From: a virus
Virus record (IMG/VR): IMGVR_UViG_3300049893_001783
Coordinates: 1-49,090 of that record
Length of the DNA: 49,090 bases
Direction: 5' to 3' (one strand)
Shown here: piece by piece, positions 1 to 49,090 of the stretch
Numbering within the stretch: position 1 is the stretch's first letter
Layout of the letters: every line of letters begins with the position of its first letter
Made by a program: the position numbers and the translations under genes
The notes under the pieces: model-generated
Seen by the model: the letters and a program-made list of their open reading frames with translations, nothing else
Told to the model about the DNA's origin: nothing
The model's database searches: none

Positions 1-615
1 GCTAATGCTGCTGCCAAAGACGCCTATAATAAAGCATTGGCGGCTTATGAAAAGTCAATTCAAGTCCTAGACCATTATGACGCCAACATCAAAACTTATC
101 TAAACACAATAGACTTGGAAACAGACTTTATCGCTTTGTCCAAAGGGTATTTGGGGGGGATTTTCCAAGAACTATTAGATGAAATAGCTGTTACTGCTAA
201 TGGTTATTTGGCTCAATTGTCTAATGCCAATACATTTACGGTCCAGTTTTCTACTGTTAAAACCACCCAAGCTGGGGTAGCCAAAAACGAAATTAAGCCT
301 ATTGTCATCAAGTCGGGGGTGGCGTTCGACCGGGAGAACCTGTCAGGCGGACAGGCTACGTCGCTTGATTTGGCGGTAGATTTGGCTCTCAACAAGGTGA
401 TCCGGCATAGGGTAGGGTCGGGCCCCGCTTGGATTATGCTAGATGAAGCGTTCGACGGGCACGACTCGGCGGTTAAAGAGGGGTGCGTCGGGTTGTTGAC
501 AGCGCACGCGCGTTCCGCTATAGTGCTGGTGGTGGATCACGCTGCTGATTTCAATGAATGTTTCACCCAACAAATAGAGGTAGAATGCAATGGGGATGTA
601 TCTAGGATAATATAA
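1..615 (+). CDS. Rad50/SMC-like recombination ATPase, C-terminal part (5' truncated by window)
   Basis: The reading frame is open from base 1, so the true start lies upstream of the window. The visible part carries the second half of an ABC-type ATPase head: signature motif LSGGQ (around residue 115 of the partial protein), Walker B and D-loop IMLDEAFDGHD, and a switch histidine in VVDHAAD. The N-terminal part that is visible is alanine/lysine rich and helical, as expected for the end of a coiled coil. Proteins of this type (T4 gp46, SbcC, Rad50) work with an Mre11-type nuclease to process DNA ends; here a metallophosphoesterase lies about 6 kb downstream. Its stop overlaps the next ATG by one base. 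A promoter-like site lies inside its 3' end at 496-524. Confidence 0.85.
   Translation, partial: ANAAAKDAYNKALAAYEKSIQVLDHYDANIKTYLNTIDLETDFIALSKGYLGGIFQELLDEIAVTANGYLAQLSNANTFTVQFSTVKTTQAGVAKNEIKPIVIKSGVAFDRENLSGGQATSLDLAVDLALNKVIRHRVGSGPAWIMLDEAFDGHDSAVKEGCVGLLTAHARSAIVLVVDHAADFNECFTQQIEVECNGDVSRII
496..524 (+). promoter_or_regulatory. Sigma70-like promoter inside the ATPase gene
   Basis: TTGACA (496-501), a 17-base GC-rich spacer, then TATAGT (519-524). Match is 6/6 and 5/6 to the consensus with ideal spacing. It lies about 90 bases ahead of the ATG at 615, in a GC-rich patch that stands out from the AT-rich surroundings, and could drive the block starting with the gene at 615. Confidence 0.5.
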
Positions 616-1022
616 TGCTTAGTGTCAATTCGATGCCGCCAGAAGAAGCATTGCGGTTAGCGGCAATTTGGGCATCTATTAGCAAAAAGATTTTCTATCT
701 CAAAACAGCTACCGGGATACCTCATGTAGAAGATCCAGACCTAGCAGAACAATTAAGGTCTGAGCCAGAAGCGGTAATAATGGTTTTTACCACTTTAGAA
801 GCAGCTAGTAAGTATGTAGAACACTTAAGGGATAATGTTGGAGTAGATATTCTTTTGGAACCTACCGAATCCACTTTGGAATATATTTTTAACGAATTAA
901 AAGATTTGGGAAGTATCATTGAGGCAGTACACGGTACAAAATTGCGGTTAGACGTTGCACATATGGACGAACACGGTATTTTAATTGATACCCTAACTGG
1001 TCTTGAAGAAGACCTACACTAG
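615..1022 (+). CDS. Hypothetical protein, 135 aa
   Basis: Not recognised. A 135-residue soluble, acidic protein with predicted helices and no Cys cluster or membrane segment. It starts at an ATG that shares its A with the stop of the ATPase gene, so translation is probably coupled. The promoter-like site at 496-524 would make it the first gene of a transcript. The ending (GLEEDLH) is acidic. Codon use matches the neighbours, so it looks like a real phage gene of unknown role in the replication/recombination block. Confidence 0.75.
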   Translation: MLSVNSMPPEEALRLAAIWASISKKIFYLKTATGIPHVEDPDLAEQLRSEPEAVIMVFTTLEAASKYVEHLRDNVGVDILLEPTESTLEYIFNELKDLGSIIEAVHGTKLRLDVAHMDEHGILIDTLTGLEEDLH

Positions 1023-1035
1023 AGGAACTAATAAA

Positions 1036-1317
1036 ATGGCTAAACTAAATCAACCCAAAGACCCCTTTGCTGGCTTACCTGATGAATTCAAGGAACAAGT
1101 AGCGAAGCTAGACAAAGATGGCTTGAACCTTAAATTGGCAGAAGTCGCCAAAAACGAATTTGAAAACCAAAAGCTCAAGGCGGAAGACAAAGACCTAAAT
1201 GACCTTAAGGAACAAGTCAAAGTCGCATCCGAGGGTTATGTAGAATCAACCAAGGCTAATAAGCTCAAAGTCAAATGGTTAGTCCATATCATGCGTGAAA
1301 AGGGCTGGTATAAGTAA
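1036..1317 (+). CDS. Hypothetical lysine-rich small protein, 93 aa
   Basis: Not recognised. The frame is open from a TTG at 1003, but the ATG at 1036 has a purine-rich Shine-Dalgarno stretch (AGAGGA at 1021-1026) at suitable distance, so the shorter form is chosen (MAKLNQPKDPFAGL...). The protein is rich in Lys, Glu and Ala and probably almost all helical, with a basic C-terminus ending GWYK. Its TAA overlaps the next ATG by one base. Highly charged small helical proteins next to recombination genes may bind DNA or other proteins, but nothing specific can be seen. Confidence 0.75.
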   Translation: MAKLNQPKDPFAGLPDEFKEQVAKLDKDGLNLKLAEVAKNEFENQKLKAEDKDLNDLKEQVKVASEGYVESTKANKLKVKWLVHIMREKGWYK

Positions 1318-1670
1318 TGCCTACCCATTCAACTATTGCCGTCAAAATAGCTAAAGGATCATATTTGGCGGCTTATTGTCATTTTGATGGTTATTTGGAT
1401 GGTGTGGGGGTTGAATTATTGGTATTTTATAACACCCAAGCTAAAGCCTTGGAATTGGTTGAGGGTGGGGCAATGCGGGCCCCGGGGGAGCACTTTAACG
1501 ATGATGACGACGATGATGAAAGTGCTGTAGCATTTTCTACCAAGAAAGAATTAATCGCCAATTCTGAACCCTATTTATATTTATTTAATAAGGTATGGAA
1601 AGTCTGGTCCCCAAAACAGAAGAAGTTTTTGTTGCTTGAAACAGCAGCGGAAGACGATTTGTTTGAATGA
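1317..1670 (+). CDS. Phage protein with HFDGY motif and aspartate run, 117 aa
   Basis: The N-terminus reads as a beta-strand-rich domain with the motif YCHFDGYLDGVG followed by a helix (NTQAKALELVEGG). A similar 'HxDGYxxGVG' pattern occurs in small uncharacterised proteins of many large phages; this is from memory, not a search. The middle has a low-complexity run of six aspartates followed by Glu, and the C-terminus has aromatic residues (YLYLFNKVWKVW). The stop TGA overlaps the ATG of the RuvC-like gene by four bases. Function unknown; soluble and probably cytoplasmic. Confidence 0.75.
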   Translation: MPTHSTIAVKIAKGSYLAAYCHFDGYLDGVGVELLVFYNTQAKALELVEGGAMRAPGEHFNDDDDDDESAVAFSTKKELIANSEPYLYLFNKVWKVWSPKQKKFLLLETAAEDDLFE

Positions 1671-2257
1671 AAACGTTGGCGTTAGACCTTTCGACTAAAA
1701 CTGGCTGGGCTCTATTTGATGGAGCCCAGTTAGTTTCGTTTGGAAATCTAACGCTACCGAAATCTGTCAAGGATTATGGTAATTACCCTTTAGGGTGGTT
1801 GGATGCGATTAACGAAATGACACAATGCGTCGTAAATGTTGTAACCACCACCAAACCTGACATAATTATCATAGAAGAAACCAACCTAGGTCGCAATAGG
1901 TATAGTCAAAAAATACTTGAATTCTTACATTATTCTATTTTGTTATGGCTAAAATGTAATACAGTTACACCAATAAAATATGTGTCTACTAGTAGTTGGC
2001 GTAAAGCATTACAGCTTTTCCTTACTAAAGACGATAAAAAGAATAACACCAAGGTTAATAGAGCCAATCGAGAAGGTTTGTCCAAGAAAGAACTTGGCCT
2101 AAGCGGTAAAGTAACACAAAAACATTTGTCGGTTAGATTCGTTAATGCTTTATTTAAATTAGAACTAAAACTAAAAGATAATGATATAGCCGATGCTGTT
2201 TGTTTGGGCTGGGCATATCAAACCGCCCCTAATATATTGTTGTGCAACGGAGAATAA
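1667..2257 (+). CDS. RuvC-like Holliday junction resolvase
   Basis: A 196-residue RNase H-fold nuclease of the RuvC/phage resolvase type. Three acidic motifs are visible: Asp7 in LALDLSTKTGWA (first strand and turn), Glu70-Glu71 in DIIIIEETN (second motif), and Asp173/Asp176 in DNDIADAVCLGWAY (C-terminal motif). These are the expected metal ligands for cutting branched DNA. Such enzymes resolve recombination junctions or debranch replicated phage DNA before packaging. It lies next to the Rad50-like ATPase and RNR, in a DNA metabolism block, and overlaps the upstream gene by four bases. Length and motif order agree with the family. Confidence 0.85.
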   Translation: MKTLALDLSTKTGWALFDGAQLVSFGNLTLPKSVKDYGNYPLGWLDAINEMTQCVVNVVTTTKPDIIIIEETNLGRNRYSQKILEFLHYSILLWLKCNTVTPIKYVSTSSWRKALQLFLTKDDKKNNTKVNRANREGLSKKELGLSGKVTQKHLSVRFVNALFKLELKLKDNDIADAVCLGWAYQTAPNILLCNGE

Positions 2258-2260
2258 ACA

Positions 2261-4849
2261 ATGGAAATGTCGGCTTTTGCTAAAACAGTAATGCTACAGA
2301 AGTATTCCCACGATTCCAAGGAAACATGGGAACAAATTGCCAGTAGAGTAGCTACGAACGTAATGGGCGCTATCAAGGCAGACCACTCCACAATCCAACG
2401 TTTTATAACAGAACGTAAATTTATGCCGGGTGGTCGCTATTTGTATGCTAGTGGCCGGGAATACAAAAATGTTCAGAATTGTTTATTATTAAAAGTGGAC
2501 GACTCCCGGGAAGGCTGGGCTGATTTATTGCATAAGGCCAGCATGGCTTTAATGGCTGGGGCTGGCATTGGGGTAGTTTATAGTAGTGTTCGGCCACAAG
2601 GCACTAAAATAAAGAAAACCGGTGGTGTAGCTAGTGGTCCTATTGCGTTGATGCAAATGTTGAACGAAGTAGGCCGAGGCATTCGCCAAGGTGGGGACCG
2701 TCGTTCAGCTATTTGGGCTGGTTTGCATTGGAATCACCCGGATTGCCTTAAGTTTATAGAATTAAAGAATTGGTCTAAAGAAGTCAAAGACTTAAAGGCC
2801 AAAGACTATAATTTTCCAGCCACCATGGATGGGACTAATATTAGTGTAATATTAGACGATGAATTCTTTGTGGCTTTCCATACGGTGACGCACCCATTAC
2901 ATTCCTTGGCCAGTAATATTTATTGGAAAACCGTTAGGCAAATGTTAGAAACGGCGGAACCGGGGTTTAGTGTAGATGTTGGCATTAATGCTGGTGAACA
3001 CCTACGTAATGCACCGGTTTGTGGCGAAACCAAGGTTTTGACAAACGAAGGCTACAAAGCTGTTATTGATATAGTCGGCAAGCCAACTACTGTTTGGACT
3101 GGCGTTCGCTGGGCACCAAATGTAATATTTAATCAAACTGGAACTAATGTTCCAACCGTTGAAGTAAAAATGACTGGTGGCAGAACTATTAAGTGTGATC
3201 CTAGTCACGAATTTTTTGTTGAACAGTATGCCGGGGCTGGCTCTAGAAGAAAACTGGTTGGAATTTCAAAAGTAAAGGCTCAAGATTTAACGGTAGACGA
3301 TATTTTACACGTTAGTTTGCCTATTTCGCCAACACAAAACACGTTTTCTCCGTTGTATTATACTATGGGTTTTGGGGTTGGTGATGGGCATTGGAATTCT
3401 AATAATGGGCTCGATATTTCTATTTGTCACCCTTCCAAAGAATCATGTATTAATGGTTTAGTACATAAGAAAACCCAAGGGGTAGACAAGCGTGGATATA
3501 CTCGATTTTATATTCCCAATATACCTATGCAGCCCAAAACTGGTATTTCGGACACAATTTGGAAAGCTAGTGCCGAGCACCAATGCAGCTTTTTGGCTGG
3601 ATTGTTCGATGCTGACGGTAACTTGACTTTTGATTCCAAAAGAACCTCTATTCGGTTAAGTAATGTTTCATTTGAATTTTTAAGTGATATTGCTAGGTTA
3701 TTGGAATCTTTGGGGATTATAGCTCATATTTCTAAAGGTGGAAAAACCAATTTTGGCACAAACAAACAAATGTGGCAATTAAGTGTGGCAAGTGATTATA
3801 TTACCGTTTTTGCCAACATTATCCCCACTTTGAGATTACCGTTACAGAATTTTGCCCATAGTTCTTACCGTAAAAGCCACATTCGGGTGATTTCAGTTAC
3901 GCCAAGCGAAACCGCAAACGTTTATTGCTGTGACGTTAAATTTTTTGAGCATTCTTTTATGGCCGAAGGGGTTATTATCAGCAATTGCACCGAAGTAACC
4001 TCTAAAGACGACTCCGACATTTGCAATTTAGGGTCTATCAATCTAGCTAGAATTGAGTCCCTAGAAGAAATGCGTGAAATCGTCAAAGCTGGGGTTGAAT
4101 TCTTAATAGCTGGGACTCAGTATTCTGACGTACCCTACGAAAAGGTAGCCGCAATCCGTAATAAAAACCGTAGGTTAGGCTTAGGGCTAATGGGAATCCA
4201 CGAATGGTTATTAAAGCACGGTAAACGTTATGGGCCAGATAAAGACCTAGCAGAATACTTGGCGGTTTATGCTAGTTCCGGGGTATTGGCTGATGATTTT
4301 TGTCGTAAGCTAGGTATTAGTGCGCCAGTTAAAACTAGGGCGCTTGCCCCAACTGGTACGATTTCAATTTTGGCAGAAACCACTAGTGGAATTGAGCCTA
4401 TATTTTGTGTAGCCTATAAGCGTCGGTATTTGAAAGGTGACCTAGTTAACTACCAATATGTAGTAGACCCTACAGCTAAAAGACTAATTGAAGCAGGGGT
4501 CAAGCCAGAGCAAATAGAAGATGCTTATAGTTTGGCTGAAAATGTTGAACGCCGGGTAGAATTCCAAGCATGGATGCAACAATATGTAGACCATGCTATT
4601 AGTTCTACCATTAACTTGCCACCATGGGGTAGTGCTTTAAATAATGAATCCAGGGTAGAAGATTTCGGTAATATGTTAATTAAATATTTACCCAAACTAC
4701 GGGGTATTACTTGTTATCCAGACGGGGCCCGGGGTGGACAACCCTTGACGCCAGTCAAATATCAAACGGCTATCAAGCATATTGGTGAAGTTTTCGTAGA
4801 ACAAGCCGATGTTTGTGATATAACCAAAGGTGGAAGTTGTGGGGTTTAA
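2261..4849 (+). CDS. nrdJ: Class II (B12-dependent) ribonucleotide reductase with intein
   Basis: An 862-residue precursor of which about 322-324 residues are an intein, leaving a mature enzyme of about 540 residues. Extein hallmarks are NCLLLK (partner cysteine of the redox pair), the NA...CTEV active-site segment split by the intein, DICNLGSINLAR (second cysteine of the pair), the phosphate-binding LAPTGTISILAETTSGIEPIF, and a C-terminal Cys pair (CDITKGGSCGV) for thiol reduction. No class I small subunit or class III activase is visible nearby, which fits an adenosylcobalamin enzyme that makes its own radical. It reduces ribonucleotides to deoxyribonucleotides for phage DNA synthesis. The cysteine just after the intein (residue 576) aligns with the thiyl-radical cysteine, so the enzyme should be dead until splicing. 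Confidence 0.9.
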   Translation: MEMSAFAKTVMLQKYSHDSKETWEQIASRVATNVMGAIKADHSTIQRFITERKFMPGGRYLYASGREYKNVQNCLLLKVDDSREGWADLLHKASMALMAGAGIGVVYSSVRPQGTKIKKTGGVASGPIALMQMLNEVGRGIRQGGDRRSAIWAGLHWNHPDCLKFIELKNWSKEVKDLKAKDYNFPATMDGTNISVILDDEFFVAFHTVTHPLHSLASNIYWKTVRQMLETAEPGFSVDVGINAGEHLRNAPVCGETKVLTNEGYKAVIDIVGKPTTVWTGVRWAPNVIFNQTGTNVPTVEVKMTGGRTIKCDPSHEFFVEQYAGAGSRRKLVGISKVKAQDLTVDDILHVSLPISPTQNTFSPLYYTMGFGVGDGHWNSNNGLDISICHPSKESCINGLVHKKTQGVDKRGYTRFYIPNIPMQPKTGISDTIWKASAEHQCSFLAGLFDADGNLTFDSKRTSIRLSNVSFEFLSDIARLLESLGIIAHISKGGKTNFGTNKQMWQLSVASDYITVFANIIPTLRLPLQNFAHSSYRKSHIRVISVTPSETANVYCCDVKFFEHSFMAEGVIISNCTEVTSKDDSDICNLGSINLARIESLEEMREIVKAGVEFLIAGTQYSDVPYEKVAAIRNKNRRLGLGLMGIHEWLLKHGKRYGPDKDLAEYLAVYASSGVLADDFCRKLGISAPVKTRALAPTGTISILAETTSGIEPIFCVAYKRRYLKGDLVNYQYVVDPTAKRLIEAGVKPEQIEDAYSLAENVERRVEFQAWMQQYVDHAISSTINLPPWGSALNNESRVEDFGNMLIKYLPKLRGITCYPDGARGGQPLTPVKYQTAIKHIGEVFVEQADVCDITKGGSCGV
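3014..3985 (+). other. Intein with LAGLIDADG homing endonuclease, inside the RNR
   Basis: The insert ends with the intein C-terminal pattern (HSFMAEGVIISN) followed by Cys576. It carries a two-motif LAGLIDADG homing endonuclease: MGFGVGDGHWN and FLAGLFDADGNL. The N-terminal block reads PVCGETKVLTNEGY. If the intein began at Cys254 (base 3020), the host motif would be NAPV-CTE. Starting at Pro252 (base 3014) restores the canonical N-A-C-T-E and also puts Thr at intein position 6, as in typical block A. The block B Thr appears replaced by Asp (CDPSH), the penultimate His is Ser, and block F has two cysteines (VYCCDV). The exact start is therefore uncertain by two residues. Confidence 0.85.
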
Positions 4850-5341
4850 ATGGACTTGGTAAAAGAAGTACAAAAACGATTCAAAAAGGCTGGTTTTTAT
4901 CAAGCCATGTTGGAATCGGATTTCTTTAATGGTTCCGATGACTTAGAGCCAGAAGCGGCAGAAGTACGGGCTGAAATCAAGTATTTCATAGCAGAACGTA
5001 TGGCTGAATTAATGGGCTTGGGTAATAACAAACCGGTAAAAGACATTAGTTCGACTTTACCTAAAGTCAACGACGTTGGGCCTTCTCTACCTAAAGTAGA
5101 CCCATATATGGTAGAGGAAGCTTTAGGGGCCAAAATGGTTGAAGTAATTAACCCCGCTACTGGTTTGCCGGTTAAAGTCAATGTGCAAGGCCAAACCGTA
5201 GATAATAACCCCAAGCGTTTGCCGCCTCCTAATTGGAACGATCCTACTACGTTAGCGATAGAACAAGCCAAGGCAGAACAGGTATTACAGGGTGCCGGTA
5301 AAATATCTAGGGTAATAACAAAGTTGACTGGTGGGGAATAA
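4850..5341 (+). CDS. Hypothetical protein, first of three sharing a PxTG...QT motif, 163 aa
   Basis: Not recognised. It starts on the base after the RNR stop. The first 60 residues are charged and helical (VKEVQKRFKKAGF); the middle holds two short repeats of the form (S)TLPKV-D and SLPKVD; then comes INPATGLPVKVNVQGQT (about residues 100-116). The same motif shape recurs in the next two genes (HPITGQSVVVDLIPQT and DPSSGTFVTLDLKPQT), suggesting divergent tandem copies. The C-terminus is helical. No catalytic signature is seen. Co-transcription with the RNR gene is likely from the zero spacing. Confidence 0.75.
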   Translation: MDLVKEVQKRFKKAGFYQAMLESDFFNGSDDLEPEAAEVRAEIKYFIAERMAELMGLGNNKPVKDISSTLPKVNDVGPSLPKVDPYMVEEALGAKMVEVINPATGLPVKVNVQGQTVDNNPKRLPPPNWNDPTTLAIEQAKAEQVLQGAGKISRVITKLTGGE

Positions 5342-5343
5342 TA

Positions 5344-5919
5344 ATGTGTAGTTTTTGTTGGAGGAAAACGACTCAAGAATCCATTGATAAAGTACAGGAA
5401 GAATTACGAAAAGAGCCCCACGAATCACATAAATCAACGCTACTTGCCCATTTAGAGCATTTGCAACAACAATTAAAAGAGGAGCAACGTCGGGCTAGCT
5501 TCAAAAGAACAATAATTCATCCTATTACGGGTCAATCTGTTGTAGTTGATTTGATTCCCCAAACTAAGGGGGCCGATTATAAAGGTTTAAGTCAAGTAGA
5601 TGTATCTGAGGCATTACTGGCTCAACGGAAAGCGGTAGTTGGGTCTATAACCGAAACCACAACAAATTGGAATACAGAAAACCAAGATCAATTCTATATG
5701 ATGGAATTCATTAAAGCATTGGCTACTAACGATATTCCATTAGAAACTCCAACCATATTTAACAGAACCGAAGTATTCGCTTTTCAACGAATGGTTGAAC
5801 TTAAGCGTGTTTTAAATAAAGTCGTTATGGAATTACGGACATTATCTCAAAGCGATATTATACAGTTTACGGATGAATTAAGTAAGTTTTTAGACAATAT
5901 AAAAAGGGATGTAAAATGA
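5344..5919 (+). CDS. Hypothetical coiled-coil protein, second of the PxTG...QT group, 191 aa
   Basis: Not recognised. Starts MCSFCWRKTT with a CxxC pair that could bind metal or form a disulfide. Residues about 15-50 are a Glu/Gln/Lys/His-rich coiled coil. The motif HPITGQSVVVDLIPQTKGADY follows at about 58-78 and is shared with the next gene (DPSSGTFVTLDLKPQTRGADY), the two ending in the same GADY. The rest is helical. It overlaps the next gene by four bases (ATGA). The conserved motif and helical framing suggest a small structural or adaptor family, without visible catalytic residues. Confidence 0.75.
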   Translation: MCSFCWRKTTQESIDKVQEELRKEPHESHKSTLLAHLEHLQQQLKEEQRRASFKRTIIHPITGQSVVVDLIPQTKGADYKGLSQVDVSEALLAQRKAVVGSITETTTNWNTENQDQFYMMEFIKALATNDIPLETPTIFNRTEVFAFQRMVELKRVLNKVVMELRTLSQSDIIQFTDELSKFLDNIKRDVK

Positions 5920-6446
5920 GCGAAGAAAACAAAAACGAATCGTCTAACTATGAACAATACACTACTTGTAAATGTGGTGAAAACAGGCACCCTAGGGTAA
6001 AGGTGTCGTTGGGGGAAAAGTTGGAGCAATTAGCCGCTGCTTTAGAGCAAAGGGCGGGGTTTTTAAGTGCATCTGACCAAGAGGTATTAAATACCTTAAA
6101 TCCACTTATTAAGATATTTACTCAAGATCAAATCAACGAATTAATGCAAACCATCAAGGAACAAATAGCAAGTGGAAATTCCTTTAAGGTTACTGTTCAA
6201 GATCCGAGTTCTGGTACATTTGTGACCTTAGACTTAAAACCCCAAACAAGGGGGGCAGATTATCATAAAATGACCCACGAAGAATGGAAAATCAGAGGGG
6301 AATATCTCAAAGAAGTTTTATCAAGCATGAATCCCGAAGATTGGCCGGAGCCAATGGCTGATTCCAGAGACTTACCTATTTTGAAGTCAGTAATGCCACA
6401 ACTAATAACTGAATCAATGAAAGACAAAGGCACTAACAATGAATAA
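5916..6446 (+). CDS. Hypothetical protein, third of the PxTG...QT group, 176 aa
   Basis: Not recognised. The N-terminus has a possible metal-binding CKCGENRHP cluster, then a helical region (EKLEQLAAALEQRAGFL), then the shared motif DPSSGTFVTLDLKPQTRGADY at about residues 97-117. That motif is closest to the upstream neighbour, supporting duplication within the phage. The C-terminal third is helical. It overlaps both neighbours (four bases upstream, eight downstream), so the group is probably one translationally coupled unit. Confidence 0.75.
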   Translation: MSEENKNESSNYEQYTTCKCGENRHPRVKVSLGEKLEQLAAALEQRAGFLSASDQEVLNTLNPLIKIFTQDQINELMQTIKEQIASGNSFKVTVQDPSSGTFVTLDLKPQTRGADYHKMTHEEWKIRGEYLKEVLSSMNPEDWPEPMADSRDLPILKSVMPQLITESMKDKGTNNE

Positions 6447-6963
6447 ACCACAAGAACCACTATTAAAAGACCGGGTAGCACAACTTGAAATTGTAGCCAG
6501 AGAAACCGACCAAGAACTAGGCAAACTAGGAACAGCCCTTAAGGGTATGTTAGAGGTTTTGTCAGGGGTTATGGCAGCTTTGGGGCCCGAAACAGAAGCC
6601 AAAGTCGTACAATTCGTAGAATCTAAGCGTGACGAGCGGGCCCGAGCGGAGGCTGAATCCGCCGAGGCAGACCACAAGCGGTTTGTGGAGGCCAAAGTCC
6701 TACAACCGGCAGAGGTAATCTTAGCGGATAACTGCGTTGTCGGTGGCAGGGAGCTTGACAGCACCGGCAAGGTATGTCACTATGGGGTCAAGCGTACTCG
6801 GGTTGAACAATTCCGTGACGAAGCTAAGACTTTCTTGGTAGGCAAAGGCGTAGGGGCGGTATTTGAAGCTCCCAATGGGTCTAAATTTGAAGTTACGGAA
6901 ATCTGGACAATCAATCAAAGTGCGCTAAACCCAACTGAGATTGATAATGTCAAAACCCAATAA
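6439..6963 (+). CDS. Hypothetical coiled-coil protein, 174 aa
   Basis: Not recognised. Residues 1-85 are a helical, heptad-rich region (LEIVARETDQELGKLGTALKG and an Arg/Glu/Ala-rich stretch). The C-terminal half looks like a small beta domain (VFEAPNGSKFEVTEIWTIN). The region about 6600-6800 is clearly richer in G and C than its surroundings and contains a TTGACA at 6755, but no good -10 at normal spacing. Its 3' end overlaps the phosphoesterase start by 17 bases. Confidence 0.7.
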   Translation: MNKPQEPLLKDRVAQLEIVARETDQELGKLGTALKGMLEVLSGVMAALGPETEAKVVQFVESKRDERARAEAESAEADHKRFVEAKVLQPAEVILADNCVVGGRELDSTGKVCHYGVKRTRVEQFRDEAKTFLVGKGVGAVFEAPNGSKFEVTEIWTINQSALNPTEIDNVKTQ

Positions 6964-8215
6964 TGAAATAGAACAATTAGTAGTAGACACCATCAAACAA
7001 ATCGCTAAATCCCACGAAATTGAGCCGCATTCCGTTGGATTTAATGATTTTCAATCATATTGTAAAGAACACAACATTAAGTTAACGAATGACCTTCGGT
7101 GGCAAATACGGGCTGCCGGGGGTTTTTCGTCTATTAAGGATAAACATTACCCGGAGCCTATTACCAAAGAACAATTAATAATGGCCAAAGAGGCTAAATT
7201 AGCCAAAGAACAAGCCATTAATGGGGTTTTGTACCAAGATTTCTTGGCTAGATTTAAGGAAATCTCCGGTAAGTTAATAGGTAAGAAATTCACTTTCAAG
7301 CCAAATGAAATACACAAATCCAATGCTTTAATAGACCGGGAAGTCAACATATTAATTTCTGACACCCATTTTGGCATTAACCTACCCGGTACGGATGGGC
7401 CAATAAAGTATGGTCCCCGGCAGGAAGCCCGTAGATTAGCCCAAGTTGTAGACCAAGTATTGAGCTATAAATTACATTATCGGGATAACACGGTATTACG
7501 GGTACATTTGGCGGGGGATATAATACAAGGGCAACTACATGATTTACGTGACGGGAAACCATTGGCGGAACAAAGTGCGGCGGCTATTTATTTACTTACT
7601 CAAGCCATTACTGCTTGGGCTGGAGGTTTTAGAAAAGTCATCGTTGATTGTGTATCAGGAAACCATGGACGAAATACCTCCCGGCACCCGGACAGGGCTA
7701 CCAACGAAAAATGGGACTCCATCGAAACAATTATCTATTACGGCATCAAACAAGCCGTGGCTCATTTACCGAATGTGGAATTTTTCATACCTCGGACGCC
7801 TTTCGTGGAATTCGATTCCTTTGGCAATAAAGTATTTGGTACTCACGGTGATAGTATTTTCCAGCCTATTAGTCCTAATTCAACTATTAATGTAGGTGCG
7901 TTGGAATCCCAAGTCAATCGTATTAATGCTACTAAACCACACGATCAGCGTTATAAGTTGTTTTTCATAGGCCACGTTCATACTGGTGCTTTCGTGCAGC
8001 TACAATCCGGGGCCAAACTAATCACCAATGGCGCTTTGGTGCCACCAGACAATTACGCATTTAGTATAGGGCTAATGTCTGGCGTTAATGGCCAAACCCT
8101 ATGGGAATCTGTACCGGGATTTGTGGCGGGAGATTATAGGTTTTTGTATGTAGATGAACATACCGATAAAGACAAAGCTTTGGACACCCTAATCAAACCA
8201 TTTAAGGATTTCTAA
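6947..8215 (+). CDS. Calcineurin-like metallophosphoesterase (Mre11/SbcD-like nuclease candidate)
   Basis: All five metal-binding motifs of the superfamily are visible in order: ISDTHFG (near residue 139), LAGDIIQG, SGNHGR, a single His in GTHGDS and GHVH. The first about 110 residues form a separate helical domain that may bind DNA. The frame is open from a TTG at 6941, but the ATG at 6947 is the more likely start. With a Rad50-like ATPase 6 kb upstream it could be the nuclease subunit of a phage Mre11/Rad50 (gp47/gp46) complex that trims DNA ends; however, such genes are often adjacent, so a stand-alone phosphodiesterase or phosphatase remains possible. Length 422 residues. Confidence 0.85.
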   Translation: MSKPNNEIEQLVVDTIKQIAKSHEIEPHSVGFNDFQSYCKEHNIKLTNDLRWQIRAAGGFSSIKDKHYPEPITKEQLIMAKEAKLAKEQAINGVLYQDFLARFKEISGKLIGKKFTFKPNEIHKSNALIDREVNILISDTHFGINLPGTDGPIKYGPRQEARRLAQVVDQVLSYKLHYRDNTVLRVHLAGDIIQGQLHDLRDGKPLAEQSAAAIYLLTQAITAWAGGFRKVIVDCVSGNHGRNTSRHPDRATNEKWDSIETIIYYGIKQAVAHLPNVEFFIPRTPFVEFDSFGNKVFGTHGDSIFQPISPNSTINVGALESQVNRINATKPHDQRYKLFFIGHVHTGAFVQLQSGAKLITNGALVPPDNYAFSIGLMSGVNGQTLWESVPGFVAGDYRFLYVDEHTDKDKALDTLIKPFKDF

Positions 8216-8580
8216 TGACTGTGAATGTTTCCATTCGGTCGCTTAAAACAAAGCGATTGAATACTGTTAAGGCAATAGAAGAAACAAAAGTGTCAATTAG
8301 TTATTTAGATAAGCAAGTCCTTGATTTTACTGCCAATTTAGCAAATTTCAAAGACAAACCGGTAGTTTCCCTAGTGGAATATGCCAATGTTAGGTTGGGG
8401 ATTAGTAAAAGTCAATCACAGTTAGTTGAAGCCAAAAAGCTATGTATCAACTTGGAAAAAGAACTTGAAATCTTAGACAAAAACATCAAGTTCTTTGAAC
8501 AGATGGCTAAACAAAAAAATTCTGTTGCCAAGGTAATACGTTATGACTTTAGACAAAACACAAATAGACCTAATAATTAA
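8215..8580 (+). CDS. Hypothetical coiled-coil protein, 121 aa
   Basis: Not recognised. The ATG overlaps the stop of the phosphoesterase by one base. The protein is almost entirely helical with leucines and lysines at heptad spacing, interrupted near the middle (FKDKPVVSLVEYANVRLG), so it could fold as an antiparallel helical hairpin. The C-terminus is basic (VIRYDFRQNTNRPNN). The last 38 bases overlap the next gene in another frame. No enzymatic motif is seen. Confidence 0.7.
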   Translation: MTVNVSIRSLKTKRLNTVKAIEETKVSISYLDKQVLDFTANLANFKDKPVVSLVEYANVRLGISKSQSQLVEAKKLCINLEKELEILDKNIKFFEQMAKQKNSVAKVIRYDFRQNTNRPNN

Positions 8581-8824
8581 TGACGCGGATTATATTTGTT
8601 CTCCCAAGTTCAATAATAGTCTAAAAGAATTACTTAAACGTTACCCTGACGGGGCCCCGGACCGATTAATTGCGCGCGTTTTGGGGCTGTCAACCAAGGA
8701 GCTTGACTTGGTGTGGGCGAACGTGGTAGAGTTGTTGCAGGGTCACTTTAACTTAACTCAAAACGATAATCACAATCAAAATCAAAATGAAAAACTTTCC
8801 CACCAATCATTGCCATCCGAGTAG
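8543..8824 (+). CDS. Small helix-turn-helix-like protein, 93 aa
   Basis: The centre reads YPDGAPDRLIARVLGLSTKELDLVWANVVELL, which fits a helix-turn-helix (helix, turn at LGLS, second helix). Similar short proteins with a 'YPxGxPxxxIAxxLxxxxxEV' pattern occur near replication genes in other phages (family knowledge, not searched). The C-terminus is an Asn/Gln-rich tail that overlaps the polymerase gene by 38 bases in another frame. It overlaps the upstream gene by a similar length. A promoter-like site (8703-8732) is embedded in its 3' half. Role unknown; DNA binding is possible. Confidence 0.65.
   Translation: MTLDKTQIDLIINDADYICSPKFNNSLKELLKRYPDGAPDRLIARVLGLSTKELDLVWANVVELLQGHFNLTQNDNHNQNQNEKLSHQSLPSE
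8703..8732 (+). promoter_or_regulatory. Sigma70-like promoter ahead of the DNA polymerase
   Basis: TTGACT (8703-8708), 18-base spacer ending TGG, then TAGAGT (8727-8732). The TGG directly before the -10 is an extended -10 element. It lies 55 bases ahead of the polymerase ATG (8787) inside the small upstream gene, in a GC-rich patch. The GTGGTAG core is shared with the sites at 12508, 13414 and the minus-strand site at 19387. Confidence 0.55.
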
Positions 8825-11800
8825 TCTAGATTCCGGTAGTACGCCAGAATCCTTTGCTGAACGAGAACTCCAATTAGAAACAGGTTGCATTACTGCGACC
8901 GACCACGGTTCTATGGGGGCGTGCAGCGAAATCTATGATTTAGCTCAAAAACACAAATTAATCCCAATTTTGGGGTTAGAGGCTTATGTTAGGGATGACG
9001 ATTGCCCTATATTGGCCAAGCATGGCATTGAAAAGGTTGATAATAAATACGATAAATATAATAAATATTACCACATTACCCTACACGCTTTGGACGAAGA
9101 AGGCTATTTGGCCTTAGTTCGGACGCTTAATAAAGGCGAATCCCGTGCAGAACAACATGGTTCTGAGCGTAAGCCTTTGTTTAGTTGGGCCGATTTGGAA
9201 TATCTAGGCCAATATAATATAACCATGACCAGCGGTTGTTTAATCGGCATGGTACAACGACATTTATTGAGTGGACACAATGAAATTGCGACAGCGTATT
9301 ATGAAAAGCTTAGGTCCATCCCCAAGCCCGGCAACTTTTATGTTGACCTATATCCGCACCGTTGTACTCATTATTGGGTTAGCGGTGTTTTCTTGGATTT
9401 GGGTGGTCCAAAACCGGAAACCATCAAATTAGGTAAGGACCGTAGGATTAAAACTAGCGTTGGCGAGTATTCAGCCGAAGAAGCCGCCAAATTGGCTGCC
9501 AAGGGCAAGCCTCTAGGCGATTTATTAGCGGTAATGACTAGACGGAAGTGGGTTGACCGTCAACCTGCGCCTATTGTCGGCATTAAATCACTAGAAGATT
9601 TCATGCCTAATGAATGTACGCCAGAATCACCGGATGGCGATATTCAACTACACGCCAACGTATTTGTTAGGGATTTAGCTAATAAATACGGGGACTTGCT
9701 AGTTATTGCCGATGACTCACACTTCGCTACTCCTACTGATAAAGTCGTACAGGATTCCAAATTGTCTCAATCAGGCAATTGGAGATTCCACAATTCCTAC
9801 CATCGTCAAAGTTCTAAAGAAGCGTTTGAATACTTTAGTAGTGCTATGGGTATGTCCGAAAAGGATTTCGAACGTTTAGTGCAAAATAACATTGATTGGA
9901 GTCAACGGTTCAAGGGGTTTAAGTTTAACAGCAAAGTATCATTACCGACAAAGTTTTACCCCGACAACACCTTGGCTTATCTAAAGAGTCTAATCGACAA
10001 GCACGGGCGCATGGATTGGGGCGACCCGATCATGGTAGATCACCTCAAAGCCGAGATAGACCTACTAGCGCGTAACGGGACGGTAGACTTGTTGCCCTAC
10101 TTCTTCCTAGCGGAAGATGTTACCTACCATTATGAATCGCTCAAACTATTAACTGGTCCCGGGCGTGGAAGTGCTGCCGGGTTGTTATTGTCTTATTTGA
10201 TTGGTGTCACACACGTTAACCCATTGGATTATAAGCTTTCCCGTGATAGGTTCTTGACTGTAGACCGGGTACAATCTGGTAAAATGCCTGATATTGACCT
10301 AGACTTTCCTGACCGGGATGTATTATTACACCCCGAAACAGGGTATTTGTATAAAAAGTTTGCTGACCACGTTGCGGGGATTTCAGTAGACCAAAAACTA
10401 CGGCTAAAGAATGCCATTAGGGATACTAGTCGATTCTTGACTGGTAAGGTATTAGATGACCTAGAAGTCCTATGTAAAAAACTACCATTACCGCCACAAG
10501 GCATTAACGATTATGATTGGGTATTTGGTTATACTGGTGATGACGGTAAAGAAATCAGAGGTTTATTAGAAGAATCAGTAGACCTACAAATATATGCCAA
10601 GAAATATCCTAACCATTGGGATATTGTACAAAAAATGTTAGGGCTAACCCGTCAAAAGGGACGGCACGCTTCGGCTGTTGTAGTAACCAATACGCCTGTA
10701 GCTGATTTAATGCCTTTAACTACTATTAGTGGGATTAAGGTTACCCAATACACTAAGGACCACGTTGAAGCGCGTGGTGGGCTTAAAATGGACTTCCTAG
10801 GGCTTAATAGCTTGAACGATTTGTCCAAGGCGATCCATTTAATTCAAGCTAGGCATGGTGGTAAAATAGAAGCTGACCGTATTTTAAATGGTAAGCGTGT
10901 ACCCGGGTTTAGGCTAGTACCATACAAAGGCGAATACTACGACATTTGGGATTTGCCAGCCGATACTAAAGTATTTAATAAAATTTCAGAAGGGGATACC
11001 GATACGGTATTCCAATTAAATACCAATTCAGCTAAACAATGGTTAAAGTTGTTTGATTATGTTAAGGATTCAAATACTAATGTTAAAGCCATTGATTCCA
11101 TAGAAGCCATTTCGGCCTTTACAGCGTTGGACCGACCCGGGCCACTAGACGCCAAAGTAACGGCTGCTAATGGCAAGGAACATAATATGTTGGTGGAATA
11201 CGCCAACCGGGCCAAGGGTTTGCCTGCTAGTGGGGCTATTCCTATTATGGATAAACTCCTACCGGAAACCTACGGGGTAATGGTTTACCAAGAACAATTA
11301 CAATATGTATACCAGCATTTAACTGGTTGTACTGGTATTGAAGCTAACGATTTCCGTAATAATATATCCAAGAAAAAGATGGCTAAGGTCAAGGAAGCTT
11401 ATCCGCAGTTCATGGAACGTGCTTCCAAGCAAATTCCAAAAGACCAAGCCCAAGCTGTTTGGGACCAAATGGTGACATTCGGCCAATACGGCTTCAATAA
11501 AAGCCATAGCGTTTGTTATTCTGTAATAGCTTACAGTTGTGCTTTCTTGAAATACCATTATCCGCTAGAATGGTGGTGTGCCGTATTACAAAATGCGAAG
11601 AAAACAGAAATCTCTGAAAAGTTCTGGAAGCATTGTAGCAAATATGTATTAATGCCGGACATTAGATTTAGCGGTAATACATTTGAAATTGAAGGTGATA
11701 AGATCCGTGCTCCATTAAGTATGTTGAAGGGTGTTGGGGAAAACGCACACAACGAATTAGTGTTATTTAGACCTATTACGGATATTGCGGATTTGTGTAA

Positions 11801-12638
11801 TAAAATTGTAGCCCATAAGAAATCCAAAGCCACACCAGTATTAGATGTTAATGGTAAACAAGTATTAAATGCCAAAGGCCAACCAAAGTTCAGGGCTGGG
11901 CTATCGGCTTTGAATACGGGAGTAGTGTCTAAACTAATAGTTAGTGGTGTAGCTGATTCATTGTTCCCTAAAGACACGAATTTGTTGGATAAGTTCAATT
12001 TGTATCAAAGTGCTATGACTTTGGCTAGTGGTAAAAAGGCCAAAATTGACCCGATGTATGCTGAACTAGGTGCATTACAGCGGTATCAATTGCAGAAACA
12101 AATCCTAGAGGTTCATGGGGCTAATTTGTTACCGTTGGTAGCGGATATTAAGCTAGAAGGTGTATTAAAAGCACATAAATCATATGCTTATTATTATTAT
12201 CCAGAATCACCCAATACATTAATAAATATATTAAAGCAACGTGGTATTAATTCAGACCGGTTTAGTGGTTATCCATTGGTAACTGCTAGACAATTTGAAC
12301 ACCTAAGTAAAGTAGAAGTCCCACCGGGTACTACGTTTGAAGCAGCTATGGTTGGGTATATTATGGAATCTAGGGAATTCAGTTGGAAAGACAAAGTAAC
12401 TGGTAAGCAAAAGACTGCCGTAGAAATAATATTGGACGTAGAAGGCCAAGTATTCAAAATGGTTAAGTGGCCCAACAAGGACACCGGTAAAATCGCGGGG
12501 CTGGCAGTTGACACCCTGACCGGAAGTGTGGTAGTGTGTATGGCGTCCCGTTGGAAAACGGATAGAGACTTTGGTTGTGATGCTTTAGTAGTAGTTCAAC
12601 CGCCATTAAAGGCAAAAGAATCATCGCAAGAGGAATAA
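8787..12638 (+). CDS. dnaE: DNA polymerase III alpha subunit
   Basis: A 1283-residue C-family replicative polymerase. The N-terminal PHP domain starts almost at once (NHCHPSS near residue 8, ITATDHGSMG near 35-44). The catalytic palm has GRGSAAGLLLSYL (about 458-470), PDIDLDFPD with Asp504 and Asp506, and KMDFLGLNSL (about 667) for the third aspartate; TALDRPGPL and the EQLQ / FNKSHSVCYS segments follow in normal order. The ATG at 8787 puts the first PHP histidines only a few residues in, so no longer N-terminus is expected. The protein is slightly longer than bacterial DnaE; the PHP region carries extra sequence around residues 200-300. It copies the phage genome together with the helicase, primase and SSB encoded here. 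Confidence 0.95.
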   Translation: MKNFPTNHCHPSSLDSGSTPESFAERELQLETGCITATDHGSMGACSEIYDLAQKHKLIPILGLEAYVRDDDCPILAKHGIEKVDNKYDKYNKYYHITLHALDEEGYLALVRTLNKGESRAEQHGSERKPLFSWADLEYLGQYNITMTSGCLIGMVQRHLLSGHNEIATAYYEKLRSIPKPGNFYVDLYPHRCTHYWVSGVFLDLGGPKPETIKLGKDRRIKTSVGEYSAEEAAKLAAKGKPLGDLLAVMTRRKWVDRQPAPIVGIKSLEDFMPNECTPESPDGDIQLHANVFVRDLANKYGDLLVIADDSHFATPTDKVVQDSKLSQSGNWRFHNSYHRQSSKEAFEYFSSAMGMSEKDFERLVQNNIDWSQRFKGFKFNSKVSLPTKFYPDNTLAYLKSLIDKHGRMDWGDPIMVDHLKAEIDLLARNGTVDLLPYFFLAEDVTYHYESLKLLTGPGRGSAAGLLLSYLIGVTHVNPLDYKLSRDRFLTVDRVQSGKMPDIDLDFPDRDVLLHPETGYLYKKFADHVAGISVDQKLRLKNAIRDTSRFLTGKVLDDLEVLCKKLPLPPQGINDYDWVFGYTGDDGKEIRGLLEESVDLQIYAKKYPNHWDIVQKMLGLTRQKGRHASAVVVTNTPVADLMPLTTISGIKVTQYTKDHVEARGGLKMDFLGLNSLNDLSKAIHLIQARHGGKIEADRILNGKRVPGFRLVPYKGEYYDIWDLPADTKVFNKISEGDTDTVFQLNTNSAKQWLKLFDYVKDSNTNVKAIDSIEAISAFTALDRPGPLDAKVTAANGKEHNMLVEYANRAKGLPASGAIPIMDKLLPETYGVMVYQEQLQYVYQHLTGCTGIEANDFRNNISKKKMAKVKEAYPQFMERASKQIPKDQAQAVWDQMVTFGQYGFNKSHSVCYSVIAYSCAFLKYHYPLEWWCAVLQNAKKTEISEKFWKHCSKYVLMPDIRFSGNTFEIEGDKIRAPLSMLKGVGENAHNELVLFRPITDIADLCNKIVAHKKSKATPVLDVNGKQVLNAKGQPKFRAGLSALNTGVVSKLIVSGVADSLFPKDTNLLDKFNLYQSAMTLASGKKAKIDPMYAELGALQRYQLQKQILEVHGANLLPLVADIKLEGVLKAHKSYAYYYYPESPNTLINILKQRGINSDRFSGYPLVTARQFEHLSKVEVPPGTTFEAAMVGYIMESREFSWKDKVTGKQKTAVEIILDVEGQVFKMVKWPNKDTGKIAGLAVDTLTGSVVVCMASRWKTDRDFGCDALVVVQPPLKAKESSQEE
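12508..12537 (+). promoter_or_regulatory. Sigma70-like promoter inside the 3' end of the polymerase gene
   Basis: TTGACA (12508-12513), 18-base spacer ending TGG, then TAGTGT (12532-12537). Perfect -35 and extended -10. It lies about 100 bases ahead of the small gene at 12639 in a GC-rich patch. Confidence 0.55.
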
Positions 12639-12872
12639 ATGGATGAAATCCAAGCGCATTTACGGAAATTTTTTGGTGCGCCATTAACTGAACAAACATT
12701 ACTTACAATTCAAGCTTATATGAATTCGGTAGTCAATGACTTTAAACAACAGGGAATAATCCTTCCTCCGTTTACTTTAAAAGTAGAGGACAACGTTGTA
12801 ACAATAGTTTTTGAAGATTTGAATAATAGTATTTGTGTAAATAAATTAAATAAAGAATACAAAGAGGAATAA
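12639..12872 (+). CDS. Hypothetical protein, 77 aa
   Basis: Not recognised. It starts on the base after the polymerase stop. A helical N-terminal half (LTEQTLLTIQAYMNSVVNDF) is followed by two or three beta strands (FTLKVEDNVVTIVFEDL) and a charged tail. The pattern suggests a compact alpha/beta domain. It would be the first gene downstream of the promoter-like site at 12508. A good Shine-Dalgarno for the next gene (GAGGA) sits in its last codons. Confidence 0.65.
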   Translation: MDEIQAHLRKFFGAPLTEQTLLTIQAYMNSVVNDFKQQGIILPPFTLKVEDNVVTIVFEDLNNSICVNKLNKEYKEE

Positions 12873-12875
12873 AAA

Positions 12876-13559
12876 ATGGATCCACTAAGAGACATATTTA
12901 ATAAAATGGATGAAGCGCAAAAAACCGCATCTAAATCATTGGAAGAAGTTGAACCAGCATTTAGACCGGGTTGGGCAGTTTTGGTTAGGGACGCCAAGGA
13001 TGCTTTGGCCAAACTAAAGGCAGATTTGCCCAAAGTAATAGCTAATAGGGTAACACGTAATTTAGTTGTTGGTCCGAAACCTAATCTTGGTAGAACAGGT
13101 AAGTTGGTTTTCGACGGGAATGAATTATTCCGCCGGTTAGCGGAATTAAGTCACCCAATATTAGATCCCCGTCGTTCTACGTTTGAGGCTGGTACATATA
13201 TTCGGATTAAGGGAGACTTTTATAGGTTTTGTGAAGATCATGGTTTAACTGGTATTCTAGACCCACAACCAAACCCACAAGATTATGGTGCGGCAATAGA
13301 CGGTTTAGACGGTCTGACTGCTTTGGTCAAACGCATGGTTGTTGCCACAAATCCTGAACTAAATGGCAAATTCTTAGAACAATTGGTTTGCAAGACCGTG
13401 TTGGAACATCGACTTGACTACCCTACCCTGAACGTGGTAGTGTATAACTTGACGAATGACGACGCAGCAAACCTTGAACGGACTCTTTTCCCGGGGCGAC
13501 CCTTAAAGGAAAAGAATGCAGCAAAGACAGTAGAAGAAGAATCCACCGTAGCAAACTAA
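12876..13559 (+). CDS. Hypothetical protein between polymerase and SSB, 227 aa
   Basis: Not recognised. The ATG follows a GAGGA ribosome-binding sequence at 12864-12868. The protein is soluble; the N-terminal 65 residues are helical and Lys/Ala/Glu rich, the middle contains conserved-looking Pro/Gly segments (VVGPKPNLGRTGKLVF, GTYIRIKGDFYRFC) and the C-terminal tail is charged. Its location between the polymerase and the single-strand binding protein suggests a replication role, but this is context only. The 3' end is GC-rich and carries the promoter-like site at 13414-13443. Confidence 0.7.
   Translation: MDPLRDIFNKMDEAQKTASKSLEEVEPAFRPGWAVLVRDAKDALAKLKADLPKVIANRVTRNLVVGPKPNLGRTGKLVFDGNELFRRLAELSHPILDPRRSTFEAGTYIRIKGDFYRFCEDHGLTGILDPQPNPQDYGAAIDGLDGLTALVKRMVVATNPELNGKFLEQLVCKTVLEHRLDYPTLNVVVYNLTNDDAANLERTLFPGRPLKEKNAAKTVEEESTVAN
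13414..13443 (+). promoter_or_regulatory. Sigma70-like promoter ahead of the SSB gene
   Basis: TTGACT (13414-13419), 18-base spacer ending TGG, then TAGTGT (13438-13443). It lies about 140 bases ahead of the SSB ATG (13585). Together with the terminator at 14573 it would define a short, strong SSB transcript. Confidence 0.55.
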
Positions 13560-13584
13560 ACACAATCACAAAGGAAAAATCAAA

Positions 13585-14559
13585 ATGTCACACGAAATCG
13601 GTAAAGCAAACTACAGCAGCGGTAAGAAAAACTTTTTCAAGGTAAAGGACGGTTCACAAGAATATCGTATTTTGCCTCCTTTTGCGGAGCTAGCAAAAGA
13701 AGGTAGGTGGGCTGTTTATGAATCCGTACATTGGGGTTACAAGGACTCCAACGGGAAATTCAAGATTTTCCGTTGTATTCAGCAAAAGAAAGGCACGATG
13801 ATTAGTAAGGAGTGCCCTGAATGTTCATCTATTGCTGCCAAAACCAAAGCGCGGGATGCCAAGAAAGAGGAACTACAGAAAAAGGGCAAAAACGCCAATG
13901 AAATCAAGGAGTTACTAACTCCTTTCAATGATTGGCTACAAGCCCACAACAATCAACGGTGTTGGTATGTCAATGCCATGAATTCTGCCGGTGAAATTGG
14001 CCGGTTGGAAATCAAGCACACTTGCTATCAGGCTCTTATGGCTGAAATCAGGGAATTGCTAAAGAAAGGTATTGACCCGCTCGATCCAGCCAAGGGTGTA
14101 TGGTTTAAGTTTACCCGTACTGGTATGGGGCGTGACACCAAATACAAAGTAGATGTAGCGAAGGAAGTTGTTACGGTTAATGGCGATGAACTAATGCGTA
14201 CCAAGTTTGCGCCTTTGACACCAGATGTTTTGGAACGTATGCAATCAGAAGCTTGGTTATTAAAGGATATGTTTACCAGCCTTGATTTTGACCAAGTAAA
14301 GCGGTTAGTAGAATCCGGTGGTGACCCTAGCGTAACGGATTCAGTATTCGGTAGTGGTCAATTGGGTGACGAAGCTGAACCAACCGAGGAAGAATTGGCT
14401 GGTTCAACTACTACGGTAACGGCAAATGCAGTAGCAAATGCTTTACCAAAGGAAGAATCACCCGATCCCGAAGCTCAAGAACTAGCTAAGTTCCGTGAAT
14501 CACGGAAAACTGGCAAGGGAATGAGCAATGACGAGTTTATGTCAACTTTCGGGAAGTAA
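13585..14559 (+). CDS. gp32-like single-strand DNA-binding protein
   Basis: A 324-residue protein with the layout of T4 gp32-type SSBs: a short basic N-terminus (KANYSSGKKNFFKVKDGS), a core with EYRILPPF, aromatic residues (VHWGYKD) and a putative zinc site formed by a cysteine near residue 64 and CPEC about residues 77-80, and a long acidic low-complexity C-terminal tail ending NDEFMSTFGK, as used to recruit partner proteins. It should coat single-stranded DNA during replication and recombination. Upstream is a GGA-containing ribosome-binding sequence; downstream is a strong terminator. RecA and a possible UvsY-like mediator follow. The assignment is from architecture and context, not a search. 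Confidence 0.75.
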   Translation: MSHEIGKANYSSGKKNFFKVKDGSQEYRILPPFAELAKEGRWAVYESVHWGYKDSNGKFKIFRCIQQKKGTMISKECPECSSIAAKTKARDAKKEELQKKGKNANEIKELLTPFNDWLQAHNNQRCWYVNAMNSAGEIGRLEIKHTCYQALMAEIRELLKKGIDPLDPAKGVWFKFTRTGMGRDTKYKVDVAKEVVTVNGDELMRTKFAPLTPDVLERMQSEAWLLKDMFTSLDFDQVKRLVESGGDPSVTDSVFGSGQLGDEAEPTEEELAGSTTTVTANAVANALPKEESPDPEAQELAKFRESRKTGKGMSNDEFMSTFGK

Positions 14560-14572
14560 GCTGTAGCCAACC

Positions 14573-14634
14573 GGGTTGGCGTAAACTATTGGTGGCTTGC
14601 TCCTTCCCACCATAGTTTACGCCAACCCCTTTTT
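14573..14634 (+). terminator. Strong rho-independent terminator after the SSB gene
   Basis: A long inverted repeat: left arm 14573-14595 and right arm 14606-14628 pair over 22 base pairs with a single bulged T and a loop of about 10 bases, followed by a T run (CTTTTT). It sits alone in the 90-base gap between the SSB gene and the next gene. No promoter is visible between it and the ATG at 14650, so downstream genes probably rely on read-through or on internal promoters. Confidence 0.9.
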
Positions 14635-14649
14635 ATTAGGAAACCACAA

Positions 14650-15222
14650 ATGTCACTAATCGTCAATGCTATTTGGAAGTGTCCCAACGGTAAAGGCAAT
14701 GGCACCGTTGATTTTGATTTACAAGAAGTTTATTTATTAGAGCAACGCAAAAACCAAATTGGCCAAGTTACCAAGGTAACTGCGCCAGAACTAATGCAAG
14801 CTTTTGAGCGGGGGTATTCTATAGTAGGGCGCTTTTATAATGAAGCGGAATCCCAGCTAGCCTCCTGCAAGATGCTTTTGGAAAAGCGTAAAGCCATAGT
14901 GGCTACAGATATAGCGCCAGACAAATTAAAGGCCAAGGGTTTGACTAATGCGAAGAATCCGGCAGGTAGCGTAGACCTACGGGAAGCCATTATTGCTCAA
15001 GATGACGAATATTTGTCACTAGTAGAACGTCGGGATGCCATAGAAGCCATGGTGGGGTTATTAAAGGTTAAAATGCGTGGCTTTGAAATGGCTTACCAAT
15101 CCGTTAAGAAGGTATTTGATAGTTTGTCTGGTTTAAGTAATCCAAGTATGGATGCCGAAGCCAGTCCAGATTCCCCTGATAATATAACTAGCAATAGTTT
15201 AATAGGAAAAGCGAGATATTAA
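14650..15222 (+). CDS. Possible UvsY-like recombination mediator, 190 aa
   Basis: The N-terminus holds a small strand-rich segment (IVNAIWKCPNGKGNGTVDFD), the rest is helical. The C-terminal part (DDEYLSLVERRDAIEAMVGLL then KVKMRGFEMAYQSVKKVF) resembles the end of T4 UvsY, where a helix with a RGF segment follows an acidic 'D..L' helix. The gene sits exactly between a gp32-like SSB and a RecA/UvsX recombinase, the two partners that UvsY links. That context is the main support; sequence resemblance is weak and judged by eye. Alternative: an unrelated helical phage protein. AGGA precedes the ATG. Confidence 0.5.
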   Translation: MSLIVNAIWKCPNGKGNGTVDFDLQEVYLLEQRKNQIGQVTKVTAPELMQAFERGYSIVGRFYNEAESQLASCKMLLEKRKAIVATDIAPDKLKAKGLTNAKNPAGSVDLREAIIAQDDEYLSLVERRDAIEAMVGLLKVKMRGFEMAYQSVKKVFDSLSGLSNPSMDAEASPDSPDNITSNSLIGKARY

Positions 15223-15276
15223 ATGAAAAAGAGATACATATTGGTGGTTATGGCTTATTTAGCAATTAAAGGATAA
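15223..15276 (+). CDS. Possible 17-residue mini-ORF ahead of recA
   Basis: ATG directly follows the stop of the upstream gene and the frame reads MKKRYILVVMAYLAIKG then TAA, with a positively charged start and hydrophobic body. The Shine-Dalgarno AAAGGA for the recombinase lies at its 3' end and its stop is five bases before the recA ATG, so it could couple or modulate translation. It may also be chance. Confidence 0.3.
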   Translation: MKKRYILVVMAYLAIKG

Positions 15277-15281
15277 AACAA

Positions 15282-16454
15282 ATGTCTAAAAAATGGATGG
15301 AAAAATTAGCGAAGTTGGATGGCGCAGTAGATCGTAAATATAATCCGTTCAATAATGTAATCCGAACCCCGTCACCTTCGGTTAACTTTATTTTCGGTAA
15401 TACCCACGGTTTGCCTTTAGGGTATTCCATGGTATTGTTTGGTCCGCCCAAGGGTGGTAAATCCGTATTGGCCAATGCTTTGATTGGTCAATTACACCGG
15501 GACGACCCTACGGCTATAGCCATTAAGTTCAATACTGAACGTAGGGAAACCGTACAATTAACCAATCGGATGATGGAAGTCTACGGTATAGACCCTGACC
15601 GTTATATAGCTTTTGAAACCAATAGCGCAGCGGGGGTATTTGATCGGATAGCCAATGAAATCAGGGCTATGTGCCAAGAAGGCGCACCGATTAAACTAAT
15701 TGTAATAGACTCCATTACATCTATTGTTGGTCGCCGTGCTAGTAATGCTGATTCTATCGAAACCCAACAAATCGGGGACGATGCCGCTACTTTGCAATCT
15801 GGTTTAAAGATGATTTTGGGTACATTACGGGAATACCGTATTGCTTGTGTATTAATTACCCAAATTCGTGCCGAAATGGACCGATTAGAGCAAATGCGCG
15901 GTAATACTACCAAGATGGCTGGTGCTTTTGCCTTAAAGCATTTCGCTGAATATTTCGTTTACGTTGAACCTAACCAATCCAAGGAAGGTAAAACCGACCT
16001 AAGCGGTAAGGAATTCGTAGATGAAACCAAGACAGACTTGATGGATAAGGGCGAACGTATGGCCCACAAAATTAGAGTAGTAATGAAAAACTCTAGTATT
16101 GGTCCAAAGGGTCGGGCTGGCGAATTCACCCTAGATTACTATAATGGGATAGTTAACACGCACGAAGAAGCCTTTTTGCTGGGGACGCGGCGTGGTATCA
16201 TCGAGCGGCCGAACAACCGGACATATATTGTATCTGGTTGGCCAGAAGCCGGTAGAGAATTAAAGTTTGGATCTAAAGATGATTGTTTGTTGGGGTTGAA
16301 AAACAATCCAGACTTGGCCAATGAAATAATCAGACGAGTAAGGGCAGCAGATATTACGGCTATGGAAAATGGTATACCGCAATCAGTATTGAACATGACT
16401 AACGTAGAATCCGAATCGGAGCCTTCTACGGAAGCACCGGAATTAGAAGATTAA
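15282..16454 (+). CDS. recA: RecA/UvsX-type recombinase
   Basis: A 390-residue strand-exchange ATPase. Walker A GPPKGGKS at 54-61; the catalytic glutamate region lies around FNTERRE (about 87-93); Walker B is LIVIDSIT near 139-146; an ITQIR segment (LITQIRAEMD) and the following MRGNTTKMAGAFAL match the loop regions that contact DNA. The C-terminal tail is acidic (ESEPSTEAPELED), as in RecA. It should form filaments on single-stranded DNA for recombination-dependent replication and repair. Neighbours (SSB, possible mediator, primase, helicase) fit. AAAGGA precedes the ATG. Confidence 0.92.
   Translation: MSKKWMEKLAKLDGAVDRKYNPFNNVIRTPSPSVNFIFGNTHGLPLGYSMVLFGPPKGGKSVLANALIGQLHRDDPTAIAIKFNTERRETVQLTNRMMEVYGIDPDRYIAFETNSAAGVFDRIANEIRAMCQEGAPIKLIVIDSITSIVGRRASNADSIETQQIGDDAATLQSGLKMILGTLREYRIACVLITQIRAEMDRLEQMRGNTTKMAGAFALKHFAEYFVYVEPNQSKEGKTDLSGKEFVDETKTDLMDKGERMAHKIRVVMKNSSIGPKGRAGEFTLDYYNGIVNTHEEAFLLGTRRGIIERPNNRTYIVSGWPEAGRELKFGSKDDCLLGLKNNPDLANEIIRRVRAADITAMENGIPQSVLNMTNVESESEPSTEAPELED
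16174..16201 (+). promoter_or_regulatory. Weak promoter-like site inside recA
   Basis: TTTTGC (16174-16179), 16-base GC-rich spacer ending TGG, then TATCAT (16196-16201). The extended -10 core GTGGTATCAT resembles the other sites in the window, but the -35 is poor. If active it would serve the three small genes from 16464. Confidence 0.3.
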
Positions 16455-16463
16455 GGAAGACCA

Positions 16464-16733
16464 ATGAAAACCAAAAAGAAAAAATCCAATGAAGTCGGGT
16501 TTGTGTGGATTTTAAAAGTAGAAAGTCATTTTACGCAATTAGTATTTGATTCATTTAGGCACGCCCACAAATATATGAAAAACAGTATGTGTAAACCTAC
16601 CACCAAAGTAACAACATTATTTGACAGCAAATTAGACAAATTCTATTTATTATTAGACCAAGGTGAGGGTTTTATAGACGCTAGAATGGTCAGTATTTAT
16701 TGTGAAACCATTTTGTGTAACTATAAAGATTAA
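16464..16733 (+). CDS. Small FVW-family protein A, 89 aa
   Basis: Not recognised. First of three tandem small genes of similar length. After a lysine-rich start (MKTKKKKSNE) comes GFVWILKVES, then a phenylalanine and a helix (LVFDSFRHAHKYM). The same order, a VW-x-L strand, then F-x-(S/T) and a helix, is seen in the next two proteins, so they are probably diverged copies of one alpha/beta fold. GGA-containing ribosome-binding sequence (AAGGA) at 16454-16458. Likely cytoplasmic; role unknown. Confidence 0.75.
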   Translation: MKTKKKKSNEVGFVWILKVESHFTQLVFDSFRHAHKYMKNSMCKPTTKVTTLFDSKLDKFYLLLDQGEGFIDARMVSIYCETILCNYKD

Positions 16734-16742
16734 GGAAAACCA

Positions 16743-17003
16743 ATGAGAACTCCAAAAAAGAAATATGTGTGGACTTTAACATACGATACGCACCCACTTT
16801 ATGCCCAAGTCTTTAAAACTAAGAAAATCGCGTTAGCGTGGCTAAAGAAATTTTGGCCTGATGCGAAAAAGGAGATTTTGGAGTCATCACCAACCCACCG
16901 TAAGTATTTGGTTACTCGCAAGATGAAAGACAACGCACAGATTTTTAAAACTGCCAATACAGTTCTTTTAGCCCGTAGAGAAATTACTTCTAAGTTGCCA
17001 TAA
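16743..17003 (+). CDS. Small FVW-family protein B, 86 aa
   Basis: Not recognised. Starts MRTPKKKYVWTLTYDTHP, then VFKTKKIALAWLKKFW, which parallels the copies on either side. The protein is strongly basic (many Lys and Arg), unlike the acidic copy C. AAGGA lies eight bases before the ATG. The three genes have gaps of only 9-15 bases, so they are one operon. Confidence 0.75.
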   Translation: MRTPKKKYVWTLTYDTHPLYAQVFKTKKIALAWLKKFWPDAKKEILESSPTHRKYLVTRKMKDNAQIFKTANTVLLARREITSKLP

Positions 17004-17018
17004 ATACAAGGAAACAAA

Positions 17019-17273
17019 ATGAAAAACGAAGCCGAAGAACAATTTGTTTGGGTATTGACGGAAGCGGTCCCAGATAGAATTAAGTTGTTTTCTACTATAG
17101 AAAAGGTATATGATTATTTAGACAAAACCTACGAAGAATACGACAACTTAGTCAAACATATGTTGTATGATAGTGCAGTTTACAAATCCTTATTGTTATT
17201 TAAACCTGCTAAACATGACTCAGATACGACATTTGCCATAATTTTTCACATGACCAAGACCTATATACATTAA
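17019..17273 (+). CDS. Small FVW-family protein C, 84 aa
   Basis: Not recognised. Starts MKNEAEEQFVWVLTEAVPD, then LFSTIEKVYDYLDKTY, matching the strand-plus-helix order of copies A and B. This copy is acidic while the others are basic, so the three may bind different partners. AAGGA precedes the ATG. Followed after five bases by the primase gene. Confidence 0.75.
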   Translation: MKNEAEEQFVWVLTEAVPDRIKLFSTIEKVYDYLDKTYEEYDNLVKHMLYDSAVYKSLLLFKPAKHDSDTTFAIIFHMTKTYIH

Positions 17274-17278
17274 ATTTC

Positions 17279-18292
17279 ATGTCGTCTTTCAATCCAGACG
17301 CTTTAAACAATTTCATCACCAAGGGTGGCGTTCCGTTTCGGCAGAACGCCATTTCTTTTATTTTTGATTGCCCTAGGTGTGAAAAGTCGGATAAGCTATA
17401 TATTCGTAAAAAAGATGGCAGGTTTGTTTGTTGGAGGTGTAAGGAAACCGATAGGTTTCAGGGTCGCGCAGAATTTGCGCTTCGGGAACTCTACAACTTA
17501 CCAATTAGTACAATCTACCCCGTGCTGTACGGGGCTGACGTACCCGACACGTTGCAGGACTTGGACCTAGACCTAGGGGGAACCGAGGATGAATTTTGGG
17601 GTGACCCGCCAGAAGCGTCCCCGGTCAATACTGTTGTTGTGCCAGACGATTTCGTAGACTATACCCATAATTCATTTCTGCCCGGCTACAAATATTTGAA
17701 ATCCAGAGGGGTAGACTTGGATTTGATTGAATACTACGACATACGCTATAGCCCATTTGATTCCCGGGTAGTATTCCCTATTAAGGTCAATAACGAATGG
17801 GTTGGCTGGCAAGCTCGTTACATTAAAAACACCAAACGGATAGATTTAGCCAAAGGGGCGGTAGTTGAAATCCCTAAAGTTCTGACTTCTAATAGTATAA
17901 GGGGCAAGGCTGGCCGTATTTTAATGTTTCAAGACAACCTAACCGTAGGGCATTGTGTATTAGCCGAAGGCCCCATATCGGCCATTAAAGCGCATAAGTG
18001 TGGGGGGAATGTCGCTAGCATGGGTAAAGCAGTTAGTTTGAATCAATTACAAATCATAGCTAGTAAATGTAAAAAGCTATATATTGCTTTAGACCCGGAT
18101 GCTGGTGAAGATATTAGCCGTATTGTCAACGATTACGACTTAGGGCTAGAACTTTATTTATTACAACCGGTTGACGGCAAGGAAGATTTAGGGGATTGTA
18201 CTTTGGATGAAGTATATGAACAGTTCCAAACCGCCCCTAAGTTAAATAAGGGCGATTTGGTTCTGAGCCTAGGTAATAAATTAGGTATTTGA
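17279..18292 (+). CDS. DnaG-type DNA primase
   Basis: A 337-residue primase. The zinc-binding domain has Cys31, Cys34, Cys51 and Cys54 (CPRC...CWRC). The TOPRIM catalytic domain shows LAEGPISAIKA (Glu near 229) and IALDPDAGED (Asp near 271 and 273), the metal-binding residues. It makes RNA primers for lagging-strand synthesis with the DnaB-type helicase encoded 1.1 kb downstream. It is shorter than bacterial DnaG because the C-terminal helicase-interaction domain is missing. There is a small GC-rich hairpin-forming sequence (17518-17534) inside the gene. The 3' end overlaps the convergent minus-strand gene by 12 bases. Confidence 0.9.
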   Translation: MSSFNPDALNNFITKGGVPFRQNAISFIFDCPRCEKSDKLYIRKKDGRFVCWRCKETDRFQGRAEFALRELYNLPISTIYPVLYGADVPDTLQDLDLDLGGTEDEFWGDPPEASPVNTVVVPDDFVDYTHNSFLPGYKYLKSRGVDLDLIEYYDIRYSPFDSRVVFPIKVNNEWVGWQARYIKNTKRIDLAKGAVVEIPKVLTSNSIRGKAGRILMFQDNLTVGHCVLAEGPISAIKAHKCGGNVASMGKAVSLNQLQIIASKCKKLYIALDPDAGEDISRIVNDYDLGLELYLLQPVDGKEDLGDCTLDEVYEQFQTAPKLNKGDLVLSLGNKLGI

Positions 18293-19369
18293 TTTACGGC
18301 AAGCCCGGCAATAGGATTGCTTGGATGCCCTATAAGGCAAGCCAGTTATTTTGTTTTTGGCCACCCTAATGCCGAAATGTGATTTAGGGTGTAATTGTTT
18401 ACACTTACCACAATTCAAGTAATCTGGTAGTTTGGCCATTAGTTCTTCGCTTAATGTCTTAGACATTTGCTTTAGTTCTGCTTTGGTAAGGTTATGGGCT
18501 TGACGGGCTGGGGGGGTAGTGGCATACTTAGGGACAGCGGTGACGTTACAATCCAAGCATTTCAAGCCCGACATTACCTTTTTGGAGCAATTAGGGCAAA
18601 TCAATGTATTACACAATTGCTTCGCAAATGTTCTGGCTTCTGGCGCAATGTGTGGATTATTGGCTGCTTCAACCAATAGTTCAGCACGGGTTACCGGATC
18701 TAATTTATCTAAGTGTGTGTGTATGGATTTTGGATTTGTGTGATATTGATTGGGAATAATTTGATTATTATCTAATTGGTTAATTATGGATTCAGCTTGG
18801 GCGTGTGTGATTAATATATTATCCAAATAGAATTCATATTTAAACAAACCCACTTGCTTGAGGTTCAAAACATGGACTATATCTCCCATAACGTATTTAA
18901 TGGATTGTTCAGGTATTTCATATTCGGGGTTAGTGTTTTCAGACAAATAGGTTTCTAGAAAATCGTCTAGAGACACACAGTTTTCGTTTATAATATCTAC
19001 TGGTATGGTAAATTGCTTCTTTTTGCTGGTAGCTATTAGTTCGTAATAACGTTGTTTTAAGTAATTAACAAATAACCCTTTATGGGTCATTATTTCTTGA
19101 CTGGCCAAGAAACTAATAGCGTGGACTAAGCCAATATTTATTAGGTCTTCCCGGTCAAAGCCCATGTGGGATAATACTTGTTTGTTTTTGTAATAAATAT
19201 TATTGGCCGTTTTTTTAATTAACGGTAAGGCTTGTTTTAGCTTTTCGTTAGGTGGATTAGGACTACGCCTTAATTGGGCGTGTCTTAAGTAAACATCCTC
19301 AAAATTATCTCGGTGGTTTACTTTGGTAGTGGCTGGTTGACGGGGCAGGGTGTGTGTGGTAGTGTCCAT
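18281..19369 (-). CDS. Sigma-factor-like protein with zinc ribbons
   Basis: A 362-residue protein on the opposite strand to all its neighbours. The segment KTANNIYYKN...GFDREDLINIGLVHAISFLA (about residues 55-100) resembles sigma70 region 2, including the 'DLINIGL.HA' core; FVNYLKQRYYELI follows as in the next helix. The C-terminal half has two zinc-ribbon-like clusters, CPNC...CLDC and CGKC...CRAC. The frame extends to a GTG at 19396, but the ATG at 19369 has an AGGAG seven bases upstream and is preferred. A role in redirecting host RNA polymerase to phage promoters (as for T4 gp55) is plausible but inferred from weak similarity. It has its own promoter-like site (19387-19415). Confidence 0.65.
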   Translation of the reverse strand: MDTTTHTLPRQPATTKVNHRDNFEDVYLRHAQLRRSPNPPNEKLKQALPLIKKTANNIYYKNKQVLSHMGFDREDLINIGLVHAISFLASQEIMTHKGLFVNYLKQRYYELIATSKKKQFTIPVDIINENCVSLDDFLETYLSENTNPEYEIPEQSIKYVMGDIVHVLNLKQVGLFKYEFYLDNILITHAQAESIINQLDNNQIIPNQYHTNPKSIHTHLDKLDPVTRAELLVEAANNPHIAPEARTFAKQLCNTLICPNCSKKVMSGLKCLDCNVTAVPKYATTPPARQAHNLTKAELKQMSKTLSEELMAKLPDYLNCGKCKQLHPKSHFGIRVAKNKITGLPYRASKQSYCRACRKSNT

Positions 19370-19386
19370 GCGTTCGCTCCTGACAC

Positions 19387-19415
19387 ACTCTACCACACTC
19401 CACTATGGAACACAA
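19387..19415 (-). promoter_or_regulatory. Minus-strand promoter for the sigma-like gene
   Basis: On the minus strand: TTGTGT (19415-19410), 17-base spacer ending TGG, then TAGAGT (19392-19387). The GTGGTAGAGT core is identical to the plus-strand site before the polymerase (8703). A transcript would start near 19380, just ahead of AGGAG and the ATG at 19369. Two near-repeats GTGGAGTGTGG / GTAGAGTGTGT overlap it. Confidence 0.5.
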
Positions 19416-19427
19416 CTAGGAATATAA

Positions 19428-20912
19428 ATGGCTGAACAACTAGATTTTCTACCAATGTTTCCTATGAAACAAGCAGCTATCATAGGGCATATGTTAAATA
19501 ACCCGTCTTTTTTTATTGGAGCCATTGGGAAAATCCAGCCCAACTGGTTTAGGGATATTTACCACCAAAAGTTATTTAATAATTTAGTTAAATTACATAC
19601 CCAAATCAAGCGTGTCCCTAGCGTAGACGAATTCAAGAATTTCGGTGAATTCACCAAGGAAGATTTGGGTATTCGTAATAAATTATTTAACGAATTAGGT
19701 AATTGTCTAGAAGCCAGCGTTAGAATCGGTTTGGACACTATTAAACCAGAACTTACTAGCTGGCTTCATTCCAAAATCTTACAAGAAGCTATGGTTAAGG
19801 GTTCTAAGAATTGGAACCAAGGCAAATATTCGGATTCCGCTTTATTGTTAGAGCAAGCCGTTAAAGCCTACCATGAAGCCAAATTCGAAGAAGGCGAAAC
19901 CGTAGATTTCTTGAATTTCACGCAATATTTGCGCGATACCCAAATCGACCGGGATAACGCCTTAACTACTGGCTTAACGGTGTTGGACAATGCATTGTTG
20001 GAAGGTGCAACCAAGGGTGGTTTGCAGTTAGGGGATACCACGGTATTATTGGCTCCCACTAACGTAGGTAAAACCACCACTATGATTACCATGGCCGTAC
20101 ATAATATATTACAAGGCAAAAATGTATTCTTTATGACCCATGAAGGTGTGCCAAGCGATATACGTATGAAATTCCTGAAATGTATTTTAGGAGTTAATAC
20201 GAATGAGCTTTTCAAAATGTATAATACGCCAGAAGGCATGAAAGCCTTGGAAATGGCTAGTAAACAACTGAACAAACGTTTACGCTATATTCCATATAAT
20301 AAAGCTGGCATGACTATTGAAGATGTATTACCGATTATTCGTAGAGAAATAGATAAGTTCAAGGCCGAGCACGACGGGGACGGATTCTCCTTGCTAGTGT
20401 CGGACTACCCTGCTAAACTCTGGACGAGCATGGCGGCTAAGGGTAATATGCCGCACCGTATTTGTGTTGAATATGTATATAATATTTATATTCAATTAGC
20501 TTTGGAATATAAAATGCATAGTTTGTTGGCTTATCAAACAAACCGTGAAGCTAGTAAAGAAAACCACGGTAAATATAGTGATGATGCTGGTGAAAACAGA
20601 TTAATTGGCGTAGATGATGCTGGTGAAGCGTTTGGTCCGATGAAAGATGCAACTAATGTAATTACTTTAAATCGTAGTCCTAGGGCTGAATTACTGAATC
20701 AAATGACGTTTTTTATTAGTAAGTCTAGATCAAACAAAACGGGTGTTGCTGTTGTGGCCAAAACCAATTTCGGTGCAGCCCAAACTCACTCAAACGAACT
20801 CGGAGCTATATCCTATGTCGGCACACGAACTAAAGACAACTCAATTGAACAAATCCTCCAAGAACACAAAAACGAAGCGGTCCCACTTGACCTTATCGAA
20901 CAAGAAAATTAA
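19428..20912 (+). CDS. DnaB-type replicative helicase
   Basis: A 494-residue RecA-fold hexameric helicase. The N-terminal domain starts FPMKQAAIIGHMLNNPSFF, like the DnaB N-terminal bundle. The motor domain has Walker A APTNVGKTT (about 208-216), MTHEG (H1a-like) and LLVSDYPAKL (Walker B) and NRSPRAE / ISKSRSNKTG near the end for the arginine finger region. It unwinds DNA ahead of the polymerase and recruits the primase. AGGAAT precedes the ATG. A promoter-like element on the plus strand upstream was considered but is weak. The 3' end overlaps the start of the ClpP-like gene by 98 bases. Confidence 0.92.
   Translation: MAEQLDFLPMFPMKQAAIIGHMLNNPSFFIGAIGKIQPNWFRDIYHQKLFNNLVKLHTQIKRVPSVDEFKNFGEFTKEDLGIRNKLFNELGNCLEASVRIGLDTIKPELTSWLHSKILQEAMVKGSKNWNQGKYSDSALLLEQAVKAYHEAKFEEGETVDFLNFTQYLRDTQIDRDNALTTGLTVLDNALLEGATKGGLQLGDTTVLLAPTNVGKTTTMITMAVHNILQGKNVFFMTHEGVPSDIRMKFLKCILGVNTNELFKMYNTPEGMKALEMASKQLNKRLRYIPYNKAGMTIEDVLPIIRREIDKFKAEHDGDGFSLLVSDYPAKLWTSMAAKGNMPHRICVEYVYNIYIQLALEYKMHSLLAYQTNREASKENHGKYSDDAGENRLIGVDDAGEAFGPMKDATNVITLNRSPRAELLNQMTFFISKSRSNKTGVAVVAKTNFGAAQTHSNELGAISYVGTRTKDNSIEQILQEHKNEAVPLDLIEQEN
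20391..20419 (+). promoter_or_regulatory. Weak promoter-like site inside the helicase gene
   Basis: TTGCTA (20391-20396), 17-base spacer, then TAAACT (20414-20419). Each box matches the consensus at four positions. It lies in one of the GC-rich patches, about 400 bases ahead of the ClpP-like gene. Weaker than the other sites. Confidence 0.3.
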
Positions 20913-21423
20913 AGATATGTTCGTAACAGGGGAAATCGACCACAAAATGTTGTCGGAATTCCTGTTAGGAATGAAAACTTTAGATTCTGGTAAGGGGGTT
21001 ATCCGGGTAAATATCAGTAGTCCGGGTGGCCATATGGATTCCGGGTTTGCCATGTATGACGCAATGCGTTGTACGGACAATTTCGTAATCACTCGCGGCA
21101 TGGGGTTTGTGGGTTCTATGGCTGTATTATTACTACAAGGGGGGGATTTACGCACTATTTCCCCAAATACCAGCATTTTGTGTCACGATGGCAGCATTAG
21201 TATGTCCCATACCCTAGGTGCAGCTAAAGAAATCTTGGCTCAAGCTGGGCGTGACCACGAATCTTATGTTCGATTATTGTCTGAGCGTAGTGGAATGGCT
21301 TTAGCAGATGTTGAAGCATTATGTTCAAAAGAATCATATCTAACTGCTAAAGAATCCATGGCGGCTGGTTTAATTGACGGAATTGAATCACCAAGACCAT
21401 TTGATTTAAGCTGGAAACGGTAA
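20815..21423 (+). CDS. clpP: ClpP-like serine protease
   Basis: A protein of 202 residues from the ATG at 20815, which has GGAG at suitable distance and gives a normal ClpP N-terminus; a longer TTG frame from 20743 runs deeper into the helicase gene. The fold markers are MFVTGEID, VNISSPGGHMDSG, GFVGSMAVLLLQGG with the nucleophile Ser101, ILCHDG with His124, and LTAKESMAAGLIDGI. A gapless alignment of the last part with E. coli ClpP places Glu173 where the catalytic Asp is expected. Phage ClpP-like proteins can act as head maturation proteases or process host proteins; here it lies in the replication block. It is unclear whether the Asp to Glu change leaves it active. Confidence 0.85.
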   Translation: MSAHELKTTQLNKSSKNTKTKRSHLTLSNKKIKDMFVTGEIDHKMLSEFLLGMKTLDSGKGVIRVNISSPGGHMDSGFAMYDAMRCTDNFVITRGMGFVGSMAVLLLQGGDLRTISPNTSILCHDGSISMSHTLGAAKEILAQAGRDHESYVRLLSERSGMALADVEALCSKESYLTAKESMAAGLIDGIESPRPFDLSWKR

Positions 21424-21815
21424 TGGATTTAGAACAAATAAAAGACTGGCGTGGCCTAGAAAATATTTGTTCTCGTTGTGGTGGTTGTGGTAAACGTTCT
21501 TATGGGTCTACTTCAACTTGGCGGGGTGGTATGGGGGGTAGTTCTGTTACGGTAGATATTTGTGATCGGTGTTGGGGTAGTGGTGAAGATCAAAAGCCGT
21601 GGTTAGATTTACGCAAATTAGAATCTATCATAGCAGAACAAGCCCAACAGCGTAGTTTGACGCATTTGACTGGTGTGGCAGATATGTCAGTTTTGAAGCC
21701 AGCTTTAAACGAATTAATTAAAGAACTCAAGAAACTAGCAAATGGTCGTAAGCCTAGACCGCAATATTTCTATAATGTTTGTGAATTATTAGCTAAACGT
21801 TTGGAATTACCATAA
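21423..21815 (+). CDS. Zinc-finger protein with DnaJ-like CxxCxG pairs, 130 aa
   Basis: The N-terminal 55 residues contain CSRCGGCGK and CDRCWGSG separated by a glycine-rich loop, the arrangement of half a DnaJ-type zinc centre (CxxCxGxG twice). The C-terminal 75 residues are helical (LKPALNELIKELKKL). There is no J domain. The ATG overlaps the ClpP stop by one base and its stop overlaps the next ATG by one base, so it is tightly coupled to the ClpP-like gene. An adaptor for the protease or a nucleic-acid-binding role is possible; neither is shown. Confidence 0.75.
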   Translation: MDLEQIKDWRGLENICSRCGGCGKRSYGSTSTWRGGMGGSSVTVDICDRCWGSGEDQKPWLDLRKLESIIAEQAQQRSLTHLTGVADMSVLKPALNELIKELKKLANGRKPRPQYFYNVCELLAKRLELP

Positions 21816-22375
21816 TGGAATACACCAATAAGCATTTGGCAGTAGCGGCTATAGCAGGGATGCTTATTGGTGGGTTATTGACAAAATTCGGCACTACCCC
21901 TGACATAAAAGTCATAGAAACCGAAAAGGTAGTGCTACAAGAAAAAGTCAACCTAGTAGAAGTAGTTAAGCAAGTAGTAGTGGAAAAAGTAGTTGAAAAG
22001 AAAATATATGTGTCTAATACAAACAAATCTACTTATAAGAAAACTACTATAGGCGCAGATGGCTCAACAACTATTATCGAATCTACTAATTTAGACCGTA
22101 TGGTTCAGGATACTAGGGTAGAAAAGGTAGAAACCGAAAAGGTAGTTGAAAAAGACAAAGTAGTTAAAGTTGAAGTAGACCATATAGTTGAAAAGGTCAA
22201 AACAATAGAGCCAGTTGTCCCAAATTGGAGACTTGACGTAGGGCTAGGGTATGGGTTAGACTTACAACCAACGTGGGCTGTAGGAGTATCTAGACGTATC
22301 CTAGGGCCAGTCCGAATCGGTTTGCGGTACGAATCGGATGTTAAATTAATGACCGCTTTGGAGCTAGAATTCTAA
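21815..22375 (+). CDS. Membrane-anchored coiled-coil protein, 186 aa
   Basis: Residues about 7-27 form a glycine-containing hydrophobic segment (LAVAAIAGMLIGGLL), probably a signal anchor. A long stretch of Val/Glu/Lys repeats (VVEKVVEKK, KVETEKVVEKDKVV) flanks a TTIGADGSTTIIES segment; similar valine/lysine-rich coils with a 'DGT' segment occur in small membrane proteins of other large phages. The C-terminus (WRLDVGLGYGLDLQ, RIGLRYESD) looks like beta strands. Periplasmic orientation is likely. It could be spanin-like, but it is far from the endolysin and no lipobox partner is adjacent, so this remains a guess. Confidence 0.75.
   Translation: MEYTNKHLAVAAIAGMLIGGLLTKFGTTPDIKVIETEKVVLQEKVNLVEVVKQVVVEKVVEKKIYVSNTNKSTYKKTTIGADGSTTIIESTNLDRMVQDTRVEKVETEKVVEKDKVVKVEVDHIVEKVKTIEPVVPNWRLDVGLGYGLDLQPTWAVGVSRRILGPVRIGLRYESDVKLMTALELEF
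22233..22262 (+). promoter_or_regulatory. Promoter-like site inside the membrane-protein gene
   Basis: TTGACG (22233-22238), 18-base spacer, then TAGACT (22257-22262). Five of six bases match at -35; the -10 is of the same TAGnnT form as the other sites. About 115 bases ahead of the small gene at 22376. Confidence 0.45.
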
Positions 22376-22654
22376 ATGTCACTCTTAGAAGATGCAGATG
22401 AGTTAGAAAAGCGTAGTGAGCAATTATTTGATCAAGCTAGTATTTTAGGTGCTAAGGCTGATTTATTGCGTAAAGTTGTCAGGGTAGTTTCTTTATTCAA
22501 AGAAGACGAATTCCCAAACGCAACTGTTGAATCCATAGAATTCTTAGTCGCTAAAGCGATGGCAGATCCCCAAATCACAACCAAAACATTACACGCTTTA
22601 GCAGATGTTGTTGAATACATAGCACTTGATTTAGAACAAACCAAGGAAGCCTAA
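22376..22654 (+). CDS. Small helical protein, paralogue 1, 92 aa
   Basis: Not recognised. Almost wholly helical, acidic. The segment QASILGAKADLLRKV and later NATVESIEFLV parallel QASELTPKIADLQSE and NASIELITEVL in the next gene, so the pair seem to be tandem duplicates. It starts directly after the previous stop. No membrane segment or metal site. Confidence 0.7.
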   Translation: MSLLEDADELEKRSEQLFDQASILGAKADLLRKVVRVVSLFKEDEFPNATVESIEFLVAKAMADPQITTKTLHALADVVEYIALDLEQTKEA

Positions 22655-22939
22655 ATGGCTACTAATAAGATATTTGCTGATTTGGCTGAAAAATTAGAGC
22701 AACAAGCTAGTGAACTAACACCTAAAATAGCGGATTTACAATCAGAACAGTCGCTTTTGCTTCAAAAGGCTAACTTGTTGTATACGGCTTCGGAGTTGAC
22801 CAAAGAGAATCAATTGAATGCCAGTATTGAATTAATAACTGAAGTGTTGATTAATGAAAATGTCGAAATTGAACTATTAAGTGCTTTTGCTGTAGTGGTA
22901 AATAGATTAAAAGTTTTGGCAAAACTACAAAAGGAATAA
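22655..22939 (+). CDS. Small helical protein, paralogue 2, 94 aa
   Basis: Not recognised. Helical protein resembling its upstream neighbour in length and in the order of motifs (a Q-A-S-x-L start of a coil, an N-A-S-[IV]-E-x-I segment, and an ending LxxxKE). The ATG follows the neighbour's stop without a gap, so the two are probably translated together and might form a heteromeric bundle. Confidence 0.7.
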   Translation: MATNKIFADLAEKLEQQASELTPKIADLQSEQSLLLQKANLLYTASELTKENQLNASIELITEVLINENVEIELLSAFAVVVNRLKVLAKLQKE

Positions 22940-22943
22940 TAAA

Positions 22944-23078
22944 ATGGATCGTGAACAACTAATTGATTTAATTGCAGGCGTTTTGGAAGAATCCGAAGAA
23001 GATGGTCTTTCAACAGAAGAACTAGCCGAAACCATCGCAGACGCCTTAGATGATGAAGGCGTATTAGACCTAGAATAA
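22944..23078 (+). CDS. Tiny acidic protein, 44 aa
   Basis: ATG at 22944 with AAGGA eleven bases upstream; the frame reads MDREQLIDLIAGVLEESEED and ends VLDLE, TAA at 23076-23078. It fills the gap between two genes exactly, its stop abutting the next ATG. About 40 percent of residues are Asp or Glu, very few are basic, and it should form two helices. Small acidic phage proteins often bind host proteins or mimic DNA; nothing specific is visible. Confidence 0.65.
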   Translation: MDREQLIDLIAGVLEESEEDGLSTEELAETIADALDDEGVLDLE

Positions 23079-23336
23079 ATGTTATCCCGCAAGACCATAC
23101 GTACCCCATTATCGGATACCGAGTTTTTGTATAAAGTAACAATGGTATCCGAAGATTGTAGGGTAAATACCCCGGAATACCATTATTTACAATTTGAAAT
23201 GTTACAGCAAATTCTAAATAATAGGGATTTATCCATAGCCGGACCGGATTATTTCCAAAAGATGCAAATGTCCCATAATGGGGAACGATGGGTTATTGAA
23301 TTAACTACAATCGGACCCAAAGATGCCTCGTCCTAG
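23079..23336 (+). CDS. Hypothetical protein, 85 aa
   Basis: Not recognised. A mixed alpha/beta protein with strands at the N-terminus (TEFLYKVTMVSED) and C-terminus (GERWVIELTTIG) and a helix between (YLQFEMLQQILNN). It starts on the base after the previous stop and overlaps the next gene by 14 bases. No signature residues are seen. Confidence 0.7.
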   Translation: MLSRKTIRTPLSDTEFLYKVTMVSEDCRVNTPEYHYLQFEMLQQILNNRDLSIAGPDYFQKMQMSHNGERWVIELTTIGPKDASS

Positions 23337-23628
23337 ACAAACACAACATAGACCCGCTAAAGAAAACCAAGACGTTAAACCGGCTGAATTCAATGAATTA
23401 CGCAAGGAAAATCAACGTTTAAAGCGGGAAGTTGCCCGCTTAAAGCGTGAAATCCAAAAAAGAGCCGAATACGTTGAGCCTTTGTCGTCCGAACCAGAAC
23501 CATTAGTTAAACCACCGGTAGTGGTATTACACCATTGTCCAAACTGCAATGGGGTATTAAAGGAAATCAAGCTGTTAACCAAGCTATACCGGGTTTGCGG
23601 TGAATGCCAATTTAGAAAGGCAGTATAA
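23323..23628 (+). CDS. Coiled coil plus zinc ribbon protein, 101 aa
   Basis: Residues about 22-47 form a strongly charged coiled coil (ELRKENQRLKREVARLKREI). A proline-rich linker follows, then a zinc ribbon HCPNCNGVLKE...VCGECQF with two CxxC pairs about 20 residues apart. The N-terminus is basic. The layout suggests a dimeric nucleic-acid-binding or transcription-related protein, but no family is recognised. Confidence 0.75.
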   Translation: MPRPRQTQHRPAKENQDVKPAEFNELRKENQRLKREVARLKREIQKRAEYVEPLSSEPEPLVKPPVVVLHHCPNCNGVLKEIKLLTKLYRVCGECQFRKAV

Positions 23629-24165
23629 ATGATTGTTAATGAAATAAAAGAATTACTTACCAAGGAATATGTAGGCCGGGCCTTGCAAGTAATTGAATAC
23701 CCCGATACTAGATTACAGGAAGTGTCTAAAATAGTCTACCCAATCGCAAACAATGTTCAACTGGACCAGTTAATCAAGGACATGGTTGCTACAGTCCAAG
23801 CTGAACGGGCATTAGGGTTAGCGGCTATTCAAGTAGGGGTGCCATTACGGGTAATGGTTTTGCAAAATAAAACAGGGGTTAGGGTATTAATCAATCCAGT
23901 TTTGGAACAAAGTACCGGCAAAACTTATGTAGATGAAGGTTGTTTGTCTCTCCCTAGGTTATTTGTCAAAGTTCCTAGGGCGGAATCGGTTAGTGTGAGT
24001 TACATGGACTCTGATGGATTAAAGCAATTAGTTAATTTGACCGATTTCGAAGCCCGTGCTTTCCAGCATGAATTAGATCATTTAAATGGCTTAACAATGT
24101 TGGATAAGTTATCTGATTTCAGACGTAAAGAAACATTAACTAAATGGAAGAAACTGCGAGTATAA
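23629..24165 (+). CDS. def: Peptide deformylase
   Basis: A 178-residue metalloenzyme with all three family motifs: GLAAIQ (63-68; the usual form is GxGxAAxQ), EGCLS (103-107) with metal ligand Cys105, and HELDH (147-151) with His147, His151 and catalytic Glu148. It removes the formyl group from the N-terminal methionine of new proteins. Length fits the bacterial and phage enzymes. The ATG follows the previous stop directly. Phage deformylases are known from marine phages; here the gene lies next to a lipoprotein gene. Confidence 0.93.
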   Translation: MIVNEIKELLTKEYVGRALQVIEYPDTRLQEVSKIVYPIANNVQLDQLIKDMVATVQAERALGLAAIQVGVPLRVMVLQNKTGVRVLINPVLEQSTGKTYVDEGCLSLPRLFVKVPRAESVSVSYMDSDGLKQLVNLTDFEARAFQHELDHLNGLTMLDKLSDFRRKETLTKWKKLRV

Positions 24166-24167
24166 AT

Positions 24168-25313
24168 ATGAAATACATAGCATTGGCTTTGTTGTTGGCC
24201 GGTTGTGGTTGTAGTAGCGACACAACAATAGATGCGCTAGACCCACATTGTAATGAGCCATGCTACGAAGGCCCCTATACCCTCGCGGGTGTAGGGGTTT
24301 GTCGTTTGGGGGTTTGGGAATGTGATTCCGAGGGTAGATTATTAGGTTGTATTGGTTCAGGGCATCCCGGTCAAGAATCATGTGATAATTTAGATAATGA
24401 CTGTGATGGTCAGGTCGATGAAAACTTGACCAAGGGTTGTTCTAATCCTTGCGGCTATGGCCAATCGAAGTGTAAAGAAGGCGCTTGGACGGCTTGTGAT
24501 GCCCCACAACCTAAACCAGAAATCTGTGACGGCAAAGACAATGATTGCGATTATAAAGTAGATGAACCAGAAGATTTGCCATTAGAATTCTGCTACAATG
24601 GTCCTACTGGAACAGTAGGTGTAGGTGAATGTAGGCCCGGTGTAGTATTTTGTGAATACGGGTTTAAGCGTTGTACGGACATTACACCACAAGACGAAAT
24701 CTGTGATTTCCGAGACAATAACTGTGACGGCATGGTGGACGAAGGGGTAAGCCGCGCCACGATGCTAGATTTGGTCCTAGTTTGGGACCATAGTGGGTCG
24801 ATGGTCGGACACCCGTTGTACGGGGAGTGGATTAGAGGGATTAAAGAAGGATTATTGGGGAATCGTCAAGATTTAAGGGTGGCCGTATTGAAAATCACGG
24901 ATTTGCCTAATGATGGTTCAGTAATAGTACACGCAGATTTCCAAAATCCAGCTATGGCAGTTAAGTCATTTGAAACATTATTGGTGAGTGATTCTGGTGG
25001 GAAGGAAGCTAGTATTGACGCGGTGTGTCAAGCCACTACCCTACCTTTAACTTGGCGTCAAAATACCCGTAAGGTATTTATGATGTTTACCGACGAAATC
25101 CCTCAAACCTTTAGTGTTCCGGGTAATGACTTAAAGGATTGTGCCAGTAAAGCTACCAATTTTGGCCTAGAAGTCCACATTTGGACTTTATTGGATATGT
25201 ACCAATTATGGTCCCCGATTCCAGCGAATCCTTTAAATTCATTGAATCCGCTGGAATCAACCAAAGACGCTATCCGTAATAGGGTGTTATCTATTATCGG
25301 AAGCGGTTGTTAA
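24168..25313 (+). CDS. Lipoprotein with three MopE motifs and a von Willebrand A domain
   Basis: From the ATG at 24168 the protein (381 aa) starts MKYIALALLLAGC, a short lipoprotein signal with lipobox LAGC and Cys13 as the lipidation site. A longer frame from 24144 would hide this signal. Then come cysteine-rich repeats, each ending in a MopE-type motif: CDNLDNDCDGQVDE (about 72-85), CDGKDNDCDYKVDE (about 120-133) and CDFRDNNCDGMVDE (about 179-192). A von Willebrand A domain follows with MIDAS DHSGSM (Asp near 207), GGKEASIDA and FTDE. It should sit in the outer membrane or periplasmic face of a Gram-negative cell and bind metal ions and a protein partner. Such domain pairs are typical of Myxococcota and relatives, which suggests capture from a host. 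Its stop shares TTAA with the convergent tail gene. Confidence 0.88.
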   Translation: MKYIALALLLAGCGCSSDTTIDALDPHCNEPCYEGPYTLAGVGVCRLGVWECDSEGRLLGCIGSGHPGQESCDNLDNDCDGQVDENLTKGCSNPCGYGQSKCKEGAWTACDAPQPKPEICDGKDNDCDYKVDEPEDLPLEFCYNGPTGTVGVGECRPGVVFCEYGFKRCTDITPQDEICDFRDNNCDGMVDEGVSRATMLDLVLVWDHSGSMVGHPLYGEWIRGIKEGLLGNRQDLRVAVLKITDLPNDGSVIVHADFQNPAMAVKSFETLLVSDSGGKEASIDAVCQATTLPLTWRQNTRKVFMMFTDEIPQTFSVPGNDLKDCASKATNFGLEVHIWTLLDMYQLWSPIPANPLNSLNPLESTKDAIRNRVLSIIGSGC

Positions 25314-27562
25314 TAAACTGGTCTAATTTCGGTGTGGTCGTAGTCTATTCTAACGCCAGCAAATGCAATACTACCGACGTTAGTAGCTGGACATTTTACA
25401 ATTAGTGTCCAATGAGCATCACCTGTTACCGCTACTGGCGCAGGCACAAATGTTGCATTAGACCAACGGTGTCCGTTGCCGGTGGGGTTAGTTATAACAG
25501 TACCGGTTACGCAATTGCCGTCGCAAGAATAAGCGGCTACGGTAAAGTCACCGTTAATCATATCTGGCACCAATGATCTTAGTGTGCCAGTAAAAACCGC
25601 ATCCCTGCTAAATACGGTAAAGGTGGCTGAAACCAAAGAAATATCGGCTGCGCCAAATGCACCGAAATGGGTTATGACAACATCGTCCAAACCATTGACT
25701 GCGGCTGCAAGGTAACTGCCCATACCGTTTATGGCGTTAGCTATAGCGGTAGATACTTGGTTCTTGGTATCCGCATTAGCAAATACTACAGCAATATTGC
25801 CGCCAGCAACACCGTCCAAAGGTGGATTTTGGTCGAATTCCAATGTATAAGTAGTATTACCGTCAAATAGGGTAATGGTTTCCCCATCGGCTATAGCTGC
25901 GCCAGCTTGGCCAGTAATATAACCTACTTTGTCATATCCAGACAAGCCAAGTGAACTGGTAGTGTCGGTGCTGGATTTGTAATTATATTGTAAATCAGTT
26001 ATTAAAGCATTGTTAGGTATTAATACTTTAGCCATTAGGGTAAATTCAGCTAAAGCATTAGTAACCCAATTGTAACCATCACCGTTGGCATTGACTTGTA
26101 AAGTAGGATTTCCAGCTACGGCAACGAATTCGGTAGCCGGAATATGTAATGTACGGTTAACTGCTGGGCTGGACTTCAAATCATATGATTGTCCATCAAT
26201 ATAAACATCCCCGCCAAGGGTTGTATCAACGCCTGTCCCGGCTACTTGTACGCTTGTGTCGTTGGCATTAGTTCCTACTTGGAATAATCCAGCCCCGGTT
26301 CCTTGTCTAGATACCCCGGTTCCGATTACGAACCCACCATTATAAACTGGCACTACGGGGTCGGCCGGTACGGTAGCAGCAATGTTTAGCTTGACTGTAC
26401 CTTGGACCAAGTTGGTTGCTACGCCGCTAGCTGGAATAAATGGTATACCACCCCGGGTTCCTATTTCGGTTCCTATACGCCAAGCCAATATAACTCGTCT
26501 ACCCGGTATGGTAGAGTCACCCAAATTAGCCAACGTCCCTACTACGGCATTAATTGAAGCGTTGGATTCTCTAACTATATCAACGTATAGGCATTGTCCG
26601 TCGTTTACGGTAGTTCCAACCGTATCGTCTGCAATAGTATTATACCAACCAGTTGAATTCTCAAAAGCGATCTTTAAGCCTTCCCATTTCAAAGTAGGGC
26701 TAGACCATTCGAAGTTATCGCTTAATATACCTACTGACCCATATAATAATTGTACGTTGTCCCTAGCGACGTTGGAATACCAATATTCTCCACCACGGTT
26801 TTCCCAAATGCTAGTGGCCATAGCATTGATCCAATCCTTTAATGAAACAAGGGATTTATCGCCCCCAGCAAAAGGATCTAAAGCACTACTAACGTCATAG
26901 GTTTGGGGGTTTTCTTCCCGGTCTGGCCAATCAAAGAATCCAGCGGAATTCGGAGAATCGCCCCCGGGTGCCAACCTAAACATTAAGTTCCGGGTATCTG
27001 TAATGCCATCAACGTCATTGGCGGCAGTAGTTACTACTTTGGCTATAGGTAATACATTGGTTGAATCGCTAAACGGTTGTGTTTGAATAATAATACGGTA
27101 TTTCATCAACCTAGCTTTGGGAACAATCCTACTAAATTCTTCGCCAGTATCGGCATCCATGAATTTAGTTAAATCATTGGTTGTGGAGTCTGTTTTGCGT
27201 ATTAGATCCAAACCTACATAATTAATGCTGGCAGCAGCAAAACCACCAACAACATTGGTATTGGTAGATGACAATAGTTCGGCTGGGGTAGAGTCATCTA
27301 TGGTAAAGAACGTACCGGATTCGCTAGCCAAAGGGTGTAATATAATGGCTCCTGCTACGTTTAATACTAAGTTGGTGGCTGGTTTGCCTAAAACACCGGC
27401 AGTTGTAATGGTTAAGCCGCTAACGATTTGTGGTGATTGATTAGTTAATACCCTACCGCCTAATATGTCGAAATCGTTGGCTACGCCAGATTCGATTTGA
27501 CGCAAGTCAGATACTTCTACTCGTTGTTGCCCTAACCAATTTATTTGTCTTTTAATAGCCAT
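25310..27562 (-). CDS. Tail/baseplate-associated structural protein, 750 aa
   Basis: A large protein of predicted beta-strand character, rich in Gly, Ala, Thr, Asn and Val, typical of tail-tip or fibre-adaptor proteins. The N-terminus begins MAIKRQINWLGQQRVEVSDLR, and a DGITDTRNLMFRLAPGG segment lies near 200. No enzymatic motif is seen. It is the last gene of the minus-strand baseplate block, starting nine bases after the previous gene. The function as a virion component is inferred from position, size and composition. Confidence 0.65.
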   Translation of the reverse strand: MAIKRQINWLGQQRVEVSDLRQIESGVANDFDILGGRVLTNQSPQIVSGLTITTAGVLGKPATNLVLNVAGAIILHPLASESGTFFTIDDSTPAELLSSTNTNVVGGFAAASINYVGLDLIRKTDSTTNDLTKFMDADTGEEFSRIVPKARLMKYRIIIQTQPFSDSTNVLPIAKVVTTAANDVDGITDTRNLMFRLAPGGDSPNSAGFFDWPDREENPQTYDVSSALDPFAGGDKSLVSLKDWINAMATSIWENRGGEYWYSNVARDNVQLLYGSVGILSDNFEWSSPTLKWEGLKIAFENSTGWYNTIADDTVGTTVNDGQCLYVDIVRESNASINAVVGTLANLGDSTIPGRRVILAWRIGTEIGTRGGIPFIPASGVATNLVQGTVKLNIAATVPADPVVPVYNGGFVIGTGVSRQGTGAGLFQVGTNANDTSVQVAGTGVDTTLGGDVYIDGQSYDLKSSPAVNRTLHIPATEFVAVAGNPTLQVNANGDGYNWVTNALAEFTLMAKVLIPNNALITDLQYNYKSSTDTTSSLGLSGYDKVGYITGQAGAAIADGETITLFDGNTTYTLEFDQNPPLDGVAGGNIAVVFANADTKNQVSTAIANAINGMGSYLAAAVNGLDDVVITHFGAFGAADISLVSATFTVFSRDAVFTGTLRSLVPDMINGDFTVAAYSCDGNCVTGTVITNPTGNGHRWSNATFVPAPVAVTGDAHWTLIVKCPATNVGSIAFAGVRIDYDHTEIRPVY

Positions 27563-27571
27563 TTGTTTGCC

Positions 27572-28003
27572 TTAATGGGAAAACGCTGTTTCCGATTCAT
27601 TTATTACACCAAAACCACTAAATTCTATTACCCCAACAGATAGGGTTTGGGAGTCAAAATTCCATTGTTGTCTGCTAACTACACATTTATCTACTTCTAA
27701 GATTAAAGTATCGGTAGACCTATCTACAACCACCAAATGAAAGTATTTTTCTTTCAAAATAAGGTGTTCCGGCGCTACTAATCCTTGGCCTTCTGCGCCA
27801 CCGGAGCCCTTTTTGCGGTATAACCGTATTTGGCCATTAACGTTAATTGGACCGGGTATGATTTCTACAGCGGTATTGTCGTCTATGCTAAAGATTTCGT
27901 GCCGATTATAGTTGATGGTAAAACCTAGGGCAGCCACATTATTAAATAAGTGGTTATTTATATATACTTTTATGTCCCCGCCTCTAAGTGTTATAATCCG
28001 CAT
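27572..28003 (-). CDS. Small tail/baseplate protein, 143 aa
   Basis: Not firmly recognised. From the ATG at 28003-28001, which overlaps the upstream stop as TAATG and has AGGAAG upstream; a longer GTG frame starts at 28021. The protein is beta-rich (MRIITLRGGDIKVYINN, then FTINYNRHEIFSIDDN, EIIPGPINVNGQIRLYRKK) and ends with a symmetric strand pattern (VGVIEFSGFGVINES). The EIxPGPxxVxGxI pattern is reminiscent of small tail tube-like or baseplate ring proteins. Gene order (after gpJ-like and the Kelch protein) supports a structural role. Confidence 0.6.
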   Translation of the reverse strand: MRIITLRGGDIKVYINNHLFNNVAALGFTINYNRHEIFSIDDNTAVEIIPGPINVNGQIRLYRKKGSGGAEGQGLVAPEHLILKEKYFHLVVVDRSTDTLILEVDKCVVSRQQWNFDSQTLSVGVIEFSGFGVINESETAFSH

Positions 28004-31000
28004 TATTCTTCCTCTTGCCACCTTTGGACTTCTGAATCTATGTCATCCCCTGCCCAAATACGTACTTTGTCCGATAGCTTGGCATCGCCTTTGGCTGGAT
28101 GACCAGCATTACCCAAACCAGTATCCCCCGGATAAACTATAGTAATGTTGGTGTTAATACCGGCAGCGTGGGATTCTGTGGACAAAGATTCACAATACAC
28201 CCTAGGCGTTGTATTGGCAGTTAGGTAAAAAGCATTTAAATCAGATGCGTCTGGTGGAGCGTATTTATTAGATTCATACAATAATGTAACGTCTGAACCG
28301 GCAGGTACGTCTTGTGTTATAACAAAACTAGGGTCTGTTTGTAGGGTAGTGGCGTCTAATACATTATAATAAGCTAATCCGGCCACTTGTTCGCTGGTGC
28401 CAAAATTAAACACTAAATAGCCTTCGTTTGGGAAAGCACTAGTGTCTGCTACTGTGATGGTATCGTAACCAACACCTTGAATTAAAGGATTAGTTAAAGT
28501 AGTTGAAATAGAACTTAGGGCTAAACCGTTGGTTGGGTCAAATATGAATGGGCCAGCCAAGTCATCTATTTCGGTGACAATTTTTGTTACCGTAGGGTTT
28601 TGTGTTAGGTCTATACTGAATACCGCAGCCCCACCAGTATCTATATCAAATTGATTAGGGGCCAATATAGCATTAACTGGCCATACTTGGTTATTTAAAC
28701 CATTACTGTTGGGAGCCGGAAAGGCATAGGATTCATAAGCCATTCTGGTTGTCACTAAACACTTTACGGTGTGTCCACTTGCTACAATATCTGTCAAAAA
28801 TGTATCTACAACAGTAGCTCCACCAGCCGTTAATCCTACGTCTGGTATAACCAATTTTATGTCGTGGGTATTTCTGTCAAATTCATATACGTTGGTTCTG
28901 TTATTGGGTATACTGGTTGAATCATATCCGGGGCCATACCAAGGATTTCCGTTAGGGTGTTTAATCAACCCACACGCCCACATTGATTCTGGTAAAGTGC
29001 CAGAATTAGCTATACTAGGAGTTAGGGGTGGTACATTTAAAACATGGTATTGTGTGCCTAAACCAGACAAATTACCAACCAAGAATACCTTTTCGCCACT
29101 ATTGGTATTGATACTTATCATTTTGGCATAAGTAATAGCAGACCCAAATACACCAACAAAGGTTTGTACGGTATTGTTTACTGGATTATAAATAAATACA
29201 TCCAAATTAACTACTGGGAAAAACCCTAGGGTTGTTCCACCCAAAATCATTATCGTACCGTTGTTTAATTCACACATGGAAAAGGCTTGTAGGTCTTGTG
29301 ATACTGCGGTAGCCACGTTAGACCACAATCCGGTAGTTATATCGTAGATTTCGGCACTACCAAATCCACCACCCCAACACAATACCTTATTATTATTTAA
29401 TTTAATAAGTTGATGGTATTGGCGGGCAACGGTCATTGGTCCAGTTGGTATTAATCCACCAGTAGGGCTAACGTCCTTATCAAATATATAACAGCTTTGT
29501 GTTCCAACCCCCATACCTGCTGGGTCACCACCAGCTATCAACACCCGTTGATTATCTAAAGCTACTATGGCTGGACCGTATTGTATGGATGCTGGTAACC
29601 CTAATGCTGTAGCAGAATAAGTACCGGTGGCATCCCGGGACTCTATGTAATCAGTACCTAAACCGTCTGTTCCCAAAGTCCAAACTGTTCCGTCTGGCAT
29701 TTGTGTTTGGACGTTGTATTCACTTTCTACTATAGTAGGAGTTTCGTCTGCTATAGACCCGGTATTGGCTGTTTGGTCTGGCATTACATTTTCTAATTGT
29801 ACGAAATCTCCTGCACTTAAATTATGGTTAGTAGAGGTAGTTAATGCCAAGGGGCTCGATTGGCTACCATTGGTAATAGCCAAAGTTTCCCCTATGTGTA
29901 AATAAGCTGCTTCTGATACGTCACGGTTTAATATTTCTGAAACAGCCGGTAATATAATTTCTAGGGTGTTGTCGGTAGTTTGGTAGGCTGTAGCAAATTG
30001 GGTATTATTTTGAATAGTGTGGATTATTGGCCTGTAAGCCATGAAATGATCGTCTGCTGCTTGGACTATATTGCCAAAAGCGTATGGTTGTTTTGCGCCA
30101 GTTAAACTAGTGAATTCAATCCAATTTAATCCAGTTTTAGTAACCACAAATGAACCACGGTTGTCTGTATTTATTTTAAGTGCCGGTAAGGTTTGCGTGA
30201 ATTCAGTACCGGTTAGGGTAATGTAATCCCCGGGATGAATCAAATGGAAACTAGGGTCTGCCCCTACCAATACCCAAGTTAGCCTTAAATCGTCCCCACT
30301 TGCTTGAGTTATGACGTATTCTGTTCCTACGGTATCGGTAGTTGGTATTAGTTCAGGGAATTGTAATATGTTTTGTACTAGCCCACCTTGGCAGCTTATT
30401 TTCCCACCTAGGCCAATTACACCAGAATACACCCTAACTTTGGTGTCGCCCGATTCATTGGTTATGGCTTCTGCGAAATGAGGTAGTTGGCGTTTATTGA
30501 AATACCGAGTTATTACGGCTGATAGTTCTTGGGCTGTAGCAGCGGTAATGTCTGTGAAATCATCGGTTTCGAATGGTATTTCATATAAATCATTGTTATG
30601 CTTTATTATTAATGTATCACCATTATTTAAATTAAATGGTTCGGGATCGGATTCCATATAGGCGTGAGTCGCGCCCAAACCATATAGTGTTTCTATGATT
30701 TGTAGAATAGAACTAATAGTTATTTTATCATTTGATTTAATAGCTAATCGTCTAAATATTTCATCTGGAATACCTACCGATTCTGGTCGATATAACCCTA
30801 ACTCCGATGCCTTACGGTCTAGATAGGATTCCTTGGCAGTAGCCAAATACTTTTGGTCAAATGCTAATTGAGCAGTTTCGTCTATATAAGCATCACCGGT
30901 AGACAAAGCAGCCAATAAGGCATCCCAATTTTTGCCTTTGAATAGTTTGTTTAAGAATTGTCTAATACGGGATTCTGTTGTGGGTGCTTCTAGGCTTAAG

Positions 31001-31329
31001 CTAGCCTCAAAAACGTCTGGCGTAGTAAAAGCAAATGTGCCGGTAATTACATCACCGTCTGGACAACTTATATTATAGGATTGTATTGCCCAATCTTGGT
31101 TGACTTGTAAAGATACCCTAGTGTCAAATGTTAGTTTAACGTGTTTAGGGTAGCCGCGTTCAGTAGTAATAGATTCAATAAATAAGGCGTCTGGCCCTAG
31201 TATGACATAATTGTCGCGGTTCAACGCATCGTTTCTATTAGACGCATTGACACAAAAGGGGCTTTTGTTGAACTCTACCCTTATTTGTGAACGGTTGATT
31301 ACCGTGACTTTGGTGATGGTTAATGCCAT
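28003..31329 (-). CDS. Baseplate/tail protein with Kelch-like beta-propeller, 1108 aa
   Basis: The N-terminal part (about 1-230) combines an Ig-like strand region with a helical segment (YLDRKASELGLYRPESVGIPDEIFRRLAI) common in baseplate wedge proteins that follow gpJ. The middle (about 570-800) has at least four Kelch-type repeats: blades such as VLIAGGDPAG, KVLCWGGGFGSAEIYD and TIMILGGTTLG with the GG pair, Y/F spacing and W. The C-terminus is beta-rich. Kelch propellers commonly bind proteins or glycans, so this may be a receptor-contacting domain grafted onto a baseplate protein. The ATG lies one base after the stop of the gpJ-like gene. Confidence 0.75.
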   Translation of the reverse strand: MALTITKVTVINRSQIRVEFNKSPFCVNASNRNDALNRDNYVILGPDALFIESITTERGYPKHVKLTFDTRVSLQVNQDWAIQSYNISCPDGDVITGTFAFTTPDVFEASLSLEAPTTESRIRQFLNKLFKGKNWDALLAALSTGDAYIDETAQLAFDQKYLATAKESYLDRKASELGLYRPESVGIPDEIFRRLAIKSNDKITISSILQIIETLYGLGATHAYMESDPEPFNLNNGDTLIIKHNNDLYEIPFETDDFTDITAATAQELSAVITRYFNKRQLPHFAEAITNESGDTKVRVYSGVIGLGGKISCQGGLVQNILQFPELIPTTDTVGTEYVITQASGDDLRLTWVLVGADPSFHLIHPGDYITLTGTEFTQTLPALKINTDNRGSFVVTKTGLNWIEFTSLTGAKQPYAFGNIVQAADDHFMAYRPIIHTIQNNTQFATAYQTTDNTLEIILPAVSEILNRDVSEAAYLHIGETLAITNGSQSSPLALTTSTNHNLSAGDFVQLENVMPDQTANTGSIADETPTIVESEYNVQTQMPDGTVWTLGTDGLGTDYIESRDATGTYSATALGLPASIQYGPAIVALDNQRVLIAGGDPAGMGVGTQSCYIFDKDVSPTGGLIPTGPMTVARQYHQLIKLNNNKVLCWGGGFGSAEIYDITTGLWSNVATAVSQDLQAFSMCELNNGTIMILGGTTLGFFPVVNLDVFIYNPVNNTVQTFVGVFGSAITYAKMISINTNSGEKVFLVGNLSGLGTQYHVLNVPPLTPSIANSGTLPESMWACGLIKHPNGNPWYGPGYDSTSIPNNRTNVYEFDRNTHDIKLVIPDVGLTAGGATVVDTFLTDIVASGHTVKCLVTTRMAYESYAFPAPNSNGLNNQVWPVNAILAPNQFDIDTGGAAVFSIDLTQNPTVTKIVTEIDDLAGPFIFDPTNGLALSSISTTLTNPLIQGVGYDTITVADTSAFPNEGYLVFNFGTSEQVAGLAYYNVLDATTLQTDPSFVITQDVPAGSDVTLLYESNKYAPPDASDLNAFYLTANTTPRVYCESLSTESHAAGINTNITIVYPGDTGLGNAGHPAKGDAKLSDKVRIWAGDDIDSEVQRWQEEE

Positions 31330-31330
31330 A

Positions 31331-34300
31331 TTAATTACCTAGTATGTTAATTGTAATATCTGTGTCAGGGTTCAATACCATTGCTTTTTCGTTGTCTTGT
31401 ACTGATATAATATCCGTACTGTTGGTCAAAGCTGGGCTTGTAGCAACCACGGATGTTACACCTTGAACAGACCTTGCTGCCGCAATAATGATTGATAAAT
31501 CTACGTCTTCACCTATTTTGGTAGCATTGATACGGCTAGCTACCGCATTTTGAATCAAAGGTATAGTGTCTGCATCAGTAAAGCCAGTTTTTAAACGTAT
31601 ATCCAATGTTAGCTCAACTGCTCTAATTAATGGCCCATGGATATTAACATTAGTACCAGCAGCTATTACACCCGGATACACTACTGGTGAATTTTGGTCC
31701 CCGTAAATGACTTTGTGGGCTTCATTTATTAGGCCGGTATTGTATTTGTAAGCATCCCTGCCAGAATGAACATAATTATCAAATTCTAGCTTATCTAATG
31801 CTTGCATATAATAACCATTTAGTTGAGTTATTTTGGACACAAAATCATCTATATTTACTCCACGAACCAATACTGTAGTTTGATCATTGTTGTCGGAATT
31901 CAAGTGTAGGTGTTTTACCAAAACCCAAAATTGGCCCAAAGTTCCTTCTTTTGTAATAAAATCATTAGTGTCTGCAATTGCGGTAGCGGCTTTGGTAGTC
32001 ATTCCACTAACCGTTACAGTTGTAGTAGTCAATCCAGTTGGGGTATCCAATATTGTCCAAGTACCAATATTATTGTCACCCAATACATTTGACATAATGG
32101 TTAATGTGTCACCCGGCATCAATGAATCGTAAGACCAGAAAACAATTCTATCCGCACCCGCTAATGTAACAGTTTCTTCTACTGCGTTAGGGTTGTAAAT
32201 CCAAGCACCACCCAATACGGTAACAATTACTTTGAAAACACCTGTATTGGCGGCAGAAGCGTCGGTAGATTTTATTTCAACCCAACCCGGAGCCAGACCA
32301 GCACCTATCGCGCCAAAATAAACGAAAGCATAATCACCCATTTTGGTGACAGTCATTCTACCAGCGGCGGGGCTGTGCGTTTCTACTGCTGTTCTAAATG
32401 ATCCAGCAACAGACAAGGTAATAGTGTCTCCCGCTGTATTAATAGCCAATTTGGTTGCATTAGTCCAATTTTTTGTTTTGGTATTTAGTTGATTTGTTGC
32501 CAATTTAACCATGTGGTCGCTAGTAAAACCGCTTACCGAATCGGAATCGACCGTAAATTGCAATAAGTGTTGGGCAGGAGTTATAGATACGCCAATTAAA
32601 GGAGTTGATATATTATTGCCTGAACCACCAGTTACTTCAATGGTTTGACCAGACCCTACACTTAAAGTATTGAATTGTAGTCTTTTATTGGAATCCCCAG
32701 CTACTATTTCTGCTGTATTAACTAATCCGCTTACTGCTGAACTATTAAGCCATCTTGCTACAGCATCAGTAGTTACTGGCACCAAACGCATTGTTTCGTT
32801 GGCAGTATCGTAGCTTAAACCAGTATTTAATGTAACGGTATCTTTTAATACAATATCTCCACCGAGTTGATATTCTAATACGTAATTGACACCATCATCC
32901 AAGCTGGCTTCAAATGTATTGTCGTAACGATATATTTTGTCTATAATACCAGCCCCGACTCCTACTTGGTAGGCATTTAAGTATTGTGGGAAATTGCTAT
33001 TAATGGTTGAAACAATATTGGCGGTAGTGGTTTGAGCGGTATCTATTGGGAAAAATTGGAAATTAGCCAAATCAACTACTGCTCCGAAATCCGCCGCTAC
33101 GAATGTTGTAGAAGTATCTGTAACGGTAAATGATAAAGCTGCTGTTGCGGATACTTGGAAATGTCCTTTGTTTCCGCTAACAAAAGTGCTGTTTTCTGGT
33201 ATATTTACTATATCTAGGACTTGTGGCACCAATAAGTTAGGTGCAGCACTAGAGCCAGACCAAACAGTTGATACTGGACGAGCTATAATATTACCTGCTT
33301 CTGAGTAAGTATAAACGTTACCGGCTACGCTAGTAACAATTTTGGGGCCAGTCGGGAAATCTGCTGGGAAACCGCTAGTAGTCAACCAAATGATTGAGCC
33401 GGGTACTACATTGGTTGGTAATGGTGCAGCAAATGTAACGGTTACGGTAGAACCTGCCCGTACAATATTTGTGTCTGTTCTGGTTGCATAAGTAAATGTA
33501 GCACTACTTACACCAGTTGTTACATCAAACCATGTACCAGCTTCTAATCCTACACCAATTCTGGCGGAACTAGTAGGCAACACTATATTTGTAATAGCCA
33601 AACCTGTATCATCAATTTCGTTATTTACACTAAAATCTGTATCTGGTGTAGATGGAGCATCATAACGGACTCTTACGCCTTGGCCTTCTGCGCCATACTT
33701 GGGGTAACGATAATAAATACCGTCACCGGCAGGTTTATTTAATAATTGGCGAGCACGCATATAAACAGCGAAATCTGCAAAATCAAAGTCATTGCCAAAA
33801 GCATCTTCCAGCAAGTTACCACTATTGTCTTCATCCACTACTGGCATTGGTGAATTGTATGCGCCATTTAGCTTTATATTGCGGTATAGTGGTATATCAA
33901 AAGTTGATTGTGGATTATTGTTGACTTGGATTGTAATGGAATCTTCGTCCGTTATGGTCAATGGTTGTACCGAAACTGGCATATCGTCGGTAACACTAAA
34001 TTGATTACTTAAGCGGATTTCGAATAGTTCAACACTTGCTGCGCCAGCCCCGGTGTCATCATAAGTCAACGTAGTAGCACTAGGTACTGTGTTTACAATA
34101 AATGCGTTTTCGGGGAAATTGGCGTCTGCTACTTCTGATCTAACCCAAATAATATCTCCCGGCTTGAATTTGTGCGCTGTTGTGGTTGTTGCTGTTACTA
34201 CGTTGGCCGCTCTAACCAATCCACCGATATTGACTTGGGATACAAAATTGGTAGACAAATAACGTAATTGTTTACGGGTAGAGGTATCTATTTTTCTAAC

Positions 34301-37048
34301 TTGGCGTTCTATATGGTAATTGTGGCCAAATTTGTTAGCATTCCAAACAGACGCAGCGTGAATTACCGATAAACCAGCAGCAGTAGATGGACCGTCATTG
34401 GCTAAACTGGCTAAGTGTTGTATACGGTGGTTTTGGGTTGTACCAGTCAATCGATATACTGACGCATCATTTGAAGTAAAAAATGGCGTATTGGGCCATT
34501 CTTTGCCTTGTTGCCAAGCAACTTGAGCTATAGTATTTTGTACCAAGTCTGTATTGGTAATCAACAAATCTGCCCCATCAACGTCATGCCCGATATATAA
34601 TATACTACCATTAGGGGTATAATCATCAGTAGTCAATCGAATATAATTACCGTGATATACCATGGCGGTAAATCCGGTAGCCATACCGTTGATTTCATCT
34701 ACTATGTCTTGAATAGGTCTATTGTTTCCAGCTAATAGTCTGATAGGTTGGATTTCTGTGCTAGTACGAATTATTTTGACTCCACCTTCATTTAAGCTAA
34801 TCCCTACATCAGCCGTAAAGTCTTGGATGGTGTCACCAACCGTAGCGGTAATAACTACTGGTCCAGTTAAAGTAGGTGTATTGATTCTACCGACAATATG
34901 GGTTGACAATGCGCTGTCATAAGCTATGATCCAATCCCCGCGTTGTATATCGTCTGTAGATGCGCCACCAGCAAAGCTAAATGTTAGTGTGCCAGCAGCA
35001 TAAGAAGTAGTAATGGCTCTACTGGTTAAATCAGTAGTTATTTCTCTAGCGTTGCCGTCTACGCTTACCCAAAATGTAGCAGCATTGCTTAATGTAATGG
35101 TTTGAGTAGGATGTTCGGCTGATTGAACATAGGCTCTAGTATAAGAACTACCTGCTGAAAGTTCATCGCCACTAACTAATGGATTAACTAATTCTAATTG
35201 GCCGGTGTTTCTATTGAACGTATAGTCTGATCCTTTGCCAGTAGCCACCAAGCCTATTTCGTCATTAAATACATTTTCAGCAACAAACGGTGAACCATCA
35301 TCTACTTCAAATCCAGCATTATCATTTCGTCCTAAATTAGACGTAAATACCAAGTAATCGTTTTCGACACTTACTGTGACACCACTTAGTTTATAATTAA
35401 ATACTTTACGCCAAGCTTGTAAGTCGTTACCGGCCAAAGCAACTGAAGTATATTGCGTACCAGCATTCACGAAATCTGCGTCATTGATGGTAAATGCGCC
35501 AGCCGTACCATCTAATACATAACTAAATCCAATGCCGTCTGCCAAAGAACCCCATTCAGTATTGGGGGTTGTTCTTAGACGAGCTAAACGACCATCTTCG
35601 TATAATAGTTCATCGTTTTTGTATAGCAATACATCGTAATTGATTCCAGTAGGGAATCCTAAATACAAATTAGCGTCAGTTGTGCCGGGGTCAACAACTT
35701 CAATTTCGTTACCCGATTCGGCTTTGGCAAATATTACAACACGGCTACCATTTGCACTAGTACGGGCATTGAATTTTAAATTAGCATTACCGTTAATGCT
35801 AGCTACGATTTCTTCTGCTGTAGCTTGACCAATGTCAACGAATTCGTTAGCACTAAAGGTGTGCTCTGATAATACTTGTCCTACTTCAACTGCTAGAGTA
35901 CTTGCATCTACTAGTTCATATGGTTCAGCAATATTTGTTTCCACAAATGCTTTAACTACTGGCCTACCACCTACTAATTGAAATATTTGTTCGCCACCTT
36001 GGGCAGAAACGGTCAAACGTTCCAAACCAATACCAGCAGTTTGTTCTTCGTAGCCATTACCGTCATCTATATATAAAGTATTAGGGGTTGTTCCTATACC
36101 TTGAACAAAGCTGGAACTAGCCACGGTTTTGTGTTCGGTATCACTACTAATACCTAATACCGCTGCTTTCAAGGCACTAACCGTACCTTTGGTACGGGAT
36201 TGTTTATTTAGTTTAATCCTAGCCCGTAGTTCTTCATCTGATTCTACGTTACGACCATTGGTGATTGGCAAATCATTAGTTACTGTTGCCCCCGTAAATG
36301 GACCGGTAGCGAACGTGCTAATAGCTCCTATAGATACATTGCCTATGGTCCCCGGTGCCGTACAAACACATTCGACTTCGGTAGAATTAGTTTCACCATC
36401 GTCTATTGTTGTGGATTGTAGGGTGGTAAATTGTATTACACCACCACTATATTTATTACTAGTCGTTACTAAAGTACCGCTAGCAATATTACGGTCCCCA
36501 CCTTGGCCTAAAGTTACTAATTCACCCGGAGCGTGGTATTTTGATATAGAGCCAGACAAAAATAATGTATTGCCAGCTTTGTTCACCACTACTAGTGGAC
36601 CTTCATAATTGGCTGTACCTCTACCAATATAAACCTTTAAAAACAGTCCCGGTGGTACAACATTAAAGCCACTAGCGTCTGATACGGTAAAGCTAGTAGC
36701 ACCAATAGCCGGACTAGGCAAATTAGGGTCTAGTACGGTAGTTACTTTACTAAAGCTGGTGTCCGAAAATCGGACACGCCCTACAGCAGAAACCGCCCCT
36801 AATCGGGTTAGGTTTTCAGATTGAGCGATGCGGTCCAAAGCTTCCCCGGTTGCCCGGTCTACTGAATCAGCATCCAATAAGCCGAAAATATCTTGGGTAG
36901 CCTTGGTATCGCTAGCTGCCGCAGCTTCCAGAATACTTAATGCCGGTCCACCAATTTTAAGTCCCTTTAGGCCAAGTCTAGCCATAAAGGTGTCAATCAT
37001 TTCACCTAGAATTTGTTGGTAAGAACGGGGATTAGGTATTGTAGCCAT
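31331..37048 (-). CDS. Giant baseplate wedge protein J-like (gpJ/gp6-like), 1905 aa
   Basis: The N-terminus (MATIPNPRSYQQILGEMIDTF, then DRATGEALDRIAQSENLTRL) and the segment GRNVESDEELRARIKLNKQSR TKGTVSALK (about 260-300, here split by a space) match the baseplate J family, and the C-terminus (RAVELTLDIRLKTGFTD followed by DLSIIIAAARSVQGV) matches its end. Between them lie about 1300 residues of beta-rich insertions, so the protein is several times the usual 300-500 residues. It should form the wedge ring around the hub of the contractile baseplate. It is probably first in its minus-strand operon, downstream of the promoter-like site at 37069-37097. Confidence 0.85.
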   Translation of the reverse strand: MATIPNPRSYQQILGEMIDTFMARLGLKGLKIGGPALSILEAAAASDTKATQDIFGLLDADSVDRATGEALDRIAQSENLTRLGAVSAVGRVRFSDTSFSKVTTVLDPNLPSPAIGATSFTVSDASGFNVVPPGLFLKVYIGRGTANYEGPLVVVNKAGNTLFLSGSISKYHAPGELVTLGQGGDRNIASGTLVTTSNKYSGGVIQFTTLQSTTIDDGETNSTEVECVCTAPGTIGNVSIGAISTFATGPFTGATVTNDLPITNGRNVESDEELRARIKLNKQSRTKGTVSALKAAVLGISSDTEHKTVASSSFVQGIGTTPNTLYIDDGNGYEEQTAGIGLERLTVSAQGGEQIFQLVGGRPVVKAFVETNIAEPYELVDASTLAVEVGQVLSEHTFSANEFVDIGQATAEEIVASINGNANLKFNARTSANGSRVVIFAKAESGNEIEVVDPGTTDANLYLGFPTGINYDVLLYKNDELLYEDGRLARLRTTPNTEWGSLADGIGFSYVLDGTAGAFTINDADFVNAGTQYTSVALAGNDLQAWRKVFNYKLSGVTVSVENDYLVFTSNLGRNDNAGFEVDDGSPFVAENVFNDEIGLVATGKGSDYTFNRNTGQLELVNPLVSGDELSAGSSYTRAYVQSAEHPTQTITLSNAATFWVSVDGNAREITTDLTSRAITTSYAAGTLTFSFAGGASTDDIQRGDWIIAYDSALSTHIVGRINTPTLTGPVVITATVGDTIQDFTADVGISLNEGGVKIIRTSTEIQPIRLLAGNNRPIQDIVDEINGMATGFTAMVYHGNYIRLTTDDYTPNGSILYIGHDVDGADLLITNTDLVQNTIAQVAWQQGKEWPNTPFFTSNDASVYRLTGTTQNHRIQHLASLANDGPSTAAGLSVIHAASVWNANKFGHNYHIERQVRKIDTSTRKQLRYLSTNFVSQVNIGGLVRAANVVTATTTTAHKFKPGDIIWVRSEVADANFPENAFIVNTVPSATTLTYDDTGAGAASVELFEIRLSNQFSVTDDMPVSVQPLTITDEDSITIQVNNNPQSTFDIPLYRNIKLNGAYNSPMPVVDEDNSGNLLEDAFGNDFDFADFAVYMRARQLLNKPAGDGIYYRYPKYGAEGQGVRVRYDAPSTPDTDFSVNNEIDDTGLAITNIVLPTSSARIGVGLEAGTWFDVTTGVSSATFTYATRTDTNIVRAGSTVTVTFAAPLPTNVVPGSIIWLTTSGFPADFPTGPKIVTSVAGNVYTYSEAGNIIARPVSTVWSGSSAAPNLLVPQVLDIVNIPENSTFVSGNKGHFQVSATAALSFTVTDTSTTFVAADFGAVVDLANFQFFPIDTAQTTTANIVSTINSNFPQYLNAYQVGVGAGIIDKIYRYDNTFEASLDDGVNYVLEYQLGGDIVLKDTVTLNTGLSYDTANETMRLVPVTTDAVARWLNSSAVSGLVNTAEIVAGDSNKRLQFNTLSVGSGQTIEVTGGSGNNISTPLIGVSITPAQHLLQFTVDSDSVSGFTSDHMVKLATNQLNTKTKNWTNATKLAINTAGDTITLSVAGSFRTAVETHSPAAGRMTVTKMGDYAFVYFGAIGAGLAPGWVEIKSTDASAANTGVFKVIVTVLGGAWIYNPNAVEETVTLAGADRIVFWSYDSLMPGDTLTIMSNVLGDNNIGTWTILDTPTGLTTTTVTVSGMTTKAATAIADTNDFITKEGTLGQFWVLVKHLHLNSDNNDQTTVLVRGVNIDDFVSKITQLNGYYMQALDKLEFDNYVHSGRDAYKYNTGLINEAHKVIYGDQNSPVVYPGVIAAGTNVNIHGPLIRAVELTLDIRLKTGFTDADTIPLIQNAVASRINATKIGEDVDLSIIIAAARSVQGVTSVVATSPALTNSTDIISVQDNEKAMVLNPDTDITINILGN

Positions 37049-37060
37049 CTATGCAAACCT

Positions 37061-37078
37061 CGGATATTAGGATATCCG
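37061..37078. promoter_or_regulatory. Perfect inverted repeat in the divergent intergenic region
   Basis: CGGATAT-TAGG-ATATCCG: two perfect 7-base arms with a 4-base centre, in the only gap (37049-37109) between the gpJ-like gene and the divergent gene at 37110. It overlaps the candidate minus-strand -10 box (37069-37074), so it looks more like an operator than a terminator. Confidence 0.45.
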
Positions 37079-37097
37079 TAAGATATTAGTGGGTAAA
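37069..37097 (-). promoter_or_regulatory. Candidate promoter for the baseplate operon
   Basis: On the minus strand: TTTACC (37097-37092), 17-base spacer, then TATCCT (37074-37069). Four matches in each box and ideal spacing. It is weaker than the plus-strand sites and differs from them in lacking TGn, which would fit a promoter needing an activator or another sigma factor. Confidence 0.35.
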
Positions 37098-37109
37098 AGG
37101 GTGTAAAAC

Positions 37110-37397
37110 ATGGACATTAAAGAAATAGAACAACTAAAAGAAAAACTCAGTAAAATCCCGCATTTGCCTTTGCGGAAAGGGGTCCAACCCGGTCAAATAC
37201 TTAATAGCCGTGGTGGTACTGTAGCAAAGATTATGTTAGATGATTGGTCGGGTGTTAGTAAGGAAGAAGCTTCATTAATAGAGGAACTACTAACGGAAGC
37301 CCCTACCATTATTGAACGGCTATTGGCCCATATTGAATCTCATACAGTAGTAGAGCTTACAACCCCACCTGTATTTCGACCGGCAAAATCTGACTAA
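37110..37397 (+). CDS. Hypothetical helical protein inserted between baseplate genes, 95 aa
   Basis: Not recognised. A small helical protein (EIEQLKEKLSKI, EEASLIEELLTEAPTIIERLLAHIE) with ordinary codon use, so it is probably real although it stands alone on the plus strand in a minus-strand block. Its 3' end overlaps the convergent LysM/gp25 gene by 41 bases. No convincing plus-strand promoter is visible in the 60-base gap upstream; the inverted repeat at 37061-37078 lies there. Confidence 0.65.
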   Translation: MDIKEIEQLKEKLSKIPHLPLRKGVQPGQILNSRGGTVAKIMLDDWSGVSKEEASLIEELLTEAPTIIERLLAHIESHTVVELTTPPVFRPAKSD

Positions 37398-40137
37398 TAC
37401 CAGCCAAAACTACTTCTACCCTGATTTGTAGGGTATTAGAGGTTTTTTTGACTTGTACTTTATTTACGGATTGTATATAGCGTTCCTTGACCAAGGTTTG
37501 TTTAATAATAGATTGCATACTAGCTACATCTACTTCTGCCGTAGACGTACCCGGTTCAATACTTAATCCAAATGTAGGGTGTTGTAAGACAGACCCATAT
37601 ACGGTTCCTAATAATATACGAATAGATTGTAATATATTAGTCATACCGTAAGATAAACTAAAGTCACCATCGCTAGTAACAACTAGGTCATTATCTTCGG
37701 TCAATAACAAATCAATCCCGCCCATTTGTAATAATGGGTCAAACATATCTACGCCGGGTATGTCTTTAGTGACTGTATCTGGTGGAGCTTGTTCGGTAGA
37801 TGGTATAAATAATAATTGCTTGCTATTGACGGTTCCCGGTAAATAAAACTTGATTAAGGCGTTGTCGGTAGTCGTAAATGTATCTAAGTCGGCTTCGCCA
37901 TCTAAAGTAATTAAATAATTATTGGCCGATATTTCTGTAATGGCCAATATATGTCTTAGTTGTTGAACTTGGGTGTCGGATTTAATCCAAATAGTTTGAT
38001 TTAGGTGCAAATTGGTCTTATCGCTAACATTAATGTAATTGTCGTGGCCATTAACTAATATTTGTCGTTCAAACCCTACTTCGTCTATGTAAGGTGACCT
38101 TAACCCATTTAACACTACAATTTCGTGCCATCTATTAGCATTACCCAAATATCTATAGGCCAATTGTTGTAATGTCACACCATAAGGCATTGGAACGGCT
38201 ATTTTGGCTATAGGCTTCTTAAATGCTACCCCAGCCCTTAAGGCCAATCCCGCTACATAATCCAAAGACTTAGGTGCAGCCACGGGGTTTTCTTGGCTAG
38301 CTATAATAGTGTCGTAGGCTGCTAGGGCGTTTTGTAGGGACCACAAATACTTAAAGTCAAAGTCGTTGGCTTCACGGGTTGAAGTCCCATAGTTATTTTT
38401 ATAAATATTAGCGTAGGTAGTCGGTAATAAACCAACCTTATTGGCGTAGGTATCTAGTTCGGATTTTAGTTGTTGGCGGGCTTGGATAAAGTCTTGTTTG
38501 GTCTTTGACAAATTAGCAAATTGTTGTGCAAAAATTGCGCGACGTATTTGTGGCGGCAAATCTATTGATTCTGGATTTATTACACTAAATACACGTTGTC
38601 TGGATTGTTCTGATAGTTTATATAATAAATTCTTACTAGCGTCTTGGCTAGCCGCTAACTTTTGGCGGTCTATACGTTCTTGCTCCGCTATAGCCAACCT
38701 GTTTTGTTCTGCTCTATTAGCTCGGTCTGCTATGGCTGCATTTTGTTGTTTTAAGGCAGATGCTTGTTCGTTATTGGTTATTGCCAAATAGTTGTTTTTA
38801 CGGCTTAATGTATTGGCCAAAGAATCTGCCTCTAAGCCGTTTTTCATGGAACCGGTTTCTAGCTTGAAACGATCTTCTGGTGTTATCAAATCTTTTAATT
38901 GTTGGCTAAATTGCTTCCAATTTCTAACAATGTGGTTTTCAATAGATTGTTGGGTGTTGTGGTCGAAATCCTCTATGGCATATTTAATTGCATTCATTGA
39001 CTTAAGTGTGCCAGTAGCCAATCGAATAGCTTGACCGGCTGGACCCAATAAGCTATCTCCCAAAGTATTAATAGTGCCTGCAACAGAATTCAAACTAGCG
39101 TTGATTTCTGTGCCAGCCCTAAATATTTCGTTAATGCCATCTTTAGCCGCATTTAGCCTATTTAATACTCTAGCGGCTGTATTTGGGGTATGGATGCTAG
39201 GAGAATTAACGTCTGGTGTGCCTGCTTGATCTAATACATTAATTCTACGCCAAGCTTTTAGCTGTAGGGTATAGTGGATTTCATTTGGAGATTGGGCTGA
39301 TTTCTTCTTGGTTAGTCTAACACCAGAACAAATATAAGCTATTTGCTCTTTCCAAACATACAACACCAACCTTAAATTAGTTGCTGTGCCTTCTTTGCCG
39401 TCAATCAATTTACGGTTATTGTATTGTTTGGCCAAAACATAAGATTCTATAAAACGCTCTAAAGCCTGATAATAGAAAAACCCAGTTTGTTTTAATTTAG
39501 AGCTAAGTTCGGTGTCATTATAAACATTAGGGTACATTGATACACCGGTATCTGAATTAATACCCTTAAATGCTTGGCTAATGGCGGAACTATTACTTAA
39601 AGCTCCACCAGCAATAAATGATGCAGATTCAAATAAGTCAGACCTTTTGGCCTTATCTGGCGTGCCTCTACCCGGGAAAATACCGGTAGTTCCATTTAAT
39701 GTTATATCCCTAAATGGTGCTCCACCGTGGATTTCTGTTATACTACCGTCAATATTAGTGTAGGTAGTAGTAGGTATAGGCATATCTACTATTAGTTCTT
39801 GTGGCGGAAATGGCAAAGTATAAAAAGCAAGGGTTCTTGATACCCCTGATACAACTTCGTGCTCACTAAATTTATTATTAAAGGCATCACCAACCCTAGT
39901 TGGATCAACCCCCGGTGCGACTTCCACCACTTTACCTGATTCGGTGGCGGCAAAATCTGAGTCGTCAGTATGGCCAATGATTCCTAACTGAAACGGAAAT
40001 GAACTACCCCAATTAGGCATTATGACATTAATGTCAGGGTTCCCCCACATTTTTGTGGTAGGAATATCCTGTTCTGCTATTAATTCCGCATACGTGGCTC
40101 CTGTAAGCGGAGTAGTTCCTTTGGGTGCTTGTGCCAT
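37357..40137 (-). CDS. Baseplate protein with LysM-like and gp25/W-like domains, 926 aa
   Basis: Three parts can be seen. The first about 600 residues are of unknown fold, with a helical, Gln/Ala/Arg-rich stretch around 440-560. At about 655-690 a LysM-like segment reads GVTLQQLAYRYLGNANRWHE, as in T4 gp53-type wedge proteins. The C-terminal about 120 residues (DGDFSLSYGMTNILQSIRILL, then SVLQHPTFGLSI) match the gp25/gpW lysozyme-like baseplate wedge family. In other phages these are separate proteins, so this is a fusion that would join wedge parts at the sheath-baseplate interface. Confidence 0.8.
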   Translation of the reverse strand: MAQAPKGTTPLTGATYAELIAEQDIPTTKMWGNPDINVIMPNWGSSFPFQLGIIGHTDDSDFAATESGKVVEVAPGVDPTRVGDAFNNKFSEHEVVSGVSRTLAFYTLPFPPQELIVDMPIPTTTYTNIDGSITEIHGGAPFRDITLNGTTGIFPGRGTPDKAKRSDLFESASFIAGGALSNSSAISQAFKGINSDTGVSMYPNVYNDTELSSKLKQTGFFYYQALERFIESYVLAKQYNNRKLIDGKEGTATNLRLVLYVWKEQIAYICSGVRLTKKKSAQSPNEIHYTLQLKAWRRINVLDQAGTPDVNSPSIHTPNTAARVLNRLNAAKDGINEIFRAGTEINASLNSVAGTINTLGDSLLGPAGQAIRLATGTLKSMNAIKYAIEDFDHNTQQSIENHIVRNWKQFSQQLKDLITPEDRFKLETGSMKNGLEADSLANTLSRKNNYLAITNNEQASALKQQNAAIADRANRAEQNRLAIAEQERIDRQKLAASQDASKNLLYKLSEQSRQRVFSVINPESIDLPPQIRRAIFAQQFANLSKTKQDFIQARQQLKSELDTYANKVGLLPTTYANIYKNNYGTSTREANDFDFKYLWSLQNALAAYDTIIASQENPVAAPKSLDYVAGLALRAGVAFKKPIAKIAVPMPYGVTLQQLAYRYLGNANRWHEIVVLNGLRSPYIDEVGFERQILVNGHDNYINVSDKTNLHLNQTIWIKSDTQVQQLRHILAITEISANNYLITLDGEADLDTFTTTDNALIKFYLPGTVNSKQLLFIPSTEQAPPDTVTKDIPGVDMFDPLLQMGGIDLLLTEDNDLVVTSDGDFSLSYGMTNILQSIRILLGTVYGSVLQHPTFGLSIEPGTSTAEVDVASMQSIIKQTLVKERYIQSVNKVQVKKTSNTLQIRVEVVLAGISQILPVEIQVGL

Positions 40138-40157
40138 TATGTTACCTAAGATTTCTA

Positions 40158-41108
40158 TTATTCAGTTTTATTCTTTAAAGATAAATACGTTGGACCAGCA
40201 GTTTCAAAGGCGTCTATTGCTATACCCATGGCTGCTAAATTACCAGCTATTGTACCTAATATTCCAGCTATAACACCAAATGCGGGATAAGAGGTTGGAG
40301 GCAATCCTGCGGCTGGCGCTGTCAAAGCAGTAACCGCACCAGCCAAGCCACCAACTAATCCTACTAATACTTTAAGTTGGGCTGATAGTTGAGTGTGCAT
40401 GGTGGTTTCTTGGGCTCGGTAGGTATTACTTAGGATTAGGGGGTGGGTAGCTTTTGACCCACCCAATAATACTCCACCACTAGTTTCGGTTTTGAATATT
40501 TGAGAACCATGGTCTACTTTAATTAGATTATCCGATTTGTCACTTAATACAATACTGCCATCTTCGGCTAATTTAATAAAACTGCCTCCATTGCTGGATT
40601 CTGTTTTGTCTTGGTTGTCCGTAGCACCACCAAATGTTAATATAAGTTCGCCTTCATTATTAATTTCGAACTTAGCCCCATTGAACTTTAATTTAAATTT
40701 GTGTTCGGATTCGTCTTTTTCCGTACTAACACTATTGGGGACTCCACCAATTATATAAGCCGATAGTCTGCTGTCATTAACACATAACACCAATACTTTA
40801 CTACCAGTAGGATCCGTGTTGGCCTTTTCGCTTGACACCCTAGGGGTCCAACGCATTGTGTCGGATATTCCCCCAAACATATCCATTACTTTTACGTGGT
40901 GTAATATTACTTCGCCAAACCCTTGCCCTACGTTGGTGTCTATTTTAACGTCATATTCCCAAAATTGTTTTGATTGATTTTTGTCGTCGTCTGGCGGATA
41001 TGCTTTTGTGATTACGCCTACTCTTAGGGAATTATCGCTTAATTGCTCTTGAAACAAACTACCACCGCTGGTAGAGTGTAAAATCATATGTGGTATGAAA
41101 TCATACAT
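40158..41108 (-). CDS. Baseplate spike-like protein, 316 aa
   Basis: The N-terminal half looks like an OB-fold domain (VGVITKAYPPDDD...WEYDVKIDTNVG, VLVLCVNDSRLSAYIIGGVP). The middle has short regular strands (FKLKFNGAKFEINNEGELIL, IKLAEDGSIVLSDKSDNLI) typical of the beta-helix of gpV/gp5-type spikes. The C-terminus is an Ala/Gly-rich hydrophobic stretch (LVGGLAGAVTALTAPAAG, GVIAGILGTIAGNLAAMG) instead of a metal-binding tip, which is unusual. It follows the hub-like gene with a three-base gap, as spike genes often do. Assigned by architecture only. Confidence 0.6.
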   Translation of the reverse strand: MYDFIPHMILHSTSGGSLFQEQLSDNSLRVGVITKAYPPDDDKNQSKQFWEYDVKIDTNVGQGFGEVILHHVKVMDMFGGISDTMRWTPRVSSEKANTDPTGSKVLVLCVNDSRLSAYIIGGVPNSVSTEKDESEHKFKLKFNGAKFEINNEGELILTFGGATDNQDKTESSNGGSFIKLAEDGSIVLSDKSDNLIKVDHGSQIFKTETSGGVLLGGSKATHPLILSNTYRAQETTMHTQLSAQLKVLVGLVGGLAGAVTALTAPAAGLPPTSYPAFGVIAGILGTIAGNLAAMGIAIDAFETAGPTYLSLKNKTE

Positions 41109-41111
41109 GGT

Positions 41112-43094
41112 TTAGCCTTCGGTATTTATTACACCATATGTGGTGTGTTTGTTTTCAAATAGGTCTTTGTTGATAGAAATCCCATTACTTAAACCCAATA
41201 CGGTATTGAATTGTTTTTGTCCATTAGGTGATATATAACCACGGTGTATTACCCGTTCTATATGGTAAACCGTGCCATCATATTCTAGGTTGTCGCCTTC
41301 ACAAATAGGCTTGGCAATCCCATTACAAAGGATTTCGCCTGTTTTTCTTAGGTGTTGCGAAAACAATATGTCAGCCATTATTTTATTCCAAGTTCGTACT
41401 TCACCAGCATATTTATCATTAGCTGTAACGGCAATACCAACTTGAGCTTCAAACATACGCAACCCCGACCTTACGACTTCTGCCTCGTTGTAGGCTGGAC
41501 CGGATATAACTTGGGCGTACTGTGCTTGGGCTACGGGGTCTTTGGCTGCCGACAACGGTGTCACCATGCACCAGTTCACCTTAGATTGTTCGGATTTGCC
41601 AATAGTGCTGGAAATAACCATGTTGGGGCTAAGTAACCATCTAGGCAATTCCAAAAATTTAGTAGTAGCACCTAGAAACTTAAATGTGAAATCCCCGGTA
41701 TTGGCATATTTAAGGTATAATTCTTTTTTAAGTTGTAGGGTTTTGTCTGAATCAGTATTGATTGGACTTTTGTCACCGGCTTGGGAACTAATTATGTTTA
41801 ACCAATCTTTAAAGGGGTTGTTATTTAAATTAAAAAGGGAATTGGCTAGGTTTACACCATTTAGGGGGCCAAAATCGCCATTCAATTCTTTGAATTCGGT
41901 ATTAGGGGTGATTTCTATTTGTTCTTGGATTTTACCTATAGTAAATGGGATTTGTCTGGTTACTATAGTAGGGCGGATATAGCCTGCTAAATCTGGTTTT
42001 AGACAAGTATATATTTCATTAATGGGTTTGTTTAAATAAGTATCTAATATAGCCCAAACAGATTTACCGTTGAAATCTACTGGCATAGGTGTTAAAGAAC
42101 CAGTAATAGGTTGTTGGGCTAGATAATGATTACCTACAGTAGTTTTACCCAACAACACCGGCCACATTTTAATGGCTTCTGGATGGGCTTTTGTATTGAG
42201 ATCGGAATCTAATTGATCCCCGAAAGATTGTAATCCTACAATATGCTGTAATAGGTCTATGTAAGTTGGTACATCGCCCGCAGCTTCAACTATTGTATCT
42301 TGGCTCCCTCTAGTCAACAACAATACTTGCCAAGGCACACCCATAATAGTATTGGGGTTTAATATTAAATTGGATTGTTTACGTTCTGCGCCAGTAGCAG
42401 TAATGGCTTTAGTATTGGCTGGATCTTTATAGGCGTCGTCTGGCCCCATGCCTAGACAAATATTCAACATGGCTATAATGGCTTTTTGACTATTAACAGA
42501 ACCATTTAGCAAGAACTTATTGAAATCACCGCTAAATTTATGTAGTAATAGTGGGGCATCTTCGAAATTCAACCCAACCCGTTCATTATAATAAATAGTG
42601 TTATCGAGTTCGGTAAAACCATTAGCCGTAATAGTTACTACAGTTTGTAATACTCCGTTGGGTTGTCTAGTTTGGTTTTCAGACACCGTTTGGACTTTAC
42701 CCATGAATTTTAAGCCAGATTCATAAGTATTAATGCCAAAGCCATTCATTACGTTAGTAATGGTTTGGATATAATCAGATTTATTATCGAATACATTAAA
42801 GAATATCCAATCATTAGGATATATGGCATCCATGTAGTTCTTATTTTTAATTAATTGGATAGTCATACCCGACGTATGGTTTTGTTTGGAGCTAGAACAC
42901 TCAAACGACATTACCGTAGTTAGCAAAATAGGGTCGTTGGTTTTTAAAGCCTTTTCCCTAGCGTTCTCTATTGACTGTCCCCGGTCCCTGTCGTATAGTT
43001 CACGGTACTTGAACGGTATGACAGTCGCAAACCAATAAGGACTGGTTTGGTGGGAATCTTTGCTATTTGCGTGTACTGGTATTGTGGCTGGCAT
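41112..43094 (-). CDS. Baseplate hub-like protein, 660 aa
   Basis: From the ATG at 43094-43092 (MPATIPVHANSKD), preceded by GAGGG; a longer GTG frame reaches 43145. The first 200 residues include FECSSSKQNHTSGMTIQLIKNKN and an ANGFTELDNTIYYNE segment, resembling gp27/gpD-type hub domains that hold the spike. The C-terminal part (ICEGDNLEYDGTVYHIERVIHRG) is also typical of hub proteins. The gene is the first of a short operon with the spike-like gene. Two plus-strand promoter-like sites lie antisense to its 5' end. Confidence 0.65.
   Translation of the reverse strand: MPATIPVHANSKDSHQTSPYWFATVIPFKYRELYDRDRGQSIENAREKALKTNDPILLTTVMSFECSSSKQNHTSGMTIQLIKNKNYMDAIYPNDWIFFNVFDNKSDYIQTITNVMNGFGINTYESGLKFMGKVQTVSENQTRQPNGVLQTVVTITANGFTELDNTIYYNERVGLNFEDAPLLLHKFSGDFNKFLLNGSVNSQKAIIAMLNICLGMGPDDAYKDPANTKAITATGAERKQSNLILNPNTIMGVPWQVLLLTRGSQDTIVEAAGDVPTYIDLLQHIVGLQSFGDQLDSDLNTKAHPEAIKMWPVLLGKTTVGNHYLAQQPITGSLTPMPVDFNGKSVWAILDTYLNKPINEIYTCLKPDLAGYIRPTIVTRQIPFTIGKIQEQIEITPNTEFKELNGDFGPLNGVNLANSLFNLNNNPFKDWLNIISSQAGDKSPINTDSDKTLQLKKELYLKYANTGDFTFKFLGATTKFLELPRWLLSPNMVISSTIGKSEQSKVNWCMVTPLSAAKDPVAQAQYAQVISGPAYNEAEVVRSGLRMFEAQVGIAVTANDKYAGEVRTWNKIMADILFSQHLRKTGEILCNGIAKPICEGDNLEYDGTVYHIERVIHRGYISPNGQKQFNTVLGLSNGISINKDLFENKHTTYGVINTEG
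42971..42999 (+). promoter_or_regulatory. Strong promoter-like site antisense to the hub gene
   Basis: TTGACT (42971-42976), 17-base spacer, then TATAGT (42994-42999): five of six matches in both boxes with ideal spacing. It points rightward to the lysis/accessory block starting at 43168, from within the 5' end of the minus-strand hub gene, in a GC-rich patch. Confidence 0.5.
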
Positions 43095-43108
43095 GGTCCC
43101 TCGCGGGG

Positions 43109-43137
43109 TTGACAAGTGGCGTGGCGCGTGGTACGCT
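43109..43137 (+). promoter_or_regulatory. Extended -10 promoter ahead of the right-hand gene block
   Basis: TTGACA (43109-43114), 17-base spacer ending TGG, then TACGCT (43132-43137). Perfect -35 and extended -10; about 30 bases ahead of the ATG at 43168, so it would leave a short leader. Second in tandem with the site at 42971. Confidence 0.55.
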
Positions 43138-43167
43138 GGGATCACACTTGCTGAGAGAAAGATTCAT

Positions 43168-43596
43168 ATGCCGGACACCAAAACGTTATTAAAGAAATAT
43201 GGTTTAGCCAAACCTAGGTCTGGTTGGAGTCCACCTAGAGGGTGGTATAACCTATTGGATTCATTGATTAATTCGTTAATTGAAGCCGGTTGGGATAAAA
43301 ACCTGTTACAATGTAAAGAAAAGTTTGGTGGACTCCGATTTTATGTTGGTCCAACTACCCCGGAAATCCATACGATAATAGCTAAATACGAACAACGTAG
43401 TTATGATATTTGTAGTTGGTGTGGTACAGAATGTCGTAGGCAAGTAGGCTTCAATGTAATATGTCAAGAATGTGAAATCAATTGTAACGATGTTTTGCTA
43501 GCAGAAGAAGCCTGTATTATAACACAACTGGAAGTTAACCGATTGGTTAAATCCAAACATTTACCCTCAACCCATTACCAAAACCCTTACATTTAA
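43168..43596 (+). CDS. Small protein with KEKFGGLRFY motif and zinc finger, 142 aa
   Basis: The ATG at 43168 is chosen because GAGAGA lies upstream and the longer TTG frame would cover the promoter at 43109. The middle carries CKEKFGGLRFYVG, a motif seen in many uncharacterised phage and prophage proteins, followed by YDICSWCGTECRRQ and VICQEC, which form a CxxC...CxxC zinc site. A Trp-rich segment (SGWSPPRGWYNLL) precedes. The function of this widespread group is not known to me. It is the first gene of the rightward block. Confidence 0.75.
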   Translation: MPDTKTLLKKYGLAKPRSGWSPPRGWYNLLDSLINSLIEAGWDKNLLQCKEKFGGLRFYVGPTTPEIHTIIAKYEQRSYDICSWCGTECRRQVGFNVICQECEINCNDVLLAEEACIITQLEVNRLVKSKHLPSTHYQNPYI

Positions 43597-43603
43597 AATA
43601 CCC

Positions 43604-43918
43604 ATGAACGACCCCGTAGAATATTTGACTAATCTATTAAAGAAAGCCCTTAATTCAACTAAAACCCACGGTTGGGATTGTGCTCTAGCGGGTAAAGCTA
43701 GCGACGATCTTAGTTGGTGTACCTGTTGGATTAAAGACGCCAAAGCCGTATTAGGTGAATCAGTACCACCACCTAGTAAGTATTTGCAAAAAGAATCCAA
43801 TGGTAAACCCATGGAAAATCAAGCGTGTGGTTATTGCCGCCACCCCGCTAAAGACCACGCACAACTCGTTAATTTGTGTTGTAAGGTTAATTGCGATTGC
43901 GAAAAGTTTTCATATTAA
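43604..43918 (+). CDS. Cysteine-rich zinc-binding small protein, 104 aa
   Basis: The N-terminus is helical with a WCTC pair in the middle; the C-terminus reads CGYCRHPAKDHAQL...CCKVNCDCEKF, a His/Cys pattern (CxxC, H, DH, CxC) common in small zinc-binding proteins of phages and actinobacteria. It lies seven bases after its neighbour and three before the endolysin-like gene. Role unknown; metal binding is likely. Confidence 0.7.
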   Translation: MNDPVEYLTNLLKKALNSTKTHGWDCALAGKASDDLSWCTCWIKDAKAVLGESVPPPSKYLQKESNGKPMENQACGYCRHPAKDHAQLVNLCCKVNCDCEKFSY

Positions 43919-43921
43919 ATC

Positions 43922-44752
43922 ATGCTAAATCTAACCTATAAAGACTTAGTTGAGTTTTTGTCTTATTTGAGAGTCCGGGTTGATTCTAATCCGGGTGATT
44001 TCCAAATCTTAGGCTTGCAGGGGTGTGTGCCTATACACACCAACCAAATCGAGCCTAAAGCCAATGTACCCAATATATATAACGACTCTATTATATATAT
44101 AGGTAAAACACCCGACAACCAGCCATATGCCGAAGCTTATTTAGGCACCGTTGACCCGGGTAACGCTTACCTAGATCAACCCGGTGGCCAAGCACATTTG
44201 ACATTTGGCCAACATTTATATGTTACGGGTTCACATATGGGTTACCCTGCTCTAAGGGGTTTGAATGGCCACAACCGGATTTGGCGAGACTTAGATAAAG
44301 ACCATGTGATTAGTGAACTCGATTATGTTTCGGAAGGTCAATTCGGGGTTAACGTCCATGCGGGCGGTAATGGACCTAACATAAATAATTGGTCTGCTGG
44401 TTGTATTAATATATGTGGCGGTTGGAATTCGCCGCAATATTTGCGTATGTTGGCTTTGGCAGACCAACACCTATTAAAGCGTTCCAATATTGGTGTGACG
44501 GTTTGGTCTTATAAAGATTTTGAAGCCTTTATGTTGAAACCTTGGCTGGTTAAGCCAACCTTACGGTTTGGTATGTTAAATCCATGGGTCGGTGAATTAC
44601 AAGGATTATTGACTGCCAAGGGTTATTTTAAAGGCAGTATTGATTCTGATTTCCAAGGCAAAACTGGTGCGGCTGTTAGAGAATTTCAAAAAACCAAAGG
44701 CTTAGTTGTAGACGGCATCGTTGGTTCTAAAACTTGGGGCTTATTAACATGA
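43922..44752 (+). CDS. Endolysin-like protein: YkuD-like domain plus peptidoglycan-binding domain
   Basis: A 276-residue protein with two domains. At about 135-165 the sequence GVNVHAGGNG...NNWSAGCINI has the His (146), Ser (158), Gly and Cys (161) of the L,D-transpeptidase/YkuD-type active site (H...S-x-G-C). The last 65 residues (NPWVGELQGLLTAKGYFKG, then GAAVREFQKTKGLVVDG) are a PG_binding_1 domain. No signal peptide is seen, so export would need a holin. It may act as the lytic enzyme, although L,D-transpeptidases crosslink rather than cut; some phage proteins of this shape are annotated as endolysins. The TGA overlaps the next ATG (ATGA). Confidence 0.75.
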   Translation: MLNLTYKDLVEFLSYLRVRVDSNPGDFQILGLQGCVPIHTNQIEPKANVPNIYNDSIIYIGKTPDNQPYAEAYLGTVDPGNAYLDQPGGQAHLTFGQHLYVTGSHMGYPALRGLNGHNRIWRDLDKDHVISELDYVSEGQFGVNVHAGGNGPNINNWSAGCINICGGWNSPQYLRMLALADQHLLKRSNIGVTVWSYKDFEAFMLKPWLVKPTLRFGMLNPWVGELQGLLTAKGYFKGSIDSDFQGKTGAAVREFQKTKGLVVDGIVGSKTWGLLT

Positions 44753-45810
44753 ATCCTAAACAATTAGATAAAACACTAAGTTTGCATCAAAAGTGGCTAA
44801 ATAATGAACCCGATGGGGTTATGGCTAACCTAGTAGGGGCTAACCTAGTAGGGGCTAACCTAGTAGGGGCTAACCTAAAAGGGGCTGACTTAAGAAGGGC
44901 TAACCTATATAATGCCTACCTAGTTAGGGCTAACCTAAAAGGGGCTAACCTTGAAGGGGCTAACCTTGAAGGGGCTAACCTTGAAGGGGCTAACCTTGAA
45001 GGGGCTAACCTTGAAGGGGCTAATCTTGAAGGGGCTAACCTAGCAAATACTAACCTAGCAGGGGCTAACCTAGTAAGGGTTAACCTAATATCGGCTGACC
45101 TAGAAGGGGCTGACCTAAGATGGGCTAACCTAGAAGGGGCTAGACTAGTAGACGCTAACCTTAAAGGGGCTAGGCTAGTAGACGCTAACCTTAAGGGGGC
45201 TAACCTAGCTAACGCTAACCTATTTAGGGCTCACCTAGAAGGGGTTGATCTGCAACAGGCTAACCTTGAAAACGCTAACCTTGAAGGGGCTAACTTATAT
45301 GGGGCTAACCTAAAAGGGGCTAACCTAAAAGGGGCTTACCTAATAAAATCTAACCTAGCAAGGGCTCACCTAGCATTAGCTAAACTAGTAGGGGCCAACC
45401 TTGAAAATGCTAACCTAGAAGGGGCTAACCTAGAAGGGGCTAAACTAGATCAAGCCAAGTTACCGGATTATCAAATCCCACAAAACAAAAAGCTAATAGT
45501 TTATAAGAAAGTATGTTACGATATCGTACTTAAATTAGAAATCCCGGCAAAAGCCAAAAGAACTGCTAGCTTAATAGGTAATAAGTGTAGGGCAGAATAT
45601 GCCAAAGTAATGGCTTGGAAAAAAGTTGGTGATAAAAAATGGCATAAAACTAATAAGAAAAACGAGGAGTTCATTAGCAAACATAAACTAAGCTTCGAAT
45701 ATAAAATAGGCGAAATTGCTAAACCGGATTCTTACGACAACGACCCTAGGGTAGAATGCACTAATGGTATTCATTTCTTTATGAAATACAAGGACGCAAA
45801 GGCTTACTAA
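44749..45810 (+). CDS. Pentapeptide-repeat protein with conserved C-terminal domain, 353 aa
   Basis: From the ATG at 44749 (overlapping the previous stop). After the N-terminal block LSLHQKWLNNEPDGVMANL come about 42 uninterrupted pentapeptides of the A-(N/D)-L-x-x type (residues 26-235), which should fold as a right-handed square beta-helix. A C-terminal domain of about 115 residues follows ([44 protein letters not shown]), of the type seen in many phage pentapeptide proteins. Such helices can mimic DNA and block gyrase or other proteins; here the function is unknown. The paralogue at 46536 shares both ends but has only 17 repeats. Confidence 0.88.
   Translation: MNPKQLDKTLSLHQKWLNNEPDGVMANLVGANLVGANLVGANLKGADLRRANLYNAYLVRANLKGANLEGANLEGANLEGANLEGANLEGANLEGANLANTNLAGANLVRVNLISADLEGADLRWANLEGARLVDANLKGARLVDANLKGANLANANLFRAHLEGVDLQQANLENANLEGANLYGANLKGANLKGAYLIKSNLARAHLALAKLVGANLENANLEGANLEGAKLDQAKLPDYQIPQNKKLIVYKKVCYDIVLKLEIPAKAKRTASLIGNKCRAEYAKVMAWKKVGDKKWHKTNKKNEEFISKHKLSFEYKIGEIAKPDSYDNDPRVECTNGIHFFMKYKDAKAY
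44824..45453 (+). repeat. 15-bp tandem repeat array (about 42 units) coding pentapeptides
   Basis: Imperfect 15-base unit close to GGGGCTAACCTAGAA, about 42 copies without interruption. A run of six copies around 44943-45035 is nearly identical (GGGGCTAACCTTGAA), so unit number probably changes by slippage or recombination. Confidence 0.95.
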
Positions 45811-45811
45811 A

Positions 45812-46027
45812 ATGGTTAATAATAAAACAATTACTTTAAAATTTTTGGGTGGCTCCACCGTAGTAGAACTCAACGACTGCGACTTGACTCTGACCGGGCC
45901 TAGTGCTACCATGCATCGTAGGTTTGCTACTGACGTTGGTGCGGAGTTGTTCTACAATAAACTGGACTCCAATGTTGATGAATCTACGTTGGAATTCTTT
46001 GGTTTCGTAATCACAAATGACCCTTAA
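45812..46027 (+). CDS. Hypothetical small beta-rich protein, 71 aa
   Basis: Not recognised. Predicted strands (KTITLKFLGGSTVVELNDC, DLTLTGP) followed by a short helix (FATDVGAELFYNKLD). It starts one base after the upstream stop region and overlaps the next gene by 11 bases. Its middle contains the promoter-like site 45884-45912. Confidence 0.65.
   Translation: MVNNKTITLKFLGGSTVVELNDCDLTLTGPSATMHRRFATDVGAELFYNKLDSNVDESTLEFFGFVITNDP
45884..45912 (+). promoter_or_regulatory. Extended -10 promoter-like site inside a small gene
   Basis: TTGACT (45884-45889), 17-base spacer ending TGC, then TACCAT (45907-45912). Extended -10 present. In a GC-rich patch about 105 bases ahead of the gene at 46017. 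Confidence 0.5.
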
Positions 46028-46220
46028 AGAATTAGTAGCCCTAAAAGGGCCCGTAATAGACCAAGTATGGGAATGTATTGGACCAATGGATTATTTAGCG
46101 GAATTCAATGGTTGTGGGGCCGTATTTGAAGTAGACCCACAAACCAAGGATTGTCCGGTGTGTAAACATGGTGAACTATTTAAATACAAATTACTAAACC
46201 CTAACCCAAATTCACTATGA
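46017..46220 (+). CDS. Small zinc-ribbon-like protein, 67 aa
   Basis: Not recognised. Two cysteine pairs, WECIGP...NGCGAVF and CPVC, spaced as in a short zinc ribbon (the first pair is unusually wide). Overlaps the upstream gene by 11 bases and the next by four (ATGA). Mixed charge; no other motif. Confidence 0.65.
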   Translation: MTLKELVALKGPVIDQVWECIGPMDYLAEFNGCGAVFEVDPQTKDCPVCKHGELFKYKLLNPNPNSL

Positions 46221-46543
46221 ACGCCTTATTCGTGAACACCACGTTGCATTTGGATTCCTTGGCAGAACATCAACTAGATTGCTTGGTATTTGCTTTACCC
46301 AAAGCTGAAATCCAACCAGCCAATGCTGTTCCAGCAATGCCAGATTTAGGCACTACTTTGGGGCAATCTATCCGTACATTCCTATATGAACACCCTGAAA
46401 TAACTGGCTGGGCTATTTTAGATGTAACTCATACTGATTACTTTGATTTCCGTCAACGGATAGTACAATTACCCAAAAATGGCTTATTTACCAGTAAAAC
46501 CGCTAAAGCCATCAAAAGGACTTTTAGGATTCCAAATGACTAA
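46217..46543 (+). CDS. Hypothetical protein, 108 aa
   Basis: Not recognised. An alpha/beta protein with a hydrophobic strand early ([12 protein letters not shown]), a proline-rich turn, a helix ([15 protein letters not shown]) and another strand ([15 protein letters not shown]). The C-terminus is basic ([15 protein letters not shown]) and overlaps the following pentapeptide gene by eight bases. Confidence 0.65.
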
Positions 46544-47222
46544 AACAAAATTAAAGCAAATACTAAGTTTGCATAAAAAGTGGCTAAATGGTGATTCCGA
46601 TGGGGTTAGAGCTAACCTAGAAGGGGCTAACCTAGAAGGGGCTAACCTAGTATGTGCTAACCTAAAAGGGGCTAACCTAGAAGGGGCTAACCTAGAAGGG
46701 GCTAACCTAGTAGGGGCTAACCTTGAAAGGGCTAACCTAGCATGGGCTAACCTAGAAAACGCTAACTTAGAATCAGCTAATCTTGAATGGGCTAACCTTG
46801 AAGGGGCTAACCTAAAAGGGGCTAACCTTGAATGTGCTAACCTAGTAGGGGCTAACCTAGATCAAGCCAAGTTACCAGATTACCAGATCCCACAAGACAA
46901 AGTATTATTAGGATACAAGAAAGTATGTTACGATATCGTACTTAAATTAGAAATCCCGGCAAAAGCCGAAAGAACGGCTAGTCTAGTAGGTAATAAATGT
47001 AGGGCAGAATATGCCAAAGTAATTGCTTGGAAAAGGGTTGGTGATAAGAAGTGGCATAAAACTAATAAGGCTAAAGTAGAATTCATTAGCCAACATAATA
47101 CAAGCTTCCGATATAAATTAGGCAAAATCGCCAAACCAGATTCTTATGACAACGATCCTAGCTTAGAATGTACCCAAGGCATACACTTTTTTATGAAATA
47201 CAAAGACGCAGAGGCTTACTAA
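46536..47222 (+). CDS. Second pentapeptide-repeat protein, paralogue with 17 repeats, 228 aa
   Basis: From the ATG at 46536; the longer frame from 46479 is unlikely since this ATG gives the same N-terminal block as the paralogue ([19 protein letters not shown]). Then 17 pentapeptides (residues 26-110), mostly ANLEG, and the same C-terminal domain ([44 protein letters not shown]). The near identity of both ends with the 353-residue protein shows a recent duplication followed by change in repeat number. The role is unknown but the pair could form helices of different length. Confidence 0.88.
46611..46865 (+). repeat. 15-bp tandem repeat array (17 units) coding pentapeptides
   Basis: Same imperfect unit as the array at 44824-45453, near GGGGCTAACCTAGAA, 17 copies in frame without interruption. 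Confidence 0.95.
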
Positions 47223-47223
47223 A

Positions 47224-47547
47224 ATGACTAAAAAGAAAATCACCACCAAATCCAATAATAGACGGCGCGGCTCAAACCTGATTATTAAAATAAAGGCTTT
47301 ACAAGATGTAGCTAAAGTATCGCTACAACACGAATCGGACGGGGTTAATGTAACCCTACACCACCTACAACGGTCTTTAGACAAACTACAATCTACCATA
47401 GCCCATAATGATTTCGCTGAAATACCAGACCTAAAACAATTGGAATTAAATATATTGGATTATTTGACAGATATTTCAGTTTACATCAACCAATATAATT
47501 CCGCCGTCGAACAACTACAAACCTTAGATACCCTCAAATGTCCCTAA
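47224..47547 (+). CDS. Hypothetical helical protein, 107 aa
   Basis: Not recognised. A basic start (MTKKKITTKSNNRRRGSN) is followed by helices (KALQDVAKVSLQHESDG, LHHLQRSLDKLQSTIAH, LKQLELNILDYLTDI), probably a small bundle. The ATG begins two bases after the previous stop; the 3' end overlaps the next gene by 10 bases. Confidence 0.7.
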   Translation: MTKKKITTKSNNRRRGSNLIIKIKALQDVAKVSLQHESDGVNVTLHHLQRSLDKLQSTIAHNDFAEIPDLKQLELNILDYLTDISVYINQYNSAVEQLQTLDTLKCP

Positions 47548-47765
47548 CTTCTACAAACGATAATGTCCCGGGTTCAGCTAAAGTAATCGAACTATGGCGC
47601 TGTTCTAATTGTTATAAATGTTGGCCCACTTATGGCCAAGCCGAGTTTTGTAGCTGTAAACGCATTGAACCTACTAGGGTTTGGCGTTGTCGGGACTGTA
47701 ATACCGGGTTTGGTTTTTATGATTCAGCCTCCGAATGTAAGTGCTCCACCCTAAATAAAACTTAA
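47538..47765 (+). CDS. Small protein with two copies of a zinc-binding motif, 75 aa
   Basis: The protein contains the motif WRCxxC...Y-x-x-A-x-x-C-x-C twice: LWRCSNCYKCWPTYGQAEFC and VWRCRDCNTGFGFYDSASEC, each closing with CxC. Each unit should bind one zinc ion. The duplication is internal. No family is recognised; nucleic-acid or protein binding is possible. Confidence 0.7.
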   Translation: MSLTSTNDNVPGSAKVIELWRCSNCYKCWPTYGQAEFCSCKRIEPTRVWRCRDCNTGFGFYDSASECKCSTLNKT

Positions 47766-47770
47766 TTCAA

Positions 47771-48022
47771 ATGCTTTACCAAACAAACCCTCCTAACCCT
47801 AAAGCTGGTATCCCCCCTAGCTTTCTCGCCATAACTAACTATTACCGCTATATCCAGTCCATGTTGGCTGTCAATACCAACGATGCCACCCTAGCCGCTA
47901 GACTCGCTTTCGATAATGCTCAATCCCTTCGCCTAGCTGCTAAAGACCTTACTCCTAGCGAACTTACCCTTTTGCAAATTTGGGAATCTTTTTATTCTTC
48001 CAAACTCTACCCTAAACCATGA
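47771..48022 (+). CDS. Hypothetical protein, 83 aa, C-rich coding strand
   Basis: Not recognised. A soluble, mostly helical protein (FLAITNYYRYIQSML, TLAARLAFDNAQSLRLAAKDL). Codon choice shifts here: C-ending codons (ctc, ccc, tac, gcc) become common, unlike the A/T-ending codons of most of the window, and the shift continues through the next two genes. It overlaps the macrodomain gene by four bases (ATGA). Confidence 0.65.
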   Translation: MLYQTNPPNPKAGIPPSFLAITNYYRYIQSMLAVNTNDATLAARLAFDNAQSLRLAAKDLTPSELTLLQIWESFYSSKLYPKP

Positions 48023-48474
48023 TTAATTATTTAATAGGCGACGCTACTAATCCCCCTACCCCTAGCGTAATATTACACATTTGTAATAATATCGGCGCGT
48101 GGGGGGCCGGTTTTACTCACGCCCTAGACCAAATTGATTCCGGCCCCCGCCTCGCTTTCTTGGAACTCACTAAACAACACCACCGATACAAAGACCAATT
48201 ATTAGGCCAAATCCAATTAACCCCCTTCGGCCCACACTTTGTTGCTAATATGATTGCTCAATCCGGTGTAAGATCCAAATATAATCCCACCCCTATCCGC
48301 TATGACGCCTTGGCCGATTGCTTACAAAAGGTTTCTACTAGCGTGCCTCTAACTAAAACTATCGTCGGCCCTAGGTTCGGGGCCGGTTTGGCTGGGGGCG
48401 ATTGGTCGGTTATTAGTAAGTTAATTAACCAATACTTACCTAAACATACCATTAATATTTATGATTTGCCATGA
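48019..48474 (+). CDS. Macrodomain (ADP-ribose-binding) protein, 151 aa
   Basis: Single macrodomain of the Appr-1''-p processing type. Markers in order: GDAT (7-10), HICNNIGAWGAGF (20-32) for the ribose/phosphate loop, FVANMIAQSGV for the middle strand and VGPRFGAGLAGGDW for the second phosphate loop. Proteins of this type bind ADP-ribose and may hydrolyse ADP-ribosylated molecules. In a phage it could reverse ADP-ribosylation used in antiviral defence or recycle NAD breakdown products; this is inference. Overlaps both neighbours by four bases. Confidence 0.85.
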   Translation: MINYLIGDATNPPTPSVILHICNNIGAWGAGFTHALDQIDSGPRLAFLELTKQHHRYKDQLLGQIQLTPFGPHFVANMIAQSGVRSKYNPTPIRYDALADCLQKVSTSVPLTKTIVGPRFGAGLAGGDWSVISKLINQYLPKHTINIYDLP

Positions 48475-48881
48475 CCCCCCCACTACTACGCCTAGCTAAA
48501 CAATTCCGTTACCGCGCTACCCGCAATTGTCACAAATCTTATTACACAAATCACCCTAACTTGCGCGGCGCTTGCGGCGTAGTGTCTACTGCTTTTTATC
48601 TCAAATACCATAACCTTTACCCCACACTCACTATCCACGAAGGCGAGTTTGCTAACGCCGGTTACCACGTTTGGCTTAAACATGGCTCTAATATCCTCGA
48701 CTTGACTGCCACACAATACCGTGGTATCGTACTCCCTAGACGGACGCCGCCCATACTCTACCTTAAACCCCTACACCCTTGGTGGGATTGTTATTGCCCT
48801 ACACTCACCAATACCATGACTAAAGATGTTCTGGATTATTGGTCCGATGCCGACCCTTACTTTATGGATGCTTTATTATAA
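48471..48881 (+). CDS. Small protein with Cys-His-Asp arrangement (papain/NlpC-like candidate), 136 aa
   Basis: The core reads NLRGACGVVSTAFY (Cys35), NAGYHVWLK (His66) and NILDLTATQY (Asp77), the order and local pattern of papain-fold hydrolases or transglutaminase-like enzymes: Cys at the start of a helix, His in a strand, Asp in the next strand followed by 'TATQ'. The N-terminus is basic. It is translationally coupled to the macrodomain gene, so both may act on the same host target. No signal peptide is seen. Catalytic function is an inference from the motif; a non-enzymatic fold is possible. Confidence 0.65.
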   Translation: MTPPLLRLAKQFRYRATRNCHKSYYTNHPNLRGACGVVSTAFYLKYHNLYPTLTIHEGEFANAGYHVWLKHGSNILDLTATQYRGIVLPRRTPPILYLKPLHPWWDCYCPTLTNTMTKDVLDYWSDADPYFMDALL

Positions 48882-48883
48882 AT

Positions 48884-48915
48884 ACCCAAAAATTTTTCCA
48901 AAAATTTTTTTGGGT
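48884..48915 (+). terminator. AT-rich hairpin terminator at the end of the right-hand block
   Basis: Inverted repeat ACCCAAAAATTTTT (48884-48897), CC, AAAAATTTTTTTGGGT (48900-48915), followed by TTT. It starts three bases after the last stop codon. The near symmetry of the stem allows a T run on either strand, so it could also work for transcripts from the right. Confidence 0.75.
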
Positions 48916-49090
48916 TTTACCACCCCCTAGTTATTTGACATTTTTTATAAACACCCCCGGCATAGTACCCCCTACTATACCCCCCCACCCATGTAGTCGG
49001 TTGTCCTACATTATCCTACATTATTTATGTGTTGGCAAATGTTGGCCTAGTGTGTGTCTATAAACGCCGCCGGTTCGTTTGGCACAATCC
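48916..49090. other. Intergenic sequence with short repeats at the window edge
   Basis: About 175 bases without a convincing gene. It is rich in C runs and holds a direct repeat CCTACATTAT (49005-49014 and 49015-49024), an inverted repeat ATGTAG (48991-48996) / CTACAT (49006-49011), and a doubled TGTTGGC. A TTGACA at 48935 has no good -10 at 17-18 bases. It may be a regulatory region for a gene beyond the window. Confidence 0.4.

Follow-up and report, generated by a model that had tools for sequence, protein, structure and literature searches.

Roughly ten TTGAC(A/T/G)-17/18-TA(G/T/C)nnT sites in a 49,090-base virus contig (henceforth the window, i.e., the whole stretch of DNA that we analysed) are probably host sigma-A/sigma-70 promoters of early and middle genes, embedded in the compact genome of an Mx1-like myophage. 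Judged from the sequence, this set is real, computationally well supported and ordinary in kind, i.e., it does not represent a new kind of system. In the mechanism that we propose, the housekeeping RNA polymerase of the host (sigma-A/sigma-70 type) would recognise these sites, most of them with a GTGG extended -10, and would use them to initiate transcription of dnaE, SSB, helicase and the small-gene block at 43-49 kb as early and middle genes. Most sites fall within the final 90-150 nt of the gene upstream, two overlap the start of a divergent gene in antisense orientation, and the same bases would serve both coding and promoter function via synonymous codon choice and tolerated amino-acid changes.

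Predicted promoters within coding sequence

An initial annotation of the window had listed nine promoter-like sites. All nine coordinates were exact in the sequence, and the accompanying counts of six TGn extended -10 elements and five GTGGTA strings were right, but two members of the set had been missed (19337+ and 48702+) and one listed site (19415-) has a poor -35, TTGTGT. With that one exception, all sites in Table 1 have sigma-70-type hexamers (-35 near TTGACA, -10 near TAnnnT) at 16-18 nt spacing, and GTGG before the -10 is common to seven of them (six on the plus strand, plus 19415-). Bacterial sigma-70 promoters with an extended -10 consist of two hexamers, a spacer of 17-18 nt, a TGn and a -10 of the form TATAAT. 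The sites in the window share the two hexamers, the spacer length and the TGn before the -10, but differ in their GC-rich spacers within a 41% GC genome and in a -10 of TA(G/T/C)nnT rather than TATAAT. They also resemble known promoters inside myxobacterial gene series, which likewise drive downstream genes in a myxobacterial host; those, however, were tested by reporters and activation, whereas the sites described here are predicted and lie in a phage.

Table 1. Promoter-like sites, the opposite-strand gene and examples of significant GC islands in the window.
Feature	Position	Strand	TGn extended -10	Mx1-matrix score	Context
TTGACA-17-TATAGT	496..524	+	none	14.9	SbcC-like gene end, 91 nt before start 615
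TTGACT-18-TAGAGT	8703..8732	+	GTGG	15.8	Inside ORF 8543-8824, 55 nt before dnaE (8787)
TTGACA-18-TAGTGT	12508..12537	+	GTGG	16.1	dnaE 3' end, 102 nt before start 12639
TTGACT-18-TAGTGT	13414..13443	+	GTGG	15.8	Inside ORF 12876-13559, 142 nt before SSB-like gene (13585)
TTGACG-17-TAGTGT	19337..19365	+	GTGTGG	18.2 (top of window)	Antisense over first codons of gene 18281-19369; 63 nt before helicase gene (19428)
TTGTGT-17-TAGAGT (weak -35)	19387..19415	-	GTGTGG		Faces 19337+; would drive gene 18281-19369; not among best 40 places by Mx1 matrix
TTGACG-18-TAGACT	22233..22262	+	none	12.3	Inside ORF 21815-22375, 114 nt before start 22376
TTGACT-17-TATAGT	42971..42999	+	none	14.6	Antisense over 5' part of gene 41112-43145; upstream of plus-strand gene block at 43.1 kb
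TTGACA-17-TACGCT	43109..43137	+	GTGG	10.7	Divergent start region, 31 nt before ATG 43168
TTGACT-17-TACCAT	45884..45912	+	TGC	12.3	105 nt before start 46017
TTGACT-17-TATCGT	48702..48730	+	GTGG	11.5	ORF 48471-48881, near contig end
Opposite-strand gene	18281..19369	-			Between primase and helicase; kept in place in most relatives
GC island	265-548				Holds site 496
GC island	6601-6774				No promoter
GC island	8638-8752				Holds site 8703
GC island	9947-10142				No promoter
GC island	17467-17614				No promoter
GC island	24722-24833				No promoter
GC island	41454-41612				No promoter

We found that the pattern is strongly over-represented. Specifically, TTGAC(n)-16/18-TAnnnT occurs 13 times on the plus strand versus 5.8 in synonymous-codon shuffles, which retain every protein and its codon usage (none of 500 shuffles reached 13). 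The excess is larger for the extended -10 form (7 versus 1.4; 0/500) and for TTGAC-N-GTGGTAnnnT (6 versus 1.08, with a maximum of 3 in 1000 codon shuffles). Dinucleotide shuffles gave 7 matches to a close variant of the pattern versus 18 observed (0/100), and the reversed pattern, used as a control, gave 9 in the window versus 21. By contrast, a scan of 1-20 kb with a generic sigma-70 consensus yielded no excess (37 versus 49), meaning that only the TTGAC / TA(G/T/C)nnT form carries the signal. The initial annotation had named codon shuffling as the check that could undo its claim; the shuffles gave far fewer matches, and the claim survives.

The sites are also placed as promoters would be. 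Nine of the ten plus-strand sites are followed by a gene start, with 31-142 nt from the -10 to that start (we re-assigned one of the nine, ATG 43168), when about two would be expected given that 17.7% of plus-strand territory is that close to a start; this bears out the earlier placement of 30-140 bases upstream of functional blocks. Near-start placement was likewise found for 8 of 12 pattern matches (P = 2e-4). The accompanying claim that most sites lie inside the preceding gene agrees with seven of the ten, which are in sense and 90-150 nt from the gene end. Of the others, 19337 and 42971 overlap the 5' part of a divergent gene in antisense orientation, and 43109 is in a divergent start region. 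Such embedding follows from the compactness of the genome, which has almost no intergenic DNA (approximately 651 of 49,090 window bases are outside gene models).

The Mx1-like family and a promoter matrix trained on Mx1

A 14-kb query from the window had no megablast match among deposited phages. Its DnaE-type polymerase, however, aligns over the full length at 55% identity with that of Myxococcus phage Mx1 (next phage records: 28%), a phage with a contractile tail and a 169,621-bp genome of 55.5% GC, whose host has 68.8% GC (PMC10720576). The order SbcC - phosphoesterase - small ORF - DnaE - SSB - RecA - primase - opposite-strand gene - helicase - Clp-like protease is shared with Mx1 and broadly with eleven IMG/VR records (in partial records some of the genes were not found). 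The window thus belongs with the Mx1-like phages by its homologous replication genes in the same order and its full-length DnaE match. Since this gene order recurs in Mx1 and the relatives, the window may represent perhaps 30% of an Mx1-like genome; the phage is probably an Mx1-like myophage with a whole genome of approximately 170 kb. By analogy with one cultured relative, we infer a myxobacterial host. The RecA of the window retrieved no viral relative, and a genome scan matched a single contig, in a MAG labelled Saccharibacteria, which identifies no host.

Other genes of the window have features of their own. A ribonucleotide reductase gene with a B12-type insertion domain (2261-4849, plus strand) is interrupted by an intein carrying a LAGLIDADG endonuclease domain. 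The insert is missing from relatives L018 and L019, which match on both sides of it, and Mx1 has class Ia genes there. The translation of 24144-25313 (plus strand), near a peptide deformylase gene, contains repeated CDxxDNDCDGxVDE cysteine motifs and a DxSGS (VWA-like) motif. Two related proteins (44749-45810 and 46479-47222, plus strand) have long pentapeptide-repeat stretches and a common C-terminal part.

Given that the pattern had been read from the window itself, we built a scoring matrix from Mx1 only. Mx1 has approximately 36 TTGAC-16/18-TAnnnT sites on the coding strand of a region of small genes, and 33 of the 35 analysed end 15-60 nt before annotated starts (median 28), which makes the training set credible even though its members were themselves picked by the TTGAC/TAnnnT pattern. 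When this matrix was applied to both strands of the window, the six best places were 19337+, 12508+, 8703+, 13414+, 496+ and 42971+; five of these were already on the earlier list, and the one ranked first, 19337+, was new. Sites 22233+, 45884+, 48702+ and 43109+ were within the first fourteen places, among four others. At a score of 12 there were 9 matches versus 3.1 expected (0/1000). The matrix holds no information on the bases ahead of the -10, yet seven sites have GTGG there. Together with the codon shuffles and the position before gene starts, the match to the Mx1 matrix supports the initial proposal that these predicted promoters are embedded in coding sequence.

The two sets of sites are alike in TTGAC(A/T/G), in a -10 that reads TA(G/C)(A/T)(G/A)T after a 16-17 nt spacer in Mx1, in their position before gene starts and in belonging to the same phage family. 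They differ in that Mx1 sites are intergenic, stand as a rule 22-35 nt before starts, are confined to the small-gene region and carry GGATCT/AGATCC in the spacer, whereas those in the window are inside genes, are also found ahead of replication genes and carry GTGG at the -10. The Mx1 hexamer is absent from every site of the window.

Of the 35 TTGAC-type promoters analysed in Mx1 itself (OR576727.2, 69-121 kb, minus strand; L015, L016, L013), 30 contain GGATCT or AGATCC, in one orientation at 16 sites and in the other at 14 (versus approximately 0.24 expected each), and the hexamer prefers a few positions. It is a candidate operator-like word of Mx1 early promoters; we found no description of it in the literature. 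Scanning IMG/VR for the two spacer words gave results too unspecific for use. The Mx1 genome announcement (OR576727; PMC10720576) does not describe promoters, and neither it nor the review that we consulted treats transcription in Mx1-like phages. In 9 of the 35 Mx1 promoters the TGA stop of the upstream gene forms part of the TTGAC -35 (L015, L016; early region). A further word, (C)AATCTT, precedes late Mx1 genes with a weak signal (log-likelihood 41 versus 21-32 in shuffles), and AATCTT/TATCTT stands before structural gene starts in the window at 43164 (-), at 40153 (-) and upstream of 37048 (-); these words could be a late signal, one too weak to claim.

Turnover among relatives and a candidate sigma-like factor

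As far as aligned sequences tell, the promoter type is common to the relatives and its positions are not. In most relatives the TTGAC...TAnnnT frame is more frequent than its reversed-pattern control. At 496, 8703 and 12508 the promoter is absent in every relative that aligns at those codons, at 13414 it is absent in the only comparable one, and the Mx1 replication region has no TTGAC-type embedded sites. At 12508 and 8703 the encoded residues fit the family pattern, so that synonymous choice could account for most of the promoter sequence there. Under 496, the protein encoded by the window reads RSAIV where most relatives have D(K/R/C)L(V/I), and the promoter there may have been allowed to alter the protein. 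The string CGTGGTA at the -10 also occurs in relative G008. In the 167-kb relative G002 (L276, L280-L283), T(T/C)TGATAGTAT recurs at the -10 of many promoters as a further phage-specific form of the shared frame.

At 19.4 kb, 19337+ (helicase) and 19415- (opposite-strand gene) form a face-to-face pair whose predicted starts are approximately 8 bp apart, meaning that simultaneous occupancy is hardly possible. Any switching role of the pair is a guess, and the -35 of 19415- is poor. TTGAC-type sites also precede the opposite-strand gene in relatives L018, L025 and L026. The protein encoded by this gene, which has CxxC pairs in the C-terminal part, had no informative family match and no sigma match in Pfam or PHROGs, and a PDB profile search gave only weak, unrelated matches. 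The N-terminal domain modelled alone (pLDDT 81, pTM 0.67) gave sigma region 2 or phage AR9 polymerase chains as the first twelve rows of a structural alignment (Z 6.3-8.3), and sigma chains were in the first five rows for the whole-protein model; Foldseek alone returned nothing significant for the model. This modest structural evidence suggests that the product is probably a phage sigma-like factor.

A more elaborate model would join these observations: one host-type frame carrying lineage-specific words (GGATCT/AGATCC in Mx1, T(T/C)TGATA in G002, CGTGGTA in the window and G008) that are read by a lineage-specific regulator or matched to a host sigma variant, plus a face-to-face pair in the window that switches between helicase and a new phage sigma-like factor opening late genes. 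Taken jointly, we regard this as rather unlikely.

GC-rich spacers, GC islands and alternative explanations

When the sites are aligned at the -35, spacer GC is 0.69 (versus 41% genome-wide), with 0.37-0.62 in the 60 nt upstream, approximately 0.54 in the 20 nt after the -10 and approximately 0.4 thereafter. Spacers near gene starts have a GC of 0.70 versus 0.46 for matches to the same pattern elsewhere (P = 2e-4). In Mx1 the spacer value is 0.63 (0.69 without the hexamer) versus 0.59 in the surroundings, and relatives G008 and G004 show the opposite trend, on few sites; the GC-rich spacer is thus not general. The window also contains GC islands of 100-300 nt that go beyond the expectation from amino acids and global codon use (z about 4.1-5.9). 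The patches near 6600-6800, 10000-10100, 17460-17640 and 24750-24830 that the initial annotation had set aside as lacking a promoter are indeed such islands with no promoter inside. Its broader view that the promoters sit in GC-rich islands applies to four islands only (those holding 496, 8703, 42971 and 48702): most islands are promoterless, and 12508, 13414, 22233 and 45884 are outside islands by the same test. Likewise, the idea that promoter GC constrains codon choice is upheld for the 17-nt spacers but not for patches of 60-200 nt.

Several origins of the islands were considered and rejected. Selection for accurate translation is not supported, as conserved sites had no enrichment of GC-ending codons (Mantel-Haenszel odds ratio 1.06, Z 0.96); amino-acid composition alone was ruled out for about seven to nine windows; and recent recombination with a sampled relative would raise nucleotide identity in the islands, which we did not see. 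Island matches to available relatives have approximately 63-79% nucleotide identity and track conserved genes.

Whole GC-rich patches might nevertheless have been taken from GC-richer relatives, with promoters carried along. The excess of the islands over prediction fits such mosaicism, as do the GC3 of the SbcC-like gene (0.50, versus 0.27-0.43 in other genes tested) and the 54-68% GC of several relatives; the unremarkable identity of the islands and their poor overlap with the promoters speak against it, and we consider this origin very unlikely. Chance is also an unlikely source of the sites, if a slightly less improbable one: recurrent peptides such as (L/V)D-x5-(N/S)VV could, with codon bias, give TTGAC...GTGGTA without function. 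Similar strings are indeed found in the same frame at 8703, 12508 and 13414 (LDLVWANVVE, VDTLTGSVVV, LDYPTLNVVV), LTGxVVV is close to a DnaE family motif, and the absence of the sites in relatives would be expected. Synonymous shuffles, however, retain those very peptides and yield far fewer matches, sites also occur in other frames and antisense, and chance leaves the clustering ahead of gene starts unexplained.

The remaining alternative concerns the reader of the sites, which could be a phage-encoded or phage-modified specificity factor with GTGG as its signature rather than plain host sigma-A. GTGG is phage-specific, with other words at or near the same place in Mx1 and G002; the family has the gene resembling sigma region 2, and Mx1 another gene annotated as a sigma factor. 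Yet both hexamers are of the standard sigma-70 kind, which fits promoters that have to work before any phage protein is made, and GTGG fits an ordinary TGn extended -10, which makes such a factor improbable here.

This analysis yields a promoter model transferable between Mx1-like relatives and suggests how a compact phage may fit host promoters into coding DNA without fixed positions. It also brings out a candidate phage sigma-like factor and a putative operator-like word in Mx1 promoters.
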